Source: Demequina sp. NBRC 110055
Lineage (GTDB): Bacteria > Actinomycetota > Actinomycetes > Actinomycetales > Demequinaceae
Reading direction: 5' to 3'
NCBI RefSeq assembly: GCF_002090135.1
Contig: NZ_BBRL01000007.1
Location: 62,001 to 126,000, forward strand
DNA length: 64,000 nucleotides
Shown: piece by piece, positions 1 to 64,000 of the stretch
Position numbering within the stretch: the first letter of the stretch is position 1
How the letters are laid out: every line of letters starts with the position of its first letter
Notes under the pieces: model-generated
Told to the model about the DNA's origin: nothing
Seen by the model: the letters and a program-made list of their open reading frames with translations, nothing else
Databases searched by the model: none
Made by a program: the position numbers and the translations under genes

Positions 1-18
1 ACCCTGGTCACCGCCTGA
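1..18 (+). CDS. 3' end of an upstream gene, probably UMP kinase (pyrH)
   Basis: Only the last five codons and a TGA stop are in the window, reading TLVTA. The assignment to pyrH is inference: pyrH normally precedes frr (tsf-pyrH-frr order), and a GTLV-type C-terminus is common in UMP kinases. No domain is visible, so identity cannot be verified from this window. Confidence 0.45.
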   Translation, partial: TLVTA

Positions 19-48
19 GCGGCGACTGCGACAGTCAAGGAGACAGAC

Positions 49-606
49 GTGATCGACGAGATCCTCCTCGAGGCCGAGGAGAACATGGACCGCGCCATTG
101 CCGTGGCCAAGGACAACTTCGCCTCCATCCGTTCGGGCCAGGCGTCCGCCGCGATGTTCGCGAACATCACCGTGGACTACTACGGCGCACCCACCCCGCT
201 GCAGCAGATTGCCGCGATCTCGGTGCCCGAGGCCCGTATGGTGCTCATCTCGCCCTACGACGCCTCCGCGAAGAAGGACATCGAGACGGCGCTGCGCAAC
301 TCGGACCTGGGAGTGAACCCCAGCGACGACGGCAACGTGTTGCGCATCGTGATGCCGCAGCTGACCGAGGAGCGGCGCCGCGACTACGTGAAACTCGCCA
401 AGTCCAAGGCCGAGGACGCCCGTGTGACCGTGCGCAACATGCGTCGCAAGGCCAAGGATCAGATCGATGCGGCCGTCAAGGACGGCGAGGTCGGCGAGGA
501 CGAGGGCAATCGCGCCGAGAAGGACCTCGACGCGATGACCAAGAAGCACGTGGACGCGATCGACGCTCTGCTGTCGGCGAAGGAGAGCGAGCTGCTCGAG
601 GTCTGA
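49..606 (+). CDS. frr: Ribosome recycling factor
   Basis: This is a 185-residue protein, the standard RRF length. With EF-G it splits the 70S post-termination complex. The N-terminal part, [17 protein letters not shown], begins the first long helix of the three-helix domain I. The [16 protein letters not shown] and [12 protein letters not shown] segments are diagnostic of RRF, and the charged C-terminal helices ([20 protein letters not shown]) close the bundle. GTG at 49 is chosen because AAGGAG (38-43) lies 5 bases upstream and the N-terminus matches the family. The gene sits 30 bases after the upstream stop and 27 bases before cdsA, as in a pyrH-frr-cdsA operon. Confidence 0.97.
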
Positions 607-633
607 CCTCGGGCGGCCACGCGGGCCCCTGTC

Positions 634-1587
634 ATGAGTATTTTCCGACGCCCGGACCACGGCGACGCTGAGGATCCCGGGGAGGACACTCCCGGCACGC
701 CCGTGGATCCGGCACCCGTCGACCCACCCACCGCGGTGGGCGTGGAGTCACCTGTCCCGCAGGTGGCACCGGTGTCCCGTGCCGGTCGCAACATGCCCGT
801 GGCGACCATCGTCGGTGTCTCGATCCTCGTGTTCGCGCTCGGCATCGCCTGGTGGGACGCGCGCGCGTTTTCAGTGCTGCTGATGCTCGTGTGCGTCGCA
901 GCCGTGCTCGAGTGGCGCACCGCGCTGCGTCAGCACGACCGTCGCATCGCAGTAGTCCCCACCGTGCTCGCGACGTTGGGTCTCGGAGTGGCCACGTATT
1001 TCGGCGGTCCCGAGGGCCTCGTGGTCGCGCTCATGGTGGCGTGCGCGGGAGTCGTCGCCTGGCGAGTGGCCGACGAACGCATCGAGAACACGATGGCCGA
1101 TGCCATGGCATCGATTCTCACCGTGCTGTGGATCCCCTTCCTGGCGAGCTTCCTGATCCTTATGGAGACCGCAGGAAATGGCTGGACCCGCGTCCTCATC
1201 CTCGTGCTCGCCGTCGTCGGTAACGACACCGGCGGACTGTTCGCGGGGATGCTGTTCGGCAAGCACAAGATGTCGCCACGGGTGAGCCCCAAGAAGACCT
1301 GGGAAGGCTTCGCGGGGGGCCTCCTGCTTGGTACCGTGGCCGCCACGGTTGCCGCGTTTGTCCTGTACGACGGACGCTGGTGGATCGGTGCCGTCGCGGG
1401 GCTCGCCTGCTGCCTCGCGGCCGTCCTCGGCGATCTCGCCGAGTCCGCGCTCAAGCGCGACCTGCAAGTCAAGGACATGTCGAGCCTCATCCCGGGCCAC
1501 GGCGGCATCCTTGACAGACTCGATTCCATCCTCGTGGCCGCTCCCGCCGGCTACGTGGTTCTCGCTTTCTTCCTGGGGGCCACATGA
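634..1587 (+). CDS. cdsA: Phosphatidate cytidylyltransferase (CDP-diacylglycerol synthase)
   Basis: A 317-residue integral membrane enzyme that makes CDP-diacylglycerol from phosphatidate and CTP, the precursor of phosphatidylglycerol and cardiolipin (compare pgsA at 50222). The CDS-family signature spans residues 271-297 (SALKRD, then [11 protein letters not shown]). An upstream [12 protein letters not shown] motif is also family-typical. Residues 1-50 form a Pro/Asp-rich cytosolic tail, followed by about eight hydrophobic segments. The gene ends in an ATGA overlap with rlmN, implying translational coupling. Residues ADAMA are encoded by a one-mismatch copy of the dispersed 15-mer (1095-1109). 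Confidence 0.95.
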
Positions 1588-2696
1588 CCGACCGTCCCGT
1601 CCTGCAAATGGCCGCACCCCGCAGGGGTAAGCCGCCGCAGCACTTCGCCGACCTCAATCACGACGAGCGTGCGGCGCTGATGCGCGAGCACGGCCTGCCG
1701 TCGTTCCGCGCCAAGCAGCTCGCGAATCACTATTACGCGCACCTCACCGTCGACCCCGACGACATGACTGACCTCCCGGCCGATGCCAAGGGTGCCCTCA
1801 CGGAGGCGGTCTTCCCGCCGCTGATGAAGAAGGTCACGTCGCTGGCCGCCGACGGCGGCGCGACCCTGAAGACCCTGTGGGCGCTGCACGACAACGTCAA
1901 GGTCGAGTCGGTGCTGATGAAGTACCCCGAGCGCGCCACGCTGTGCGTGACGAGCCAGGCCGGCTGCGGTATGGCCTGCCCGTTCTGCGCGACCGGCCAG
2001 ATGGGGCTGACCCGCAACCTGTCGGCCGCGGAAATCATCGAGCAGGTGCGCCTCGCCGCCAAGGCCGCGCGCGACGGCGACCTGGGCGGCGACCCCGTGC
2101 GCCTGTCCAACGTGGTCTTCATGGGCATGGGCGAGCCGCTTGCCAACTACAAGGCCGTGATGGCGACAGTGCGCGCCCTTGTCGCGCCCGCCCCCGAGGG
2201 CTTCGGGCTGTCGACGCGTCACGTGACCGTCTCGACGGTGGGCCTGGTGCCCGCGATCGACAAGCTTGCGAAGGAGGGCATCCCCGTGACCCTCGCGCTG
2301 AGCCTGCACGCCCCCGACGACGAGCTGCGCAACGAACTAGTCCCGATCAACACCCGCTGGAGTGTCGACGAGGCGCTCGACGCGGCGCGGCGCTACTTCG
2401 ACGCCACCGGCCGGCGCGTCTCCATCGAGTACGCGCTGATCCGCGACATGAACGACCACGCCCATCGCGCCGACCTGCTGGGTGAGAAGCTGCGTGCCAG
2501 GGGAGACGGGTGGGTGCACGTCAACCCCATCCCGCTGAACCCCACGCCCGGATCCAAGTGGACCGCGTCCGACCCTGCCGTCGAGCAAGAGTTCGTCCGC
2601 CGGCTGCGTGCGCACGGAATTCCGACGACTATCAGGGATACTCGAGGCAGCGACATCGACGGAGCCTGCGGACAGCTGGCGATCAAGGAGGCGTAA
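1584..2696 (+). CDS. rlmN: Dual-specificity 23S rRNA / tRNA adenine-C2 methyltransferase RlmN
   Basis: A radical-SAM enzyme of 370 residues that methylates C2 of A2503 in 23S rRNA and A37 in some tRNAs. The iron-sulfur cysteines are C128, C132 and C135 (CGMACPFC). The two catalytic cysteines of the family correspond to C121 (TLCVTSQAG) and C362 (DGACGQL near the C-terminus), so the enzyme looks complete. GEPL, ST and SIEYALI motifs are also present. It overlaps cdsA by 4 bases and is followed directly by the DivIVA-like gene, whose GTG start abuts its stop codon. Confidence 0.96.
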
Positions 2697-3254
2697 GTGG
2701 CGGAACTGCTGTTCCCGAAGGTGGGGCCGATGCGCCTGGGATACGACCGCGAGGACGTCGACGAGTTCTTCGACAAGGCCCGCGCCGCCTACGAGCAGCC
2801 CGGCATTCCCGAGGCCTTCGCGCCGTTCGACGTGCGTCGCGCCAGCTTTGACCTCAAGCACGGGGGCTACTCGACCGTCGCCGTGGACTCCGCGCTCGAC
2901 CGCCTCGAGAGTGCCTTCGCGACACGGATTCGTGAGCGCTACGCCAAGGAGCACGGCCCCGACGCGTGGATGCGTGACCTCGCGGACCGCGCCCAGGCGC
3001 TGTACCCGCGCCTGCGCCGCCCTGAGGGGGAGCGGTTCGCTCACCCGTCGGGGATGCACAAGGGTTACGACGCCCGCGACGTGGACATGATTCTCGACCG
3101 CCTGGTGGCGTTCTTCGATGCGGGCAAGCCGTTGACGCCGGATGAGGTGCGCGGCGCCACGTTTGGTAGCCGCCGCGGCAAGAAGGCGTACTCGGAGCGC
3201 GTCGTCGACGTCTACCTCGCCCGCGCTGTCGACATCCTGCTCGGCGCGCAGTGA
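2697..3254 (+). CDS. DivIVA-domain repeat protein
   Basis: A 185-residue soluble protein made of short DivIVA (DivI1A-type) repeats. The clear copies are GYDREDVDEFFDKARAAYE (residues about 15-33), GGYSTVAVDSALDRLESAF (about 60-78) and GYDARDVDMILDRLVAFF (about 122-139), plus a weaker AYSERVVDVYLARAVDIL at the C-terminus. In Wag31/DivIVA such a unit binds curved membrane at the pole. Here there is no long coiled coil, so this is not the main DivIVA. GTG at 2697 follows the rlmN stop without a gap, and the gene ends in a GTGA overlap with dxr. Its function is unknown; a scaffold or septal adaptor role is inference. Confidence 0.8.
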   Translation: MAELLFPKVGPMRLGYDREDVDEFFDKARAAYEQPGIPEAFAPFDVRRASFDLKHGGYSTVAVDSALDRLESAFATRIRERYAKEHGPDAWMRDLADRAQALYPRLRRPEGERFAHPSGMHKGYDARDVDMILDRLVAFFDAGKPLTPDEVRGATFGSRRGKKAYSERVVDVYLARAVDILLGAQ

Positions 3255-4402
3255 CCCGGTCCGTCGCCCTCCTGGGTTCGACGGGGTCGATCGGCACGCA
3301 GGCGATCGACGTCATCGGCCGCAATGCCGACGACTACGACGTCGTCGCCCTCGCGGCGGGCGGGTCTGACCCTGGCCTCGTCATCGATCAGGCGCGCGCG
3401 GTCCGTCCCGCGTTCGTGGCGGTGGCCTCGGCCGATGCCGCGGCTGAGGTTGCGCAGGCTCTGCCCGGCATCGAGGTGGCCGGGGGAGCGGACGCGGTGG
3501 TGGAAGCCGCGCGTCGCGGTGCCGACGTCGTCCTCAACGGCATCACCGGTTCGGTCGGGCTGCGCCCCACCCTCGCCGCGCTCGAGGCCGGCAGCACGCT
3601 CGCGCTGGCCAACAAGGAGTCGCTCGTCGCCGGCGGTGCACTGGTCAAGGCCGCGCGGCAGCGCCCCGATCAGATCGTGCCGGTCGATTCGGAGCACTCG
3701 GCGCTCGCCCAATGCCTGCGCGGCGGCAGCGCCGACGAGGTGCGACGACTCGTGGTCACGGCCTCGGGTGGCGCGTTCCGCGGCCGCTCGCGCGAGTCGC
3801 TCGCGGACGTCACCGCGGCCGATGCCCTCCGTCACCCCACGTGGGACATGGGCGCCGTCGTCACCATCAATTCCGCCTCGATGGTGAACAAGGCACTCGA
3901 GGTCATCGAGGCGCACCTATTGTTCGACATCCCCATGGACCGTATCGACGTGGTGGTGCATGCCCAGTCGATCGTGCATTCGATGGTTGAGTTCGTCGAC
4001 GGCAGCACGCTGGCCCAGGTGTCGCCTCCCGACATGCGCCTGCCCATTGCGCTGGGCCTGTCGTGGCCCGCGCGCATCCCGGATGCCGCGCCCGCCATGG
4101 ACTGGACCCAGGCCGGCACGTGGACCTTCGAGCCGCTCGACGAGCAGGCCTTCCCCGCGGTGAGCGTCGCTCGCGAGGCCGTTGCCGCATCGGCCCTGCA
4201 CCCCGCCGTCTTCAACGCCGCCAACGAGGAGTGCGTCGCCGCGTTCATCGACGGCCGCCTGCCGTTCCTCGGGATCGTCGAGACGGTCCGGCGCGTTGTG
4301 GAGGCGTACGAGGCCCCCGGCGAGCTGACGTTGGAGGCCGTAGACGGTGCCGAGCGATGGGCGCGCGAGACAGCGCGCGCCGCCATCGCTGGCGCCCGCT
4401 GA
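3251..4402 (+). CDS. dxr: 1-deoxy-D-xylulose 5-phosphate reductoisomerase
   Basis: A 383-residue MEP-pathway enzyme converting DXP to 2-C-methyl-D-erythritol 4-phosphate with NADPH. The Rossmann motif GSTGSIGTQ starts near residue 8. The NKESLVAGG, PVDSEHSA and ASGGAFRG motifs carry metal and substrate residues, and HPTWDMG and NAANEECV complete the family signature. The GTG start at 3251 overlaps the previous stop (GTGA). ispG, another step of the same pathway, lies 1.4 kb downstream with rseP between them, the usual actinobacterial order. A one-mismatch copy of the dispersed 15-mer is at 3430-3444 and reads ADAAA. Confidence 0.97.
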   Translation: MTRSVALLGSTGSIGTQAIDVIGRNADDYDVVALAAGGSDPGLVIDQARAVRPAFVAVASADAAAEVAQALPGIEVAGGADAVVEAARRGADVVLNGITGSVGLRPTLAALEAGSTLALANKESLVAGGALVKAARQRPDQIVPVDSEHSALAQCLRGGSADEVRRLVVTASGGAFRGRSRESLADVTAADALRHPTWDMGAVVTINSASMVNKALEVIEAHLLFDIPMDRIDVVVHAQSIVHSMVEFVDGSTLAQVSPPDMRLPIALGLSWPARIPDAAPAMDWTQAGTWTFEPLDEQAFPAVSVAREAVAASALHPAVFNAANEECVAAFIDGRLPFLGIVETVRRVVEAYEAPGELTLEAVDGAERWARETARAAIAGAR

Positions 4403-4405
4403 GCC

Positions 4406-4411
4406 TAGGGT
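4406..4411 (+). promoter_or_regulatory. Candidate -10 box for a near-leaderless rseP transcript
   Basis: TAGGGT lies 6 bases before the rseP ATG, in the 15-base gap after dxr. The spacing places the start of transcription at the ATG itself. The same arrangement occurs before many genes here. No good -35 element is visible. Confidence 0.4.
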
Positions 4412-4417
4412 AGGGAT

Positions 4418-5728
4418 ATGGCAACCGTCATCGGCGTCGTCGTGCTCATCGTCGGCCTGCTGATCTCGATCGCGCTGCACGAGCTGGGGCACATGATCCC
4501 CGCCAAGCGCTTCGGTGTGCGGGTCAGCGAGTATTTCGTCGGTTTTGGCCCCCGGCTCTGGTCCCGGCGTGGCAAGGAGACCGAGTACGGGGTGAAGGCG
4601 ATCCCGCTAGGCGGCTACGTGCGCCTGGTCGGCATGATTCCTCCGGCCGATGTCGTCAAGCCCGTCCGGGGCACCGGCTGGGCCTCTCGCCTCATCGAGG
4701 ACTCCCGCGAGGCCGCGGTGGAGGAGATCCAGCCGGGCGAGGACCACCGGGCGTTCTACCACCTCACGTGGTGGCGCAAGGTGATCGTCATGATGGGCGG
4801 CCCGCTCGTCAACCTCGTGCTCGCCGTGCTGCTGTTCACCGGTGTGCTGTTCTTCATCGGCAGCCCCACCGCGACGCTCACGGTGGACTCGGTCGTGCCG
4901 TGCGTGCCCGCCGAGGGCACGGTGGAGTGCGCCGCGGATGACCCTGCCTCGCCGGCCGCCGAGGCCGGCCTCATGGCCGGCGACACCCTCACCGCCGTCG
5001 ATGGCCAGCCCGTCGATAGCTGGGACCAGGCCACGGGGCTGATCGCGGCATCGGCCGGACAGACCATCCCCGTCGATATCGTGCGCAACGGCGAGGCGAT
5101 GACGCTCGACGTCACCCCCGCCGTGCGTGAGCGCGCCGTCGTCGACGACGCAGGAGAGCCGGTGCTCGCCGAGGACGGCACGCCCGTGACCGAAACCGTC
5201 GGCTACATGGGCATGTACTCCGAGGTCGAGGTGCAGCGCCAGCCGGTGACCGCCGGCGCCGTCCTCACGTGGGATTACCTGGGCCAGACGGTTCACGTGG
5301 TGGCGACCCTTCCCGAGCAGCTCTGGCACACCGCGCGCGCCGCCTTCGGCTACGAGGACCGCGACGCGAACTCCGTGATCGGGGTCGTCGGCGTGGGTCA
5401 GGTGGCGGGCGAGATCGCGTCGGCCGACGTCGACGGCTACACGTTTGCCCAGCGCATCGGCGACATGTTGATGCTGCTCGGGGGACTGAATCTGGCCCTG
5501 TTTGTGTTCAACATGATCCCGCTGGTTCCGCTCGACGGCGGCCACGTCGCCTCGGCGTTGTGGCAAGGCGTCAAGAACGGAGCCGCACGGGTGCGGGGGC
5601 TGGCGGCGCCGGCCCCCGTCGACGTGGCGCGCATGATGCCGCTCGCGTACGGGATGTTCGCGTTCCTGCTGGTGATGGGAGCGGTGCTGATCTACGCGGA
5701 CATCGTGGCGCCCGTCACCGTGGCGTGA
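4418..5728 (+). CDS. rseP: Site-2 metalloprotease of the RseP/Rip1 family (M50)
   Basis: A 436-residue intramembrane zinc protease that cleaves membrane-anchored anti-sigma factors and similar substrates. The zinc motif is H21-E-L-G-H25 in the first transmembrane helix; the third ligand region is LDGGH, with D373, near the C-terminus. A PDZ domain (about residues 140-260, with [18 protein letters not shown]) sits outside the membrane between the helices. Two further hydrophobic segments flank the LDG motif. It lies between dxr and ispG, as Rip1 does in mycobacteria. Substrates cannot be read from this window. Confidence 0.93.
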
Positions 5729-5762
5729 GCCGGGCGTCAAGCGACAAGGAGATAATGAGACT

Positions 5763-6917
5763 GTGACCACCATCGGACTCGGAATGCCCGCCATGCCCGC
5801 CCCCGTCCTCGCGCCGCGGCGCAAGACCCGCAAGATCAAGGTCGGGACCACCTACGTGGGCGGCGACGCGCCCGTCTCGGTGCAGTCGATGACGACCACC
5901 AAGACGCACGACATCAACGCGACCTTGCAGCAGATCGCCGAGCTCACCGCAGCCGGCTGTGACATCGTTCGCGTGGCCTGTCCCACGCAGGACGACGCGG
6001 ACGCGCTGCCCGCGATCGCCAAGAAGTCGCAGATCCCCGTGATCGCGGACATCCACTTCCAGCCCAAGTACGTCTTCGCCGCGATCGAGGCCGGCTGCGC
6101 CGCGGTGCGTGTGAACCCGGGCAACATCCGCAAGTTCGACGACCAGGTCAAGGAGATCGCGCAGGCGGCGAAGGACCACGGCACGAGCCTGCGCATCGGC
6201 GTCAATGCGGGTTCGCTCGACCCGCGCCTACTGCAGAAGTACGGCAAGGCGACTCCCGAGGCACTCGTCGAGTCGGCCGTGTGGGAGGCGAGCCTGTTCG
6301 AGGAGCACGACTTCCACGACTTCAAGATCTCGGTCAAGCACAACGACCCGGTCGTGATGGTCGAGGCGTACAAGCAGTTGAGCGAGCGCGGCGACTGGCC
6401 GCTGCACCTCGGCGTGACCGAGGCGGGCCCCGCCTTCCAGGGCACCATCAAGTCCGCCACCGCCTTCGGTGCGCTGCTCAGCCAGGGCATCGGCGACACC
6501 ATCCGCGTGTCCCTGTCCGCGCCCCCCGTCGAGGAGGTCAAGGTCGGCCTGCAGATTTTGCAGTCGCTCAACCTGCGTGAGCGCAAGCTCGAGATTGTGT
6601 CGTGCCCCTCGTGCGGCCGCGCCCAGGTGGACGTGTACGAGCTCGCCGAGAAGGTCACCGCCGGACTCGAGGGCATGGAGGTGCCGCTGCGCGTCGCCGT
6701 CATGGGCTGCGTCGTGAACGGCCCCGGCGAGGCCCGCGAGGCCGACCTGGGCGTCGCGTCGGGCAACGGCAAGGGTCAGATCTTCGTCAAGGGCGAGGTC
6801 ATCAAGACCGTCCCCGAGTCGCAGATCGTCGAGACCCTCATCGAGGAGGCCATGCGTATCGCCGAGTCGATGGAGCCCGTCGAGGGCGCCTCGCCCCAGG
6901 TGGTCGCCACCTCATGA
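5763..6917 (+). CDS. ispG: 4-hydroxy-3-methylbut-2-enyl diphosphate synthase (flavodoxin/ferredoxin)
   Basis: A 384-residue iron-sulfur enzyme of the MEP pathway that reduces MEcPP to HMBPP. The TIM-barrel half carries [13 protein letters not shown], and the C-terminal half has the cluster motifs SCPSCGR and [18 protein letters not shown] at 5763 gives the conserved TTIGLGMP N-terminus and sits 11 bases after AAGGAG (5746-5751). An ATG at 5755 opens only a three-codon ORF. It overlaps the following GNAT gene by 4 bases. Confidence 0.96.
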
Positions 6918-7837
6918 CCGATTCGCTGCTCCGGCGCGCTCAGCACACGCTGGCGCCGGCGCAGCGACGCGACCTTCCGGCCCTCGCGCAACTGTGTGCG
7001 GCCGATCCCGTGACCCATGTGGTGCCACGCATGCATCTCGATGCGGCGCTGCGCTCCGGCGTCGTGCCCGGCGGGCTGTGGGTGGTGCGCAGGCGCGTGG
7101 GACTCGGCCGCGAGATCGCGGGCCTCGTGTGGGCCGGCGCGAACCTGTCGGTCGCGTTGGCGTCCGTGGGGGAGGCCGATGCCGTGGATGACCTGCACGC
7201 CGACCTCGCCGCCGCAATGGTGGGGCGGCTGAGTCGCCCTGCGGCGCTCGTCGGTGAGGCCGCGCTCATGCTCGACCTGTGGGGGCGGGTCGAACCGTGG
7301 TGGGGGCCCGCTCGCGAGGTGCGCGAGCATCAGGTGTCGATGAGGATCGACGGCCCTGCGCAGCCGGTTGCACCTCTCGACGCCGCCGACGTGGACCTGG
7401 ACCCCGTCCGACTCGCGACCCCCGAGGACTACGACGCGCTGCTGCCCGCATGCGTGCACATGTTCATCGGCGAGGTGGGCTACGACCCCATGCGACACGG
7501 GCGCGCCGCCTACGAGGACCGGCTGCGCTTCCTCATCCGTGCCGGCCGGGCGTATCTGCAGATGGGCATCGTCGACGGCGTGCGCCAGGTGGTGTTCAAG
7601 GCGGAGGTGGGTGCGCTCGGGGGAGAGGTCGCCCAACTGCAGGGCGTCTGGGTGCATCCGGCCCTGCGCGGACGCGGGCTGGCGCGCGCGGGCCTCGTCG
7701 AGGTAGTCGACCAGGTGCGCGCACACACCGCGCCCACAGTCTCGCTGTACGTCAACGACTTCAACGATGCCGCGCTCGCGGCCTACCGGGCGGTCGGGTT
7801 CCGCGAGGTCGGGGTCTTCGCGACCGTGATGTTCTGA
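6914..7837 (+). CDS. GNAT-family N-acetyltransferase with N-terminal DUF4081-like domain
   Basis: A 307-residue protein. The C-terminal half (about 165-307) is a GNAT fold with an acetyl-CoA loop in [21 protein letters not shown] and the ending [18 protein letters not shown]. The N-terminal half is the DUF4081 type often fused to it. It starts in an ATGA overlap with ispG, an order conserved in actinobacteria (Rv2867c beside gcpE). The substrate is unknown. A one-mismatch copy of the dispersed 15-mer (7174-7188) encodes ADAV in the N-terminal half. Confidence 0.85.
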
Positions 7838-7872
7838 CGCCTCCGCTGAGGCGAGCCGACGGTCGAAGCGCG

Positions 7873-7887
7873 ACCACGGCATCGGCC
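7873..7887 (-). repeat. Copy of the dispersed GGCCGATGCCGTGGC motif (one mismatch), intergenic
   Basis: On the minus strand it reads GGCCGATGCCGTGGT. It lies between the GNAT stop and proS, next to a small GGTCG/CGACC hairpin and a GCCTC/GAGGC hairpin (7848-7861) that may terminate the upstream transcript. Confidence 0.6.
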
Positions 7888-7896
7888 GCCCGCCAC

Positions 7897-7902
7897 TAGG
7901 CT
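7897..7902 (+). promoter_or_regulatory. Candidate -10 box, leaderless proS
   Basis: TAGGCT ends 7 bases before the proS ATG at 7910, and there is no Shine-Dalgarno sequence. This is the geometry expected of a leaderless actinobacterial mRNA. Confidence 0.5.
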
Positions 7903-7909
7903 TGACCCC

Positions 7910-9712
7910 ATGCTTCGCATGTCCACGATCTTCCTGCGCACGCTGCGCGAGAACCCCGCCGACGCCGAGGTCGCGTCGCACCAGCTGCTGGTCCGCGCCG
8001 GCTACATTCGCCGCGCCGCGCCCGGCATCTATACCTGGCTGCCGCTGGGCCTCAAGGTGCTCGCCAAGGTCGAGCAGATCGTGCGCGAGGAGATGGACGC
8101 CGCCGGCGGCCAGGAGGTGCACTTCCCCGCGCTGCTGCCGCGCGAGCCCTACGAGGCAACCGGACGGTGGGACGAGTACGGTCCCAACCTGTTCCGCCTG
8201 AAGGACCGCAAGCAGGGCGACTACCTCCTCGCACCCACGCACGAGGAGATGTTCACGCTCCTGGTGAAGGACCTGTACAGCAGCTACAAAGACCTGCCGC
8301 TGACGATCTACCAAATCCAGACCAAGTACCGCGACGAGGCGCGCCCCCGCGCGGGACTGCTGCGCGGGCGCGAGTTCATCATGAAGGACTCGTACTCGTT
8401 CGACATTGACGACGAGGGCCTCGACGTCTCGTACGCCGCGCAGCGCGCCGCCTACATCCGCATCTTCGAGCGCCTGGGCCTCGAGTACGTCATCGTGCAG
8501 GCGCAGTCGGGCGCGATGGGTGGCTCGAAGTCCGAGGAGTTCCTGTCTCCCACCGAGGTGGGCGAGGACACGTTCGTGCGCTCGCCCGGCGGCTACTCGG
8601 CTAACGTCGAGGCCGTCACGACGCCCGTGCCGGACGCGATCGACTGGTCCGATGCCCCCGCCGCGCACGTTGAGGACACCCCCGACACCCCGACGATCGA
8701 GACTCTCGTCGCCGCGGCCAACGCCGCTCACCCGCGCGAGGACCGTCCCTGGACCGCAGCGGACACCCTCAAGAACGTGGTCCTCGCCGCGACCAACCCC
8801 GCGGGCGAGCGCGGCCTGCTCGTGATCGGTGTCCCGGGAGACCGTGACGTCGACCTCACGCGTGTCGAGGCGGCCCTGTCGCCCGCGACGGTCGAGGCCG
8901 CGAACGAGGACGACCTCAAGGCCCACCCCGAGCTCGTCAAGGGCTACATCGGCCCCGAGGCCCTGGGACCGCAGGCCCGGCCCGAGGGCGTCGAGCTCGA
9001 CTCCGAGGACGACACCGCCATTCCGTATCTGCTCGACCCGCGCGTGGTGCCCGGCACGCGCTGGATCACGGGCGCCAACGTCCACGGCAAGCACGTCTTC
9101 GACCTCGTCGCCGGTCGCGACTTCGTGGGCGACGGCGTGATCGAGGCCGCCGACGTGCGCGCCGGCGATCCCGCCCCCGACGGCTCGGGTCCGCTCGAGC
9201 TCGCACGCGGCGTCGAGATCGGTCACATCTTCCAACTGGGCCGCAAGTACGCCGCGGCGCTCGACCTCAAGGTGCTCGACGTCAACGGCAAGCAGCAGGT
9301 CGTCACGATGGGCTCGTATGGCATTGGCGTCACGCGTGCCGTCGCGCTGCTGGCCGAGAACAACCACGACGACCTCGGCCTCGTGTGGCCCATCCAGGTC
9401 GCGCCCTTCCACGTGCAGGTGGTGGCGACGGGCAAGGACCAGGCGGTGTTCGACGCCGCCCAGGAGCTCGCCGCCGGCCTCGAGGCCGCAGGCGTCGAGG
9501 TGCTCTACGACGACCGCCCCAAGGTCTCGCCCGGCGTGAAGTTCAAGGACGCCGAACTGCTCGGTGCGCCCTACATCCTCGTCGTCGGCCGCGGTCTCGC
9601 GGACGGCGAGGTCGAGCTCAAGACTCGTGCGAGCGGTGCGAGCGAGAATGTGCCGGTGGCCGATGCCGTGGCTGAGCTCTCGCGCCGTGTCGCCGAGGCG
9701 CTCGCGGCCTAG
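7910..9712 (+). CDS. proS: Prolyl-tRNA synthetase, bacterial type with editing insertion
   Basis: A 600-residue class II synthetase. The N-terminus [20 protein letters not shown] is typical. Motif 2 is [19 protein letters not shown], and motif 3 is [16 protein letters not shown] near residue 470. The INS editing domain (about residues 220-400), which removes Ala-tRNA(Pro), lies between motifs 2 and 3. The C-terminal anticodon-binding domain runs from about 490 to the end. The stop overlaps the convergent lipoprotein gene by 4 bases. An exact copy of the dispersed 15-mer (9658-9672) encodes ADAVA 13 codons before the stop. Confidence 0.97.
9658..9672 (+). repeat. Exact copy of dispersed GGCCGATGCCGTGGC motif
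   Basis: Exact match near the 3' end of proS, read as ADAVA. It is one of seven exact copies in the window. Confidence 0.75.
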
Positions 9713-10695
9713 GACTCCGCGGTGATCCCCGGCAGTGCCGGGATCACCGCGTCGTGGGTGCCAGGCTCGGCGTAGGCGGCGGCCTGCGCGTAGGCGTCGA
9801 ACGCCGCCGAGAGAACCCACGGCTTCTCGGCATCGTCGAGGCCGTCGAGTAGGGCGGCGTATCGATCTCCCAGGGCCGTCTCGGCTGCCTGGGCGGCGCT
9901 GACGCGCCCGTCGGCATCCTCAAGACCCTCGTTGCTGACGACGTAGATTGGCGCGCGCCGGTCCTCGACGCCGGGTAGAGCGGCGAGGGCCTCGGCGCGG
10001 GCGTCCTGCAGGTCGCGCCGCGCGAGCCACTGCTCGCGTTCCTCGTCGCTCGCCTTGGCCGCGAGTACCTCGTAGAGGTAGCGCGTGCGGTCGTGTTCCT
10101 CGACCAGGGTGGCGAGGGTGTCGACGTCGAGCGCCGTGGCTACCGGCACGGCGTCGGTGGTGTCGGTGGGTGCCGAGGAGAACAGGCGCAGCTCCACCAC
10201 GTCGGTCTCGGGGTCGGTGAAGGTCGTCTCCGCCCACCACGCGTACCAGCCCATGAGGCCATGCGACAGCGCCGTGGAGGTCAACATGAACGCGAGGTCG
10301 TCGTCGGAGGTCTCCAGCGCCGCGGCGATCGCGCCGTCGCGGGCGGTCTCCACGGCATCGGCCGCCGACGTGGTGGGCGACGCCGACGGCGACGGTGTCG
10401 CGTCGGGGTAGGCGACATAGACGCCGCCCAACGCGGCTAAACGCTCCGGCGCGGCCTCGCCCTCGTAGGCGGCAAGCACCTCGTCCGATGCGGTGCCGTC
10501 GGATCGAGATAGTGCGTCGATCACGGCCTGCTCGCGTTCGGCCGCAGCGTCGCGGGTCACGGTGACGGCGTCGGGTGAGGGCCAGGTGGGCTCGGGAGTC
10601 TCGAGTCTCCAGGAGCAGCCGGTGAGGGCGACCGCGATGGCCGCGGCGAGGCCGACCGTGGCGGCGGCGCGGGTCGCTGTCATGGCCGTCATCAT
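9709..10695 (-). CDS. Lipoprotein with ferritin-like DUF4439 domain
   Basis: A 328-residue exported lipoprotein. The signal peptide ends in the lipobox LTGC near residue 27, so it is probably anchored on the outer face of the membrane. The C-terminal half (about 180-320: [23 protein letters not shown], then [15 protein letters not shown]) matches the all-helical DUF4439 ferritin-like domain. A related gene sits at the same place, opposite proS and before rimP, in mycobacteria (Rv2844). Metal binding is not shown. A second start (fifth codon) is possible. A one-mismatch 15-mer copy (10349-10363) encodes ADAVE. Confidence 0.75.
9718..9751. terminator. Bidirectional hairpin between convergent proS and DUF4439 gene
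   Basis: Arms CGCGGTGATCCC(C)GGCA and TGCCGGGATCACCGCG pair over 16 bp with one bulged C. The hairpin starts 5 bases after the proS stop but lies inside the last codons of the opposite-strand lipoprotein gene. There is no T tract. A terminator role is inferred from strength and position. Confidence 0.5.
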
Positions 10696-10710
10696 CCCAC
10701 GCGGCCCGGG

Positions 10711-10759
10711 TAAGATGTCTCCGACCGAACTTCAGCAACGGAACGCGTGTCGCACGCGT
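10711..10759 (+). promoter_or_regulatory. Promoter and leader hairpin of the rimP-nusA-infB operon
   Basis: TAAGAT (10711-10716) is a fair -10 box with no clear -35. The roughly 50-base leader contains a perfect hairpin ACGCGTG-TCG-CACGCGT (10743-10759), directly followed by the rimP Shine-Dalgarno GGGGAGG (10760-10766). The hairpin abuts but does not cover the ribosome site. A regulatory role is inference. Confidence 0.4.
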
Positions 10760-10773
10760 GGGGAGGCGATGCC

Positions 10774-11235
10774 ATGGACATCTCTGACAGGATTGCCGAC
10801 CTCGCAGGGCCGGCTGCCGAGACCGCGGGTCTCGTGCTCGATGCGGTGACGGTGTCACCCGCAGGCAAGCGCACGCGTGTCGTCGTGACGGTCGATCTGC
10901 CCGAGACCGAGGTCGGCTCGGCCGACCTGGACCGCGTGGCCGACGCCTCGCGCGCGATCGGCGCGGCACTGGACGAGGCCAATGTGCCGTCCACGCCCTA
11001 CGTCCTCGAGGTCTCCACCCCGGGCACCGACCGTCCCCTGACTGAACGCCGCCACTTCCTGCGCGCGCGCACCCGCCTGGTCGAGCTCGCGCTCACCGAG
11101 GGCGCCGTCACCGGACGCCTGACCGATGTCGACGGGGACACCTTGGTGCTCGACGTCGACGGTGAGCGCCGCGAGGTCGCGCTGGCGGACGTGCAGCGCG
11201 GGCAGGTCGTCGTTGAGCTGAAGCGTCTCGACTAG
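10774..11235 (+). CDS. rimP: Ribosome maturation factor RimP
   Basis: A 153-residue 30S maturation factor. It has an N-terminal alpha/beta domain (LVLDAVTVSPAGKRTRVVVTVDLP, then YVLEVSTPGTDRPL, the family signature) and a C-terminal SH3-like barrel (VTGRLTDVDGDTLVLDVDGERREV). ATG at 10774 is preferred over the in-frame GTG at 10747 because GGGGAGG sits 7 bases upstream and the GTG falls inside the leader hairpin. First gene of the rimP-nusA-ylxR-infB-rbfA-truB block, 19 bases before nusA. Confidence 0.93.
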   Translation: MDISDRIADLAGPAAETAGLVLDAVTVSPAGKRTRVVVTVDLPETEVGSADLDRVADASRAIGAALDEANVPSTPYVLEVSTPGTDRPLTERRHFLRARTRLVELALTEGAVTGRLTDVDGDTLVLDVDGERREVALADVQRGQVVVELKRLD

Positions 11236-11254
11236 ACAGCAGTAGGAGAAACAC

Positions 11255-12271
11255 ATGGATATCGACATGCTGGCCCTCAAGGGCCTCGAACGGGAGAAGG
11301 AGATCTCCCTCGACGTCCTCGTCGACGCGATCGAGCAGGCGCTGCTGTCCGCGTATCACAAGACCCCCGGTGCCTACCGTGACGCCCGCGCCCACGTGGA
11401 CCGCGTCAGCGGCCGCGTCGCCATCTTCGCGCGTGAAGACGCGGAGCCGGACGAGGACGGCGTGGTGGTGCGTCAGCCCGAGTTCGACGACACCCCCGAC
11501 GACTTCGGCCGCATCGCGACCGCGACGGCCCGCCAGATCATCATGCAGCGCATGCGCCAGGTGGGCGATGACGCGGTGCTCGGCACCTACGCCGACAAGG
11601 CTGGCCACCTCGTGTCGGGCATCATCCAGCAGGCGGCCGACCCGCGCGCCGTGCACGTCGACATCGGCGACGTCGAGGCCGTGCTGCCCCAGCACGAGCA
11701 GGTGCCGACCGAGTCGTACCCCCATGGCGAGCGCATCCGCGGCTACGTCCTCGACGTCTCGCGCGGCAACAAGGGCCCGTCCATCACGCTGTCGCGCACG
11801 CACCCCAACCTCGTGCGTCGCCTGTTCGAGATGGAGGTGCCCGAGATTGCCGACGGCACCGTCGAGATCATGTCGCTCGCACGCGAGGCGGGCCACCGCA
11901 CCAAGATGGCGGTGCGTGCCACCGTCCCGGGTGTCAACCCGAAGGGCGCGTGCATCGGCCCCATGGGCTCGCGCGTGCGCGCCGTCATGAGCGAGCTGCG
12001 CGGCGAGAAGATCGACATCGTCGACTGGGACGAGGACCCCGCCACCTTTGTCGGCAACGCCCTCAGCCCCTCGCGGGTGGTGTCGGTCGAGGTGATCGAC
12101 GAGGAGGCGCGCGCCGCGCGTGTGGTCGTGCCGGACTTCCACCTGTCGCTCGCGATCGGCAAGGAGGGCCAGAACGCCCGCCTCGCCGCCCGCCTGACGG
12201 GATGGCGTATCGACATCCGCTCCGACGAGGCTCCCGACACTCCTGCTGCGCGCCACGCGGCAGGGGAGTGA
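11255..12271 (+). CDS. nusA: Transcription termination/antitermination factor NusA
   Basis: A 338-residue RNA polymerase-associated factor. The N-terminal polymerase-binding domain ([18 protein letters not shown], then [14 protein letters not shown]) is followed by an S1 domain (about 110-180) and KH1 and KH2. The KH loops are visible as [26 protein letters not shown] and [19 protein letters not shown]. The acidic repeats of the E. coli protein are absent, as is usual in actinobacteria. AGGAG lies upstream of ATG 11255. It acts in pausing, termination and antitermination of rRNA operons. Confidence 0.97.
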
Positions 12272-12292
12272 CCGCGCGCTCGCCAGGCGCGC

Positions 12293-12298
12293 TAGACT
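12293..12298 (+). promoter_or_regulatory. Candidate internal -10 box before ylxR
   Basis: TAGACT lies 17 bases before the ylxR ATG, after a GCGCG/CGCGC hairpin just behind nusA. It could give a short-leader internal transcript. The evidence is weak. Confidence 0.25.
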
Positions 12299-12315
12299 GT
12301 CAAGGCCGAGAAGAT

Positions 12316-12606
12316 ATGTCCGCCGACGTCGCGGTGCCCGTGCCAGGCTCATCCGAGCCGGTTCGTACGTGCATTGGATGCCGCGGCAAGGACGCTCGGT
12401 CGGCCCTCATGCGGCTGGTCCTTGACGGCGATCACGTGATCGTCGACGAGGCCGCCACCAGGCCGGGCAGGGGAGCGTGGCTGCACCCCCACTCGGACTG
12501 CCTGGCACTCGCGATGCGTCGGAAGGCCTTCGGACGAGCCCTGCGCTCACCCGGAGCAGACCCGAGCGGCGTCACGGTGCCGGACCGCAACGGGACCGCG
12601 CTCTAG
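12316..12606 (+). CDS. ylxR: YlxR-family RNA-binding protein (RnpM, DUF448)
   Basis: A 96-residue small basic protein. The DUF448 signature RTCIGCRGKDARSALMRLV (residues about 16-34) and RPGRGAWLHPHSDCLALAMRRKAFGRAL are both present. In Bacillus this family binds RNase P RNA and modulates it. ATG 12316 is chosen because the conserved RTCIGCR then lies at the usual distance from the N-terminus. It sits between nusA and infB, as in most Gram-positives. Confidence 0.9.
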   Translation: MSADVAVPVPGSSEPVRTCIGCRGKDARSALMRLVLDGDHVIVDEAATRPGRGAWLHPHSDCLALAMRRKAFGRALRSPGADPSGVTVPDRNGTAL

Positions 12607-12722
12607 CCCACCATTGAAGACAAGGGATGAAACCCCATGGCTGTCCGATGAGTACCTCGAGATGAGCACCCGCACGTAACAATGGTTCGACCCTGCCTCG
12701 GTCGGACCGAGACAGGAGAATT

Positions 12723-15416
12723 GTGGCTAAGCCCCGCGTTCACGAGATCGCGAAGGAGCTCGGTGTTCCGAGCAAGGAATTGATTGCCAAGCTCAACGAG
12801 CTCGGCGAATACGTCAAGGGACCGTCGTCGACCCTTGAGGCGCCCGTCATCCGCAAGGCCCGCGAGGCCTTCCCCGGTGGCGGCGCCAAGGATTCGGCGG
12901 CCCCCGCAGCATCGGCGCCGGCCAAGAAGTCCGCGCCGAAGCCCGGCCCGAAGCCGGGTCCCAAGCCCGGTCCCGCGGACGCCGCGCCGGCCGAGCCGGA
13001 GCAGCCCGAGGCGAAGCCCGCCGCTGCTCCCGCGCCCAAGCCCGCCGCGAAGCCGGCCGCTGAGGCGCCCGCCGCATCGGCTCCCAAGCCCGGCGCGCCG
13101 ACCCCGGCCGACATGCCCAAGCCCCGCCCCCGACCGGGCGGCAACAACCCGTTCTCGGAGCGCTCGGCCGGACCCCGTCCGCGCCCGCGTCCCGGCGGTA
13201 ACAACCCGTTCCAGACCAACCGTCCTGGGCCCCGTCCCGGCGGCGGTCGCCCGGGTGCTCCCGGCGGCCAGGGTGGCCCCGGCGGCGCTCCCGGTCGCGG
13301 TGGCCCTCGCCCCACGCCCGGCCAGATGCCGCAGCGCGCCACGCCCGGTCTCGCCCGTCCCGGCGCCCCCGCGGGTGGCCGTGGTGGACGTCCCGGCGCC
13401 CCCGGCGCCGGTGGTCCTCAGCGTCCCGGCTTCGGTGGCGGTCCCGGAGGCCGTCCCGGCCCCGGCGGTCGCGGTCGTGGCGGCACGGCAGGTGCCTTCG
13501 GTCGTCAGGGCGGCAAGCCCGCGCGTTCGCGCAAGAGCAAGCGCGCCAAGCGGGCCGAGTACGAGCAGCAGCAGGCTCCCGCCATTGGCGGCGTCAACAT
13601 TCCTCGCGGTGACGGTTCGACCCTGATCCGTCTGCGTCGCGGTGCGACCCTGACGGACTTTGCCGAGCGCATTGACGTCAACCCCGCGTCGCTCGTGACC
13701 GTCCTGTTCCACCTGGGCGAGATGGCCACGGCGACGCAGTCGCTCGACGAGGACACGTTCGAGACCCTCGGTGCCGAGCTGGGTTACAAGATCCAGATCG
13801 TGTCGCCCGAGGAGGAGGACAAGGAGCTGCTCGAGGACTTCGGGCTCGACCTTGAGGCCGAGCTCGAGGCGGAGACCGATGAGGATCTCCAGCCCCGGCC
13901 CCCTGTCGTCACCGTCATGGGTCACGTCGACCACGGAAAGACGCGCCTGCTGGACTCGATCCGCAAGGCAGACGTCATTTCCGGCGAGGCCGGCGGCATC
14001 ACCCAGCACATCGGTGCCTACCAGGTTCACCACGAGCACGAGGGCGTCACCCGCGCCATCACGTTCATCGACACCCCGGGTCACGAGGCGTTCACCGCCA
14101 TGCGTGCCCGTGGCGCCCAGGTGACCGACATCGCGATCCTCGTGGTCGCGGCCGATGACGGCGTCATGCCCCAGACGATCGAGGCGCTCAACCACGCTCA
14201 GGCCGCCAACGTGCCGATCGTGGTCGCGATCAACAAGATCGACAAGGAAGGCGCGAACCCCGACAAGATCCGTCAGCAGCTCACCGAGTACAACCTGGTC
14301 TCGGAGGAGTGGGGCGGCGACACGATGTTCGTCGAGGTCTCGGCCCGTGACGGTCTCAACATCGACGGCCTGCTCCAGGCGGTGCTGCTGACCGCCGACG
14401 CCGGCCTTGACCTGCGTGCCAACCCCGACAAGGACGCCCGTGGTGTCGCTGTCGAGGCGCACCTGGACAAGGGCCGCGGTGCGGTCGCGACGGTGCTGGT
14501 CAACTCGGGAACGCTGCGTGTGGGTGACTCGATCGTCGCCGGCACGGCCCACGGCCGTGTGCGTGCGATGTTCGACGAGCACGACAACCCCGTCGACGAG
14601 GCCACGCCGGCACGCCCGGTGCTCGTGATCGGTCTGACGTCGGTGCCCGGCGCAGGCGACACGTTCCTGGTCGCGGAGGACGACCGCACCGCCCGTCAGA
14701 TCGCGGAGAAGCGCGAGGCCGCCGAGCGTGCCGCTCAGCTCGCCAAGCGCCGCAAGCGCATCTCGCTCGAGGACCTCAACAAGGCGCTCGAAGAGGGCAA
14801 GATCGACACCCTCAACCTCATCATCAAGGGTGACGTCTCCGGTGCCGTCGAGGCACTCGAGGACGCGCTGCTCCAGATCGATGTGGGCGACGAGGTCGAC
14901 CTGCGCATCATCCACCGCGGTGTGGGTGCCGTCACGCAGAACGATGTCAACCTGGCCACGGTCGACAACGCGATCATCCTGGGCTTCAACGTCCGTCCGG
15001 CCGAGCGGGTCCAGGACCTCGCCGACCGCGAGGGCGTCGACATGCGCTTCTACTCGGTCATCTACCGTGCCATCGAGGACGTCGAGGCGTCGCTCAAGGG
15101 CATGCTGAAGCCCGAGTTCGAGGAGAAGCAGGTCGGCTCGGCGGAGATCCAGGAGATCTTCCGTTCCTCGAAGTTCGGCAACATCGCCGGATGTCTGGTG
15201 CGCAGCGGCAAGATTGTCCGCAACGCCAAGGCACGTGTGGTGCGCGAGGGCGTCGTCATCGGCGAGCCCACCATCGACACCCTGCGTCGCTTCAAGGATG
15301 ACGCCACCGAGGTCCGTGAGGGCTTCGAGTGCGGTATCGGCCTGGGCAAGTTCAACGACATCCAGGTCGGTGACATCATCGAGACGTTCGAGATGGTCGA
15401 GATCCCGAGGGACTAA
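12723..15416 (+). CDS. infB: Translation initiation factor IF-2
   Basis: An 897-residue GTPase that places fMet-tRNA on the 30S subunit. The N-terminal IF2N domain ([14 protein letters not shown]) is followed by a long low-complexity stretch (about 55-270) rich in Pro, Ala, Gly and Arg, typical of actinobacterial IF-2. The GTPase domain begins at about 395, with G1 at GHVDHGKT (about 400-407), G3 at DTPGHEAF and G4 at NKID. Domains II, III and the fMet-binding C2 domain follow. GTG 12723 follows the ribosome site CAGGAGAA. Its stop overlaps the rbfA start by one base. The 116-base gap after ylxR contains a CTCGGTC/GACCGAG hairpin at about 12697-12711. Confidence 0.97.
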
Positions 15417-15853
15417 TGGTCGACAATGCACGAGCGATGAGGGTCGCGGGCACCATCAAGAAGGTGGTCGCCCGCGCCCTCGAGACCGAGATCAAGGACC
15501 CCCGCCTGGGGTTCGTCACCGTGACCGATGTGCGTGTCACCGGTGACCTCCAGCAGGCGTCCGTGTTCTACACCGTGTACGGCGGGGACGAGGAGCGCGC
15601 GGCCACGGCCGCCGCCCTCGCCTCGGCGAAGGGCCGCTTGCGCACCCTCGTGGGGCGCGACCTCGGCATTCGCCTCACGCCCTCGCTGGAGTTCCACCTC
15701 GACGCCGTGCCGGAGACGGCCGCGACGCTCGACAAGGCGCTCCACGAGGCGCAGCAGCGCGACGAGGAGCTCCGCCGTTTGCGCGAGAACGCCTCGTACG
15801 CGGGTGACGAGGACCCGTACCGCCGCAAGGACGAGGATGGCGACGACGCCTAA
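15416..15853 (+). CDS. rbfA: Ribosome-binding factor A
   Basis: A 145-residue cold-adaptation factor for 16S rRNA 5' end maturation in the 30S subunit. The KH-like fold is shown by RAMRVAGTIKKVVARALETEIKDPRLGFVTVTDVRVTGD and by LRTLVGRDLGIRLTPSLEFHLD. The charged C-terminal tail (GDEDPYRRKDEDGDDA) is variable in the family. The start overlaps the infB stop (TAATG), and its end overlaps truB by 17 bases. Confidence 0.95.
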   Translation: MVDNARAMRVAGTIKKVVARALETEIKDPRLGFVTVTDVRVTGDLQQASVFYTVYGGDEERAATAAALASAKGRLRTLVGRDLGIRLTPSLEFHLDAVPETAATLDKALHEAQQRDEELRRLRENASYAGDEDPYRRKDEDGDDA

Positions 15854-16763
15854 AGCCGAGCCGGCCCCCGGGCTGGTGCTGGTCGATAAGCCCGCGGGCT
15901 GGACATCGCACGACGTCGTCGGGCGCATGCGCCGGCTCGCGGGCACCCGCAAGGTGGGCCACGCCGGCACGCTCGATCCGATGGCCACGGGCCTGCTCGT
16001 GATCGGCATCGGCAAGGCCACCAAGCTGCTCACCTACGTGGTGGGCCACGACAAGGTCTACGAGGCCACCATCCGGCTGGGCCAGTCCACGGTGACCGAC
16101 GACGCCGAGGGCGACGTGACCGCGTCCGCTGACGCCAGCGGCGTCACCGACGCCCAGATGGCCGATGCCGTGGCCGGCTTGACCGGCGACATTCAGCAGG
16201 TGCCCAGTTCCGTCAGCGCCATCAAGATCGACGGCCAGCGCGCCTACAAGCGGGTGCGCGACGGCGAGGACGTGGCGCTTCCCGCCCGTCCCGTCACGGT
16301 GCACGACTTCGAGATCCTCGCGGTGCGCCGAGAGGGCGACCTGATCGACCTCGACGTGCGCGTCGACGTGTCCTCGGGCACCTATGTGCGCGCCCTTGCG
16401 CGCGACCTCGGCGCGGCCCTGGGCGTGGGCGGTCACCTCACGGCGCTGAGGCGTACGAGCGTGGGTGACCTCGAGGTTCAGGACGCCATGACGCTCGACC
16501 AGTTGGGCGCCATGGTGGACGCCGGGGCAGAGGTGCCCCGCCTGCCGCTGGGAGCGGCCGCTGCGGACATCCTTCCTGTGCGGGCGCTCACCGACCGCGA
16601 GGTCGCCACGCTCGGCTTCGGACAGTGGCTCGACGCCGACACGGAGCTCGCCTATGACGGCCCCCTTGCCGCGCTCGACTCCAACGGCGACCTGGTCGCC
16701 ATCGTCGAGCGCAAGGGCGACAAGCTCAAGCCGCAGATCGTGTTCCGCACGGCACACGGCTGA
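15837..16763 (+). CDS. truB: tRNA pseudouridine-55 synthase TruB
   Basis: A 308-residue enzyme that makes pseudouridine 55 in the T-loop of tRNAs. The catalytic aspartate is D47 in HAGTLDPMATGLL. The SSGTYVRALARDLG motif and a C-terminal PUA-like region (ILPVRALTDREVATLGFG) are present. ATG 15837 starts inside the 3' end of rbfA and is preceded by AAGGACGAGG. An exact copy of the dispersed 15-mer (16160-16174) encodes ADAVA. Confidence 0.95.
   Translation: MATTPKAEPAPGLVLVDKPAGWTSHDVVGRMRRLAGTRKVGHAGTLDPMATGLLVIGIGKATKLLTYVVGHDKVYEATIRLGQSTVTDDAEGDVTASADASGVTDAQMADAVAGLTGDIQQVPSSVSAIKIDGQRAYKRVRDGEDVALPARPVTVHDFEILAVRREGDLIDLDVRVDVSSGTYVRALARDLGAALGVGGHLTALRRTSVGDLEVQDAMTLDQLGAMVDAGAEVPRLPLGAAAADILPVRALTDREVATLGFGQWLDADTELAYDGPLAALDSNGDLVAIVERKGDKLKPQIVFRTAHG
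16160..16174 (+). repeat. Exact copy of dispersed GGCCGATGCCGTGGC motif
   Basis: Exact match inside truB, followed by CGGC as in several other copies. It is read as ADAVAG. Confidence 0.75.
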
Positions 16764-16815
16764 GCGGCCGGCGCCGTCGCGACGAAGGTCCCGCCCGGAA
16801 GCGCGGACGACTTCG

Positions 16816-16821
16816 TAGCCT
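16816..16821 (+). promoter_or_regulatory. Candidate -10 box, leaderless cupin gene
   Basis: TAGCCT ends 6 bases before the ATG at 16828, and there is no ribosome-binding site. Same geometry as the other leaderless candidates. Confidence 0.4.
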
Positions 16822-16827
16822 GACGTC

Positions 16828-17199
16828 ATGATCGACACCCCCTCGACGCGCCCGTCCATGCTGGGGTCGGCGGCCACGGCCGGACACATGAGCGCGCTCG
16901 CGTCCCTGTCAGGCCTGGTCAGCGTGCAGCCCGAGGCCACCGTGTCACGCACGGTCCTCAAGGCCGAGGGCGTCCGCATCGTCATGTTTGCCTTCGACAC
17001 GGGGCAGGTGTTGACCGAGCACACGGCAGCGATGCCGGTGCTGATCAGCGTGGTCTCCGGGGCTCTCGACATCACCGCGGACGGTAGTACCGAGCGGCTC
17101 ATTCCTGGCGGAGTCATTCACCTGGACACGCGGCTGCCCCACGCCGTCGAGGCACTCGAGCCGACGATCATGGCGCTGACGATGCTGGACGCACGGTAG
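16828..17199 (+). CDS. Small single-domain cupin protein
   Basis: A 123-residue protein with one cupin barrel. VRIVMFAFDTGQVLTEHTAAMPVLISVVSG resembles cupin motif 1, with only some of the usual metal histidines. PGGVIHLDTRLPHAVEAL resembles motif 2 with a His. The substrate is unknown. It lies between truB and ribF but is not part of the usual operon. In-frame ATGs at 16858 and 16888 are alternative starts; 16828 is favoured by the -10 spacing. Confidence 0.7.
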   Translation: MIDTPSTRPSMLGSAATAGHMSALASLSGLVSVQPEATVSRTVLKAEGVRIVMFAFDTGQVLTEHTAAMPVLISVVSGALDITADGSTERLIPGGVIHLDTRLPHAVEALEPTIMALTMLDAR

Positions 17200-17231
17200 G
17201 TCGAGCCACCCAATTCCGGCACAATGGCGCC

Positions 17232-18203
17232 ATGCAGATCTGGCGTTCGCTCGACGACGTGCCGGCCGAGCTCGGCCCCGCGGCCGTCACCATCGGAAAT
17301 TTCGACGGTGTCCACCGTGGCCATCAGGCGGTCCTCGAGCAGATGGTGGCCGACGCCCGCGGGCGGGGTGAGCGCGCGATCGCGATGACGTTTGAGCCCC
17401 ACCCCAAGGCGGTCCACGACCCCGAGCACCCCCCTGTGCTCATCACCGGACTGGACGACAAACTCGACTTCATGGCGGCAACAGGGCTCGACGCCACCAT
17501 CGTGGTGCCCTACACGCTCGACTTCGCGCAGCAGACTCCTGAGGAGTTCGTGCTCACGTGGCTGGTGGAGGGCCTGCACGCCGCGACGGTGGTGGTGGGC
17601 CAGGACACCAAGTTCGGTCGTGGCAACGCGGGCGACGTGACGACCCTGCGTGACCTCGGGCAGGCTCATGGCTTCGAGGTCCACGTCATCGACGACGCGT
17701 GCGCGATCTCCGAGACGGGCCGGCGCTGGTCGTCCACGTGGGTGCGCGAGCTGCTCGACGACGGCAAACTCGTCGAGGCCGCCGCCGTCCTCGGCCGCCC
17801 CCACCGCCTGCGCGGCACCGTGGTGGACGGCGACAAGCTGGGCCGCACCATCGGTTTTCCCACCGCAAACCTCGAGGTCAGCGGCGGCATGATCCCTCGT
17901 CACGGCGTGTACGCAGGATGGCTCACGGTGCTGACGCCCGGGAGCGGTGCGGGCGCCACCCAGACGGCCGCGCGCCTGCCCACCGCTATCAGCATCGGCT
18001 ACAACTACACCGTCGGCGTCGAGGAGTTGCGCGTCGAGGGCTTCGTGATCGATGCCGCCGGGCTCGACCTGTATGGGGCCGAAGTCGCCTTCGACCTGGT
18101 GCAGTGGCGCCGGCCCATGCTTGACTTCGGCTCGCTCGAGGCGCTCATCGAGGCGCTCGACGAGGACGTCGCCTGGTGTCGAGGCGTGTTACAACTCGAT
18201 TAA
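17232..18203 (+). CDS. ribF: Bifunctional riboflavin kinase / FAD synthetase
   Basis: A 323-residue enzyme that makes FMN and then FAD from riboflavin. The N-terminal adenylyltransferase domain has [14 protein letters not shown] (about 22-35) and a [12 protein letters not shown] segment. The C-terminal kinase domain has [20 protein letters not shown]. The length is standard. It follows truB and the cupin, as in many actinobacteria, and ends 13 bases before the ABC ATPase gene. Confidence 0.95.
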
Positions 18204-18216
18204 AACCAGGGAATTC

Positions 18217-19008
18217 ATGACCTCTTACGGCTATGGTCATGAGATGGATGCACAACCCGGCGCCGCCACGGGCACGCCCCTCGTGGTCCTCGACCACGTC
18301 AACAAGCACTTCGGGGACCTGCACGTCCTCAACGACATCAATCTCACGGTGGATCGCGGCGAGGTTGTCATCGTCATCGGCCCCTCGGGCTCGGGCAAGT
18401 CGACGCTGTGCCGCGCGATCAACCGCCTCGAGACGATCGACGAGGGCACCATCGCGATCGATGGCGTGGAATTGCCCGATGAGGGCAAGCCGCTCGCGCA
18501 GCTGCGTGCCGATGTGGGCATGGTGTTTCAGTCGTTCAACCTGTTTGCGCACAAGACGATCCTCGAGAACGTCACGCTCGGGCCCATCAAGGTACGGGGA
18601 GTGCCGAAGGCTCAGGCTCGCGCCGAGGCGATGCAACTCCTGGAGCGCGTGGGGGTCGCGAACCAGGCCGACAAGCTCCCCGCACAGCTGTCGGGTGGCC
18701 AGCAGCAGCGTGTCGCCATCGCGCGCTCGCTCGCGATGAAGCCCAAGGTCATGCTCTTCGACGAGCCCACGTCCGCGCTGGACCCGGAGATGATCAACGA
18801 GGTCCTCGACGTCATGACGAGCCTGGCCAAGGAGGGCATGACGATGATCGTCGTGACTCACGAGATGGGCTTCGCGCGCAAGGCCGCGAACCGGGTGGTG
18901 TTCATGGCAGACGGGCTGATCCAGGAAGAGGCGACGCCCGAGGAGTTCTTCACGAACCCTCGCTCCGAGCGCGCCAAGGACTTCCTGTCCAAGATCTTGA
19001 CGCACTAG
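18217..19008 (+). CDS. gluA: Glutamate/polar amino-acid ABC transporter ATPase (GluA/GltL type)
   Basis: A 263-residue ATPase of the polar amino-acid uptake family. Walker A is GPSGSGKST, the Q-loop is VFQSFNLF, the signature is [13 protein letters not shown], Walker B is [14 protein letters not shown], and the H-loop is [12 protein letters not shown] 18217 follows AGGGA by 4 bases and avoids a long overlap with ribF. The following genes in order (binding protein, two permeases) reproduce the gluABCD order of Corynebacterium. The AT-richer bases 18190-18210 may hold its promoter, but no clear boxes are visible. Confidence 0.92.
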
Positions 19009-19060
19009 TGGCGTTGGGGCTCCGGGAGACCCTCGGGGCCGGGTAGCAAGGGAGGAACGC

Positions 19061-19924
19061 ATGTTCACGAAGACGAAGGTGGCGGCGCTGGGTGCCGCCG
19101 CGGCGATTGCGCTGACCGCGTGCGCGTCGGACGACGGCGAGGCCGCCGAGGTCGAGGCGGGGGACTTCCCCGAGGGCTCGACCATGGCCGCGCTTGCGGA
19201 GGCCGGGGAGATCACCATCGGCACCAAGTTTGACCAGCCCCTGTTCGGACTGCTCGCCCCCAGCGGCGACCCCGAGGGCTTCGACGTCGAGATCGGCAAG
19301 ATCATCGCGGGCGAACTCGGCATCTCCGAGGACAACATCACGTGGACCGAGACGGTGTCTGCCAACCGCGAGCCGTTCATCGAGGACGGCTCGGTCGACA
19401 TCGTGGTGGCGACTTACACGATCAACGATGAGCGCAAGGAAGTGGTGTCCTTCGCCGGTCCGTACTACAACGCCGGTCAGGCGCTGATGGTGATGGCCGA
19501 CAACGAGGACATCACGGGCCCCGACGACCTCGCGGGCAAGGCCGTGTGTTCGGTCGAGGGCTCGACGCCCGCGGCGAACATCGCCGAGAACTACCCCGAC
19601 GCGGAGCTGAGCCTCTTCGCGGCCTACACCGACTGCCTCGAGCCGCTGCGCAACGGCCAGGTGGACGCGGTCACCACGGACAACGTGATCCTCGCGGGAT
19701 ATGTCGATGAGTCCGAAGGCGAGTTCAAGATCGCCGGCGACCAGTTCACCGAGGAGCCCTACGGCATCGGCCTGGCGCACGACGACGACGAGTTCCGTTC
19801 CTGGATCAACGACGTGCTCGAGGAGATCTTCGAGGACGGCCGCTGGCTCGAGGCCTGGAACGAGACGGCCGGCACCGTGCTGCCGGAGCCGACCGCTCCC
19901 ACCGTCGACCGTTACGAGAACTGA
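19061..19924 (+). CDS. gluB: Amino-acid ABC transporter substrate-binding lipoprotein (GluB type)
   Basis: A 287-residue SBP_bac_3 protein anchored by the lipobox LTAC (cysteine near residue 21). The mature part starts PEGSTMAALAEAGEITIGTKFDQPLFG, typical of glutamate-binding GluB. GFDVEIGKIIAGELG and EPYGIGLA are family motifs. AAGGGAGG precedes the ATG. Substrate specificity is inferred from the gluABCD layout, not proven. A close paralogue lies after the permeases at 21684. Confidence 0.9.
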   Translation: MFTKTKVAALGAAAAIALTACASDDGEAAEVEAGDFPEGSTMAALAEAGEITIGTKFDQPLFGLLAPSGDPEGFDVEIGKIIAGELGISEDNITWTETVSANREPFIEDGSVDIVVATYTINDERKEVVSFAGPYYNAGQALMVMADNEDITGPDDLAGKAVCSVEGSTPAANIAENYPDAELSLFAAYTDCLEPLRNGQVDAVTTDNVILAGYVDESEGEFKIAGDQFTEEPYGIGLAHDDDEFRSWINDVLEEIFEDGRWLEAWNETAGTVLPEPTAPTVDRYEN

Positions 19925-19931
19925 CCCAGCC

Positions 19932-19963
19932 GCCGTGGCCCCTCCGCGAGGAGGGGCCACGGC
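19932..19963 (+). terminator. Strong hairpin between binding protein and permease genes
   Basis: A perfect 14-bp stem, GCCGTGGCCCCTCC paired with GGAGGGGCCACGGC around loop GCGA, lies 8 bases after the gluB stop. There is no T tract. Such hairpins usually stabilise or partly terminate the highly expressed binding-protein mRNA before the permease genes. Confidence 0.6.
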
Positions 19964-20011
19964 CCTGAGCCGGCGCAGGCATCGGCCACGCCCACCACAC
20001 GCAGGGGAGAC

Positions 20012-20665
20012 ATGATCACCTTCATCGACGAGTTCGGCACCATCTGGGGAGCGTTCCTCGCGACGGTGTCGCTCACGGCCGTGTCGGGCGTCCTCGCGCT
20101 CATCGGCGGCGTCGTGGTCGCGACGTTCCGGGTGAGCCCCATCGGGCCGCTGCGCACGTTCGGCACGGTGTACGTGGAGATCGTCCGCAACACCCCGCTG
20201 ACGCTGATGTTCTTCTTCTGGGTGTTCGTCGCGCCCTCGTTCGGCCTCGTGTTCCCCGAACTCGGCTTCTGGCCTGCGATCGTGGCACTGTCGCTGTACA
20301 CCTCGGCGTTCGTGTGTGAGGCGATGCGGTCCGGCATCAACTCGGTGGGGCTGGGCCAAGCCGAGGCGGCACGCTCGATCGGCATGACGTTCGGGCAGTC
20401 CCTGACGCACGTGGTTCTCCCGCAGGCGTGGCGCTCGGCCATTCCGCCGCTGATCTCGGTGCTCATCGCGTTGACCAAGAACACCTCGGTGGCCGCCGGC
20501 TTCGCGTTCACGGAGCTCGTCGCGATCTCGCAGCGGCTGGCGAACCGCCACCCGGCCGATGTCATCGAGTTGTTCGTCGGGGTAGGCCTCATGTACCTGC
20601 TCATCACGATCCCGCTCGGGGTGCTCGCCTCGCGCGTTGAGAAGAAGGTGGCGTTCGCGCGATGA
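20012..20665 (+). CDS. gluC: Amino-acid ABC transporter permease (GluC type)
   Basis: A 217-residue inner-membrane permease of the His/Glu/Gln family with about five hydrophobic segments. The EAA loop is EAMRSGINSVGLGQAEAARSIGMTFGQSLTHVVLPQA. The N-terminal segment VEIVRNTPLTLMFFF is typical. The ribosome site AGGGGAGA precedes the ATG. It ends in an ATGA overlap with gluD, its expected dimer partner. Confidence 0.92.
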   Translation: MITFIDEFGTIWGAFLATVSLTAVSGVLALIGGVVVATFRVSPIGPLRTFGTVYVEIVRNTPLTLMFFFWVFVAPSFGLVFPELGFWPAIVALSLYTSAFVCEAMRSGINSVGLGQAEAARSIGMTFGQSLTHVVLPQAWRSAIPPLISVLIALTKNTSVAAGFAFTELVAISQRLANRHPADVIELFVGVGLMYLLITIPLGVLASRVEKKVAFAR

Positions 20666-21591
20666 GTGCAGAAGCATCGGTCCTCTACGACGCCCCCGGC
20701 CCTAAGGCGAAGGCCAGGGACCGCGTCTACAACATCGTCTTTACGGCCGCCTTCGTGGCGCTGTTTATCTTCCTGGCATGGCAGTTTTACGACAACGGGG
20801 TGTTTGACGACCGCTGGGCTGTGCTGTGGGACCCGCCCAAGGGTCAAGAGGCGGCCGACGTGTGGACGGCGCTGGTCGTGCGAGGCCTCGGCGCGACGCT
20901 GCTGGCCACCGTCATCGCGGCGCCCATCGCGCTCATCTCGGGCGGGCTGTTGGCCGTCGCCCGCCGCGGCATGACCAAGCGCGCGGGCATCTGGTCGTCC
21001 GTCATCGTGACCGAGATCTTCCGCGGCCTGCCCGTGCTACTCCTGATGTTCCTCGCGAAGCTCGGTTTTGGCTGGTCGCCGCTGTGGTCGGTGGTGTTCG
21101 GTCTCGCCGTCTACAACATGGCCGTGGTGGCGGAGATTCTCCGCGCCGGGCTCGCGGCCCTGCCGAAGGGGCAGCGGGAGGCCGGCCTCAGCATCGGCCT
21201 CTCGCCCATGCGCACCACCCTCATGATCGAACTGCCCCAGGCCGTCCGCATCATGCTCCCGGCCCTCATCAGCCAGATTGTGGTGCTGCTGAAGGACTCG
21301 TCGCTGGGCTACATCGTGGGCTATCAGGAACTGCTCCGCCAGGTGAAGCTGCTGCGCGACTACTTCGGCGTCGACTACACCATTCCGCTGTTCTTCGTGG
21401 GCGCCGCGATGTACATCGCCATCAACATCACCGTGTCGCGTCTGGCCATCTGGATCGAGGGCCGCATGCGCCGCTCGAACCACGTGCCGAAGCGCCCCGA
21501 TGGCGAGGACGCGATGCATGAGGGCGGTGCCGAGGCCGCGCGCTTCACCGCCAACACCGGCTATGGCACGGGCGGAACACCAGGCCCGTAG
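20662..21591 (+). CDS. gluD: Amino-acid ABC transporter permease (GluD type)
   Basis: A 309-residue permease. It has an N-terminal hydrophobic segment (about 28-45), a periplasmic stretch (FDDRWAVLWDPPKG), then the transport core with VVTEIFRGLPVLLLM and EAA loop AEILRAGLAALPKGQREAGLSIGLSPMRTTLMIELPQA. A hydrophilic C-terminal tail (about 275-309, Gly/Ala-rich) extends beyond the usual end, as in corynebacterial GluD. It is coupled to gluC by ATGA. Confidence 0.92.
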   Translation: MSAEASVLYDAPGPKAKARDRVYNIVFTAAFVALFIFLAWQFYDNGVFDDRWAVLWDPPKGQEAADVWTALVVRGLGATLLATVIAAPIALISGGLLAVARRGMTKRAGIWSSVIVTEIFRGLPVLLLMFLAKLGFGWSPLWSVVFGLAVYNMAVVAEILRAGLAALPKGQREAGLSIGLSPMRTTLMIELPQAVRIMLPALISQIVVLLKDSSLGYIVGYQELLRQVKLLRDYFGVDYTIPLFFVGAAMYIAINITVSRLAIWIEGRMRRSNHVPKRPDGEDAMHEGGAEAARFTANTGYGTGGTPGP

Positions 21592-21683
21592 CGTCATCAC
21601 GGACCCTTGGCCGGCACCGCTGCGCGAAACCTTTCGCGATTTTGGGACCGCCGTGTACCCTCAGGGGCCAGAGGGGACTGACG

Positions 21684-22550
21684 ATGGCACTGAGGACTTC
21701 TAACCGCCGCACTGTCGCGGCCGTCGCGACGCTGCTGGGCGTCGTGACTGCTGCGGGTTGTGCCGCCCCGGGCAGCATTCCCGAGGGCTCCACCATGGCC
21801 GCGCTGGAAAGCTCCGGCGAGATCACCATCGGTATCAAGTACGACCAGCCGCTGTTTGGCGAGATGGGTGCGGACGGCGTCCCGACGGGATTCGACGTCG
21901 AGGTCGCTCGCATCATCGCGGATGAGTTGGGCATCGGCGAGGACGGCATCACCTGGGTCGAGGCGCCCTCGGGCGACCGCGAGGACCTGCTGTCCAGCGG
22001 GCGGGTCGACATGGTCGTCGCGACGTACACGATCTCGGATGAGCGCAAGGAACGTGTGGGCTTCGCGGGGCCGTACTACGTCGCGGGCCAGTCGCTCATG
22101 ACCCGCACCTCCGATGCCGAGATCGCCTCCGCGCTCGACCTCGGCGACAAGAAGGTCTGCTCGGTCGAGGGGTCGACCGCGGCCAGCACGATCGCCCGCG
22201 TCGCGCCCGACGCCGGCCTGGTCCTGTTCGACGACTACTCCGACTGCATCGACCCGCTGCGCACCGGGCAGGTGGACGTCGTGACGACCGACGACGTGAT
22301 CTTGGCCGGATACGCGGCCGATGCCGACGGGCAGTTCCGCATCGTCGGCGGCGCCTTCACTGCGGAGCCCTACGGCATCGGCGTGGCGCTCGAGGACGAC
22401 GCGTTCCGACTGTGGATCGACGACGTGCTAGAGGCCGCGATGGAGGACGGAAGGTGGCTTGAGGCGTGGAACGAGACGGCGGGTGAGGTCCTTCCCGAGC
22501 CTCAGGTACCGCACCTCGATCGCTACGCGCGGGTCGCGACAGGCGAGTAG
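21684..22550 (+). CDS. Second GluB-like substrate-binding lipoprotein
   Basis: A 288-residue SBP_bac_3 lipoprotein with lipobox TAAGC. Mature residues PEGSTMAALESSGEITIGIKYDQPLFG align directly with the gluB product at 19061. By eye, well over half of the aligned positions match, including VATYTI.DERKE, FAGPYY.AGQ and GRWLEAWNETAG. ATG 21684 is chosen because GAGGGG lies 7 bases upstream. It sits 92 bases behind gluD, probably in the same transcription unit. It may widen ligand range or affinity for the same permeases; this is inference. Confidence 0.87.
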   Translation: MALRTSNRRTVAAVATLLGVVTAAGCAAPGSIPEGSTMAALESSGEITIGIKYDQPLFGEMGADGVPTGFDVEVARIIADELGIGEDGITWVEAPSGDREDLLSSGRVDMVVATYTISDERKERVGFAGPYYVAGQSLMTRTSDAEIASALDLGDKKVCSVEGSTAASTIARVAPDAGLVLFDDYSDCIDPLRTGQVDVVTTDDVILAGYAADADGQFRIVGGAFTAEPYGIGVALEDDAFRLWIDDVLEAAMEDGRWLEAWNETAGEVLPEPQVPHLDRYARVATGE

Positions 22551-22676
22551 GCGTTCACCCGTTCGCTACCTCCAAGGCCGCCGTGGTGGCGTTTCGGTGA
22601 ACCTTCGCTGAACGTTCGACGGCCATGGGCCGCGGCGCCTTGCCGCTGCGGGTCGCTGCGCGAGAGGGTCGCGCCC

Positions 22677-23747
22677 GTGCCCTCCATGACCGCCCCCGTC
22701 GCCACCGCGCGCATCGCCCTGTGGGAGGGCGGCACCGGCGTGGGGGTGTCCTCGGTCCCCGTGCCACGCCTGAAGCCCGGCGAGGTGCTCGTCGAGGTGC
22801 GGCTCGCCACGGTATGCGGGTGCGTGCGAGACGCGGTCCGCGAACGTCGCCTCGGATCGCTGCCCAGCGTGCTGGGACACGAGGGTGTGGGGACCGTGGT
22901 GGGCGTCGGGCGCGGCGCGGAGGCCCTCGGCACCGACGGCGTTTCACTCGCCCCCGGCATGCGGGTGGTGTGGGGCCGCGACGTCGGCTGTGGGACGTGC
23001 GGCGCATGCACGGCGGGGCAGGGTGCCGCGTGCCCGGACTCGCGCGAGCTAGGCCATCAACCCATGACTGACGCGTGGGTCCTGTCGGGAAGTCTCGCGA
23101 GCCACCTCGTGCTGCCACGCGGGGCGGGCGTCGCGGTCGTGCCCGCGGGGGTGCCCGATGCCGTTGCCTCCCCCAGCGGCTGCGCGCTGACCGTCGCCGC
23201 CGCTGCCATCGACCGCGCGGGGCCGCTGGCCGGCAGGCGCGTGGTCGTGCTCGGGGCGGGGTTGATCGGTCTCGCGGCGCTCGCCATGGCCATTGAGGCA
23301 GGAGCGGCGTCCACGACCGTCGTCGAGCCGCGCGGCAAGCGCCGTCGGCGGGCCCTGCGGTTTGGCGCCGACGCGGCACTCGACTGCGACGCCCGTGTGC
23401 CCGCCTGCGACGTCATCATCGACGCCGCCGGGGGAGCGGACACGTTCGCGCGCGTGCTCGACTCGCTCGCGGCGGGCGGCACGGCGGTGGTGGCCGGCAC
23501 GCGCTCGCAGGTGCCGGACGCGACCGTGGACCTCGAGCGCCTCAGCCGCGACGGGATATCCTTGCTGGGACTTGGCCGGCCGCACGGGCGCCACCTCGCG
23601 CAGGCCGTCGCGTTCATCGCGTCCACGCACGCCCTGCGCCCGTGGGCGGACATCGTGTCCGCGCCGCGAGGCCTCGACGGCGTCGTGGAGGCGATTGCAC
23701 ACTCGGGTGGCACCATCGCCCGCGTGGCCATCGCGCCGCGAGGGTAA
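22677..23747 (+). CDS. Zinc-type alcohol dehydrogenase-like (MDR) protein
   Basis: A 356-residue medium-chain dehydrogenase/reductase. Catalytic zinc ligands appear as the Cys of ATVCG, the His of LGHEGVG and the Cys of PSGCALT. The structural zinc loop [15 protein letters not shown] has all four cysteines. The nucleotide-binding motif is [15 protein letters not shown]. The segment after the first Cys is GCVRDA instead of the usual GSDxH, removing the relay His. It resembles dehydrogenases tied to phosphonate catabolism, but no phosphonate genes are nearby. GTG 22677, 7 bases after GAGAGGGT, is preferred over ATG 22686. Substrate unknown. Confidence 0.72.
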
Positions 23748-23800
23748 ACGTCCGCATCGAAGTCGCGCCGAGGGCGTCCGCGCGTGTATGCTTGATCGTC

Positions 23801-23857
23801 GCCGTGAAACGGCCGCGGAACCCAGTGCCCCCGGAGAACATGCCCGGGAGCTCCGCG
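23801..23857 (+). promoter_or_regulatory. Structured rpsO leader, candidate S15 autoregulatory element
   Basis: Three nested or adjacent stems can be drawn: GCCG-TGAAA-CGGC (23801-23813), an outer CGCGGA/TCCGCG (23814-23819 with 23852-23857), and an inner CCCGG/CCGGG (23830-23834 with 23844-23848). The structure ends 9 bases before the rpsO ribosome site AAAGAGGAG. S15 is known to repress its own mRNA through leader structures that differ among phyla; application here is inference. A possible -10, TATGCT, is at 23787-23792. Confidence 0.4.
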
Positions 23858-23883
23858 CAACAAGACGAAAGAGGAGATGCGCC

Positions 23884-24153
23884 ATGCCTTTGGACGCCGC
23901 CACCAAGAAGTCCATCATGACCGAGTACGCCACCACCGAGGGTGACACCGGTTCGCCCGAGGTCCAGGTCGCGATGCTGACCCAGCGCATCACCGACCTC
24001 ACCGAGCACCTCAAGGAGCACAAGCACGACCACCACTCGCGTCGTGGCCTGCTGCTGCTCGTCGGTAAGCGTCGCAACCTGCTGAACTACCTTCAGCGCG
24101 TCGACATCGAGCGTTACCGCTCGCTGATTGAGCGCCTGGGCCTGCGCCGCTAA
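23884..24153 (+). CDS. rpsO: 30S ribosomal protein S15
   Basis: An 89-residue primary 16S rRNA-binding protein of the 30S platform. The full family pattern is visible: [15 protein letters not shown], then [32 protein letters not shown] 23884 follows AAAGAGGAG (23867-23875). It sits upstream of pnp as in most bacteria, but a strong terminator follows it here, so pnp probably has its own promoter. Confidence 0.98.
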
Positions 24154-24173
24154 GGCTCGCCCGGTCGCGCTCG

Positions 24174-24217
24174 GCCCGGTCGCTCCCTCCACACGGAGGT
24201 CGAGTGACCGGGCTTTT
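24174..24217 (+). terminator. Intrinsic terminator of rpsO
   Basis: GCCCGGTC (24174-24181) pairs with GACCGGGC (24206-24213), with an inner CTCC/GGAG helix. The stem is followed by TTTT (24214-24217). This is the clearest classical terminator in the window. Confidence 0.8.
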
Positions 24218-24227
24218 CGCTTGTCGG

Positions 24228-24278
24228 GGGCCGATGCGGTGGCGGGCCTGCGTACGAAGCCCGCCACGGCATCGGCCC
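24228..24278. repeat. Inverted pair of the dispersed motif forming a 20-bp hairpin
   Basis: Two oppositely oriented copies of the 15-mer (24229-24243, one mismatch; 24263-24277, exact) lie within 20-nt arms 24228-24247 and 24259-24278. The arms pair at 19 of 20 positions around an 11-base loop. The element lies between the rpsO terminator and the putative pnp promoter. It could be a processing site, a backup terminator or a DNA element. Confidence 0.8.
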
Positions 24279-24284
24279 GACCCA

Positions 24285-24312
24285 GTGTCACGGACGCCGT
24301 CCCTGATACGAT
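24285..24312 (+). promoter_or_regulatory. Candidate pnp promoter
   Basis: GTGTCA (24285-24290) as -35 and TACGAT (24307-24312) as -10 are separated by 16 bases. The predicted start is near 24319, giving a leader of about 175 bases. That leader opens with the hairpin GGCCCGA-TCC-TCGGGCC (24319-24335), which could take part in PNPase autoregulation. Confidence 0.4.
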
Positions 24313-24493
24313 GAACCCGGCCCGATCCTCGGGCCACCAACACAACCTGGCAGGCCAGCCGGATGCTGATCCTCGGTGGTGATGGGCAGAACCTTCCCGA
24401 CGCGGGGCCGTTCTGAGCATTTCGACTGACGATCAGTGTGATGGCTCACGCCATATCCGCATGCCTGCCACAAGGCAAGGAGTACTCATCCCT

Positions 24494-26710
24494 ATGGAGG
24501 GTCCTGAGATCAAGGCCGCAGAAGCGGTCATCGACAACGGCACGTTCGGTACCCGCACCGTGCGCTTCGAGACGGGTCGTCTCGCGCAGCAGGCCGCCGG
24601 TACCGTCGCCGCCTACCTCGACAACGACACCATGCTGCTGTCGGCGACCACCGCCGGCAAGCACCCCCGCGACGGCTTCGACTTCTTCCCCCTGACGGTG
24701 GACGTCGAGGAGCGCTCGTACGCCGCCGGCAAGATCCCCGGCTCGTTCTTCCGTCGCGAGGGCCGCCCCTCGACCGACGCCATCCTCACGTGCCGTCTCA
24801 TCGACCGCCCGCTGCGCCCCACCTTCGTGTCGGGTCTGCGCAACGAGGTCCAGGTCGTCGTGACGGTCCTCGCGATCAACCCCGACGACGCCTACGACAC
24901 GCTCGCGATCAACGCCGCCTCGGCGTCGACCCAGCTGTCGGGCCTGCCGTTCACCGGCCCCGTCGCCGGTGTGCGCATCGCGCTCATCGACGGCCAGTGG
25001 GTCGCGTTCCCGCGCTACTCCGAGAAGCAGCGCGCGGTGTTCGACATGGTCGTGGCCGGCCGCATCGCCGGTGACGACGTCGCCATCATGATGGTCGAGG
25101 CCGAGGCCACCGACGACGCCTACAACCTCATCTCCGAGGGTGCGACCGCCCCCACGGAGGCCGTCGTGGCCGAGGGCCTCGAGGCCGCCAAGCCCTTCCT
25201 GCGCGCGCTGTGCGAGGCGCAGATCCAGCTCGCAAACGAGGCCGCCAAGGAGACGCAGGAGTTCCCGCGCTTCCTCGACTACGAGGACGATGTCCTCGAG
25301 GCCGTGACCGCCGCGACCGAGGCGGACCTCACCGAGGCCCTCCAGATCGCCGACAAGCAGACCCGCGAGAACCGCCTCGACGAGATCAAGGCCTCCGCGC
25401 TCGAGTCTCTCGGGGCCCAGTTCGAGGGGCGCGAGAAGGAGATCTCCGCCGCGGTGCGTTCCGTCACCAAGAAGACGGTGCGCCAGCGCATCCTCAAGGA
25501 CGGCGTGCGCATCGACGGCCGTGGCCTGCGCGACATCCGTCCGCTGTCGGCCGAGGTGGGCCCCATCCCGCGCGTGCACGGCTCCGCGATCTTCGAACGT
25601 GGCGAGACCCAGATCATGGGCATCACCACCCTCAACATGCTCAAGATGGAGCAGCAGATCGACTCCTTTAACCCGGAGACGAAGAAGCGCTACATGCACC
25701 ACTACAACTTCCCGCCCTTCTCCACGGGCGAGACCGGTCGTGTGGGCTCCCCGAAGCGTCGCGAGATCGGCCACGGAGCCCTCGCCGAGCGCGCCCTCGT
25801 GCCCGTCCTGCCGTCGCGTGAGGACTTCCCCTACGCGATCCGTCAGGTCTCCGAGGCGCTGGGCTCCAACGGCTCGACCTCGATGGGCTCCGTGTGTGCC
25901 TCGACCCTCGCGCTGCTGAACGCCGGTGTGCCGCTGAAGGCCCCCGTCGCCGGTATCGCCATGGGCCTCGTGTCCGACACGGTTGACGGTGAGACCCGCT
26001 ACGCGGCGCTGACCGACATCCTGGGTGCCGAGGACGCCTTCGGCGACATGGACTTCAAGGTCGCCGGTACCTCGGAGTTCGTGACCGCCATCCAGCTCGA
26101 CACCAAGCTCGACGGCATCCCCGCCTCGGTGCTCGCCGGCGCGCTCGACCAGGCCAAGGAGGCCCGCCTCCACATCCTGGACGTCATGGCCGGTGCGATC
26201 ACCGAGCCCGACGAGATGAGCCCCCACGCTCCCCGCATCATCACGGTGAAGGTCCCCGTCGACAAGATCGGTGAGGTCATTGGCCCCAAGGGCAAGATGA
26301 TCAACCAGATCCAGGACGACACGGGCGCCGACATCTCGATCGAGGACGACGGCACGGTCTTCATCGGCGCCGTCGACGGCCCCTCGGCCGAGGCCGCGCG
26401 CTCGGCGATCAACGCGATCGCCAACCCGCACGTGCCCGAGGTCGGCGAGCGCTACCTGGGCACGGTCGTCAAGACCGTCGCCTTCGGCGCGTTCGTGTCG
26501 CTGTCGCCGGGCAAGGACGGTCTGCTGCACATCTCGCAGATCCGCAAGCTCGTGGGCGGCAAGCGCGTCGAGAACGTCGAGGACGTGCTGTCCATCGGTC
26601 AGAAGATCCAGGTCGAGATCACCGAGGTCGACCCGCGCGGCAAGCTGTCGCTCGGCGTCGTCGAGGAGGCCTCGTCCGAGGACGCTTCCACCGAGGAGGC
26701 CGGCGAGTAA
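24494..26710 (+). CDS. pnp: Polyribonucleotide nucleotidyltransferase (PNPase)
   Basis: A 738-residue 3'-5' phosphorolytic exoribonuclease that can also act as an RNA polymerase (GpsI in actinobacteria). Two RNase PH domains flank a helical domain. The second core carries [28 protein letters not shown] domain ([21 protein letters not shown]) and an S1 domain ([17 protein letters not shown]) form the C-terminus. ATG 24494 gives the conserved start MEGPEI; AAGGAG (24476-24481) is 12 bases upstream. An upstream in-frame ATG at 24461 lacks a ribosome site. Confidence 0.97.
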
Positions 26711-26732
26711 TCGCCCGTTCCTGATCTGACGC

Positions 26733-26764
26733 GAGGGCGGTCCCGGGTTGCCGGGGCCGCCCTC
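26733..26764 (+). terminator. Terminator-like hairpin after pnp
   Basis: GAGGGCGG pairs with CCGCCCTC, continued inside by CCCGG/CCGGG around a GTTG loop. There is no T tract. It lies 22 bases after the pnp stop. Confidence 0.6.
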
Positions 26765-26832
26765 ATGGCATGTCCGCGTCCCGCGGGTGGCCGCACGTCG
26801 GTGGTGGGTCGCGCGCTGTGCGCCGCGAGTAG

Positions 26833-26874
26833 GCAGCCCAGCCCTTCAATCGGCCAGATGACGGGCTGGGCTGC
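26833..26874. repeat. 12-bp perfect inverted repeat with 18-base loop, intergenic
   Basis: GCAGCCCAGCCC (26833-26844) and GGGCTGGGCTGC (26863-26874) are perfectly complementary. The loop plus 3' arm sequence TGACGGGCTGG recurs at about 26907-26917. No gene is present in 26711-26999. Function unknown; it could be a second terminator or an operator for the M16 gene. Confidence 0.6.
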
Positions 26875-26987
26875 ACACATCGGCACTGTGGCACGGCGAA
26901 TCCACATGTGACGGGCTGGAGTGCTGCCGCGCCCGCGCCGCGCACCCCGGCCCCGGCCCCCCGCACCGCCCGCGCCTCCGCCCGCGT

Positions 26988-26993
26988 TAGGCT
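26988..26993 (+). promoter_or_regulatory. Candidate -10 box, leaderless M16 peptidase gene
   Basis: TAGGCT ends 6 bases before the ATG at 27000. No Shine-Dalgarno sequence is present. Confidence 0.5.
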
Positions 26994-26999
26994 CGCTCC

Positions 27000-28319
27000 A
27001 TGCCTCACGCCTTGCCCCTCGTCGCCGCCGCCACGACCGGAAGCCACCTCACCGTCGAACAGGATGCGGGGGCGATCATCCGCCGCTCCGTCTTGCCAGG
27101 AGGGGTGAGGGTGCTCACCGAGCACATCCCCGGGATGCGCTCCGCGACCGTCGGCGCCTGGGTCGGGGTCGGCAGCCGCGACGAGACCCCGGAGCACGCG
27201 GGCTCCACCCACTTTCTCGAGCACCTGCTGTTCAAGGGCACGCCGCGCCGCACCGCCCAGGACATCGCCGTCGAGTTCGACCGGGTGGGCGGGGAGTCCA
27301 ACGCGATGACGGGCAAGGAGTTCACCTGCTACTACGCGCGGGTGATCGACCGCGACCTGCCCACCGCGATCGACGTGATTCTCGACATGGTGACGTCGGC
27401 CTCGATTACCGAGGAGGACTTCGAGATGGAGCGCGGCGTCATCCTCGAAGAGCTCGCGATGAACGACGACGACCCCGGCGATGTGGCGCACGAGCGGTTT
27501 ACCGAGGCGGTCCTCACGGGTCACCCGCTGGGCCGGCCCATTGGCGGCACGCCCGCCATCATCCGCTCGGTCACCCGCGACGCCGTCATCGAGCACTACC
27601 GCGAGCACTACACGCCCGCAGGCCTCATCGTCTCGGCCGCCGGCAACGTCGATCACGACACCGTCTGCGGCATGGTCCAGGAGGCCCTGGCGCTCGGAGG
27701 GTGGGATCTGACCGGCCAGGTGGCCCCCGTGGCTCGGCGCGACACCGGCGCTGCCGTGGACGCGACCCTGACCCCCGAGGTGCGCATCACCCGCGACCTC
27801 GAACAGGCACACGTCGTGCTGGGCTCGCGAGGTTTCCGCGCCACCGATGAACGCCGCGCCACGCTGGGCGTCATGAACGCGATCCTGGGCGGCGGCATGT
27901 CCTCACGCCTGTTCCAGGAGATTCGGGAGAAGCGCGGCCTCGCCTACTCGGTGTACTCCTTTGGTGCGCCTTCGGCCGAGGCCGGCATCTGGGGCATGTA
28001 CGGCGCGTGCAACCCGTCCAAGGCCGATGAGGTCGAGCGCCTCCTGGCAGCCGGCCTAGAAGAACTCGCCGCCGGCGTCACCGACGAGGAGCTCGAGCGC
28101 GCGAAGGGTCAGATTGCGGGCACCACCGTGCTGCGTCTCGAGGATTCCTACTCGCGGATGTCCCGCCTGGGCAAGGCCGAGTTGGTCTTCGGAGAGCTGT
28201 GGAGCATCGAGGAATCCCTGGCCCAGGTGCGTGCGGTGACGGCCGATGCCGTGGTCGCCATGGCGGCCGATCTCGCTTCCCGTGAGCGCGCCTCGGTGAG
28301 GGTAGGCCCCGCCCGCTAA
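27000..28319 (+). CDS. M16 (pitrilysin/insulinase) family zinc peptidase
   Basis: A 439-residue two-domain M16 peptidase. The inverted zinc motif is H71-F-L-E74-H75, with the third ligand E151 in the ERGVILEEL segment 76 residues later, so the active site is intact. The C-terminal half carries REKRGLAYSVYSF, the substrate-loop motif. It lies directly behind pnp, as pepR (Rv2782c) does behind gpsI in M. tuberculosis. No signal peptide is seen. A one-mismatch 15-mer copy (28241-28255) encodes ADAVV near the C-terminus. Confidence 0.92.
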   Translation: MPHALPLVAAATTGSHLTVEQDAGAIIRRSVLPGGVRVLTEHIPGMRSATVGAWVGVGSRDETPEHAGSTHFLEHLLFKGTPRRTAQDIAVEFDRVGGESNAMTGKEFTCYYARVIDRDLPTAIDVILDMVTSASITEEDFEMERGVILEELAMNDDDPGDVAHERFTEAVLTGHPLGRPIGGTPAIIRSVTRDAVIEHYREHYTPAGLIVSAAGNVDHDTVCGMVQEALALGGWDLTGQVAPVARRDTGAAVDATLTPEVRITRDLEQAHVVLGSRGFRATDERRATLGVMNAILGGGMSSRLFQEIREKRGLAYSVYSFGAPSAEAGIWGMYGACNPSKADEVERLLAAGLEELAAGVTDEELERAKGQIAGTTVLRLEDSYSRMSRLGKAELVFGELWSIEESLAQVRAVTADAVVAMAADLASRERASVRVGPAR

Positions 28320-28327
28320 GCGCTTCT

Positions 28328-28375
28328 TTCCTGGGAGACGCAAGTCTCAGCCCATTCCCAGCGTTTCCCCAGGAA
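28328..28375. promoter_or_regulatory. Nested palindromes before the export cassette
   Basis: TTCCTGGG (28328-28335) and CCCAGGAA (28368-28375) form an 8-bp inverted repeat. Inside it, GAGAC-GCAA-GTCTC (28335-28348) forms a tetraloop hairpin. This may be the terminator of the M16 gene or an operator for the downstream export genes. No clear -10/-35 pair was found. Confidence 0.35.
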
Positions 28376-28424
28376 CCGTCCATAGCCTCATCGCGACAGC
28401 ACGTCACGAGGGACAGGACGGAAC

Positions 28425-29681
28425 ATGCCGCAGTTCACTTTTTCCCGCGCACGCCTGCGCACGTGGGGGATCCCCGCCGCGACGCTCGTCGCCGGCGCAG
28501 GGATCGGCGTCGGCGCGATGGCCCTGTGGGGTCCCGCAGGAAGCGACACCACCGAGGCGATCGGGCGCGGCGCGATGGCAGGCGACGGAACCGAGACCCT
28601 CACGGTCGCGCTGCAGACCCTCGAGGACACCGTCGACGCCCAGGGTACCCTCGCCGCGGTGACGAGTTCGGCGCTCGCGTTCCAGGCCTCGGGCGAGGTC
28701 ACGGCGGTCAACGTCGACGAGGGCGACACGGTCGCCGTGGGTGACGTCATCGCCGAGATCGACACCCTGGCGCTCACCGCATCGCTGCGCGCAGCCGAGG
28801 CGGATCTCGCCCAGGCCGAGGCCTCGCTGTCGAATCTCGAGGACGAGGCCGACGGCTCCGATTCCTCCGACGCCCAGATCGAGGCTGCCGAAGCCCAGGT
28901 GGACGTACTGAAGGCAAGCGTCGACGACGCCGAGGACGCGATGAGTGACGCGCAGCTCGTCGCCGACATCTCCGGCCTCATCACCAGCCAGCCCTACGAG
29001 GTCGGGGACGTCGTCTCCTCCGGCTCGAGCTCAGGGGGAGCGGACGTCAGCATGGGGGGCACGGCCACGGCCGCGAGCACGACCGCTACGGCGGCCTCCG
29101 GGGTGACCATCGTGGGCCAGGACCAGTGGACGGTCTCCGTGAGCCTTTCGGAGGCCGATGTCGCCGACATCGCCGAGGGCGATCAGGTGACCTTCACGGC
29201 GGACGACCTCGCGGACCCGTTCTTCGGCGTGGTCACGGACATCGCGAACCTCCCGACCACCACCGGCGGCAGCGCGACCTATGCCGTCGAGCTCACCGTG
29301 ACCGGCACCGTTGAGGGCCTGTACGAGGGCACCTCGGTGGATGCGAGCATCGTGACCCTGCGCGAGACGGACGTGCTCGCGGTCCCCGCCAACGCGATCA
29401 CCACCACCGACGGCGTGTCCACCGTGACCGTTGTGGGCGAGGACGACGTCACCGAGACACGTGAGGTGACCACGGGCGAGACCATCGGCGCCTATACCGA
29501 GATCACCGACGGCCTGACCGAGGGCGAGCAACTCGAGGTGACCGTCATGGCCTCGACAGGCACGACGGATGGCGACGGAGCGGCGGCCGGCTTCGGCGGG
29601 CAGTTCCGTGGCGGCGAGCTTCCCGAGGGGACGACGTTCCCTGGCGGCGAGATGCCCACCGGTCAGGCGCCCGGCCAGTGA
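28425..29681 (+). CDS. Membrane-fusion (HlyD/MacA-like) adaptor of an ABC exporter
   Basis: A 418-residue protein with an N-terminal membrane anchor (about 14-36). It has split biotinyl-lipoyl-like halves (SGEVTAVNVDEGDTVAVGDVIAEID near 90-115, then ISGLITSQPYEVGDVV), a short coiled coil between them, and a beta-barrel domain near 220-320. The C-terminal tail is rich in Gly, Pro and Met (GGELPEG, FPGGEMPTGQ). In Gram-positives such adaptors work with MacB-type ABC transporters. First gene of a five-gene cassette that overlaps into the ATPase. Confidence 0.83.
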   Translation: MPQFTFSRARLRTWGIPAATLVAGAGIGVGAMALWGPAGSDTTEAIGRGAMAGDGTETLTVALQTLEDTVDAQGTLAAVTSSALAFQASGEVTAVNVDEGDTVAVGDVIAEIDTLALTASLRAAEADLAQAEASLSNLEDEADGSDSSDAQIEAAEAQVDVLKASVDDAEDAMSDAQLVADISGLITSQPYEVGDVVSSGSSSGGADVSMGGTATAASTTATAASGVTIVGQDQWTVSVSLSEADVADIAEGDQVTFTADDLADPFFGVVTDIANLPTTTGGSATYAVELTVTGTVEGLYEGTSVDASIVTLRETDVLAVPANAITTTDGVSTVTVVGEDDVTETREVTTGETIGAYTEITDGLTEGEQLEVTVMASTGTTDGDGAAAGFGGQFRGGELPEGTTFPGGEMPTGQAPGQ

Positions 29682-29719
29682 CCGCCCGCCCCGCCACGCC
29701 TCACGACAAGGACCGTCAC

Positions 29720-30445
29720 ATGACCTCCCCTTCTGCCGCCACCCTTGACCCGGATGCCCCGGTGATCGAGCTCACCGGGGCCCGCAAGACCTACCTCACC
29801 GGGGACATCGAGTTCGAGGCCCTGCGCGGCATCGACTGCCGCATCTACCCGGGCGAATACGTGGCCATCGTGGGACCCTCGGGGTCCGGCAAGTCCACGC
29901 TCATGAACATCCTGGGCTGTCTCGACGTGCTGACCGAGGGCAGCTACGTCCTCGCGGGTGAGGACGTGTCGCACATGAACGAAGAGTCGCTCGCCTCCGC
30001 ACGCAACCGGCGCATCGGCTTCGTGTTCCAGCAGTTCCACCTGCTTCCCAGCCTCACGGCCGTGGGCAACGTGGAGCTTCCGCTCGTCTACGCAGGTGTC
30101 GCCCCCGCGCAGCGCCGTGAGCGCGCCCTCGCCGCGCTCGGCCGTGTGGGCCTCGCCGACAAGGCGAGAAATCATCCTGGCCAGCTCTCGGGCGGCCAGC
30201 AGCAGCGCGTCGCCATCGCACGCGCTCTCGTCACCGAGCCCGCGATCGTGCTTGCCGACGAGCCCACCGGCAACCTCGATTCGCGCTCGACCGCCGACGT
30301 CCTGGGGATGCTCGACGAGCTCCACAGCGAGGGCTCCACAATCGTGCTCATCACGCACGAATCGGACGTGGCCGCGCGGGCGCAGACGGTCTACAACGTG
30401 ACCGACGGACAGTTCGTCGGCGACTCCGTGGGGATCGCCAAATGA
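29720..30445 (+). CDS. MacB/LolD-type ABC transporter ATPase
   Basis: A 241-residue ATPase with Walker [10 protein letters not shown], signature [13 protein letters not shown], Walker [14 protein letters not shown] and H-loop ITHESD. The DEPTGNLDS motif is diagnostic of the MacB/LolD/FtsE class. ATG 29720 is chosen because AAGGA lies 7 bases upstream; a GTG at 29678 overlapping the adaptor stop would add 14 residues. It is coupled by ATGA to the permease. Confidence 0.9.
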
Positions 30446-31674
30446 GAACCGCCGATCTCCTCAACAGTTCGTGGAGCGCTATCCGCAGCCACACGATGCG
30501 GTCCCTCCTCACCATGCTCGGCATCGTGGTCGGTATCGCCTCGGTGGTGCTCACCGTCGGGCTCGGTCTGGGTACCCAGAAGGACGTCTCGGACCAGATC
30601 GCGTCACTGGGCTCCGACCTCCTGATCGTGTCGCCCGGATCGTCCACCGACGACTCGGGCATGCGCGGCGGCTTCGGCAGCGCACAGACGCTCACCCTGA
30701 CGGACGCGGAGGCCCTCGCCTCGACCGTGGCGGTGCCCGATGCCGTGGGAGTTGCCGCGGAGAAGACCTCCGATCTTTCGCTCGAGTATGGCGAGAGCAA
30801 CTGGACCACCACGGTCACGGGCACCTCGACGAGTTGGACTCAGGTGCGCTCGCGCGAACTCCTGTACGGCGACTTCTTCACCGAGGACGACGTCACCTCG
30901 GCGGCCGACGTCATCGTGCTCGGCTCCGAGACCGCGGACGAACTGTTCGGATCGACGGCGGTGGTCGGCCAGGACGTCGTGATTGATGGCGACGCCTTCG
31001 AGGTGATCGGCGTGCTCGCCGACGCCGGATCATCCGGCGATACGTCGCTCGACGACCTGGCCGTGGTGCCGATGACCACGATGGTCGAGACCCTTGACGA
31101 TTCCGGGGCGAGCGAGGCGGTGCAAACCATCTACCTCAAGGCCGCGTCCTCCGACGTGCTGAGCGCTGCCTCCCAAGAAGCCCAGAATCTGCTGCTCAAC
31201 CTCCACGGCATCGCCTCCGTCGAGGACGCCGACTTCACGATCGACGTGCAGGACTCGCTGATCGACGCGGCAACCTCCGTCTACGAGCAACTGACCATCC
31301 TGCTGACGGGTATCGCGGCGCTCGCGCTGCTTGTGGGCGGCATCGGCGTGATGAACATCATGCTCGTGTCGGTGACCGAACGCACGCGCGAGATCGGCCT
31401 GCGCAAGGCGCTCGGCGCGGCGCCGGCGACCATTCGCAACCAATTCCTGATCGAGGCCATGATCTTGGGCCTCAGCGGCGGCGCGATCGGAGTGGTGATC
31501 GGCGTCGGCCTCGCGCTCGCGCTGCCCAGCGTGCTCGGCTCAACGATCGTCATCTCGGGACTCGCGCTCGTGGTGTCCGTGGTCGTCGCCGTCGGCATCG
31601 GCGCCGTGTTTGGCGTCTACCCGGCCGCCCGCGCCGCCCGCCTTGCTCCCATCGACGCTCTTCGCGACCAGTAA
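30442..31674 (+). CDS. MacB-type ABC transporter permease (FtsX domain)
   Basis: A 410-residue permease. The first transmembrane helix (about 20-44) is followed by a large extracytoplasmic MacB_PCD domain (about 45-280), then the FtsX domain with three helices and the motif GGIGVMNIMLVSVTERTREIGLRKALGA. The end PAARAARLAPIDALR is typical. This architecture moves peptides, lipoproteins or drugs by mechanotransmission rather than importing solutes. Confidence 0.9.
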   Translation: MRTADLLNSSWSAIRSHTMRSLLTMLGIVVGIASVVLTVGLGLGTQKDVSDQIASLGSDLLIVSPGSSTDDSGMRGGFGSAQTLTLTDAEALASTVAVPDAVGVAAEKTSDLSLEYGESNWTTTVTGTSTSWTQVRSRELLYGDFFTEDDVTSAADVIVLGSETADELFGSTAVVGQDVVIDGDAFEVIGVLADAGSSGDTSLDDLAVVPMTTMVETLDDSGASEAVQTIYLKAASSDVLSAASQEAQNLLLNLHGIASVEDADFTIDVQDSLIDAATSVYEQLTILLTGIAALALLVGGIGVMNIMLVSVTERTREIGLRKALGAAPATIRNQFLIEAMILGLSGGAIGVVIGVGLALALPSVLGSTIVISGLALVVSVVVAVGIGAVFGVYPAARAARLAPIDALRDQ

Positions 31675-31699
31675 CCGCGCCCTACGAGAGGACCTCCTC

Positions 31700-32605
31700 A
31701 TGACTATCACCCGTGCCCACCGTGCCGTCGCCCTCGTCGGCCTCACCGCCGTGCTCCTCGCCGGCTGCTCGACGTCGGACGAGAGCGAAGCCACCGCCTC
31801 GGCCGAGACTGACATCGCCACCTCCGCGGCACCCGAGCCGCCCGCGAGCGACCAGGCGAACGGCTTCCAGCGCGGCGGCGTTAGCGGCGAGATCGCCTAC
31901 GTGGCCGATGGCACCGCCCAGGTGCAGGACGACAGCTCCCAGACCGCGGTGCGGTTTACCGATGACACGACCGTGACGACGGAGGTGGAGATCGCGCTGA
32001 CCGATTTCGCCGAGGGACAGTGCGTGGTCGTGCTCCTCGGCGACGATGACGCGGCGACCTCCGTGTCCGTCTCCGAGCCCGACGAGGACGGCACCTGCGC
32101 GACCGGATTTGGCGGCATGGGCGGCGAGCGCCCGACCGGTGACATGCCGGAAGGTATGGAGCGCCCCACGGATGGCGACATCCCCTCAGACATGCCGACC
32201 GCGATGCCGGAGGGCATGGAGGCGCCGGAGGAGGGGACCGCCCCGCAGGGCCAGATGCCCGGGGGGTTCGCGGGCCTCGTCACCGGCACCGTGAGCGCCG
32301 TGAGCGATGGCGCGCTGACGGTCGACGACGAGGACGGTGAGCCCACCGAGGTCAGTGTCGCCGACGACGCGACGGTGACGGGCACCGAGGTGGCCGACAC
32401 CGAGGCCATCGAGGTGGGCCTGTGCATGACCGCGATGGGTGAAGCGGACTCCTCGGGAGGCTACGACGCGACCTCGATCGCGCTCAGTGCCGCAACCGCC
32501 GAGGGCTGCACGACCGGCTTGGGCGGGCGCGGCGGCTTCGGCGGCGGTGCCGCCGGTGGCGGTATGGGCGGCGATCTGGACCAGCTCGACACGGACACCG
32601 AGTGA
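31700..32605 (+). CDS. Lipoprotein with two DUF5666-like repeats and a Met/Pro-rich linker
   Basis: A 301-residue lipoprotein with lipobox LAGC (cysteine near residue 22). Two similar beta modules, VSGEIAYVADGTAQV (about 55-115) and VTGTVSAVSDGALTVDDEDGEP (about 195-255), resemble DUF5666. Between them is a linker with repeated MPEGM and GDMP units, and the tail is almost pure glycine (GGRGGFGGGAAGGG). ATG 31700 follows GAGAGGACC. It lies between the permease and a second adaptor, so it is probably an accessory or substrate of this exporter. Function unknown. Confidence 0.72.
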   Translation: MTITRAHRAVALVGLTAVLLAGCSTSDESEATASAETDIATSAAPEPPASDQANGFQRGGVSGEIAYVADGTAQVQDDSSQTAVRFTDDTTVTTEVEIALTDFAEGQCVVVLLGDDDAATSVSVSEPDEDGTCATGFGGMGGERPTGDMPEGMERPTDGDIPSDMPTAMPEGMEAPEEGTAPQGQMPGGFAGLVTGTVSAVSDGALTVDDEDGEPTEVSVADDATVTGTEVADTEAIEVGLCMTAMGEADSSGGYDATSIALSAATAEGCTTGLGGRGGFGGGAAGGGMGGDLDQLDTDTE

Positions 32606-34620
32606 TGGCCGTCGCCGCCATGACGCGCCGCTGGGGCTGGCGCGTCGCCGTCGTGCCCGTGGCCGTGGGTGCGGTGGTCGCGGGCGTCACGCTGACCGGC
32701 GCTACCTCGACGTCCGCGACCTATCGCACCGCCACCGCCACCACAGGTGACGTCACACAGACGCTCACCACGACCGGTGCGATCGAGTCCGCCAGCCGCT
32801 CAGACCTCACGTTCCAGGTTGACGGCACCGTGGAGGAGCTCGACGTGGCCGAGGGCGACACCGTCGCGGCGGGCGACACGCTCGCGACGCTTAAGGTGGA
32901 CGACCTCGAGGACGCGGTGGCCGCGGCCGAGGAGGCGCTCGCGGATGCCGAGGAGGCACTCGCGGATGACCTCGAGGCGCAGAGCGCCGGCTCGTCGAGC
33001 ACGGCATCGTCGGTCGCGTACCGCACCGAGGGCGAGGCCGCCGCCACCGTCACGACGGTCGCCTACACGGTCGCGTCAACGGTGGCGACAACCGAGGCGA
33101 CAGCCGGATCGAGCGACGAGGTCGCCACGGCGCTCGCGGAGCTCCGGACCGCGCAGCAGGCACTGCTGGACCAATACGACGTCGCGCAGGTGGCGCTCGA
33201 CGCCGCCGACCAGGCCTCCTCGACCGCACAGGCGGTATGTGCGGCTTTCACCTCAGCGGGCGACGACGGTGCGACGACGGACGAGTCACGCGACGGTTCT
33301 GAGGGAGGCTCCGCGAGCGGCGCCACTGGGGCGGCCGGGGACGACGACACGGCACTCGCCGATACCCTCGCCGCCTGCCAAGAGGCCACCGACGCGGCCC
33401 TCACCGCCTCCCAGCACTCGATCTCCGCACAACACGAGCTGATGGCTGTCGCGACGGCCGTCGACGAGGCGGTCGCCGCCTATCAGGAGGCGCTGGCCGG
33501 CGCCGCCACGAGTGGCGACGGCGACGCCGACGAGACGGAACCCGAGGCGTCTGCATCTGCTGAGCCGACCACGCCGGCGCTGCCGACGCCGGAACCGTCC
33601 AGCACGGAACCTCCGACGCCCGAATCCTCGGCCTCACCCCAGGCGCCGGACAACGGCGAGTCGAGCGACGCGTCCACCGGTGACGGGGCGGCTGTTCCCT
33701 CCGGACAGGAGGGCAGCAGCGCCAGCCAAGGCAGCGGCGGCCCCAGCCAAGGTGGCGACGCTTCCAGCCAAGAGAGCCTCGGTAGCGGTGGCTCCGCGAT
33801 GGGGAACGCCACCGGTGGGGACCAGGCCGTGCCCACCGCGGCCGATATCCTCGCCGACAAGGCTGACATCACCGCGGCCGAGGCCGATCTGGCGGTCGCC
33901 CAGCAGCAGCTGGAATACGCCTCGCTGACGGCACCCGTGGCCGGTACCGTCGTCGCGGTCGGGTTTACCGCGGGTGACGACGTGACGGGCGGAGACTCGG
34001 CCGCGGTCATCACGCTGGTCGCGGACAACTCCTACGTCGTCAACCTCGCCGTCAGCCTCACCGAGGCGCAACTTCTGGAGGCGGGCCAGGATGCCCAACT
34101 CATCCTCACGAGCACCGGTGACGTGGTCGCGGGCACCGTCGCGAGCGTGTCCCACGTCAATACGGGCAATGCCTACCAGCAGTCCTACGCAGTGAGCGTC
34201 GCTGTGCCCGACCCTGGCTTCGACATCCGCATCGGCGCAGCGACCCGCATGGTCATCACGGTCGCCGCCTCGACCGACGTCCTCGTGGTGCCCACGTCGG
34301 CGGTGAAGGATGCCGCTGGGGCAGCCACCGTGCAGGTTCTGACGGAGGACGGCACGGCCACCGAGGTCACGATCGAGACCGGCGCGATCGGTACCGAGTA
34401 CACGGAGGTCCTCTCCGGGCTCGAGTCTGGTTCCCAGGTGGTCCTCGCGGATCTCACCGCGGCGCTCACCGACGACGAGGAGGCCGAGGAATCCAGCGGT
34501 CTGCTGGGCGGTCTCGACTCCGGCTCCGACGACTCCGGTGAGTTCGAGCGTCCCGACGGCTTCACCCCGCCGGGCGGGGGAGCGGGTGGCGGCTTCCAAC
34601 CGCCGGCCATGAACGGCTGA
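32605..34620 (+). CDS. Second, enlarged HlyD-like adaptor
   Basis: A 671-residue protein with an N-terminal membrane anchor (about 10-32), lipoyl half-motifs SDLTFQVDGTVEELDVAEGDTVAAGDTLATL and APVAGTVVAVGFTAGDDV, and a beta-barrel (about 480-560). Between the lipoyl halves is a long Ala-rich coiled coil (about 95-290), interrupted by a Ser/Gly/Pro/Glu-rich disordered stretch (about 295-410). The tail FTPPGGGAGGGFQPP echoes the first adaptor. The start is ATG 32605 (TGATG overlap), or GTG 32602 giving one more residue. Confidence 0.8.
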   Translation: MAVAAMTRRWGWRVAVVPVAVGAVVAGVTLTGATSTSATYRTATATTGDVTQTLTTTGAIESASRSDLTFQVDGTVEELDVAEGDTVAAGDTLATLKVDDLEDAVAAAEEALADAEEALADDLEAQSAGSSSTASSVAYRTEGEAAATVTTVAYTVASTVATTEATAGSSDEVATALAELRTAQQALLDQYDVAQVALDAADQASSTAQAVCAAFTSAGDDGATTDESRDGSEGGSASGATGAAGDDDTALADTLAACQEATDAALTASQHSISAQHELMAVATAVDEAVAAYQEALAGAATSGDGDADETEPEASASAEPTTPALPTPEPSSTEPPTPESSASPQAPDNGESSDASTGDGAAVPSGQEGSSASQGSGGPSQGGDASSQESLGSGGSAMGNATGGDQAVPTAADILADKADITAAEADLAVAQQQLEYASLTAPVAGTVVAVGFTAGDDVTGGDSAAVITLVADNSYVVNLAVSLTEAQLLEAGQDAQLILTSTGDVVAGTVASVSHVNTGNAYQQSYAVSVAVPDPGFDIRIGAATRMVITVAASTDVLVVPTSAVKDAAGAATVQVLTEDGTATEVTIETGAIGTEYTEVLSGLESGSQVVLADLTAALTDDEEAEESSGLLGGLDSGSDDSGEFERPDGFTPPGGGAGGGFQPPAMNG

Positions 34621-34649
34621 CGACGCACCATCGCTTCCGAGGCGCCCGG

Positions 34650-34655
34650 TAGGCT
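34650..34655 (+). promoter_or_regulatory. Candidate -10 box, leaderless dapB
   Basis: TAGGCT ends 7 bases before the dapB ATG at 34663, with no ribosome site. It suggests dapB is transcribed separately from the export cassette. Confidence 0.5.
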
Positions 34656-34662
34656 CGTCGAC

Positions 34663-35406
34663 ATGATCAACGTCGCCGTGCTGGGCGCCTCGGGGCGCAT
34701 GGGATCGACCGTCGTCGAGGCGGTGACCGCCGCCGAGGACATGCAGGTCGTGGCCCGGCTCGACGCGAGCGACAGCGTCGCGGACGCGGCGCGAGCCCAG
34801 GCCAGCGTGGCAGTCGACTTCACCGTGCCTGAGGCGTCCGAGGCCAACGTCCACGCGCTCATCGACGCCGGCGTGCACGCCGTCGTCGGTACCTCGGGCT
34901 GGACGCAGGACGCGGTCGCTCGCGTCGAGGAACACCTGCGCGAGCGCCCCGAGATCGGCGTGCTGATCGCCCCCAACTTCGCGCTCGGTGCGGTGCTCGC
35001 CATGCGCTTCGCCGCGGCCGCCGCACCATACTTTGAGTCCGTCGAAGTGATCGAGATGCACCACCCCGACAAGCTCGACGCGCCCTCCGGCACCGCCCAC
35101 CACACGGCGGCGGGTATCGCGGCTTCCCGGGCCGCCGCCGGCATCGGCCCCTCGCCCGACGCCACGCAGCACGACCCTGCGGGTGCGCGCGGCGCCCTCG
35201 TCGATGGCGTTCGCGTCCACGCCGTCCGCCTGCGCGGCCTCACCGCGCACGAGGAGGTTCTGCTGGGCAACCCCGGCGAGCAGTTCACGCTGCGTCACGA
35301 CAGCTTTGACCGCTCGTCGTTCATGCCCGGCGTGCTGCTCGGCATCCGCGAGATCGACCGTCACCCGGGCCTCACGCTCGGACTCGACGGCTACCTGAGC
35401 CTGTAG
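34663..35406 (+). CDS. dapB: 4-hydroxy-tetrahydrodipicolinate reductase
   Basis: A 247-residue NAD(P)H enzyme of the lysine/diaminopimelate pathway. The nucleotide motif GASGRMG is at residues 8-14. The catalytic motif HHPDK is at 133-137, followed by APSGTA. The length is normal. dapA and dapF of the same pathway are elsewhere in this window (41217, 57732). The next gene starts on the base after its stop. Confidence 0.97.
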   Translation: MINVAVLGASGRMGSTVVEAVTAAEDMQVVARLDASDSVADAARAQASVAVDFTVPEASEANVHALIDAGVHAVVGTSGWTQDAVARVEEHLRERPEIGVLIAPNFALGAVLAMRFAAAAAPYFESVEVIEMHHPDKLDAPSGTAHHTAAGIAASRAAAGIGPSPDATQHDPAGARGALVDGVRVHAVRLRGLTAHEEVLLGNPGEQFTLRHDSFDRSSFMPGVLLGIREIDRHPGLTLGLDGYLSL

Positions 35407-35877
35407 ATGCGTCTGTTCCGCCAGCCCGCGTTCCTTGCCGCCGTCGCGATGACGGTACTGCTGGCCATGTATTTCGCATTCGTCGCTCAGTATGCGGTCG
35501 CCTTCGTGATGGCCGATGCCTGGGCCGCCAAGGTGCTCGGGCTCGCCCTGCTCGTGTTGCCGGCCATCGGCCTGTGGTACGTCGTCGTGGAGTGGCGCCT
35601 GGGAACAACCGTGCAGCGCATGGCCACCGTGCTCGAGGCCGAGGGTGGCCTCCCGATGCACGACGGCGAGCGCCTTCCCAACGGTCGGCTCACCGAGGAC
35701 GCCGCCGAGGCCATCTTCGCGGTCGCTCGGCTCGAGGCCGAGCACAGCCCCGATGACTGGCGCGCGTGGTTCAGGGTGGCGTGGGCCTACGACGCCAACC
35801 GGGACCGTTCCATGGCCCGCAAGTCGCTCCGCCACGCCGCCGACCTGTTCCGCGCCGAGCGCCGCGCAAGCGTGTGA
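35407..35877 (+). CDS. Conserved membrane protein with C-terminal TPR-like region
   Basis: A 156-residue protein. Two transmembrane helices (about 8-32 and 41-62) are followed by a soluble helical region (EDAAEAIFAVARLEAEHSPDDWRAWFRVAWAYDANRDRSMARKSLRHAADLF) that looks like one to two TPR-like hairpins. It directly follows dapB and is likely co-translated. No enzymatic motif is seen. Function unknown. Confidence 0.75.
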   Translation: MRLFRQPAFLAAVAMTVLLAMYFAFVAQYAVAFVMADAWAAKVLGLALLVLPAIGLWYVVVEWRLGTTVQRMATVLEAEGGLPMHDGERLPNGRLTEDAAEAIFAVARLEAEHSPDDWRAWFRVAWAYDANRDRSMARKSLRHAADLFRAERRASV

Positions 35878-35881
35878 CGCG

Positions 35882-36370
35882 CTAGCTCAGGTCGGCGCGC
35901 CACATCAGTTCGGCCATCTCGCCGGCTGGTCCATCCATGCCGCGGCGGATGCCGCCCTCGGCAAACCCCGCGGATGTCAGGAATGCCTCGCGCGCCTTGT
36001 CGCCCTCGATCGCCCACGCGCGCACCGGGGACGTGCCGTGGATACGCAGGGTGTCGACGCACGCGGCCAGCAGGCGCGAGCCGTGGCCCAAGCGACGGTG
36101 CTCCGGGGCGACCTCGAGCGCGATGATCTCGCCCTGGGCGAGGGCAGCGAAGCCCACCACGTGCGGGCCGTCGGTCGCGACGAATACGCGATGCTGGCGC
36201 GACGGCGGCGCCTCGATCGCGGCACCCCACTGCGCGAGGATCTCGTCGCGCGGAAGCCCCGCCACGGCATCGGCCCCCAACGTGGCTTGCCACGCGGCCA
36301 ACTGGATGTCCGCGATGGCCTCCTCGTCTCCGGGGACGGCGGGGCGGGCGGAGACATCGGCGGTGGGCAT
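35882..36370 (-). CDS. GNAT-family N-acetyltransferase
   Basis: A 162-residue single GNAT domain. The acetyl-CoA loop region is IIALEVAPEHRRLGHGSRLLAACVDTLR, and the end is EAFLTSAGFAEGGIRR. Substrate unknown. An exact 15-mer copy (36261-36275, minus orientation) encodes ADAVAGLP. TAGGCT precedes the ATG by 6 bases. It is separate from the GNAT trio at 37501-39214 and not obviously part of it. Confidence 0.85.
   Translation of the reverse strand: MPTADVSARPAVPGDEEAIADIQLAAWQATLGADAVAGLPRDEILAQWGAAIEAPPSRQHRVFVATDGPHVVGFAALAQGEIIALEVAPEHRRLGHGSRLLAACVDTLRIHGTSPVRAWAIEGDKAREAFLTSAGFAEGGIRRGMDGPAGEMAELMWRADLS
36261..36275 (-). repeat. Exact copy of dispersed GGCCGATGCCGTGGC motif
   Basis: Minus-strand exact copy with extended context GGGGGCC before and GGGGCTTC after. 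It shares the GGGCTTC tail with the 24263 copy. Confidence 0.75.
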
Positions 36371-36376
36371 GGGTCA

Positions 36377-36382
36377 AGCCTA
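36377..36382 (-). promoter_or_regulatory. Candidate -10 box, leaderless GNAT gene
   Basis: On the minus strand TAGGCT ends 6 bases before the ATG at 36370. It lies just after the azlD stop. Confidence 0.45.
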
Positions 36383-36390
36383 CGGGCGCG

Positions 36391-36714
36391 TCAGCCCCAC
36401 CCGAGCAGCCGTAGCCCTGCGGCCACGCAGGCCGCCGCCGCGACGACCACGATGAAAGGCGCGCGCTTCCACAGCAGCAGCGCCGCGACTGCGACGGCGA
36501 CCACGCGTGCGTCGATCACGAGCGCACTGCCGGACGTGAAGGCCTGTGTCGCAAAGAGTGCGGCCAGCAGACCGACCGTGACGAAGCCCGCGACCCGGTG
36601 CACGCGGGGGTGCTCCAGCCACGCCTCGGGCACCACGTGCCCCGCGTACTTGGTGAGGAAGGCGAGCGCGGCGGCCGCGGCGATGGCGACCCAGGTCCAG
36701 GCGTAGGGGTTCAC
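36391..36714 (-). CDS. azlD: AzlD-like branched-chain amino-acid exporter small subunit
   Basis: A 107-residue protein with about four hydrophobic segments (YAWTWVAIAAAAALAFLTKYAGHVVPEAW, then VTVGLLAALFATQAF). This matches the AzlD/LivH small-subunit family that pairs with AzlC to export branched-chain amino acids. GTG 36714 overlaps the azlC stop (GTGA), indicating coupled translation. Confidence 0.82.
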   Translation of the reverse strand: MNPYAWTWVAIAAAAALAFLTKYAGHVVPEAWLEHPRVHRVAGFVTVGLLAALFATQAFTSGSALVIDARVVAVAVAALLLWKRAPFIVVVAAAACVAAGLRLLGWG

Positions 36715-37469
36715 TCGGGCACCTCCCGCGCCGGCGCATTCCAGCCCGCGGCGATCGCGACGAGGGCAGCGGCAAGGATCGGCAAGCCCGCGGGCAGAAG
36801 GGGAGTGAGGACCAGAGCCAGGACGGCCGATGCCGCGGCCACGCCTTGCGCTCGTCGGCTCGCCAGGCGTGGCCACACCAGCCCGAGGAAGGCCGCGGCT
36901 GCCGCCGCGTCGAGGCCCCAGTCGCTCGGGTCGCCGATCGCGGAGCCGAGCACGGCGCCCAGGAGCGTGATGGCGTTCCACGCGACGAACACGCCGATGC
37001 CGGTCCACCAGAAGGCGGCGCGTCGGGCGGGCACATCATGCGGCGGCTGCGCCAGCGCGACCGCGGTGGATTCATCGATGGTGAGCTGGGCCGCGGCTGC
37101 CCGCGTGAAAGCTCGCATGGGCCGCATGAAGGGCGCGAGTGCGATGCCATAGAAGCCGTTGCGCACTCCCAGGAACGTCGAGGTCGCGACGGCCGCGGCG
37201 CCGGAGCCGCCCGCCGCAATCACGCCGATGAAGGCGAACTGCGAGCCACCGGAGAACAGCAGCAGGCTGAGCGCCATGGTCTGCCACACGTCCAGGCCGG
37301 CCGCCACGGAGAGGGCGCCGAAACTCAGACCGTACGCGCCCGTCGCGAGCGATACCGACAGCGCCTGTTGGCGAGCGGCGTCGAGGCGGGGCATGACGAG
37401 CATTGTGGCAGGCGTGAGGGCTGCCACCGTGCGCCCGACTGGCACCAGCGTTCGTCTCCTGTGAGTCAT
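36711..37469 (-). CDS. azlC: AzlC-like branched-chain amino-acid exporter large subunit
   Basis: A 252-residue membrane protein with the AzlC hallmarks: ATGAYGLSFGALSVAAGLDVWQTMALSLLLFSGGSQFAFIGV and FLGVRNGFYGIALAPFMR. The start is uncertain. ATG 37469 lies directly behind the 28-bp palindrome without a good ribosome site, while GTG 37445 has AGGAG 10 bases upstream and would shorten the protein by 8 residues. It works with AzlD. Confidence 0.87.
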   Translation of the reverse strand: MTHRRRTLVPVGRTVAALTPATMLVMPRLDAARQQALSVSLATGAYGLSFGALSVAAGLDVWQTMALSLLLFSGGSQFAFIGVIAAGGSGAAAVATSTFLGVRNGFYGIALAPFMRPMRAFTRAAAAQLTIDESTAVALAQPPHDVPARRAAFWWTGIGVFVAWNAITLLGAVLGSAIGDPSDWGLDAAAAAAFLGLVWPRLASRRAQGVAAASAVLALVLTPLLPAGLPILAAALVAIAAGWNAPAREVPE

Positions 37470-37472
37470 TCC

Positions 37473-37500
37473 GTGTACGGATCCGCGCGGATCCGTACAC
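37473..37500. promoter_or_regulatory. 28-bp perfect palindrome between GNAT gene and azlC
   Basis: Arms GTGTACGGATCCGC and GCGGATCCGTACAC are perfect complements with no spacer. They fill almost the whole 31-base gap between the third GNAT stop and the azlC ATG. It could be an operator for azlCD or a terminator of the GNAT trio. There is no T tract on either side. Confidence 0.7.
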
Positions 37501-38124
37501 TCAGCGACTCGTGGGGCGCGGGCTTGCCGGAACCACCGGCCGCGGCCACGAGGCGAGCGGCTCGCTGGTGAGTGTCGAGGCGTCGGCCACCCACTCGACG
37601 GCAGGCGCCATCTCGCCCGCGTCGAAGCACTGTTTGCCGCCCAGGTCGCGCTGACGGTAGCCCAGCCTGCGAGGAACAGCGGAGCTGCGGGCGTTCGTGG
37701 GCGCGTGGCCGATGGTCACGACCGCGGCGCCCGCGGTGTCGAGCGCGACGAGTGTGAGGGCGGCGGCCGCCTCGGTGACGAGGCCCTTACCCTCGTGTGC
37801 GGCGTCGATCCAATAGCCGATCTCCAGGCCGTCCGGGTCGCTCCGCACGTGGAATCCCGAGCCGCCCACCAGGACACCGTCGGCATCGAACATCCCCATG
37901 GTGAAGCCGGTACCCGCGGCGAACTTCTCGGCCTCGCCGGCGATCCACTCGCGCCGGTCCGCCACGGTCTGAGGCTCGAACTGGATCCACTCCATGTACG
38001 GGCGCAGATGCTCGAGGTTGCGGGTGACGACCTCGACGAGCTGCTCGGCATCGGCCTCGACATAGGTGCGTAACACCAGCCGCTCGGTCTCGATCCGGGT
38101 GGGGACGCGGTAGCTGGCGGTCAT
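37501..38124 (-). CDS. RimJ/RimL-type GNAT acetyltransferase, third of a tandem trio
   Basis: A 207-residue GNAT of the RimJ/RimL type. It has TRIETERLVLRTYVEADAEQ at the N-terminus, GLEIGYWIDAAHEGKGLVTEA at the acetyl-CoA site and ARSSAVPRRLGYRQR near the end. The C-terminal 25 residues (after VADASTL) are extra. ATG 38124 overlaps the previous stop (ATGA), and GGAG lies only two bases upstream. It shares EHLRP and GYW motifs with its two neighbours. Confidence 0.83.
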   Translation of the reverse strand: MTASYRVPTRIETERLVLRTYVEADAEQLVEVVTRNLEHLRPYMEWIQFEPQTVADRREWIAGEAEKFAAGTGFTMGMFDADGVLVGGSGFHVRSDPDGLEIGYWIDAAHEGKGLVTEAAAALTLVALDTAGAAVVTIGHAPTNARSSAVPRRLGYRQRDLGGKQCFDAGEMAPAVEWVADASTLTSEPLASWPRPVVPASPRPTSR

Positions 38125-38672
38125 GGCTCCAGTATCCATACGGACAAGGCGAGGCCGTCGCGGAGGCGCTCGCCCATGTAAGTGAATCCGCATCTGTGGG
38201 CCACGGCGGCGGAACGAGTGTTGTCCGGCGTGCACCAGATCTCGACCCTGGTGGCACCGGCGTCGAGCGCCGCGCGCGAGACCGCGGTCACGGCCTCGCT
38301 GGCGATCCCTCGCCCCTCAAAGTCGGCGCCGAGCCAATAGCCGACCTCGAGGGCGTCCGGCCCCACCCGTGTGTGAAGGCTGACCCCGCCAGCCATTTCT
38401 CCCGTGGCGGCGTCAATGATGGCGTAACGAAAGTTCTCTCCGACGGCGAAGCTACGCCGGTAGTCGCTGATGAGTTGGTCTCGCTCGTCCAGGTTCCGAG
38501 GCTCGTGCGCGGCCCACGGAATGAACGGCCGCAGGTGCTCCATGTTTGCGAGGACGAGCCGGTGCAGTGCTGTGACGTCGGACGCTACGTATGCGCGGAT
38601 CGCGAGCCGCTCCGTGGTGATGCGGTGAGCTAGCGGCCAGGTTGGCGGCCCTGCGGGACGTGAGTCGCTCAC
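38121..38672 (-). CDS. RimJ/RimL-type GNAT acetyltransferase, second of a tandem trio
   Basis: A 183-residue GNAT with HRITTERLAIRAYVASDVTAL, ALEVGYWLGADFEGRGIASEAVTAV and NTRSAAVAHRCGFTYMGE. GTG 38672 is preferred over GTG 38690 because it forms a GTGA overlap with the preceding gene. Probable acceptors are protein N-termini, antibiotics or small amines; nothing here decides. Confidence 0.83.
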   Translation of the reverse strand: MSDSRPAGPPTWPLAHRITTERLAIRAYVASDVTALHRLVLANMEHLRPFIPWAAHEPRNLDERDQLISDYRRSFAVGENFRYAIIDAATGEMAGGVSLHTRVGPDALEVGYWLGADFEGRGIASEAVTAVSRAALDAGATRVEIWCTPDNTRSAAVAHRCGFTYMGERLRDGLALSVWILEP

Positions 38673-39214
38673 GGCGCCGTCCGCGCCCACAGGTCCATCG
38701 GCACCCCGGCGTGCGTGTCATGCGTGATGCCCTCGCGGCGAAAGCCAGCGCGCCCGGCGACGGCGATCGCGGCCGCGTTCTCGGGCAAGGTCAGGATTTC
38801 GACGCGCGTGACCCGCGAGTCCTCGAACGCGACGCGGGTGAGTGCCTTGACCGCCTCCGTCACGTAGCCGTGGCCTTGGTGCGCGGGAGCGAGCCAGTAG
38901 CCGATCTCGCGGATCTCCTCCTCGCGCGCCGGGTGGAGACCGACGGAGCCGATGAGCCGGCCGTCGTCGCGCGAGAGCAGGGCGAGGTAACCCTTGGTTC
39001 CGTCCGCCGCCCACCGCGCGCACTGGCGCAGCCAGTCCAGGTGCTCGTTGAGGCTCAGCGGCTCGTCGCGTGCCCACGGCATCCATGGGCTCAGGTGATC
39101 CGCGCTCGCGGTCATGAGCGCGTGATAGGAGTCGACATCCGTCTCCGGCTCCCAGCGCCGTAGCACCAGCCGCTCCGTCTCGATCCGATTCGGCACGGTC
39201 CAGGCGGGGCTCAT
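38669..39214 (-). CDS. RimJ/RimL-type GNAT acetyltransferase, first of a tandem trio
   Basis: A 181-residue GNAT with NRIETERLVLRRWEPETDVDSY, IREIGYWLAPAHQGHGYVTEAVKAL and AIAVAGRAGFRREG. First gene of the minus-strand run of three coupled paralogues followed by azlCD. A CATGAT -10-like box precedes the ATG by 6 bases. Confidence 0.85.
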   Translation of the reverse strand: MSPAWTVPNRIETERLVLRRWEPETDVDSYHALMTASADHLSPWMPWARDEPLSLNEHLDWLRQCARWAADGTKGYLALLSRDDGRLIGSVGLHPAREEEIREIGYWLAPAHQGHGYVTEAVKALTRVAFEDSRVTRVEILTLPENAAAIAVAGRAGFRREGITHDTHAGVPMDLWARTAP

Positions 39215-39220
39215 GTCCCG

Positions 39221-39226
39221 ATCATG
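39221..39226 (-). promoter_or_regulatory. Candidate -10 box for the GNAT trio
   Basis: CATGAT on the minus strand ends 6 bases before the ATG at 39214. It is divergent from the TACCAT box at 39243. Confidence 0.35.
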
Positions 39227-39242
39227 TCAGGTGGCCCGCCGC

Positions 39243-39248
39243 TACCAT
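39243..39248 (+). promoter_or_regulatory. Candidate -10 box, leaderless small membrane ORF
   Basis: TACCAT ends 7 bases before the ATG at 39256, matching the leaderless geometry seen elsewhere in the window. Confidence 0.4.
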
Positions 39249-39255
39249 GGCGGCC

Positions 39256-39366
39256 ATGGCAGACGACAAGCGGCAGCGCCGCACCCGCATCGTGGCCGGC
39301 GTGACGATCGTCGCCCTCATCCTCGGCACCACCGGAGGCGTGCTGCTCACGACGCTCTTCACCTGA
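39256..39366 (+). CDS. Small single-pass membrane protein (36 residues)
   Basis: Begins MADDKRQRRTRIVAG and continues as a hydrophobic helix of about 20 residues ending LLTTLFT. The basic N-terminus predicts an N-in orientation. An in-frame ATG at 39247 would add three residues, but the -10 box spacing favours 39256. It lies between divergent GNAT and convergent dfrA genes, with a CCTCC-TGGA-GGAGG hairpin (39374-39387) shortly after the stop. Support is compositional and positional; no homology search was possible. Function unknown. Confidence 0.5.
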   Translation: MADDKRQRRTRIVAGVTIVALILGTTGGVLLTTLFT

Positions 39367-39373
39367 CGCGCGG

Positions 39374-39387
39374 CCTCCTGGAGGAGG
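39374..39387. terminator. Small hairpin between convergent small ORF and dfrA
   Basis: CCTCC-TGGA-GGAGG, a 5-bp perfect stem without a T tract, lies in the 27-base gap between the two convergent stops. Confidence 0.3.
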
Positions 39388-39393
39388 TGCGTG

Positions 39394-40717
<1,324 letters not shown>

Positions 40718-40723
40718 GGCCAC

Positions 40724-40729
40724 AGACTA
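40724..40729 (-). promoter_or_regulatory. Candidate -10 box, leaderless thyA
   Basis: TAGTCT on the minus strand ends 6 bases before ATG 40717. The nearby dispersed motif copy (40736-40750) lies just upstream, within the -20 to -35 area of this promoter. Confidence 0.5.
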
Positions 40730-40735
40730 CGCCGG

Positions 40736-40750
40736 GGCCGATGCGGTGGC
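40736..40750 (+). repeat. Intergenic copy of the dispersed motif (GCGG variant)
   Basis: GGCCGATGCGGTGGC, one mismatch from consensus. Together with its exact reverse complement at 41168-41182 it brackets the cupin gene. Confidence 0.7.
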
Positions 40751-40820
40751 AGGCGTCGCCGCGCGGGCTCGGCTCCGGTGGGGTTGACTGGGAAGACACA
40801 CCGCGTCCGAAGGAGGGCCC

Positions 40821-41162
40821 ATGTTCACCGTCACCGACCTGAGTGAGGCCATCGACGAGCACTTGGCCCTGGCCTACGAGGCCTCGAGCGGGCGGTCCTC
40901 GGTGACGGTGACGGGGGACCGACACTCGGACCTCCGCCAGACACTCATCGCCATCGCGGGCGGCAACAGGCTGCACGACCACGACAGCCCAGGCGAGGCG
41001 ACCCTGCAGGTACTCCGCGGCGAGATCACGCTCACGGTCGGGGAGGGACAGATGGCGCTCGGGGAGGGCGAACTGATGGTGCTGCCAGCGGCGCGCCACG
41101 GCGTGGAGGCGGTGACCGACTGCGCGCTGCTGCTCACCGTGGCGACGCGAGCCGAGCGCTAA
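40821..41162 (+). CDS. Small cupin protein
   Basis: A 113-residue cupin_2 protein. LIAIAGGNRLHDHDSPGEATLQVLRGEITLTVG is cupin motif 1, with His-x-His and a later Glu. GELMVLPAARHGVEAVTD is motif 2. The metal site therefore looks complete. AAGGAGG precedes ATG 40821. Inverted copies of the dispersed motif flank it on both sides. Substrate unknown. Confidence 0.78.
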   Translation: MFTVTDLSEAIDEHLALAYEASSGRSSVTVTGDRHSDLRQTLIAIAGGNRLHDHDSPGEATLQVLRGEITLTVGEGQMALGEGELMVLPAARHGVEAVTDCALLLTVATRAER

Positions 41163-41167
41163 AGCCG

Positions 41168-41188
41168 GCCACCGCATCGGCCGGTGGC
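41168..41188 (-). repeat. Dispersed-motif copy that closes into its own hairpin
   Basis: GCCACC-GCATCGGCC-GGTGGC: the 15-mer variant is followed by six bases that pair back with its first six, leaving the core GCATCGGCC in the loop. It lies 5 bases after the cupin stop, so it may also act as that gene's terminator. Confidence 0.65.
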
Positions 41189-41203
41189 AAGCCGTTGACA
41201 CGA

Positions 41204-41209
41204 TAGGTT
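41204..41209 (+). promoter_or_regulatory. Candidate -10 box, leaderless dapA
   Basis: TAGGTT ends 7 bases before the dapA ATG at 41217, and no ribosome site is present. A TTGACA at 41195-41200 is too close to serve as its -35. Confidence 0.45.
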
Positions 41210-41216
41210 TGGCCCC

Positions 41217-42110
41217 ATGACCTCCTCGCGCCCCTTCGGGACGGTGCTCACCGCCATGGTGACGCCGATGCATGACGACGGCTCCCTGGATATCGACGGG
41301 GCCGTCACGCTCGCGAAGCACCTGCTGGACCATGGCTCTGACGGTCTCGTCATCTCCGGCACGACGGGCGAGGCGCCCACGACGCACGCGCCGGAGAAGG
41401 CGGAGCTGACCGCCGCCCTGGTCGAGGCCGTGGGGGACCGCGCGACGCTGATCGCCGGCGCCGGGTCGAACGACACGGCCCACGCCGTGATGATGGCCGA
41501 GCAGGCCGCCGAGGCGGGCGTGGACGGCGTCCTCGCCCTGGTGCCGTACTACTCGAAGCCCTCCCAGAAGGGCATCGTCGCGCACCTGTCGGCGATCGCC
41601 AGCGCGACCGACCTTCCTGTCATGCTCTACGACATTCCCGGGCGCACCGGGGTGGCGCTCACGGACGAGTCGTTCGACGCGCTCGCGGACATCGACACCA
41701 TCGTGGCCAACAAGGATGCGACGGGCAATGTGGCGGCCGCCAAGGACCGCATCGCGCGCACCGGTCTTGCCTGGTATTCCGGCGACGACCCGCTCACCCT
41801 CGAGTTTCTGCGCGCCGGCGCCGTGGGAGTGGTCTCCGTGTCCGCCCACGTCGCAGGTGAGCGCATCGCGGCGATGATCGCCGCTCATGACGCCGGCGAC
41901 ACCGCCGGCGCCGACCGTCTGCACGAGGACCTGCTTCCCGTGCACGACGCCATCTTCACCGGCCCCGGGGCCGCGAACGCCAAGGCCGCCATGGAGCTGC
42001 TCGGCGTCATCCCGGGGCGCCATATGCGCCTGCCGCTGCTGCCGCTGGACGACGACGAGTACGCCTCGCTCGCCTCGGCGCTACGCGCGGGAGGCGTCAC
42101 CATCCCCTAG
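41217..42110 (+). CDS. dapA: 4-hydroxy-tetrahydrodipicolinate synthase
   Basis: A 297-residue TIM-barrel aldolase condensing pyruvate with aspartate semialdehyde in the lysine/diaminopimelate pathway. The Schiff-base lysine is K166 (VANKDATGN), with Y138 in MLYDIPGRTG and the SGTTGE loop at 47-52. The length is standard. It ends 7 bases before rnj, a dapA-rnj pairing common in actinobacteria. Confidence 0.97.
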   Translation: MTSSRPFGTVLTAMVTPMHDDGSLDIDGAVTLAKHLLDHGSDGLVISGTTGEAPTTHAPEKAELTAALVEAVGDRATLIAGAGSNDTAHAVMMAEQAAEAGVDGVLALVPYYSKPSQKGIVAHLSAIASATDLPVMLYDIPGRTGVALTDESFDALADIDTIVANKDATGNVAAAKDRIARTGLAWYSGDDPLTLEFLRAGAVGVVSVSAHVAGERIAAMIAAHDAGDTAGADRLHEDLLPVHDAIFTGPGAANAKAAMELLGVIPGRHMRLPLLPLDDDEYASLASALRAGGVTIP

Positions 42111-42117
42111 GAGAGAC

Positions 42118-43800
42118 GTGACCTTCCACCCCGAACTATCCGCCCCGCCGGCTCTCGAACCCGGCACCCTGCGCATCGTCCCGCTCGGCGGGCTCGGCGA
42201 GGTGGGCCGGAACATGACGGTCTTCGAGATCGACGGCCGCCTGCTGATCGTCGACTGCGGTGTGCTGTTCCCCGAAGACCACCAGCCCGGCGTCGACCTG
42301 ATCCTGCCGGACTTCAGCTACATCGAGGACCGCGTCGACGACATCGAGGCGATCGTGCTCACGCACGGCCACGAGGACCACATCGGCGCCGTGCCGTACC
42401 TGCTGCGTCTGCGTCAGGACATCCCCATCATCGGCTCGCAGCTGACGCTCGCGTTCATCGAGGCGAAGCTCCAGGAGCACCGCATCAAGCCCGTGACCCT
42501 GGCGGTCAAGGAGGGCGGCAGCGAGCAGCTCGGCAAGTTCGGCCTCGAATTCGTCGCCGTGAACCACTCCATCCCCGACGCCCTCGCGGTGTTCATCACC
42601 ACCTCGGCGGGCACGGTGCTTGGCACGGGCGACTTCAAGATGGACCAGCTGCCGCTCGACGGCCGCATTACGGACCTGCGCGCCTTCGCCAAGCTGGGAG
42701 AGCGCGGCGTGGACCTTTTCATGACGGACTCCACCAATGCGGAGTCTCCGGGCTTCACGGCCTCCGAGGTCGAGATCACCCCAGTGCTCGACCAGACCTT
42801 CGCGAATGCCACCGGCCGCATCGTGGTCGCGAGCTTCTCGAGCCACGTGCACCGCGTCCAGCAGGTCATCAACGCCGCGCACGCGCACGGCCGCCGCGTG
42901 GCCTTCGTGGGCCGCTCGATGGTGCGCAACATGAACATCGCCGCGGACATGGGCTACCTCAAGGTGCCTGCCAACATCCTCATCGACGCCAAGAAGGCCG
43001 ACGACATGCCGGCCGACAAGGTCGTCTACATGTGCACCGGCTCCCAGGGCGAGCCGATGGCGGCACTCAGCCGCATCGCGAGCCTCGATCACAAGCTGCG
43101 CGTGGGCCCCGGCGACCTCGTCGTGCTCGCCTCCTCGCTCATCCCCGGCAACGAGAACGCCGTCTTCCGTGTGATCAACGGGCTGATGCGCCTGGGTGCG
43201 ACCGTGGTGCACCAGGGAAGTGCGCGCGTGCACGTCTCCGGCCACGCGAGCGCGGGCGAGCTGCTGTACTGCTACAACATCGTGCGCCCCAAGAACGTCA
43301 TGCCCATCCACGGCGAGGTGCGTCACCTGCTGGCCAACGGCAAGCTTGCGATCAAGACCGGCGTGCCGGAAAAGAACGTCATGTTCGCCGAGAACGGCGT
43401 CGCGGTCGACCTGAGGGACGGCGTCGCGAAGGTCGTCGGCGCGGTCGAGGTCCACAACGTGTACGTCGACGGCTCCTCGGTGGGCGAGATCACTGACACC
43501 GAGCTGAAGGATCGCCGCATCCTGTCGGAGGAGGGCTTCGTGTCCGTCTTCGCCGTGGTCGACTCCACCAACGGCAAGGTCGTCTCTGGCCCCGAGGTGC
43601 ACGCTCGCGGCCTCGCCGAGGACGACAGCGTGTTCGACGCGATCCTGCCCAAGATCAAGAGTGCGCTCGAGGAGGCCGCCGCGAGCGGCAAGGCCGACAA
43701 CCACCAGTTGCAGCAGGTGATGCGCCGCGTCCTGGGACGCTACGTGGGCACCAAGCTGCGCCGGCGGCCCATGATCATTCCAATCGTCATCGAGTCGTAG
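42118..43800 (+). CDS. rnj: Ribonuclease J
   Basis: A 560-residue metallo-beta-lactamase/beta-CASP nuclease with 5'-3' exonuclease and endonuclease activity. The metal motif is H83-G-H85-E-D87-H88. The beta-CASP region shows TDSTNAESPGFT, VGRSMVRNMNIA and CTGSQGEPMAAL, and the C-terminal motif region is PIHGEVRHL. GTG 42118 lies 4 bases after AGGAG. A strong hairpin follows the gene. PNPase and RNase Y are also in the window. Confidence 0.96.
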   Translation: MTFHPELSAPPALEPGTLRIVPLGGLGEVGRNMTVFEIDGRLLIVDCGVLFPEDHQPGVDLILPDFSYIEDRVDDIEAIVLTHGHEDHIGAVPYLLRLRQDIPIIGSQLTLAFIEAKLQEHRIKPVTLAVKEGGSEQLGKFGLEFVAVNHSIPDALAVFITTSAGTVLGTGDFKMDQLPLDGRITDLRAFAKLGERGVDLFMTDSTNAESPGFTASEVEITPVLDQTFANATGRIVVASFSSHVHRVQQVINAAHAHGRRVAFVGRSMVRNMNIAADMGYLKVPANILIDAKKADDMPADKVVYMCTGSQGEPMAALSRIASLDHKLRVGPGDLVVLASSLIPGNENAVFRVINGLMRLGATVVHQGSARVHVSGHASAGELLYCYNIVRPKNVMPIHGEVRHLLANGKLAIKTGVPEKNVMFAENGVAVDLRDGVAKVVGAVEVHNVYVDGSSVGEITDTELKDRRILSEEGFVSVFAVVDSTNGKVVSGPEVHARGLAEDDSVFDAILPKIKSALEEAAASGKADNHQLQQVMRRVLGRYVGTKLRRRPMIIPIVIES

Positions 43801-43814
43801 ACCGGTTCGTCACA

Positions 43815-43840
43815 CGCGCGGGGTGGCACCACCCCGCGCG
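43815..43840 (+). terminator. Hairpin terminator after rnj
   Basis: CGCGCGGGGTGG and CCACCCCGCGCG pair perfectly over 12 bp around a 2-base turn. It lies 14 bases after the rnj stop and ahead of the ftsK promoter box. No T tract. Confidence 0.6.
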
Positions 43841-43853
43841 GTCCGTGCGCGAG

Positions 43854-43859
43854 TACCCT
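43854..43859 (+). promoter_or_regulatory. Candidate -10 box for ftsK
   Basis: TACCCT ends 8 bases before the ATG at 43868. It supports that start over a longer in-frame GTG or ATG upstream. Confidence 0.4.
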
Positions 43860-43867
43860 CCGGGAAC

Positions 43868-46555
43868 ATGGCATCCTCACGCCCAGCGAGCACCGGCAGC
43901 AAGCCCGCGACCAAGCGCGCCCCCGCGAAGGGCTCGGCGAAGGCCGCACCCAAGCAGCAACCGCCCGCGGTGCTGCGTGGCGTTGCGGCCGTGGGCAGGG
44001 GAGTGTCGGGAGCCGTCGGCTCCGGTGTGCGTTCGCTCGGTCACGGAGCGCGTGAGGTGAGCCCCGAGGTCCGGCGCGACGGCCAGGCCATCCTCATGGT
44101 GATCGCGGCGATCCTGATCGCCGCACGCGAATGGTTCGGTATGACCTCGTGGGCCGGCACGGCCATTCATGTCGTCGTCTCGGGGGCCGTCGGCGCCGTG
44201 GCGGTGCTGTTGCCGCTCGTGCTCATCGCGGCCGCGATCAGGCTCTTTCGTGCCCCCCAGGAGGAGCAGGCCAACCACCGGCTGTCGCTCGGCGCCTTCA
44301 TCCTTCTGCTGACCGTCACCGGCCTCATCGCGATCGCGGAGGGACGTCCCAGCCCGAACGGTGGCTGGGAGGGCCTGCGCGACGCCGGGGGAATCCTCGG
44401 GTGGATCGTGGGCAACGGGCTGGCCAATCTGGTGTCGACCCCGCTCGCCGTCGTCGTGCTGAGCCTCCTGACGTTGCTAGGCATCCTCGTCGTCATCGGT
44501 TTGCCGCTGCGCGAACTCATCGCGCTGATCCGTGCGCGCTTCACCCGCCATCCCGCCGAGGACGACGACGAGCTCGACCTGCCCGAGCATCGGACGCTCG
44601 AGCGCGGCACGTCCGCGAAGGCGCCCACGCGACCCAAGGCACCCAAGGAGCCCAAGAAGCGGCGTAGCCTGCTCGGTCGGCGCGCTGACGAACCCGTGGA
44701 GGCCGACCTCGACGAGTACGAGGCCGATCGTGCGTTCGCGACGTCGGTGGCGCTGGCCAGCGCCCCGACCGGCGAGACCGACGTCTACGACGCCGTGCCC
44801 GCCGACCCCCAGGCCACGGAGGTGCTCACCACGACCTCCGGACCCGTCTCGCCCTACGCCACCGAGCCCGGCGGCGGCCCCTACGGTGATGGCGCTGGCG
44901 ACGTGGAGGGTGACGCGTACGAGGACGGCGTCGGGACCGATGTCGCAGACCCGGAGGCCACGGACCACGCCGCACCCGCTACCACCCGGCTCGTCCCGGC
45001 GGGGGAGCAGGGCGTGCTCGAGAACGCCAAGCCGTATGTGCTTCCCAGCATGGACTCGCTAGTGCAGGGCGCGCCCCACAAGGCCCGTTCCGCGGCGAAC
45101 GACCGTGTGGTCGAGGCGCTGACCGCCGTCCTCGAGGACTTTGGTGTGAATGCCGAGGTCACCGGTTTCACCCGCGGCCCGACCGTCACCCGCTACGAGG
45201 TCGAGCTGGGACAGGGCGTGAAGGTCGAGCGCATCACTAACCTGTCCAAAAACATCGCGTATGCGGTGGCCAGCCCAGACGTGCGCATCCTGTCGCCGAT
45301 CCCGGGCAAGAAGGCCATCGGCATCGAGATCCCCAACGTTGATCGTGAGACGGTCGCGCTCGGTGACGTGCTGCGCTCGGGTGCGGCGCAGAAGAACGAC
45401 CACCCGATGGCGATCGGCATCGGCAAGGACGTCGAGGGCGGCTACGTCCTCGCGAACCTCGCGAAGATGCCGCACCTGCTGGTCGCGGGTGCGACCGGTG
45501 CCGGTAAGTCGTCGTTCGTGAACTCGATGATCACGTCGATCCTCATGCGCGCCACGCCCGATGAGGTGCGCATGGTGCTCGTCGACCCTAAGCGCGTCGA
45601 GCTCACGATCTACGAGGGCATCCCGCACCTCATCACTCCGATCATCACCGACCCGAAGAAGGCCGCGCAGGCCCTCGAGTGGGTGGTGAAGGAGATGGAC
45701 ATGCGCTATGACGACCTGGCGATGTTCGGCTTCAAGCACGTCGACGACTTCAACAAGGCGGTGCGCTCGGGCAAGGTCAAGCCGCTGCCGGGATCCAACC
45801 GCACCCTCACCACGTACCCGTACCTGCTGGTGATCGTCGACGAGCTCGCCGACCTCATGATGGTGGCGCCGCGCGACGTCGACGAGTCGATCCAGCGCAT
45901 CACGCAGCTCGCGCGTGCCGCGGGTATCCACCTGGTGCTCGCGACCCAGCGCCCCTCGGTCGACATCATCACGGGAACCATCAAGGCCAACGTCCCGAGC
46001 CGCCTCGCGTTCGCGACGTCTTCCCTCGCGGACTCGCGCGTGGTGCTCGACATGCCTGGTGCCGAGAAGCTCATCGGCCAGGGCGACGCGCTGTTCTTGC
46101 CGATGGGTGAGTCGAAGCCGATGCGCGTGCAGGGTTCGTGGGTGTCGGAGACCGAGATTCACGCGGCCGTCGAGCACACCAAGCGTCAGGCCGATCCCGA
46201 GTACCGCGACGACGTCACCCAGGCGGCGACCAGCGCGGTGGTCGATGCGGACATCGGTGACGATCTGGACGACCTGATCGCGGCCGCGGAGCTGGTCATC
46301 ACCACCCAGCTGGGCTCCACCTCGATGCTGCAGCGCAAGCTCAAGATGGGGTTTGCGAAGGCCGGTCGCCTCATGGACCTTTTGGAGACCAGGGAGATTG
46401 TGGGACCCTCGCAGGGGTCGAAGGCGCGCGACGTGCTCGTGAGGCCTGACGACTTGGCCGGTACCCTCGCTATTCTGCGGGGAGAGAGCTCGGCGCCTGT
46501 GGGGGGCCAGATGATCGATGAGGAAGCTGAGGACGCACCGTGGGAGGACTCGTAG
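43868..46555 (+). CDS. ftsK: DNA translocase FtsK/SpoIIIE
   Basis: An 895-residue septal DNA pump. The basic N-terminal tail (to about 70) is followed by four transmembrane helices (about 75-210), a charged linker (about 220-380) and the motor. The motor's alpha domain has GPTVTRYEVELGQGVKVERI. The P-loop is GATGAGKSS (about 541-549), Walker B is LLVIVDELADLMM, and LATQRPSVDIITGTIKANVPSRLAF follows. The C-terminal gamma domain (about 830-890, SMLQRKLKMGFAKAGRLMDLLE) reads DNA polarity sequences. The GGDEF-EAL gene starts within its last codons. Confidence 0.96.
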   Translation: MASSRPASTGSKPATKRAPAKGSAKAAPKQQPPAVLRGVAAVGRGVSGAVGSGVRSLGHGAREVSPEVRRDGQAILMVIAAILIAAREWFGMTSWAGTAIHVVVSGAVGAVAVLLPLVLIAAAIRLFRAPQEEQANHRLSLGAFILLLTVTGLIAIAEGRPSPNGGWEGLRDAGGILGWIVGNGLANLVSTPLAVVVLSLLTLLGILVVIGLPLRELIALIRARFTRHPAEDDDELDLPEHRTLERGTSAKAPTRPKAPKEPKKRRSLLGRRADEPVEADLDEYEADRAFATSVALASAPTGETDVYDAVPADPQATEVLTTTSGPVSPYATEPGGGPYGDGAGDVEGDAYEDGVGTDVADPEATDHAAPATTRLVPAGEQGVLENAKPYVLPSMDSLVQGAPHKARSAANDRVVEALTAVLEDFGVNAEVTGFTRGPTVTRYEVELGQGVKVERITNLSKNIAYAVASPDVRILSPIPGKKAIGIEIPNVDRETVALGDVLRSGAAQKNDHPMAIGIGKDVEGGYVLANLAKMPHLLVAGATGAGKSSFVNSMITSILMRATPDEVRMVLVDPKRVELTIYEGIPHLITPIITDPKKAAQALEWVVKEMDMRYDDLAMFGFKHVDDFNKAVRSGKVKPLPGSNRTLTTYPYLLVIVDELADLMMVAPRDVDESIQRITQLARAAGIHLVLATQRPSVDIITGTIKANVPSRLAFATSSLADSRVVLDMPGAEKLIGQGDALFLPMGESKPMRVQGSWVSETEIHAAVEHTKRQADPEYRDDVTQAATSAVVDADIGDDLDDLIAAAELVITTQLGSTSMLQRKLKMGFAKAGRLMDLLETREIVGPSQGSKARDVLVRPDDLAGTLAILRGESSAPVGGQMIDEEAEDAPWEDS

Positions 46556-48810
46556 AGCTGTTTCAACAGCCGGCCGTCGCCGCGACGGCATCGGTGCTTG
46601 TCCTCACCCTTGCCGCGCTGACGTTTTTCTTCTTCTGGCGCTCGACGAAGGCTCGCCAGGCGCGCGACCAGGTGCTCGCCCGCGAGAAGCGCATGCAACG
46701 CCGCTTCGAGGCGGTGATGTCTTCGACCCGTGACGGCATCCTGATCGTCACCCAATCCGACGAGATCGCGCTCTTGTCCGATGTTGCGGCGTCGGTCCTC
46801 GGCGTCTCCCGGGACGAGGCCGTGGGCCGCCCACTGTCGCGACTGAACCTGCGCGCGGTGGACGACCGGGTGCATCCCATCATGTTGCGCCAGGCCTTCG
46901 GGATCGGCACGGATGACGCGAAGGCACGCATCGTCGGCGTGCCCGGTCGCCGTGGCGCCGACGACATCCGCTGGGTGCAGGTGCGCGCCCGCGTGGTCCC
47001 CGAGGGCCTCGACGATGGCCCCGTCACGGTGGTGACCATCATGGACACCTCGGGCCTGCGTGAGGCGGCGGAGGCCATCAGCCGCTCCGACGCGCAGTTC
47101 CGCAAGGCGATGGAGAACGCGCCCGTCGGCATGGCGCTTGTCGACCTCGAGTGGCGACTCATGGAGGTCAACCGCGCGTTCGCTGAGATGATGGGCTCGA
47201 CCGTCTCCGCCCTGCGAGGTACCCCGTTCACGTCGCTGAGCCACCCCCAGGACCTGCACGCGGAGTCCGACCAACTTCAGCGCCTCTACGAGGGCCACCA
47301 GAACCGCTTCAGCGTCGAGAAGCGCTACGTGCGCGCCGACGGCAACGTCGTCTGGGCCGTGCTCGACGTCGGTCTCGTGCGCTACGCCGGCGGTGCACCC
47401 GACCACTATGTGGTCCAGGTGCGCGACAGCACCGACGACCGTATGCACACCGAGCTTATGGCGCACCGCGCGATGCATGACCCGCTCACGGGCCTCGCCA
47501 ACCGCACGCTCCTGCAGGAAGTGCTCCAGGAGGTCCTCGACCAGCCAAACCCCGAGCAATATGTGGGCGTCCTCGCCGTCGACCTGGACGGCTTCAAAGC
47601 GCTCAACGACCGGTTCGGTCACGCCACAGGAGACAGCGCGCTGGTCCACGTCGCGGGCGTCCTGCGGGCCGCGACGGCCGGGCACGGCACCGTCGCCCGC
47701 ACCGGCGGCGACGAGTTCGTCATCGTGGTCCAGCACCAGGATTGCTCGACGACCATGTACGGCATCGCGACGGCGATCCACGACGGCCTGAAGCGCCCCC
47801 TGCCGCTCAAGCGCCACCAGGTGCAACTGCACGCCTCGATAGGCATCGCGGTGGCCGACCCGGACACCATCGCCGGCGGCGCCCCCACGCTGCTCAGTGC
47901 GGCCGATGCCGCGATGTACCGCGCCAAGCAGACCGGCAAGGCGCGCACCGAGGTCTTCGAGCCGTCGATGCACACGGCGTCCGACACGGCCGCGGCACTC
48001 GTGGGAGAGATGTCAGAGGCGATCGAGCGCGGCGAACTGGTGCTGTACTACCAGCCCATTCTCGAGCTCGCGACGCGCACCATCGTCGGCTACGAGGCGC
48101 TCGTGCGCTGGCAGCACCCCACGCGTGGACTGCTCGCACCCGGCGCGTTCCTGCCCCACCTCGAGGATCGCCAGGTCTCCACCCAGTTGGGGACCGCGCT
48201 CGTGGACCAAGCCGCGAAGTTTCTCGCCGAGGGCCCCAGCCAGCACACGTGGGTGTCTCTGAACGTGTCGGCTGACCAGTTGGGCGACTCCGAGTTCGCC
48301 GACCGGGTGCTGTCCGCCATCAGCCATCATCATCTGAGCCCGCAGCGGCTCGTCGTCGAGCTCACCGAGGCCTCCCTGGTGGCGCCCAATACGCGTATCC
48401 GTCACGAGCTGACGGAGCTGCGCAACGCCGGTGTGCCGATCCTGCTCGACGACTTTGGCACCGGCGTATCGCCGCTGAGCTATCTGCGCGACCTGCCCGT
48501 GTCCGGCGTGAAGCTCGACATGTCGTTCGTCGCCGGCATCCCCGAGGATCCGGCGGGCGCCCGCGTGTCGCGCGCGCTGGGGGCCCTCGCACGCGAGTTG
48601 GGCCTTGCCACCATCGCCGAGGGCATCGAGACCGAGGCGCAGGCCGAGTACCTGGCACGGTGTGGCTGGCGTTACGGCCAGGGCTGGCTGTTCGGCGTCG
48701 CGCAGCCCGCGCAGGCCGTGACGGAGGCGGTGCCCGTCGTCACGTCTAGCCTCATCGCCCCGCGCCCGTTCGAGTCATCGCCGCTGGACGTGTCCAGGGC
48801 CGACGGCTAG
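46540..48810 (+). CDS. PAS-PAS-GGDEF-EAL cyclic-di-GMP enzyme
   Basis: A 756-residue membrane-anchored signalling protein. One transmembrane helix (about 14-33) precedes a PAS domain (about 45-165), a second PAS/PAC (about 180-295), a GGDEF domain with an intact GGDEF at 389-393, and an EAL domain (E519-A-L). The EAL residues NVS, VELTE, DDFGTG and GVKLD and IAEGIE are all present, so both activities look possible. No RxxD inhibitory site precedes GGDEF. The GTG start overlaps ftsK by 16 bases, and the stop overlaps the convergent CapA-like gene by 4. Confidence 0.9.
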   Translation: MGGLVELFQQPAVAATASVLVLTLAALTFFFFWRSTKARQARDQVLAREKRMQRRFEAVMSSTRDGILIVTQSDEIALLSDVAASVLGVSRDEAVGRPLSRLNLRAVDDRVHPIMLRQAFGIGTDDAKARIVGVPGRRGADDIRWVQVRARVVPEGLDDGPVTVVTIMDTSGLREAAEAISRSDAQFRKAMENAPVGMALVDLEWRLMEVNRAFAEMMGSTVSALRGTPFTSLSHPQDLHAESDQLQRLYEGHQNRFSVEKRYVRADGNVVWAVLDVGLVRYAGGAPDHYVVQVRDSTDDRMHTELMAHRAMHDPLTGLANRTLLQEVLQEVLDQPNPEQYVGVLAVDLDGFKALNDRFGHATGDSALVHVAGVLRAATAGHGTVARTGGDEFVIVVQHQDCSTTMYGIATAIHDGLKRPLPLKRHQVQLHASIGIAVADPDTIAGGAPTLLSAADAAMYRAKQTGKARTEVFEPSMHTASDTAAALVGEMSEAIERGELVLYYQPILELATRTIVGYEALVRWQHPTRGLLAPGAFLPHLEDRQVSTQLGTALVDQAAKFLAEGPSQHTWVSLNVSADQLGDSEFADRVLSAISHHHLSPQRLVVELTEASLVAPNTRIRHELTELRNAGVPILLDDFGTGVSPLSYLRDLPVSGVKLDMSFVAGIPEDPAGARVSRALGALARELGLATIAEGIETEAQAEYLARCGWRYGQGWLFGVAQPAQAVTEAVPVVTSSLIAPRPFESSPLDVSRADG

Positions 48811-50165
48811 GAGGCCGTCGGCGACGCGGACGCCGCCACGGCATCGGCCGTCCTGGCGAGAGGCTCAACGCTCACGGCGAGCGGCTCAGGCGCGTCGGTG
48901 AGTTCGGGGGCGGACTCGCCGAGCGCCGCCGCAACTCGGGCGTGACGCGCGCGGGCCTCGGCGGCGTCCATCGTTCCCGCGCCGTCGTCCACAATGTCGC
49001 TCAAAACGTACATGCGGTGCCCGTCGAGCCGGTCGACGGTGATGGCGGTCCACGACGCGTCGACCTCGACGGGGCCGTCGGCGGGCACTGTGAAGGTCGC
49101 GTTGAGCAGTGCCCCAGCATTGGTGTCCGCCACGCAGCACTGCGTGCCCTGGTTCGACAGGAAGTTGCCCAGCCCAAAGGCCGTCCACATCCCCTCACCG
49201 GACGGGCCGCCGTTTAGCAGTTCCAGCGGCTGAGGCACGTGCGCGTGGTGGCCGATGTAGACGTCGACCTCGCCGGAGTCGGCGATCGCCTGGGCGAGTG
49301 CCCGCTGAGCCTCGGTGGGCTCGGTGCGGTACTCGACGCAGCAGTGCACGGATGCGAGCACGATGTCGGCTCCCTGCTCGCGTGCGCGGGCGGCGGCGTC
49401 GATGATCGGCTGGGCGTCGGCGGCGTTCGCGTCGAAGGTGTTGACCGACCATGGCTTGCCCTCGGGCTTGGGCAGGCCGTTCAGCCCGTAGGTATACGAG
49501 ACGTTCGCCACGGTCACGGCGGCATCGACGCCGCGAACCTCGTACATCTGGGTGACGGCCGCCTCGTCCTCGGTGCGTGCGGTGCCAGCGAAACCCAGGC
49601 CCGCCGCCTCCAGGTCGTCGAGCGTGACCTCGAGTCCCGCGAATCCGCGGTCGACCGAGTGATTCGACGCCGTCGAACACCCGTCGAAGCCCACCGTCGT
49701 GAGGCTCGGCACGATCTCCTCGGGCGCGGCAAAGACCGGATAGCCCGACGCCACGCCATCGGGCGCGACGGGGGTCTCGAGGTGGCACAGCGCGAGGTCC
49801 GCGCCCGACGTCCATGCGCTCACGCCCTCCATCAGCGGCGCAAAGTCGATGCCGGCGTCGGTGGTGGCCGAGCGCACCACGGGGGAGTGCGGCAGGACGT
49901 CGCCTCCGGCGACGAGGGTGAAGGTGACGGGCTGGTCGGGGGTGGGCTCCGGCGTCGCGGTTTGAGTGGGGGTGGGGGTAGCGGTGACGGTGGCCGATGC
50001 CGCGGCTGGCTGTGTCGCGGGCGACGACCCGCCAGGCACGGCCGTGGCGACGCCCACGGCGCCGCCCGCCACGAGTGCGGCCAGCACGCCCGCCGCGAAC
50101 GCCGCCGCCACGGTCCACGGGGCACGGACGGTCCGGTGGGTCGCGCGTAATGCCATGGTGGACAT
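48807..50165 (-). CDS. CapA-like metallophosphatase-fold protein
   Basis: A 452-residue exported protein. An N-terminal transmembrane or signal segment (about 18-42) and a Thr/Pro linker (about 55-78) precede a CapA (PGA_cap) domain: TLVAGGDVLPHSPVV, ALCHLETPVA, GCSTASNHSVDRGFAGL, VASVHCCVEY and YIGHHAHVPQPLEL. These are the metal-site motifs of the family linked to polyglutamate capsule synthesis. Here no capB or capC is nearby, so the role is open. Dispersed-motif copies occur in its N-terminal linker (49992-50006) and 10 codons before its stop (48835-48849). Confidence 0.85.
   Translation of the reverse strand: MSTMALRATHRTVRAPWTVAAAFAAGVLAALVAGGAVGVATAVPGGSSPATQPAAASATVTATPTPTQTATPEPTPDQPVTFTLVAGGDVLPHSPVVRSATTDAGIDFAPLMEGVSAWTSGADLALCHLETPVAPDGVASGYPVFAAPEEIVPSLTTVGFDGCSTASNHSVDRGFAGLEVTLDDLEAAGLGFAGTARTEDEAAVTQMYEVRGVDAAVTVANVSYTYGLNGLPKPEGKPWSVNTFDANAADAQPIIDAAARAREQGADIVLASVHCCVEYRTEPTEAQRALAQAIADSGEVDVYIGHHAHVPQPLELLNGGPSGEGMWTAFGLGNFLSNQGTQCCVADTNAGALLNATFTVPADGPVEVDASWTAITVDRLDGHRMYVLSDIVDDGAGTMDAAEARARHARVAAALGESAPELTDAPEPLAVSVEPLARTADAVAASASPTAS
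48835..48849 (-). repeat. Exact copy of dispersed GGCCGATGCCGTGGC motif
   Basis: Minus-strand exact copy in the disordered C-terminal tail of the CapA-like protein, read as ADAVAA. Confidence 0.75.
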
Positions 50166-50208
50166 GATGACAGGCCGGCCGGTGGCCTCGGGGTCGGCCG
50201 CCTGCGGC

Positions 50209-50214
50209 TAGGGT
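50209..50214 (+). promoter_or_regulatory. Candidate -10 box, leaderless pgsA
   Basis: TAGGGT ends 7 bases before GTG 50222. It therefore selects that start over the GTG at 50213, which would overlap the box. Confidence 0.45.
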
Positions 50215-50221
50215 GGGGCGC

Positions 50222-50794
50222 GTGACCGGATCCGTGCCGAACGCGCTCACCGCGTTGCGACTGCTCGTCGTGCCGATCGCCGTAGTCCTTCTCGTCGTCG
50301 ACGACGGGGCCGACGGTCCGGCACGCTGGTGGGCGCTCGTGCTCGTGGCGTTCGCGGCCGCGACCGACTGGCTCGACGGCTATCTCGCACGGCGCTGGGA
50401 GGTCGTGTCGGGCTTCGGCAAGCTTGCCGACCCGATCGCCGACAAGGCCCTGGTCCTCGGCGTCTTGGCGTGCCTCGTGGTCGTCGACGGCATCCCGTGG
50501 TGGCCGCTTGCCATCCTGGTCGTGCGCGAGGTGGGCGTGACCATCGGCCGGCTTGCGGTGGCCTCCCAGGTGGTGATCCCGGCCTCCCGTGGGGGCAAGA
50601 TCAAGACGACGCTGCAACTCACCTCGCTGCTGATGTTCCTGCTGCCGGGCGCTCCGGCGTGGTGGGACGCCATCGCATGGTGGGTGCTGGTCGCTGCCGC
50701 GGTCGTGGCAGTCGTCACCGGGATCGACTACGCGCGCACCATCCGTGCGGCCAACCGGGCGCACCGCGACGGTACGGCCGATGCCGACGCCTGA
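50222..50794 (+). CDS. pgsA: CDP-diacylglycerol-glycerol-3-phosphate 3-phosphatidyltransferase
   Basis: A 190-residue membrane enzyme that makes phosphatidylglycerol phosphate from the CDP-diacylglycerol supplied by cdsA. The CDP-alcohol phosphotransferase motif is complete: D49, D52-G, A56-R57, G66, D70 and D74. About five transmembrane helices are expected. The end overlaps cinA by 14 bases, and the cinA ATG sits within a GGCCGATGCC core of the dispersed motif. Paired with cinA and clgR upstream of recA, as in many actinobacteria. Confidence 0.94.
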   Translation: MTGSVPNALTALRLLVVPIAVVLLVVDDGADGPARWWALVLVAFAAATDWLDGYLARRWEVVSGFGKLADPIADKALVLGVLACLVVVDGIPWWPLAILVVREVGVTIGRLAVASQVVIPASRGGKIKTTLQLTSLLMFLLPGAPAWWDAIAWWVLVAAAVVAVVTGIDYARTIRAANRAHRDGTADADA

Positions 50795-51284
50795 CACCGC
50801 GCCCGCCGGGGCCGACCTCGCGGGCCTGGTGCTCGCCGCGGCGCGTGCCAGGTCAGAGACGGTCGCCTGCGCCGAGTCGTTGACCGGTGGCGCGCTCAGT
50901 GCCCGGCTGATCGAGACCCCTGGAGCTTCGGAGGTCGTACGTGGCGCCATCGTGGCCTACCAGCTCGATGTGAAGACGCTACTGCTCGGGGTCGAGCCCG
51001 GTCTCTTGGACGACCCGGGTCCCGTGAGCGAGGAGGTCGCACGCGCGATGGCCACGGGGGTGGTCGCCGCCTGCGGCGCCACCGTGGGGCTCGCGACAAC
51101 CGGGGCGGCGGGGCCGGAACCCCACGGCGGGCGCGCCCCGGGGACTGTCTGTGTGGCGGTGGCGTACCGCGATCGCGTCGTGTCACACACCGTCGCGATC
51201 GAGGGCGATCGAGCCGAGGTGAGGCGGGGGGCGGTCGATGCCGCACTCGCCCTGGCGCTTGAGGTGCTCGGCGAGGCCGCGTAG
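50781..51284 (+). CDS. cinA: CinA C-terminal domain protein (nicotinamide-nucleotide amidohydrolase type)
   Basis: A 167-residue stand-alone CinA C-terminal (PncC) domain that would deamidate NMN to NaMN. The family motif [21 protein letters not shown] is near residues 32-52, and [15 protein letters not shown] and GTVCVAVA follow. The N-terminal COG1058 domain of full CinA is absent, as in most actinobacterial homologues. The ATG lies inside the end of pgsA without a clear ribosome site, suggesting coupling. Confidence 0.9.
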
Positions 51285-51314
51285 GGCTTCTGGCACTGGG
51301 GAACACAACTGGGG

Positions 51315-51320
51315 TACCCT
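51315..51320 (+). promoter_or_regulatory. Candidate clgR promoter -10
   Basis: TACCCT, 59 bases before the clgR ATG. The segment GCGTTTCTACAGGCG just downstream (51321-51335) has GCG-type half-sites as in ClgR operators, but its spacing differs from the published consensus. Autoregulation is only a possibility. Confidence 0.3.
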
Positions 51321-51379
51321 GCGTTTCTACAGGCGTGATCAGTAATGTCATGTCCACGCCGAATGTGAGGAGGGGACGC

Positions 51380-51691
51380 ATGCCCGTTTTGCGCACCGAG
51401 ATCGGAGATGTGCTCCGCGACGCTCGCCTGACCCAAGGCAAGACGTTGCGCGACATCTCCTCCGGAGCCCGGGTGTCCCTTGGTTACCTCTCCGAGGTCG
51501 AACGCGGCCAGAAGGAGGCGTCGTCCGAGTTGCTCGCGTCGATCTGCGAGGCCCTCGACGTGCCGATGTCCGCGATCCTCCGCGAGGTCTCCGACCGCTT
51601 TGCGACCGCCGAATCCCTCGAGGGCGTCGCGGTGATGCCGTCGATCCCCGACACCGTGCCGGAGCTGCTCGGCGAGTTGCGCTCGCGCTAG
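51380..51691 (+). CDS. clgR: Helix-turn-helix regulator ClgR
   Basis: A 103-residue XRE-type regulator. [55 protein letters not shown] reproduces the mycobacterial and streptomycete ClgR helix-turn-helix closely. ClgR activates clp protease and some repair genes in related bacteria. ATG 51380 is chosen because AGGAGGGG lies just upstream; earlier in-frame starts (51350, 51335) lack a ribosome site. The position between cinA and recA is conserved. It overlaps the DUF3046 gene start by one base. Confidence 0.93.
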
Positions 51692-51924
51692 TGCGGCTGA
51701 GCGAATTCTGGGAGCTCGCCGACGACGTCTTCGGTGCGGCCTCCTCCCGTAGCCTCGCGCGCGATCTCGCGCTCGACCGCTTCGAGTCCCGTACCGTGAA
51801 CGAGGCGCTCGCCGACGGCGAGGCTCCGCGGGACGTGTGGCACGCCTGGTGCGAGCAGATGGAGATCCCCGCCATCCGCCGCGACGGGGGCGACCGCAGC
51901 CGCATGGTGCCGCCGCCGCGCTGA
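51691..51924 (+). CDS. DUF3046 protein
   Basis: A 77-residue protein matching DUF3046, a small acidic family nearly always found just upstream of recA in actinobacteria (Rv2738c in M. tuberculosis). It begins MRLSEFWELADDVFG and carries DVWHAWCEQMEIPAIRR. The GTG start shares a base with the clgR stop. Biochemical function unknown. Confidence 0.9.
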   Translation: MRLSEFWELADDVFGAASSRSLARDLALDRFESRTVNEALADGEAPRDVWHAWCEQMEIPAIRRDGGDRSRMVPPPR

Positions 51925-51983
51925 CCGAAGCCCGTGACCCGGGGCGACAGTGACGCCCATGTCCACCTGACGGCGCGTCGCGC

Positions 51984-52011
51984 TTGCCTCGAACAGATGT
52001 TCGATTACTGT
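51984..52011 (+). promoter_or_regulatory. SOS promoter of recA with perfect LexA box
   Basis: TTGCCT (-35, 51984-51989) and TACTGT (-10, 52006-52011) are 16 bases apart. The perfect palindromic box TCGAACAGATGTTCGA (51989-52004) fills the spacer. LexA bound there would block polymerase. The leader to the recA ATG is about 130 bases; the 222-base gap after DUF3046 holds nothing else recognisable. Confidence 0.9.
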
Positions 52012-52146
52012 GGTGCACAGGAACTCCTCAGGAGTGGTCGGCGCCCCGTGGGTCGACGGCTCCCGTCGCGATGTCACAGGCGCCCCGTAGCGTCAGGCAC
52101 GTACCGCACGCCACGGCAGGGATGCCACGAAAGACAAGGACCAGAC

Positions 52147-53208
52147 ATGGCACAGGCAGCAGACCGCTCGAAGGCACTCGAGGCCGCGCTCGGGCAGATC
52201 GACCGTCAGTTCGGCAAGGGCTCCGCCATGCGTCTGGGGGAGCGCAAGACCGTCGCCGTTGAGGCGATCCCCACCAGCTCCCTCGCGCTCGACATCGCGC
52301 TCGGTATCGGCGGGCTCCCGCGCGGCCGCATCGTCGAGATCTATGGCCCCGAGTCGTCCGGTAAGACCACGGTCGCGCTCCACGCGGTGGCCAATATGCA
52401 GAAGCAGGGCGGCACGGCGGCGTTCATCGACGCCGAGCACGCGCTCGACCCCGAGTACGCCCGCAAGCTGGGCGTGGACATCGACAACCTGATCATCTCG
52501 CAGCCTGACACCGGTGAGCAGGCGCTGGAGATCGCCGACATCCTGGTTCGCTCGGGCGGTGTGGACATCCTCGTCATCGACTCGGTTGCGGCACTGGTGC
52601 CGAAGGCCGAGATCGAGGGCGAGATGGGCGACAGCCACGTGGGACTGCAGGCACGCCTGATGTCGCAGGCGCTGCGCAAGATCACCGGTGCGCTCAACAC
52701 GACCGGCACCACGGCGATCTTCATCAACCAGCTGCGCGAGAAGATCGGTGTGTTCTTCGGCTCGCCCGAAACCACCACGGGTGGAAAGGCGCTGAAGTTC
52801 TACGCCTCCGTGCGCCTCGACGTGCGCCGCATCGAAACCCTCAAGGAGGGCACCAACCCCGTGGGTAACCGCACCCGCGTCAAGGTCGTCAAGAACAAGA
52901 TGGCCCCGCCGTTCAAGCAGGCGGAGTTCGACATCCTCTACGGTCAGGGCATCTCGCGAGAAGGCGGCATCATCGACCTGGGAGTGGAGCACGGCTTCGT
53001 GAAGAAGTCGGGAGCCTGGTACACGTACGGCGGCGACCAGTTGGGACAGGGCAAGGAGAACTCCCGCACGTTCTTGAAGGACAACCCGCAGTTGGCCGAC
53101 GAGATCGAGCTCAAGGTCAAGCGCAAGCTGGGCGTCGGCATGGCCGCCGAGGACCCCGACGCCGAGGGTGCCGCGGACGAGTCCACGCAGGAGGGCGCCA
53201 CCTTCTAA
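52147..53208 (+). CDS. recA: Recombinase RecA
   Basis: A 353-residue DNA recombinase and LexA co-protease. The P-loop GPESSGKT is at 67-74. Family motifs [57 protein letters not shown] and the L1/L2 loops are intact, with no intein (unlike some mycobacteria). AAGGA precedes ATG 52147. recX starts on its last stop base. Confidence 0.98.
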
Positions 53209-53717
53209 TGCCGCGCGCACCGCGGGCTGACGCCTCGTCGCTCGACCCCGCCGAGCGGGCCAGGGAGATCGCACTGCGTCTCTTGACCCACTCGGCGCGG
53301 TCGCGTGCACAGCTGCGTGAGGGGCTCGTGTCGCGCGACGTCGACGAGGACCTCGCGGACGAGATCGTCGCGCGCTACGAGGAGGTCGGCCTCCTCGACG
53401 ATGGCGCGCTCGCCTCGACGATCGCGCGCACCCGCCACCAGGAACGCGGCAAGTCGCGCCGGGCCATCTCGCAGGAACTTGCGCGCAAGGGCTTCGACGC
53501 GGCGCACGTGGACGAGGCCCTCGCACAGATTTCGGATGAGGACGAGTACGAGGCCGCTCGCGCGCTGGGACGTAAGCGATGGGATCAGTTGGCGGGAGTC
53601 GACCACGACGCCCGCGTCCGCCGGGTTGTCGGCATGCTGGGCCGCAAGGGCTACTCGCCGTCTGTGGCCTTCGCTCTCGTGAAAGACTTCTCGCGTGCCG
53701 ATGACATAGGCGCGTAG
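53208..53717 (+). CDS. recX: RecA regulator RecX
   Basis: A 169-residue all-helical protein that limits RecA filament extension. It shows the three tandem helical repeats of the family (SRAQLREGLVSRDVDEDLADEIVARYEEVGLLDDGALA, then SRRAISQELARKGFDAAHVDEAL, then RVVGMLGRKGYSPSVAFALVKD). The ATG overlaps the recA stop (TAATG), so it shares the recA SOS promoter. Confidence 0.93.
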   Translation: MPRAPRADASSLDPAERAREIALRLLTHSARSRAQLREGLVSRDVDEDLADEIVARYEEVGLLDDGALASTIARTRHQERGKSRRAISQELARKGFDAAHVDEALAQISDEDEYEAARALGRKRWDQLAGVDHDARVRRVVGMLGRKGYSPSVAFALVKDFSRADDIGA

Positions 53718-53750
53718 TGTGACCTGACACGGAAGAAGGGCGGTGCCACA

Positions 53751-55211
53751 GTGGCGCAGTTGATCGCGACGGTGGCCACCCTGGTTCTGCTGCTCGTCTC
53801 CCTCCTCCTGGTCTTTTACGCGCGCCGCGAGGCCGAGGCGATCCGCCGTTCCGTCACCTCCGAGACCCAGGGCATGCGCGAGGAAGCCCGCGATCTGGTG
53901 TCTGAGGCTCAGCGGCGTGAGGAACGTGTCGCCCAGCGCGAGAAGGACCTGGCTGCCGACCAGCGCGCCGCGCAGACGTATTCGCGCGCGCTCGAGGAGC
54001 GAGCCGCCGTGGTCGCGCGTGACGAGCGTCGCGTCGCCGGCGATCGCGAGCTCATCGCCCAGCAGACGCGCCAGGCGCTGGCCGAGGTCGCAGGCCTCAG
54101 CGCTCAGGAGGCGCAGGAGCAGTTGCGCGCGCGGGTAGTTGCGGCCGCGAAGGACGACGCGCGTGCCGACGTGCGCCGCATTGAGCGTCAGGCCAAGAGT
54201 TCCGCCGACCGCCGGGTGCGCGAAATCCTCGTGGGTGCCATGCAACGCCAGGCGGCGCGCACCTCCGCCGAGGCGGCCGCCACGTGGATCGACCTTCCCA
54301 GTGATGACATGAAGGGCCGCATCATCGGTCGTGAGGGCCGTAACATTCGCGCGTTCGAGTCGATCACGGGCGTGAACGTGCTGGTGGAGGAGGGCGTCAA
54401 CGCCGTCCAACTGTCGTCGTTCGATGTTGAGCGCCGCGAGATCGCCGAGGTCACCCTGCGCGACCTCATCGACGACGGTCGCATCCACCCCCACCGCATC
54501 GAGACCGCCTATCACCAGGCGGTGGCCGATGCCGATGCGCGTCACCTCGAGGCCGGTCTGGACGCCGTCGAGGCCGCGGGAGTCCGCGGTATCCCGGAGG
54601 ACGTCGTGATGACCCTCGGTCGCCTTCGTCTGCGCAGCAGCTACGGCCAAAACGTCCTGAGCCACCTCGTCGAGGCCGCGCAGATCGCGGGCGACATCGC
54701 TCGCGAGTTGGGCGCCGACGTGGAGCTCGCCACCCGTGCCACCTTCCTGCATGACATCGGCAAGGCCTTCACCCACGAGCGGCCCGGCACCCATGCCTCG
54801 CTGGGCGCGAGCTACATGCGCGAGCACGGCGAGAGCGAGGACGTCGTCAACGCGATCGCCGCCCACCACGACGAGGTGGAGCCGCAGACCCTCGAGGCGC
54901 TCATCGTGCAGGTGGCGGATGCGATTTCCGCGTCGCGCCCCGGCGCGCGCCGCGACGACGCCGATGCGTACATCGAGCGCATGGAGAACCTCGAGACGCT
55001 CGTCGCCGACCATCACGGCGTGTCGAAGGTCATCGCGATGGCCGCGGGTCGCGAAGTGCGCGTGGTCGTCGAGCCCCACGAGGTCGACGACGAGGGCGTC
55101 GAGTCGCTGGCGCGTACAATTGCTGAGCACATCAGCAGCGACTTCAGCTTCGCTGGAGAGATCAGAGTGACCGTGGTCCGCGAACTTCGCGCCGACGCGG
55201 TCGCAGGGTAG
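53751..55211 (+). CDS. rny: Ribonuclease Y
   Basis: A 486-residue membrane-bound endoribonuclease. It has an N-terminal transmembrane helix (about 3-22), a long coiled coil (about 25-190), a KH domain ([23 protein letters not shown]) and an HD domain with H334-D335 (FLHDIGKA). RNase Y starts mRNA decay in Firmicutes; co-occurrence with RNase J suggests a Bacillus-like decay setup here. GTG 53751 follows GGAAGAAGGG. Confidence 0.94.
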
Positions 55212-55213
55212 GC

Positions 55214-56764
55214 ATGACAGACACCGCAGCAGCACCGACGTACCTCGTCCGCACCCTTGGGTGCCAGATGAACGCGCACGACTCCGAACACATGGCCGGA
55301 CTCCTCGAGGGAGCGGGCTACGCCGCCGCGCCCGCAGGGACGGACGTCGCCGACGTGATCGTGATCAATACCTGCGCGGTGCGCGAGAACGCCGCCACGC
55401 GCCTCTACGGAAACCTCGGCCAGCTCGCGTCGGTCAAGGCGCAGCGACCCGGGATGCAGATCGCCGTGGGCGGCTGCCTGGCCCAGAAGGATCGCGGCGA
55501 GATCGTCGAGAAGGCTCCGTGGGTCGACGTGGTCTTCGGCACCCACAACCTCGACGTGCTGCCCGCGCTGCTCGACCGCGCTCGTCACAATGCCGCGGCT
55601 CAGGTCGAGATCGAGGAGTCGCTGCAGGTGTTCCCCTCGACCCTCCCGAGCCGCCGCGACTCCATCGCCAGTGGCTGGGTGTCCATCTCCGTGGGCTGCA
55701 ACAACACGTGCACCTTCTGCATCGTGCCGTCGCTGAGGGGCAAGGAACGCGACCGCCGTCCGGGCGAGATCCTCGCCGAGGTCCAGGCGCTGGTCTCCCA
55801 GGGCGTGGTGGAGGTCACCCTGCTGGGCCAGAACGTGAACTCGTACGGCGTCGAGTTCGGTGACCGCGGCGCCTTCGCCAAGCTCCTGCGCGCTTGCGGC
55901 GAGATTGAGGGCCTCGAGCGCGTCCGCTTCACCTCGCCCCACCCCGCCGCGTTCACGGACGACGTCATCGACGCGATGGCGGAGACCCCCAACGTCATGC
56001 CGAGCCTGCACATGCCCTTGCAGTCCGGCTCGGACGCTGTGCTGCGTGCCATGCGACGCTCGTACCGGTCCGCGAAGTTCCTGGGCATCCTTGAGCGCGT
56101 GCGTGAGCGGATGCCCGATGCCGCCATCACGACCGACATCATCGTGGGCTTCCCCGGTGAGACCGAGGAGGACTTCCTCGAGACCATGCGCGTGGTCGAG
56201 GCCTCGCGCTTCTCGTCGGCCTTCACCTTCCAGTACTCGCCGCGCCCGGGTACCCCCGCCTACGACCTGCCCACCATTCCCAAGGAGGTCGTGCAGGAAC
56301 GCTTCGAGCGCCTTCACGCGCTCCAAGAGCGCGTCTCCCTCGCGGAGAACGAGCGTCAGGTCGGTCGTACGGTCGAACTCCTGGTGCTCGACAGCTCCGG
56401 CAAGGACTCCGGTGGACGCAAGGACGCCGAGACGTCCCGGCTGTCGGGACGCACCCCCGGCAATGTCCTCACGCACTTCACCGTGCCCGACGGCGCCGAG
56501 ACACCGCGCCCGGGTGACCTGGTCACCGTCGAGGTCACCCACGGCGCCCCGCACCACCTGATCGCCGACTCGGGGCTCGTCGGAGGCACGTATGCCGTGC
56601 GCCGCACCCGCGCGGGCGACGCCTGGGACTCCGTGCAGGCAGGCGAACACTCGCACGGCACCGGCGGATGCGGCGACGCGTGCGGCACCGGCGCCGGCGG
56701 TGGGGTCGGGGGACCGGTCGGGCTCGGCATGCCGAGCCTGCGCCGCGCCGACGCCTCAGCGTGA
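55214..56764 (+). CDS. miaB: tRNA-2-methylthio-N6-dimethylallyladenosine synthase MiaB
   Basis: A 516-residue radical-SAM methylthiotransferase acting on i6A37 made by MiaA. The N-terminal cluster domain begins [16 protein letters not shown] (C17), and the radical-SAM motif is C162-NNT-C166-TF-C169. A TRAM domain (about 375-445) is followed by a tail of about 70 residues rich in Gly and containing [10 protein letters not shown], longer than usual. ATG 55214 follows the rny stop directly. miaA starts in a GTGA overlap. Confidence 0.95.
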
Positions 56765-57735
56765 GCGAGGAGGCCGCCGCGGCATCGGCCGGTGTCCAGG
56801 CGCCGCCGGTGATCGCCGTCGTCGGCTCGACAGCCACGGGTAAGTCGGCGATCTCCCTCGCGCTGGCCGAGGCGCTCGACGGCGAGATCGTCAACGCCGA
56901 CGCGATGCAGTTCTACCGCGGCATGGACATCGGCACGGCGAAGCTGACCGTCGCGGAGCGCCGCGGCATTGCTCACCACCAGCTCGACACGCTCGCCGTG
57001 ACCGAGGACGCGTCGGTTGCACGGTTTCAGCGCGAGGCGCGCGCCGACATCACCGCGATTCAGGCGCGAGGACACACCCCCATCGTGGTGGGCGGCTCGG
57101 GGCTGTACCACCGCGCCCTACTCGACCGCTTCGAGTTCCCGCCGACGGACCCGCGGGTGCGCGCGAGGCTCGAGGAGCGTGGAGACGTCGAGGGGCCAGG
57201 CATCCTCTACCGCGAACTGCTCAAGGCCGATCCCGACGCCGCCGCGAGCATCGGCCCGTCCAACACCAAGCGCCTCGTGCGGGCCCTCGAGGTGATCGAA
57301 ATCACCGGACGGCCGTTCTCGTCGGGCCTGCCGCGCCACGAATACGAGGTGCCGGCGATCCAGATCGGGCTCGAGCTCGCGCACGACATCCTCGATCCCC
57401 GCATCGAGGCACGCGTGGACGCCATGTGGGCCGGCGGCCTAGTCGAGGAGACGCGCGGGCTCGTCGAGCGGGGCCTGCGCGAGGGAACCACCGCCAGGCG
57501 CGCCGTCGGCTACGCGGAAACACTGCGCCACCTCGACGGGGAACTCGACGCGGCTGAGGCCCGCGCCCTCATCGCCCAGCACACGCGCAGGCTCGCGCGC
57601 AAGCAACGTCAGTGGTTCCGTCCCGACCCCCGGGTGACGTGGATCGCGGCGCCGGTCGACCATCACGACGTCGCACGCGCCGCCGCCGACGCGCTGGCCG
57701 TCGTCGAGCGCGGCGCCGGTAGCCTGGGCGCATGA
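56761..57735 (+). CDS. miaA: tRNA dimethylallyltransferase MiaA
   Basis: A 324-residue enzyme adding a dimethylallyl group to A37. The P-loop GSTATGKS is at 22-29; [17 protein letters not shown] and [12 protein letters not shown] are substrate motifs. GTG 56761 overlaps the miaB stop and is the start best fitting family length. The N-terminal EEAAAASAG is encoded by a one-mismatch 15-mer copy (56776-56790). It also overlaps dapF by ATGA. Confidence 0.95.
57720..57725 (+). promoter_or_regulatory. Candidate -10 box, leaderless dapF
   Basis: TAGCCT inside the end of miaA, 6 bases before the dapF ATG. dapF could be made both by read-through and from this box. Confidence 0.35.
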
Positions 57736-58610
57736 CTGAGCTGCGCTTCACCAAGGGCCACGGCACCGAGAACGACTTTGTGCTGCTCCTGGACGAGCGC
57801 GGCGAGATCGACCTCACCCCCGAGCTGGTGCGCTTCCTCACGAACCGTCGCGCGGGCGTGGGCGGCGACGGCGTCATCCGTGCCGTGCGCGCCGAGGCGC
57901 TCCCCGCCGGCACCGTGCCCGGTGCCGACGCGCTGCCCGCCGACGCCTGGGTCATGGACTACTGGAACTCCGACGGCACCACGTCCGAGATGTGCGGCAA
58001 CGGCGCACGCGTGTTCGGGGCGTTCCTGGAGTCCGCGGCCGGCGTCGACGTCTCCCAGGGGCTCGACTTCGGTACCCGTGGCGGCCCTCGCCGCGTGACC
58101 GGGCTGGGCGGCGGACGCTACGCGATCGGCATGGGCGGCTACGCGCTCGGCGAGGGCGGTTTCGACTCGACGGTCGAGGCACGGGGCTTGACCCCCGCGC
58201 GCCCGGGGCTGTCCGTGGACGTCGGCAACCCCCACCACGTGGTCGCGCTGGCGTCCTCTGCGGAGCTTGACGAGCTCGACCTCACGGTCGCTCCCGTCGT
58301 GAGTCCCGCGCCGCCGGCCGGCTCGAACGTCGAGTTCGTGGTGGCCCTCGGCGAGGCCGAGGTCGCCGGCGAGCGTCGCGGTCGCGCACGCATGCGCGTC
58401 CACGAGCGCGGCTCGGGCGAGACCCGCTCGTGCGGCACCGGCGCATGCGCCGTGGCGTTGGCGGTGCGATCGTGGGCCGGCCCTGGCGCCCCGGACGTGT
58501 GGGATATCGACGTGCCCGGCGGCACCGTCACGGTGCGAATCTTCGCCGATCACACCGTGCTTGAGGGCCCCGCCGTCCTGGTGGCCGCTGGCGCGGTCAC
58601 GCTGCGTTAG
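57732..58610 (+). CDS. dapF: Diaminopimelate epimerase
   Basis: A 292-residue cofactor-independent epimerase converting LL-DAP to meso-DAP for lysine and peptidoglycan. The two catalytic cysteines are C88 (SEMCGNGARVF) and C234 (RSCGTGACA). The GHGTENDFV N-terminus and GNPHHV motif are family-typical. Its stop overlaps the convergent methyltransferase gene by 4 bases. Confidence 0.96.
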   Translation: MTELRFTKGHGTENDFVLLLDERGEIDLTPELVRFLTNRRAGVGGDGVIRAVRAEALPAGTVPGADALPADAWVMDYWNSDGTTSEMCGNGARVFGAFLESAAGVDVSQGLDFGTRGGPRRVTGLGGGRYAIGMGGYALGEGGFDSTVEARGLTPARPGLSVDVGNPHHVVALASSAELDELDLTVAPVVSPAPPAGSNVEFVVALGEAEVAGERRGRARMRVHERGSGETRSCGTGACAVALAVRSWAGPGAPDVWDIDVPGGTVTVRIFADHTVLEGPAVLVAAGAVTLR

Positions 58611-59224
58611 TCGCGCACGAGGCGCAGCACGCGGAAGCCCTTCGCGGAGCCGACCTTCTCGATGCGTCCCCAGCGCTGGCCGTCGGCGTCTCGCTGCGAG
58701 GCGATCCAGGTCGTCAGCGAGTCCGCTCCCAGGTTCTTCTGGACCACCAGGTGAGCCTCGCCGCTGGGCGTCAGGCGCGGAAGCCATTGCGTGAGTAGGT
58801 CATGAAGCGCGTCCTTGCCGATGCGGATGGGCGGGTTGGACCAGATCGCATCGAAGCGGCGTTTGGCGGGCACGTCGTCAGGTTCACATGCCTGGATGGC
58901 TCCGGCGGCGCCCAGGCGGGCCGCATTGCGCTGCAAGAGGTCGAGCGCGCGGCGGTTGACGTCGACCGCGGTGACCTTGACCTCGGGCTTCAACAGCGCC
59001 GCCGTGAGCGCGAGCGGGCCCCATCCGCAGCCCAGGTCGAGCAGCCGCCCGTCCGGCGGCGGGGGAAGGTGACGCAGCAGCACCTGGGTGCCCAGGTCGA
59101 GGTGTCCGGGGGAGAACACCCCCGGGGCGGTCTCGAGGTCCATCTCGCGACCCGCGAGGTTCACCCGGATCAGCCGGCGCTCATCCGCCGAGGCCGGCTC
59201 GGCGGTGAAATAGTGGTCGGTCAT
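58607..59224 (-). CDS. Class I SAM-dependent methyltransferase (RsmC-like MTS domain)
   Basis: A 205-residue methyltransferase. The SAM motif is RLLDLGCGWGPLALTAAL, with VTAVDVNRRALDL as motif II. The catalytic loop SNPPIRIGKDAL is the NPP-type found in RsmC and related guanine-N2 rRNA methyltransferases. It lacks the N-terminal half of E. coli RsmC, so the target (16S rRNA or other) is inference. The ATG at 59224 is supported by a -10 box 7 bases upstream. It is divergent from hflX. Confidence 0.85.
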   Translation of the reverse strand: MTDHYFTAEPASADERRLIRVNLAGREMDLETAPGVFSPGHLDLGTQVLLRHLPPPPDGRLLDLGCGWGPLALTAALLKPEVKVTAVDVNRRALDLLQRNAARLGAAGAIQACEPDDVPAKRRFDAIWSNPPIRIGKDALHDLLTQWLPRLTPSGEAHLVVQKNLGADSLTTWIASQRDADGQRWGRIEKVGSAKGFRVLRLVRD

Positions 59225-59231
59225 TCCTGCG

Positions 59232-59237
59232 AGGGTA
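59232..59237 (-). promoter_or_regulatory. Candidate -10 box, leaderless methyltransferase gene
   Basis: TACCCT on the minus strand ends 7 bases before ATG 59224, and no ribosome site is present. Confidence 0.4.
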
Positions 59238-59287
59238 CAGAAACCTTGCTGGTTCGTGTCGCCGTGCGGTGAGACAATGGACGGAGC

Positions 59288-60778
59288 ATGACAGACGACC
59301 GCGACGACATCGCAGACCAGAACAACACCGCACGCGCCGAGGCGACCCTTGAGCGCGTGCTTTCGCGCGCCGGCACGGCCGTAGCCGAAGGCGCCACCGC
59401 GCACACCGACTACGACGGCGACCAGTTTGACCGCGAGGAACGCGCCGCGCTGCGCCGCGTCGACAACCTGTCGACCGAACTCGAGGACATTACCGAGGTC
59501 GAGTACCGCCAGCTGCGTCTCGAGAAGGTCGTGCTTGCAGGGCAGTTCTCGCGTGGCACCTACGCCGAGGCGGAAATCGGCCTGCGCGAACTGGCCGCCC
59601 TCGCCGAGACGGCCGGCTCCGAGGTCCTCGACGGCGTCCTGCAACGCCGCCCCCACCCCGACCCCGCCACCTACCTGGGTCAGGGCAAGGCCAAGGAACT
59701 CGCGGACATCGTCAAGGCCGTGGGCGCGGACACCGTCGTCGTCAACGACGACCTCGCCCCCTCGCAGCGTCGCGCGCTCGAGGACGTCGTCAAGGTCAAG
59801 GTCATCGACCGCACGGCGCTGATCCTCGACATCTTCGCCCAGCACGCCAAGTCCCGCGAGGGCAAGGCGCAGGTGGAGTTGGCGCAGCTCGAGTACCTTT
59901 TGCCGCGCCTGCGCGGCTGGGGTGAGTCCATGTCGCGTCAGGCCGGTGGCCGTGTGGCCGCCGGTGCGGGCATCGGCTCGCGCGGCCCCGGTGAGACCAA
60001 GATCGAACTCGACCGCCGCCGCATCCGCACCCGCATGGCGCAGCTGCGCCGTCAGATCAAGGGGATGGCCCCCGCCCGCGAGGTGCGCCGCGCCAACCGC
60101 ACGGCGCTGCCCAACGTCGCCATCGTCGGCTACACGAACGCGGGCAAGTCGTCCCTACTCAACCGCGTTACGGGCGCGGGCGTGCTGGTCGAGAACGCGC
60201 TGTTCGCGACCCTCGACCCCACCGTGCGCCGCTCGTCGACCCCGGACGGTCGCGCCTTCACCGTGTCCGACACGGTCGGCTTCGTGCGCGACCTGCCTCA
60301 CCAGCTGGTCGCCGCGTTCGCGTCGACCCTCGAGGAGGTCGCCCACGCCGACCTCATGCTGCATGTGGTCGACGCCTCCCACCCCGACCCGGAGAGTCAG
60401 ATCTCCGCGGTGCGCGAGGTCCTTTCGGATGTGCCCGGCGCCGACCAGGTCAAGGAGGTGCTGGTTCTCAACAAGGCCGACATCGCCGAGCCCGAGACAC
60501 TGCTGCGCTTGCGCGCGCGCCGCGAGCCCACGATCGAGGTCTCGGCGCTGACCGGCGAGGGCATCGACGACCTCATGGAACTCATCGCGCGCGAGCTGCC
60601 GCGACCCGCGATCAAGATCGACCTCACCGTGCCCTACACGCGTGGCGACCTGGTGAGCGAGGCCCACCGTCACGGCGAGATCCTGTCCGAGAGCCACGAG
60701 GCCGACGGCACGCGCCTGGTCGCCCTGGTCGACGAGGCCCTCGCGGCACGCCTGCAGGCCGCGGCTGACGCCGCGTGA
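59288..60778 (+). CDS. hflX: Ribosome-associated GTPase HflX
   Basis: A 496-residue GTPase that splits or rescues stalled ribosomes. The N-terminal HflX domain has PDPATYLGQGKAKEL and VVNDDLAPSQRRALEDVVKVKVIDRTALILDIFAQHAKSREGKAQVELAQL. The G domain starts near 275, with G1 GYTNAGKSSLLN (from 281) and G3 DTVGFVRDLPHQLV. GGAG lies 3 bases before the ATG. It is coupled to dinG by GTGA. Confidence 0.96.
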   Translation: MTDDRDDIADQNNTARAEATLERVLSRAGTAVAEGATAHTDYDGDQFDREERAALRRVDNLSTELEDITEVEYRQLRLEKVVLAGQFSRGTYAEAEIGLRELAALAETAGSEVLDGVLQRRPHPDPATYLGQGKAKELADIVKAVGADTVVVNDDLAPSQRRALEDVVKVKVIDRTALILDIFAQHAKSREGKAQVELAQLEYLLPRLRGWGESMSRQAGGRVAAGAGIGSRGPGETKIELDRRRIRTRMAQLRRQIKGMAPAREVRRANRTALPNVAIVGYTNAGKSSLLNRVTGAGVLVENALFATLDPTVRRSSTPDGRAFTVSDTVGFVRDLPHQLVAAFASTLEEVAHADLMLHVVDASHPDPESQISAVREVLSDVPGADQVKEVLVLNKADIAEPETLLRLRARREPTIEVSALTGEGIDDLMELIARELPRPAIKIDLTVPYTRGDLVSEAHRHGEILSESHEADGTRLVALVDEALAARLQAAADAA

Positions 60779-62829
60779 GTGGGGCCGATGCCGTGGCCGG
60801 CTCGGCGACCAAGCCCACCCAGGCGGCAGGTGACGCGACGGCTGAAGCCGCGCCGGCATCGGCCGCCGAAACCGAGGCGGTGCGGCTACTCGACCGTGCC
60901 GTGGGCGCGCTCGGGGGAGCGCGACGCGAGGGCCAGACGCGGATGGTACAGGCCGTGGAGCGTGCCCTGTCGGGCAAGGGGCACGCGCTGATCCAGGCGG
61001 GCACCGGCACGGGAAAGTCGCTCGGCTACCTGGTGCCGGCGGTCGCTCACGCCGCGCGCGAGGGCCAGCGCGTGGTGGTCTCGACGGCCACCCTCGCCCT
61101 CCAGCGCCAGGTGTTCACCAAGGACATCCCGCTCGTCCTGGACGCCCTCGAGCCCGAACTGGGAGAGCGCCCCCGTGCGGCCCTGTTCAAGGGGCGCTCG
61201 AACTACCTGTGCAAGCACAAGCTGGCCGGCGGCTACGGCGAGCCTGACGAGGACATGCTGCCCATCGTCGCCGGCCCGACGAGCGACCTGGGCCGCGAGG
61301 TGGCGCGCCTGCACGAGTGGGCGGACGAGACCGAGACGGGGGACCGCGACGACCTCGTGCCAGGCGTCTCGCACCGCGCCTGGGCGCAGGTCAGTGTCAG
61401 CGGGCGCGAATGCCTCGAGTCGAAGTGCCCGGCGCTCAAGGAGTGTTTCTCGCAGCGGGTGCGAGACCAGGCGGCCGATGCGCACGTGGTGGTGACGAAC
61501 CACGCGGTGCTGGGCGTGCAGGCCGCGAGCCACGACATGCTCGGCGAACACCACGCCCTGATCGTCGACGAGGCTCACGAACTGGTGGGACGCATCACGG
61601 GGGCCGCGACGCACGAGCTGACGGTGGCGCGGGTGGACCGTGCCTCGAGCGCGACCCGCCGCGTGGGTGTCACGACCGAGGACCTCGACCGCGCCGCGCG
61701 GGCCCTTGATGCCGCGCTGGGAGACGCACGGCCGGCGCGGCTGCGCCAGGGGCTGGGCGAGGAACTCGCCGCCGCCGTCGAACTGGTGCGCGGCGCCGCC
61801 CGCGCGGCCCTCAGCGCCGTGCAGAAGGCGACCAAGGACACACCGGAGTCGAAGACGCCGGGCGACACGGCATCGGCCACCGCCAAGATGGCCAGCGCCG
61901 CCCTCCAGGAGATCCACGACGTGTGCGAGGAGCTCGCGGGCGAACACGGCCGGTACGTGATCTGGCTCGCACCGCCCGACGGCGACTACGAGTCTGAGCG
62001 CGCCGAGCGCATCGTGGCCGCGCCGCTCGATGTCGCCGGGCTGATCCGTGAGCGGCTGATCGACGAGCGCTCGTCGGTGTTCACGTCCGCGACGCTCGCC
62101 CTGGGTGGCAACTTCGACGCGATGGCGCGACACCTCGGGATCGACGACCCCGAGACCCTCGACGCGGGTAGCCCCTTCGACTACGGCAAGCAGGGCATCC
62201 TCTACGTCGCCAAGCACCTGGAGCGCCCGGGCGCCGGAGGCATCTCCGCCGAGGCCCTCGACGAACTCGCGGCACTCATCGAGGCCGCGGGAGGGCGCAC
62301 CCTGGGACTGTTCTCGTCCCACAGGGCCGGCCAGGCGGCCGCCGAGGCGATGCGCGAGCGACTCGACGTTCCGGTGCTCTATCAACTGGACGACCAGCTG
62401 CCGACCCTTGTCGAGCAGTTCAAGGCCGACCCGCGCGCGTGCCTGTTCGGCTCGACGTCGCTATGGCAGGGCATCGACGTGCCCGGCCCCACCGCATCGC
62501 TCGTCGTGATCGACCGCATCCCGTTCCCGCGCCCCGACGAGCCCATTTCGCAGGCGCGCACGGAGGCAATCGCCCAGCGCGGCGGCAACGGCTTTATGGC
62601 CGTCTCCGCGACCCATGCTGCGCTCCTCATGGCGCAGGGCGCGGGCCGACTCATCCGCGCGCACGACGACAGGGGAGTCGTGGCAGTCCTGGACTCGCGC
62701 CTCGCGACGGCCCGCTACGGCGGCTTCCTCGCGCGCTCCATGCCGGAACTGTGGCCCACCACGGACCGCGCCACCGTGCTAAGCGCGCTACGGCGACTCG
62801 ACGAGTCCGCGAGGGCCGCCGGTCGCTAG
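60775..62829 (+). CDS. dinG: DinG-family ATP-dependent DNA helicase
   Basis: A 684-residue XPD-like helicase. Walker A is AGTGTGKS (75-82), and the DEAH box is IVDEAHEL (about 264-271). Iron-sulfur cysteines appear as NYLCKHK and GRECLESKCPALKECF. The last motif VLDSRLATARYG is family-typical. The first 30 residues are Ala-rich and variable and are encoded partly by an exact 15-mer copy (60783-60797); another copy (61864-61878) lies in an internal linker. No LexA box precedes it. Confidence 0.94.
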   Translation: MSGADAVAGSATKPTQAAGDATAEAAPASAAETEAVRLLDRAVGALGGARREGQTRMVQAVERALSGKGHALIQAGTGTGKSLGYLVPAVAHAAREGQRVVVSTATLALQRQVFTKDIPLVLDALEPELGERPRAALFKGRSNYLCKHKLAGGYGEPDEDMLPIVAGPTSDLGREVARLHEWADETETGDRDDLVPGVSHRAWAQVSVSGRECLESKCPALKECFSQRVRDQAADAHVVVTNHAVLGVQAASHDMLGEHHALIVDEAHELVGRITGAATHELTVARVDRASSATRRVGVTTEDLDRAARALDAALGDARPARLRQGLGEELAAAVELVRGAARAALSAVQKATKDTPESKTPGDTASATAKMASAALQEIHDVCEELAGEHGRYVIWLAPPDGDYESERAERIVAAPLDVAGLIRERLIDERSSVFTSATLALGGNFDAMARHLGIDDPETLDAGSPFDYGKQGILYVAKHLERPGAGGISAEALDELAALIEAAGGRTLGLFSSHRAGQAAAEAMRERLDVPVLYQLDDQLPTLVEQFKADPRACLFGSTSLWQGIDVPGPTASLVVIDRIPFPRPDEPISQARTEAIAQRGGNGFMAVSATHAALLMAQGAGRLIRAHDDRGVVAVLDSRLATARYGGFLARSMPELWPTTDRATVLSALRRLDESARAAGR
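60783..60797 (+). repeat. Exact copy of dispersed GGCCGATGCCGTGGC motif
   Basis: Exact match covering codons 3-8 of dinG (read GADAVA). Its context GGGGCC before and CGGC after matches the longer consensus. Confidence 0.75.
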
Positions 62830-62845
62830 CAGGGGCGTTGCCCGC

Positions 62846-63559
62846 CTAGATGCGGCGCATCACCGAGACGACCTTGCCCATGATCGAGGCGTGGGTGCCG
62901 TCGATGGGGGTGTAGGCGGGGTTGTGCGGCATCAGCCACACCTGGCCGTCGCGGCGGCGGAAGGTCTTCACGGTGGCCTCGTCGTCGAGCAGCGCCGCGA
63001 CGATGTCGCCGTTCTCGGCGGTGTGCTGACGGCGCACCACCACCCAGTCGCCATCACAGATGGCGGCGTCGATCATCGAATCTCCGGTGACGTTGAGCAT
63101 GAACAGCTCGCCCTCACCCGTGAGCTGACGCGGCAGCGCGAACACATCCTCGACGGCCTGGTCTGCCAGGACCGGCCCACCGGCGGCGATGCGGCCCACG
63201 AGCGGCACCATCGAGACGTCCTCGCGGCCGTCAGGGTGGGACGCGGCAACGGGTTCGGGGGAGGAGGCCGATGCCGTGGCGGGCTCGGTCTCCGGCATCA
63301 CCACTTCGATGGCGCGGGGACGGTGGGGATCGCGACGCAGGTAGCCCTTGGTCTCGAGCGCCGTCAGCTGGTGCTTGACCGATGACGTGGACGTGAGTCC
63401 CACGGCCTGGCCGATCTCGCGCATCGACGGCGGGTAGCCGCGTGACTCGACCGAGTCGCGGATGGTCAGGAGGATGCGGCGCTGACGCTCGGTCAGCGGA
63501 CCGCCCGACGTGTCAGGGAACTCGTGGATGGTGGCGCCCGCCTCGGTTCGCTCTGCCAT
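62846..63559 (-). CDS. lexA: SOS repressor LexA
   Basis: A 237-residue repressor/autoprotease. The winged helix (about 22-85: [23 protein letters not shown]) is followed by an Ala/Pro/Ser linker (about 88-112) and the peptidase domain. The cleavage site is A126-G127 and the dyad is S161 (GDSM) and K198. ATG 63559 is fixed by AAGGAGGAG just upstream; longer starts lack support. An exact 15-mer copy (63266-63280) encodes ATASA in the linker. Confidence 0.97.
63266..63280 (+). repeat. Exact copy of dispersed GGCCGATGCCGTGGC motif
   Basis: Exact match in the linker of lexA; lexA reads the complementary strand as ATASA. Confidence 0.75.
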
Positions 63560-63651
63560 GTCTCCTCCTTGCGCGGCGTCGTGCCCGCGGTCGATGTCAG
63601 ACCCCTCTGGTGTGCTGACACCCATGACGCTAGAGCAGAACACGCACCGAA

Positions 63652-63667
63652 TCAAACACATGTTCGA
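63652..63667 (-). promoter_or_regulatory. LexA box on the lexA side
   Basis: TCAAACACATGTTCGA, one mismatch from TCGAAC-N4-GTTCGA. It lies about 93 bases upstream of the lexA ATG and is likely the autoregulatory operator. Confidence 0.75.
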
Positions 63668-63674
63668 GCGTGTC

Positions 63675-63734
63675 TTGTCAGCGCAGGGTTCCAGTGCTAC
63701 AAATAGAACACGTGTTCGACGAACATATGTTCGA
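63675..63734 (+). promoter_or_regulatory. SOS promoter of the divergent membrane gene with two abutting LexA boxes
   Basis: TTGTCA (63675-63680) and TACAAA (63698-63703) are separated by 17 bases. Directly after the -10 come two LexA boxes, TAGAACACGTGTTCGA (63704-63719) and ACGAACATATGTTCGA (63719-63734), each one mismatch from consensus. They share one base and cover the predicted start of transcription. Confidence 0.8.
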
Positions 63735-63746
63735 ATGGAGGATGAC

Positions 63747-64000
63747 ATGACCGCGTACGCCGCTTCTTATGCACCGACCGCGTTCCGTCCCGCACGGGTG
63801 GCCACCGCGCAGCCCGCCCGCCCGGCACGTACCGAGCGCGGCTCCTCGCTGCGCCTGCACCGCATCGACACGCCCGTGGCGCGCCGTCGTCGCCGCACCC
63901 TTGCGGCCGTCGTGGTGGCGATCGCGGTCGCCATCGTCGGCCCTCAGGCCGTGGCCGGCGACGAGCCGGGCACTCCCGTCGCCTTCGATACTTACGCCGT
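63747..64000 (+). CDS. N-terminal part of an SOS-induced membrane protein, probably the division inhibitor divergent from lexA
   Basis: The gene runs off the window; 84 complete codons are visible. The N-terminal region is basic and Ala/Pro-rich (about 1-52, with RRRRR at 47-51), followed by one transmembrane helix (about 53-70) and the start of an extracytoplasmic part. GGAGG precedes the ATG. In mycobacteria and corynebacteria the gene divergent from lexA encodes a LysM-type or small division inhibitor (Rv2719c, DivS). The assignment rests on position, LexA boxes and topology; the LysM domain itself would lie outside the window. Confidence 0.7.

Follow-up and report, generated by a model that had tools for sequence, protein, structure and literature searches.

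The motif copies of the window

What is a 15-base motif that recurs on both strands throughout a stretch of bacterial DNA, inside as well as between genes? The window, i.e. the whole stretch of 64,000 nt that was analysed, comprises positions 62,001 to 126,000 (forward strand) of contig NZ_BBRL01000007.1 from Demequina sp. NBRC 110055 (GCF_002090135.1); the host genus is Demequina (Actinomycetota). Sites were collected as matches to the 15-mer with at most 2 mismatches, and their gene context was taken from gene prediction. All the copies counted by a first-pass annotation were recovered (7 exact and 14 with one mismatch; 12 on the + strand and 9 on the - strand), and its claim of an abundance far above chance was borne out by a total of 33 sites, dinucleotide shuffles giving 1.25 ± 1.13. 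The core GGCCGATGCC, which is tighter than the 15-mer, occurs 31 times in the window (1.25 expected under a third-order Markov model).

Exact copies are found in genes at 9658..9672 (+), 16160..16174 (+), 36261..36275 (-), 48835..48849 (-) and 63266..63280 (+), while the exact copy at 60783..60797 (+) overlaps a predicted gene start and another belongs to the inverted pair described below. Copies with one mismatch lie in genes at 1095..1109 (+), 3430..3444 (+), 7174..7188 (+), 10349..10363 (-), 28241..28255 (+), 36825..36839 (+), 39659..39673 (-), 49992..50006 (+), 56776..56790 (-) and 61864..61878 (-), and between genes at 7873..7887 (-), 40736..40750 (+) and 41168..41182 (-). Those with two mismatches are all in genes: 6481..6495 (-), 19758..19772 (-), 21185..21199 (-), 23153..23167 (+), 30735..30749 (+), 35511..35525 (+), 50776..50790 (+), 54524..54538 (+) and 60850..60864 (-), the latter in the gene whose start overlaps the 60783 copy. 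The remaining sites, also with two mismatches, are motif-like with an altered core: 7000..7014 (+, GATCC, between genes), 31790..31804 (-, GAGGC, in a gene) and 49750..49764 (-, GATGG, in a gene).

Genome-wide abundance

The 2.82-Mb genome contains 208 exact copies of the 15-mer (108 + and 100 -; reversed control, 0) and 1118 copies of the core (579/539 by strand; reversed control, 30, i.e. 13/17). The tag is dispersed, strand-symmetric and non-palindromic, with a density of about one copy per 2.5 kb. Synonymous-codon shuffles, in which every protein and the codon usage are preserved, were applied to the 463 predicted genes of a 504-kb sample: GGCCGATGCC was observed 160 times in these genes against 13.55 ± 3.33 in the shuffles (maximum 27, n = 200), and the 15-mer 25 times against 0.24. 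Over the initial 200 kb of a contig, picked without regard to motifs, the core count was 65 against 5.5 ± 2.0 under the same null. Being far above the synonymous-codon shuffles, the excess is a property of the DNA and not of the encoded proteins; the repeat thus withstood the codon-matched check that had been proposed with its description, on 504 kb rather than on the whole genome. According to the codon-shuffle analysis, the tag is 10-15 bp long with graded flanks. No excess of long tag-free stretches was found: the largest gap, at 16.7 kb, stays below the 20.9 kb that marks the 95% point under randomness, and the idea of tag deserts as foreign DNA was rejected on this basis.

Placement relative to genes

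In the window, 5 of the 21 copies (7873, 24229, 24263, 40736 and 41168) lie between predicted genes and 60783 does so partly, in line with the quarter announced earlier, for a non-coding share of about 8% (gene caller made for this analysis). The same enrichment was observed directly on a larger scale: 27 of 53 exact copies are intergenic in the 504-kb sample, plus 1 partially (coding fraction 0.879; binomial p = 7e-12), as are 7 of 15 in 200 kb not chosen for motifs (10.9% non-coding; p = 5e-4). Core copies of the 504-kb sample are distributed as 160 of 219 inside genes and 59 outside. Those in genes are oriented 106 same and 54 anti relative to the frame, and 105 of the 160 encode Ala-Asp-Ala; no clear positional bias of tags along genes was seen. 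A favoured orientation in reading frames is also reported (cited passages of PMC2346458) for the DNA uptake sequence (DUS) of Neisseriaceae and the uptake signal sequence (USS) of Pasteurellaceae. By such tags these two unrelated families recognise their own DNA and select what they import.

Most tag copies are unpaired. The 504-kb sample, part of which was picked for listed close pairs so that its pair counts represent a biased density, contains 12 non-overlapping inverted pairs of at most 70 bp wholly outside genes. All 12 share one arrangement (+-), and their contexts are tandem (7) or convergent (5), never divergent (two-sided p = 0.025); 3 of 4 pairs tested by folding reached z values of -4.5 to -9.0. 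In the window, the pair at 24229..24277 consists of copies at 24229-24243 (+, 1 mismatch) and 24263-24277 (-, exact), between tandem genes of which the upstream one ends at 24153 and the downstream one starts at 24494. It folds into a strong hairpin (-45.5 kcal/mol, z -4.46) that appears terminator-like. The loose inverted pair 60783 (+)/60850 (-) folds only weakly better than shuffles (z -1.69). The guess, made from few pairs, that the spacer is a perfect palindrome (GGGCTTCGTACGAAGCCC) was discarded, with 0 exact copies.

Dialects across Demequina

Dialects were counted as four 10-mer tags in 44 Demequina genomes. GGCCGATGCC reaches at least 900 copies in 4 of the 44 genomes, GGACGATGCG at least 700 in 15, and GGCCGATGCG at least 660 in 8, 2 of which are also among the 4 rich in GGCCGATGCC; GGCCGATGCT has 736 copies in one genome, that of D. 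flava. The highest dialect copy number in a sister species is 1564. The comparison with relatives suggested at the outset thus revealed differently spelled dialects in sister species, all strand-balanced and all with CGATGC in common. They mostly map to clades of the species tree, with the exception of GGACGATGCG, found in two separate parts of it (G004 and G064 stand away from the main clade). The genes of G006 contain their own dialect 41 times (3.6 expected) and that of the window 6 times (5.3 expected). At one alaS site, different clades carry different dialects, and at a second one the string GGCCGATGC(G/C) is present in 7 of 14 genomes of the GGACGATGCG dialect.

None of 22 genomes from the order's other families had more than 2 exact copies (range 0-2). 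Within Demequina, the four tags are scarce or absent in G001, G003, G009, G012, G013, G028 and G033. A de novo dialect search on 14-60 kb each of G001, G003, G009, G018, G028 and G033 returned no strong tag, a weak one being possible.

Putative uptake machinery and candidate receptor

Type IVa pilus, ComEA and ComEC genes are present in Demequina, so that the search for competence genes recommended by the first-pass annotation was productive. A pilin motif was detected in 44 of 44 genomes and ComEC in 43; PilB, PilT and PilC are in all 39 retrieved loci and PilM in 38, and each of 20 loci retrieved has matches to both ComEA and ComEC. The pilus operon itself is poor in tags. As the seven tag-poor genomes listed above have pilins and a ComEC match despite their few or absent tags, the machinery does not predict tags. 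Two tag-poor genomes among the 20 loci have an imperfect ComEC, which falls into two frames in G009 and gives a partial match in G027; the assembly may be at fault in G027, as also in G061 (50% complete). Loss of ComEC was rejected as a general cause of tag poverty, one long ComEC frame being kept in G001, G012, G003, G028, G018, G013 and G033, all with few tags.

An orphan pilin is a candidate for the receptor. Its full-length form was not found in the tag-rich genomes G011, G020, G062, G059 and G019, and it is shortened in G014, which has 1005 tags. Mantel tests, simple and partial, were used to examine covariation with dialect; each protein was represented by 36-39 of the 44 genomes, the orphan pilin by 25 (those of G025, G026, G028, G029 and G030 exist but were left out of the set). 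Partial r values were 0.34 for alaS, 0.15 for the orphan pilin, 0.11 for PilT, 0.02 for PilA and below 0 for the others. Since alaS outscored the pilins, phylogeny was incompletely removed and no receptor is claimed on this basis.

Interpretation and alternative explanations

The motif is most probably a DNA-uptake-sequence-like tag of the genus Demequina, working like DUS and USS. Among the hypotheses first put forward for it, the uptake signal is strongly supported by copy number, strand symmetry, gene-end hairpin pairs, sister dialects and the pilus and ComEA/ComEC genes, and the REP-type element is disfavoured. Speaking against the uptake reading are the genomes that have the machinery but few tags, the missing or shortened orphan pilin in some tag-rich genomes, the weak covariation of the pilins with dialect, the two tree positions of GGACGATGCG, the GGCCGATGC(G/C) string in alaS, the scarcity of tags in the pilus operon, and the lack of tag deserts and of a clear positional bias within genes. 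We infer that tagged double-stranded DNA would be bound at the cell surface by a receptor situated on the type IVa pilus or close to it, that pilus retraction (PilB/PilT/PilC) would pull the bound DNA, that ComEA and ComEC would import one strand, and that homologous recombination would swap out the allele already present. A bias of uptake towards tagged fragments would let tags accumulate and persist (molecular drive), and copies would thereby spread over both strands. Tags would settle where their presence is tolerated by the protein and by regulation, i.e. in Ala-Asp-Ala and Ala-Ser-Ala frames and at gene ends, where inverted copies may be reused as hairpin terminators. Drift in receptor preference would then shift the tag set of a genome to a new dialect.

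Other origins of the tag were weighed against the same data. Binding by an abundant nucleoid-associated or architectural protein of the chromosome, whose species-specific specificity would produce the dialects, suits a dispersed, strand-symmetric, non-palindromic tag about every 2.5 kb, but predicts neither hairpin pairs restricted to gene ends nor a core spread inside genes; it is considered improbable. Still poorer prospects are given to a site linked to methylation or restriction, or to a repeat like HIP1: the abundance and the invariant core would fit, but neither terminator-like pairs nor a change of dialect across whole genomes would be expected, and a non-palindromic tag of 10-15 bp with graded flanks exceeds typical recognition sites, which are shorter. 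Both readings explain the dialects and the terminator-like pairs less well than an uptake signal does.

The 12 inverted pairs wholly outside genes and the strong hairpins in 3 of 4 folded pairs would be expected of a REP-type or other mobile repeat, or of a plain family of intrinsic terminators. REP elements are extragenic palindromic units, however, and because most core copies lie in genes (160 of 219 sampled) the reading is largely refuted by placement; most copies being unpaired as well, it is very unlikely. A by-product of codon usage and of recurrent Ala-Asp-Ala or Ala-Ser-Ala protein motifs would explain that one frame dominates in genes (Ala-Asp-Ala, 105 of 160), but is refuted by the synonymous shuffles (13.6 against 160 observed) and by the 59 core copies outside genes, so that its probability is close to nil.

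Beyond the uptake tag of Demequina, a second GATGC-bearing repeat, CGGATGCCG, was found at 1044-1787 copies in each of seven Microbacteriaceae genomes. A wider reading, tentative and given somewhat less than an even chance, is that uptake-sequence systems arose independently in Actinomycetota, in Demequina (at least four dialects around CGATGC) and in Microbacteriaceae (Cryobacterium, Ruicaihuangia, Pseudolysinimonas) around GGATGCCG. The GATGC common to both would point to a single, older uptake code of actinobacteria that a pilin headgroup reads, and dialect change would be a species barrier to gene exchange, even fixing alaS Ala/Ser changes in housekeeping proteins. Uptake sequences have been described from two Gram-negative families (cited parts of PMC5031613 and PMC7811141), and a 2026 study that screened predicted terminators from thousands of genomes for motifs reported them in those two, Neisseriaceae and Pasteurellaceae (cited part of PMC13020248). 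In the literature searched (open-licence PMC papers, without preprints), uptake sequences were reported neither for Demequina nor for any other actinobacterium, and experiments on competence or DNA uptake in Demequina were likewise absent. If the uptake reading is true, DNA uptake in actinobacteria would be among the functions of type IVa pili, and the origin of uptake specificity, dialect switching and species isolation become testable in a new lineage with 44 Demequina genomes.

Comparison with known systems

HIP1 of cyanobacteria is likewise a highly abundant short repeat, of debated function, but it is a palindromic octamer whereas the Demequina tag is not palindromic; HIP1 is not known to form terminator pairs. 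Micrococcus luteus, a naturally transformable actinobacterium, likewise has ComEA/ComEC (cited passages of PMC6370729), but uses a Flp/Tad pilus and not a type IVa pilus; a term search of PMC4322843 returned none of "uptake sequence", "uptake signal" and "DUS".

With DUS and USS, the Demequina system has in common a single short motif repeated hundreds to thousands of times across both strands, more often than codons or composition would predict; gene-end inverted pairs and intergenic enrichment, as judged by placement; shared-core dialects that broadly match phylogeny, GGACGATGCG in two tree parts excepted; and genes for a type IV filament and ComEA/ComEC import. Pasteurellaceae USS are similarly genome-wide, with family dialects and presence in terminators (PMC12616744 and PMC13020248, in the parts cited). 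Common descent is not indicated: the phylum differs and the USS tag AAGTGCGGT has 2 copies in 504 kb of Demequina. Nor is it for Neisseriaceae DUS, also of a different phylum, whose tag GCCGTCTGAA has just 1 copy in 504 kb and whose CTG core is in none of the four Demequina 10-mers; ComP is the receptor there, whereas that of Demequina is putative. The likeness to DUS, as described in the cited sections of PMC3630211, extends to more than 1000 short non-palindromic tags on both strands, a conserved core with dialects tracking the core-genome tree, and inverted pairs at terminators (in Demequina, pairs known from placement and folding), together with the type IV pilus and ComEC genes. The Demequina tag system is best read as an independently evolved DNA-uptake-sequence system.

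Copy number and codon-matched control

The first-pass annotation had reported 21 copies of a dispersed 15-mer with at most one mismatch, and each was confirmed in place (12 on the plus strand, 9 on the minus strand); 33 sites with at most two mismatches were counted in the window, against 1.25 expected. The near-equal strand split noticed there also held for the whole genome (G000), which contains 208 exact copies of the 15-mer (108/100 by strand) and none of the reversed control. The sharper unit is GGCCGATGCC (hereafter the core), with 1118 copies in G000 against 30 for its reverse.

Placement and coding context were analysed in a 504-kb sample composed of the window, two 200-kb stretches of contig C4 and two 20-kb pilin regions. 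One of the stretches, the first 200 kb of C4, was picked without regard to motifs, and key figures are also given for it alone; the other was partly picked for close motif pairs located there beforehand. Our own simple gene caller predicted 463 genes (88% coding). With GATGC kept, this sample contains 53, 126, 200 and 301 copies of the motif at up to 0, 1, 2 and 3 mismatches; the reversed string gave 0, 1, 5 and 33.

In the codon-matched comparison suggested by the first-pass annotation, run here on the 504 kb with all proteins and codon usage preserved, the motif stood well above the shuffles: genes hold 160 core copies against 13.55±3.33 after synonymous-codon shuffling (maximum 27 in 200 trials), and 25 copies of the 15-mer against 0.24. 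The first 200 kb of C4 gave 65 core copies in genes against 5.5±2.0 (maximum 10). The abundance of the core in genes is not a coding artefact. In-gene copies are read mainly in one forward frame (Ala-Asp-Ala, 105/160) and in two reverse ones (39 Ala-Ser-Ala, 15 Gly-Ile-Gly).

Placement and inverted pairs

Non-coding DNA makes up only about 12% of the sample, yet 27 of the 53 exact 15-mers lie between genes (1 partially, 25 in genes; binomial p 7e-12), and 59/219 core copies lie outside genes (p 2e-9). For the first 200 kb of C4 (10.9% non-coding), the intergenic fractions were 7/15 for the exact 15-mer (p 5e-4) and 20/85 for the core (p 8e-4). The intergenic consensus extends to about GGCCGATGC(C)GTGGC(C/G)GGC.

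We counted 12 non-overlapping inverted pairs (copies within 70 bp of each other) that were wholly extragenic, all 12 in the +- arrangement; seven separate tandem genes, five convergent genes and none divergent genes (two-sided p 0.025). Divergent spacers make up 28% of the non-coding bases counted, yet hold 0/12 inverted pairs; unpaired exact 15-mers are present in them (4/27 intergenic copies). Strong hairpins were predicted for three of the four pairs folded (z against shuffles -4.5, -9.0 and -8.5). The clear inverted pair of the window is that at 24229-24277; the window's pair at 60783 overlaps a gene and folds weakly (z -1.7). Several hairpin pairs, including window:24229-24277, have an additional GC-rich arm with a loop (GGGCTTCGTACG-like) between their tags, and GGGCTTCG itself is in excess in the window (18 copies against 3.2).

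Dialects among Demequina genomes

Differently spelled tags (dialects) were counted on both strands of 44 whole genomes of Demequina (Demequinaceae, Micrococcales, Actinomycetota), including D. activiva (G016), D. maris (G031), D. soli (G017), D. phytophila (G025), Demequina sp. NBRC 110057 (G015), Demequina sp. NBRC 110051 (G024), D. litorisediminis (G061), D. flava (G010), D. sediminicola (G008) and D. iriomotensis (G002). For GGCCGATGCC, the 1118 copies of G000 are followed by 1097 in G024, 1081 in G015, 907 in G061, 651 in G059, 427 in G019 and at most 351 in the others. GGACGATGCG ranges from 711 (G029) to 1564 (G006) in 15 genomes, and from 10 to 235 in the remaining ones. GGCCGATGCG is highest in G035 (1203), G030 (1056), G014 (1005), G034 (864) and G016 (862), and lower in G061 (671), G015 (669), G032 (667) and the others (at most 483). 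GGCCGATGCT reaches 736 in G010 and 221-307 in G021, G065, G008, G036 and G063. Main dialect counts were strand-balanced, and reversed controls gave 1-11 per genome for GGACGATGCG and 6-46 for GGCCGATGCC, GGCCGATGCG and GGCCGATGCT. None of the four dialects was clear in the whole-genome counts of G001, G003, G005, G009, G012, G013, G028 and G033, and 22 genomes from other families of the order held only 0-2 exact 15-mers each. G006 is enriched in its own dialect, with 41 copies against 3.6 within genes and 26/67 copies outside genes at 12.5% non-coding; the window's dialect was not enriched in its genes (6 against 5.3) and was absent outside them (0).

A species tree built from alaS, mltG, ruvX and PilB (39/44 genomes) unites the genomes that reach 900 or more GGCCGATGCC in a single clade. 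Five of the GGCCGATGCG genomes make up a second clade, and 12 of the GGACGATGCG genomes a third, in which tag-poor G027 is also placed; G004 and G064 carry GGACGATGCG but sit apart from the main GGACGATGCG clade.

Codon alignments of seven pilus-neighbourhood genes from genomes with more than 400 copies showed tags in alaS (24, at three positions), ruvX (4) and PilM (1), and none in mltG, PilB, PilT or PilC. One alaS position is tagged in 4/5 GGCCGATGCG-dialect genomes (three with GGCCGATGCG, G032 with GGCCGATGCC) and carries GGACGATGCG in 11/14 GGACGATGCG-dialect genomes; no tag was found there in the four readable GGCCGATGCC-dialect genomes. At this shared site the dialects differ by GCC to TCC, which turns Ala into Ser in alanyl-tRNA synthetase, coincident with dialect (aligned nt 2655-2685 of alaS, L069-L108). 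This is possibly a tag-driven amino-acid change; since it could be a single inherited event, the site illustrates dialect change rather than a series of independent cases. A second alaS site lies in a conserved RARADAKA stretch, and there a GGCCGATGC(G/C) string occurs in 7/14 GGACGATGCG-dialect genomes, so foreign-dialect strings can be present where the protein is constrained.

Pilus and competence genes

The competence genes that the first-pass annotation proposed looking for were found in Demequina genomes, as type IVa pilus, ComEA and ComEC genes. Type IV pilin N-terminal motifs were detected in 44/44 genomes and a ComEC match in 43/44, the exception being a genome 85% complete. Beside alaS-ruvX-mltG, the G000 operon encodes PilB (MshEN + ATPase), PilT, PilC, a PilA-like pilin, two minor pilins and PilM; of the loci fetched for G000 and 38 relatives, all 39 carry PilB, PilT and PilC, and 38 carry PilM. 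ComEA adjoins ComEC, both being matched in 20/20 loci. ComEC appears split over two frames in tag-poor G009 (L254) and is only partially matched in tag-poor G027 (L253); either decay of the gene or an error in assembly could account for this.

The operons fall into two classes by the length of the second pilin, about 140-210 aa in one and about 600-760 aa in the other, and both classes are scattered over the species tree. A locus was fetched for 24 of 27 genomes that have 400 tags or more; in these 24, the pilB-pilM interval holds 15 tags over 255 kb, and its flanks hold 100 over 225 kb (L069-L108). Tag density is thus about 7.5-fold lower in the type IVa pilus operon than in the flanks, perhaps through exchange of these operons by other routes. 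Pilin-headgroup-like domains with a cysteine pair were also seen on apparent non-pilin membrane proteins (L273-L280, L282-L285) of several Demequina, some lacking the orphan pilin (a candidate DNA receptor); some of these domains stand behind what we take to be DUF4190- or DUF2510-type segments.

A second repeat in Microbacteriaceae

GGATGCCG-type words were seen in Microbacteriaceae loci, and CGGATGCCG was counted in 20 whole genomes. The highest counts came from Ruicaihuangia caeni (1787), Pseudolysinimonas kribbensis (1217) and five Cryobacterium (1044-1361), with reversed controls of 58-126. Six genomes from Amnibacterium, Labedella, Leifsonia and Homoserinimonas had 197-685 copies (controls 60-106), and seven from Sanguibacter, Cellulomonas, Actinotalea, Cellulosimicrobium and Micrococcales KH10 had 82-216 (controls 46-152). 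In G066-G072 (L163, L180, L182, L183, L186) the repeat is strand-balanced, at 1044-1787 per genome, and has GATGC in common with the Demequina tag. Against synonymous shuffles, genes held 25 vs. 2.7 copies in Cryobacterium loci, 6 vs. 0.5 in Ruicaihuangia, 37 vs. 10.7 in Pseudolysinimonas and 5 vs. 3.5 in Cellulomonas. Intergenic enrichment was stronger in Ruicaihuangia (4/10 at 8.8% non-coding), slight in Cryobacterium (4/29 at 9.6%) and not seen in Pseudolysinimonas (6/43 at 21%), where copies lie mostly inside genes and 140 kb contained no clear hairpin pairs; the nature of this repeat is therefore less certain.

Comparison with known uptake sequences

Judged from sequence, the Demequina tags are putative uptake sequences: they display the checkable genomic hallmarks of such a system, the receptor excepted, and its defining function would be sequence-biased DNA uptake. 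No report of uptake sequences in Actinomycetota was among the papers that our literature searches listed. The DNA uptake sequence (DUS) and uptake signal sequence (USS) are described for Neisseriaceae and Pasteurellaceae in passages of PMC13020248 and PMC5031613, and the Demequina tag differs in its bases from both the neisserial DUS and the pasteurellacean USS.
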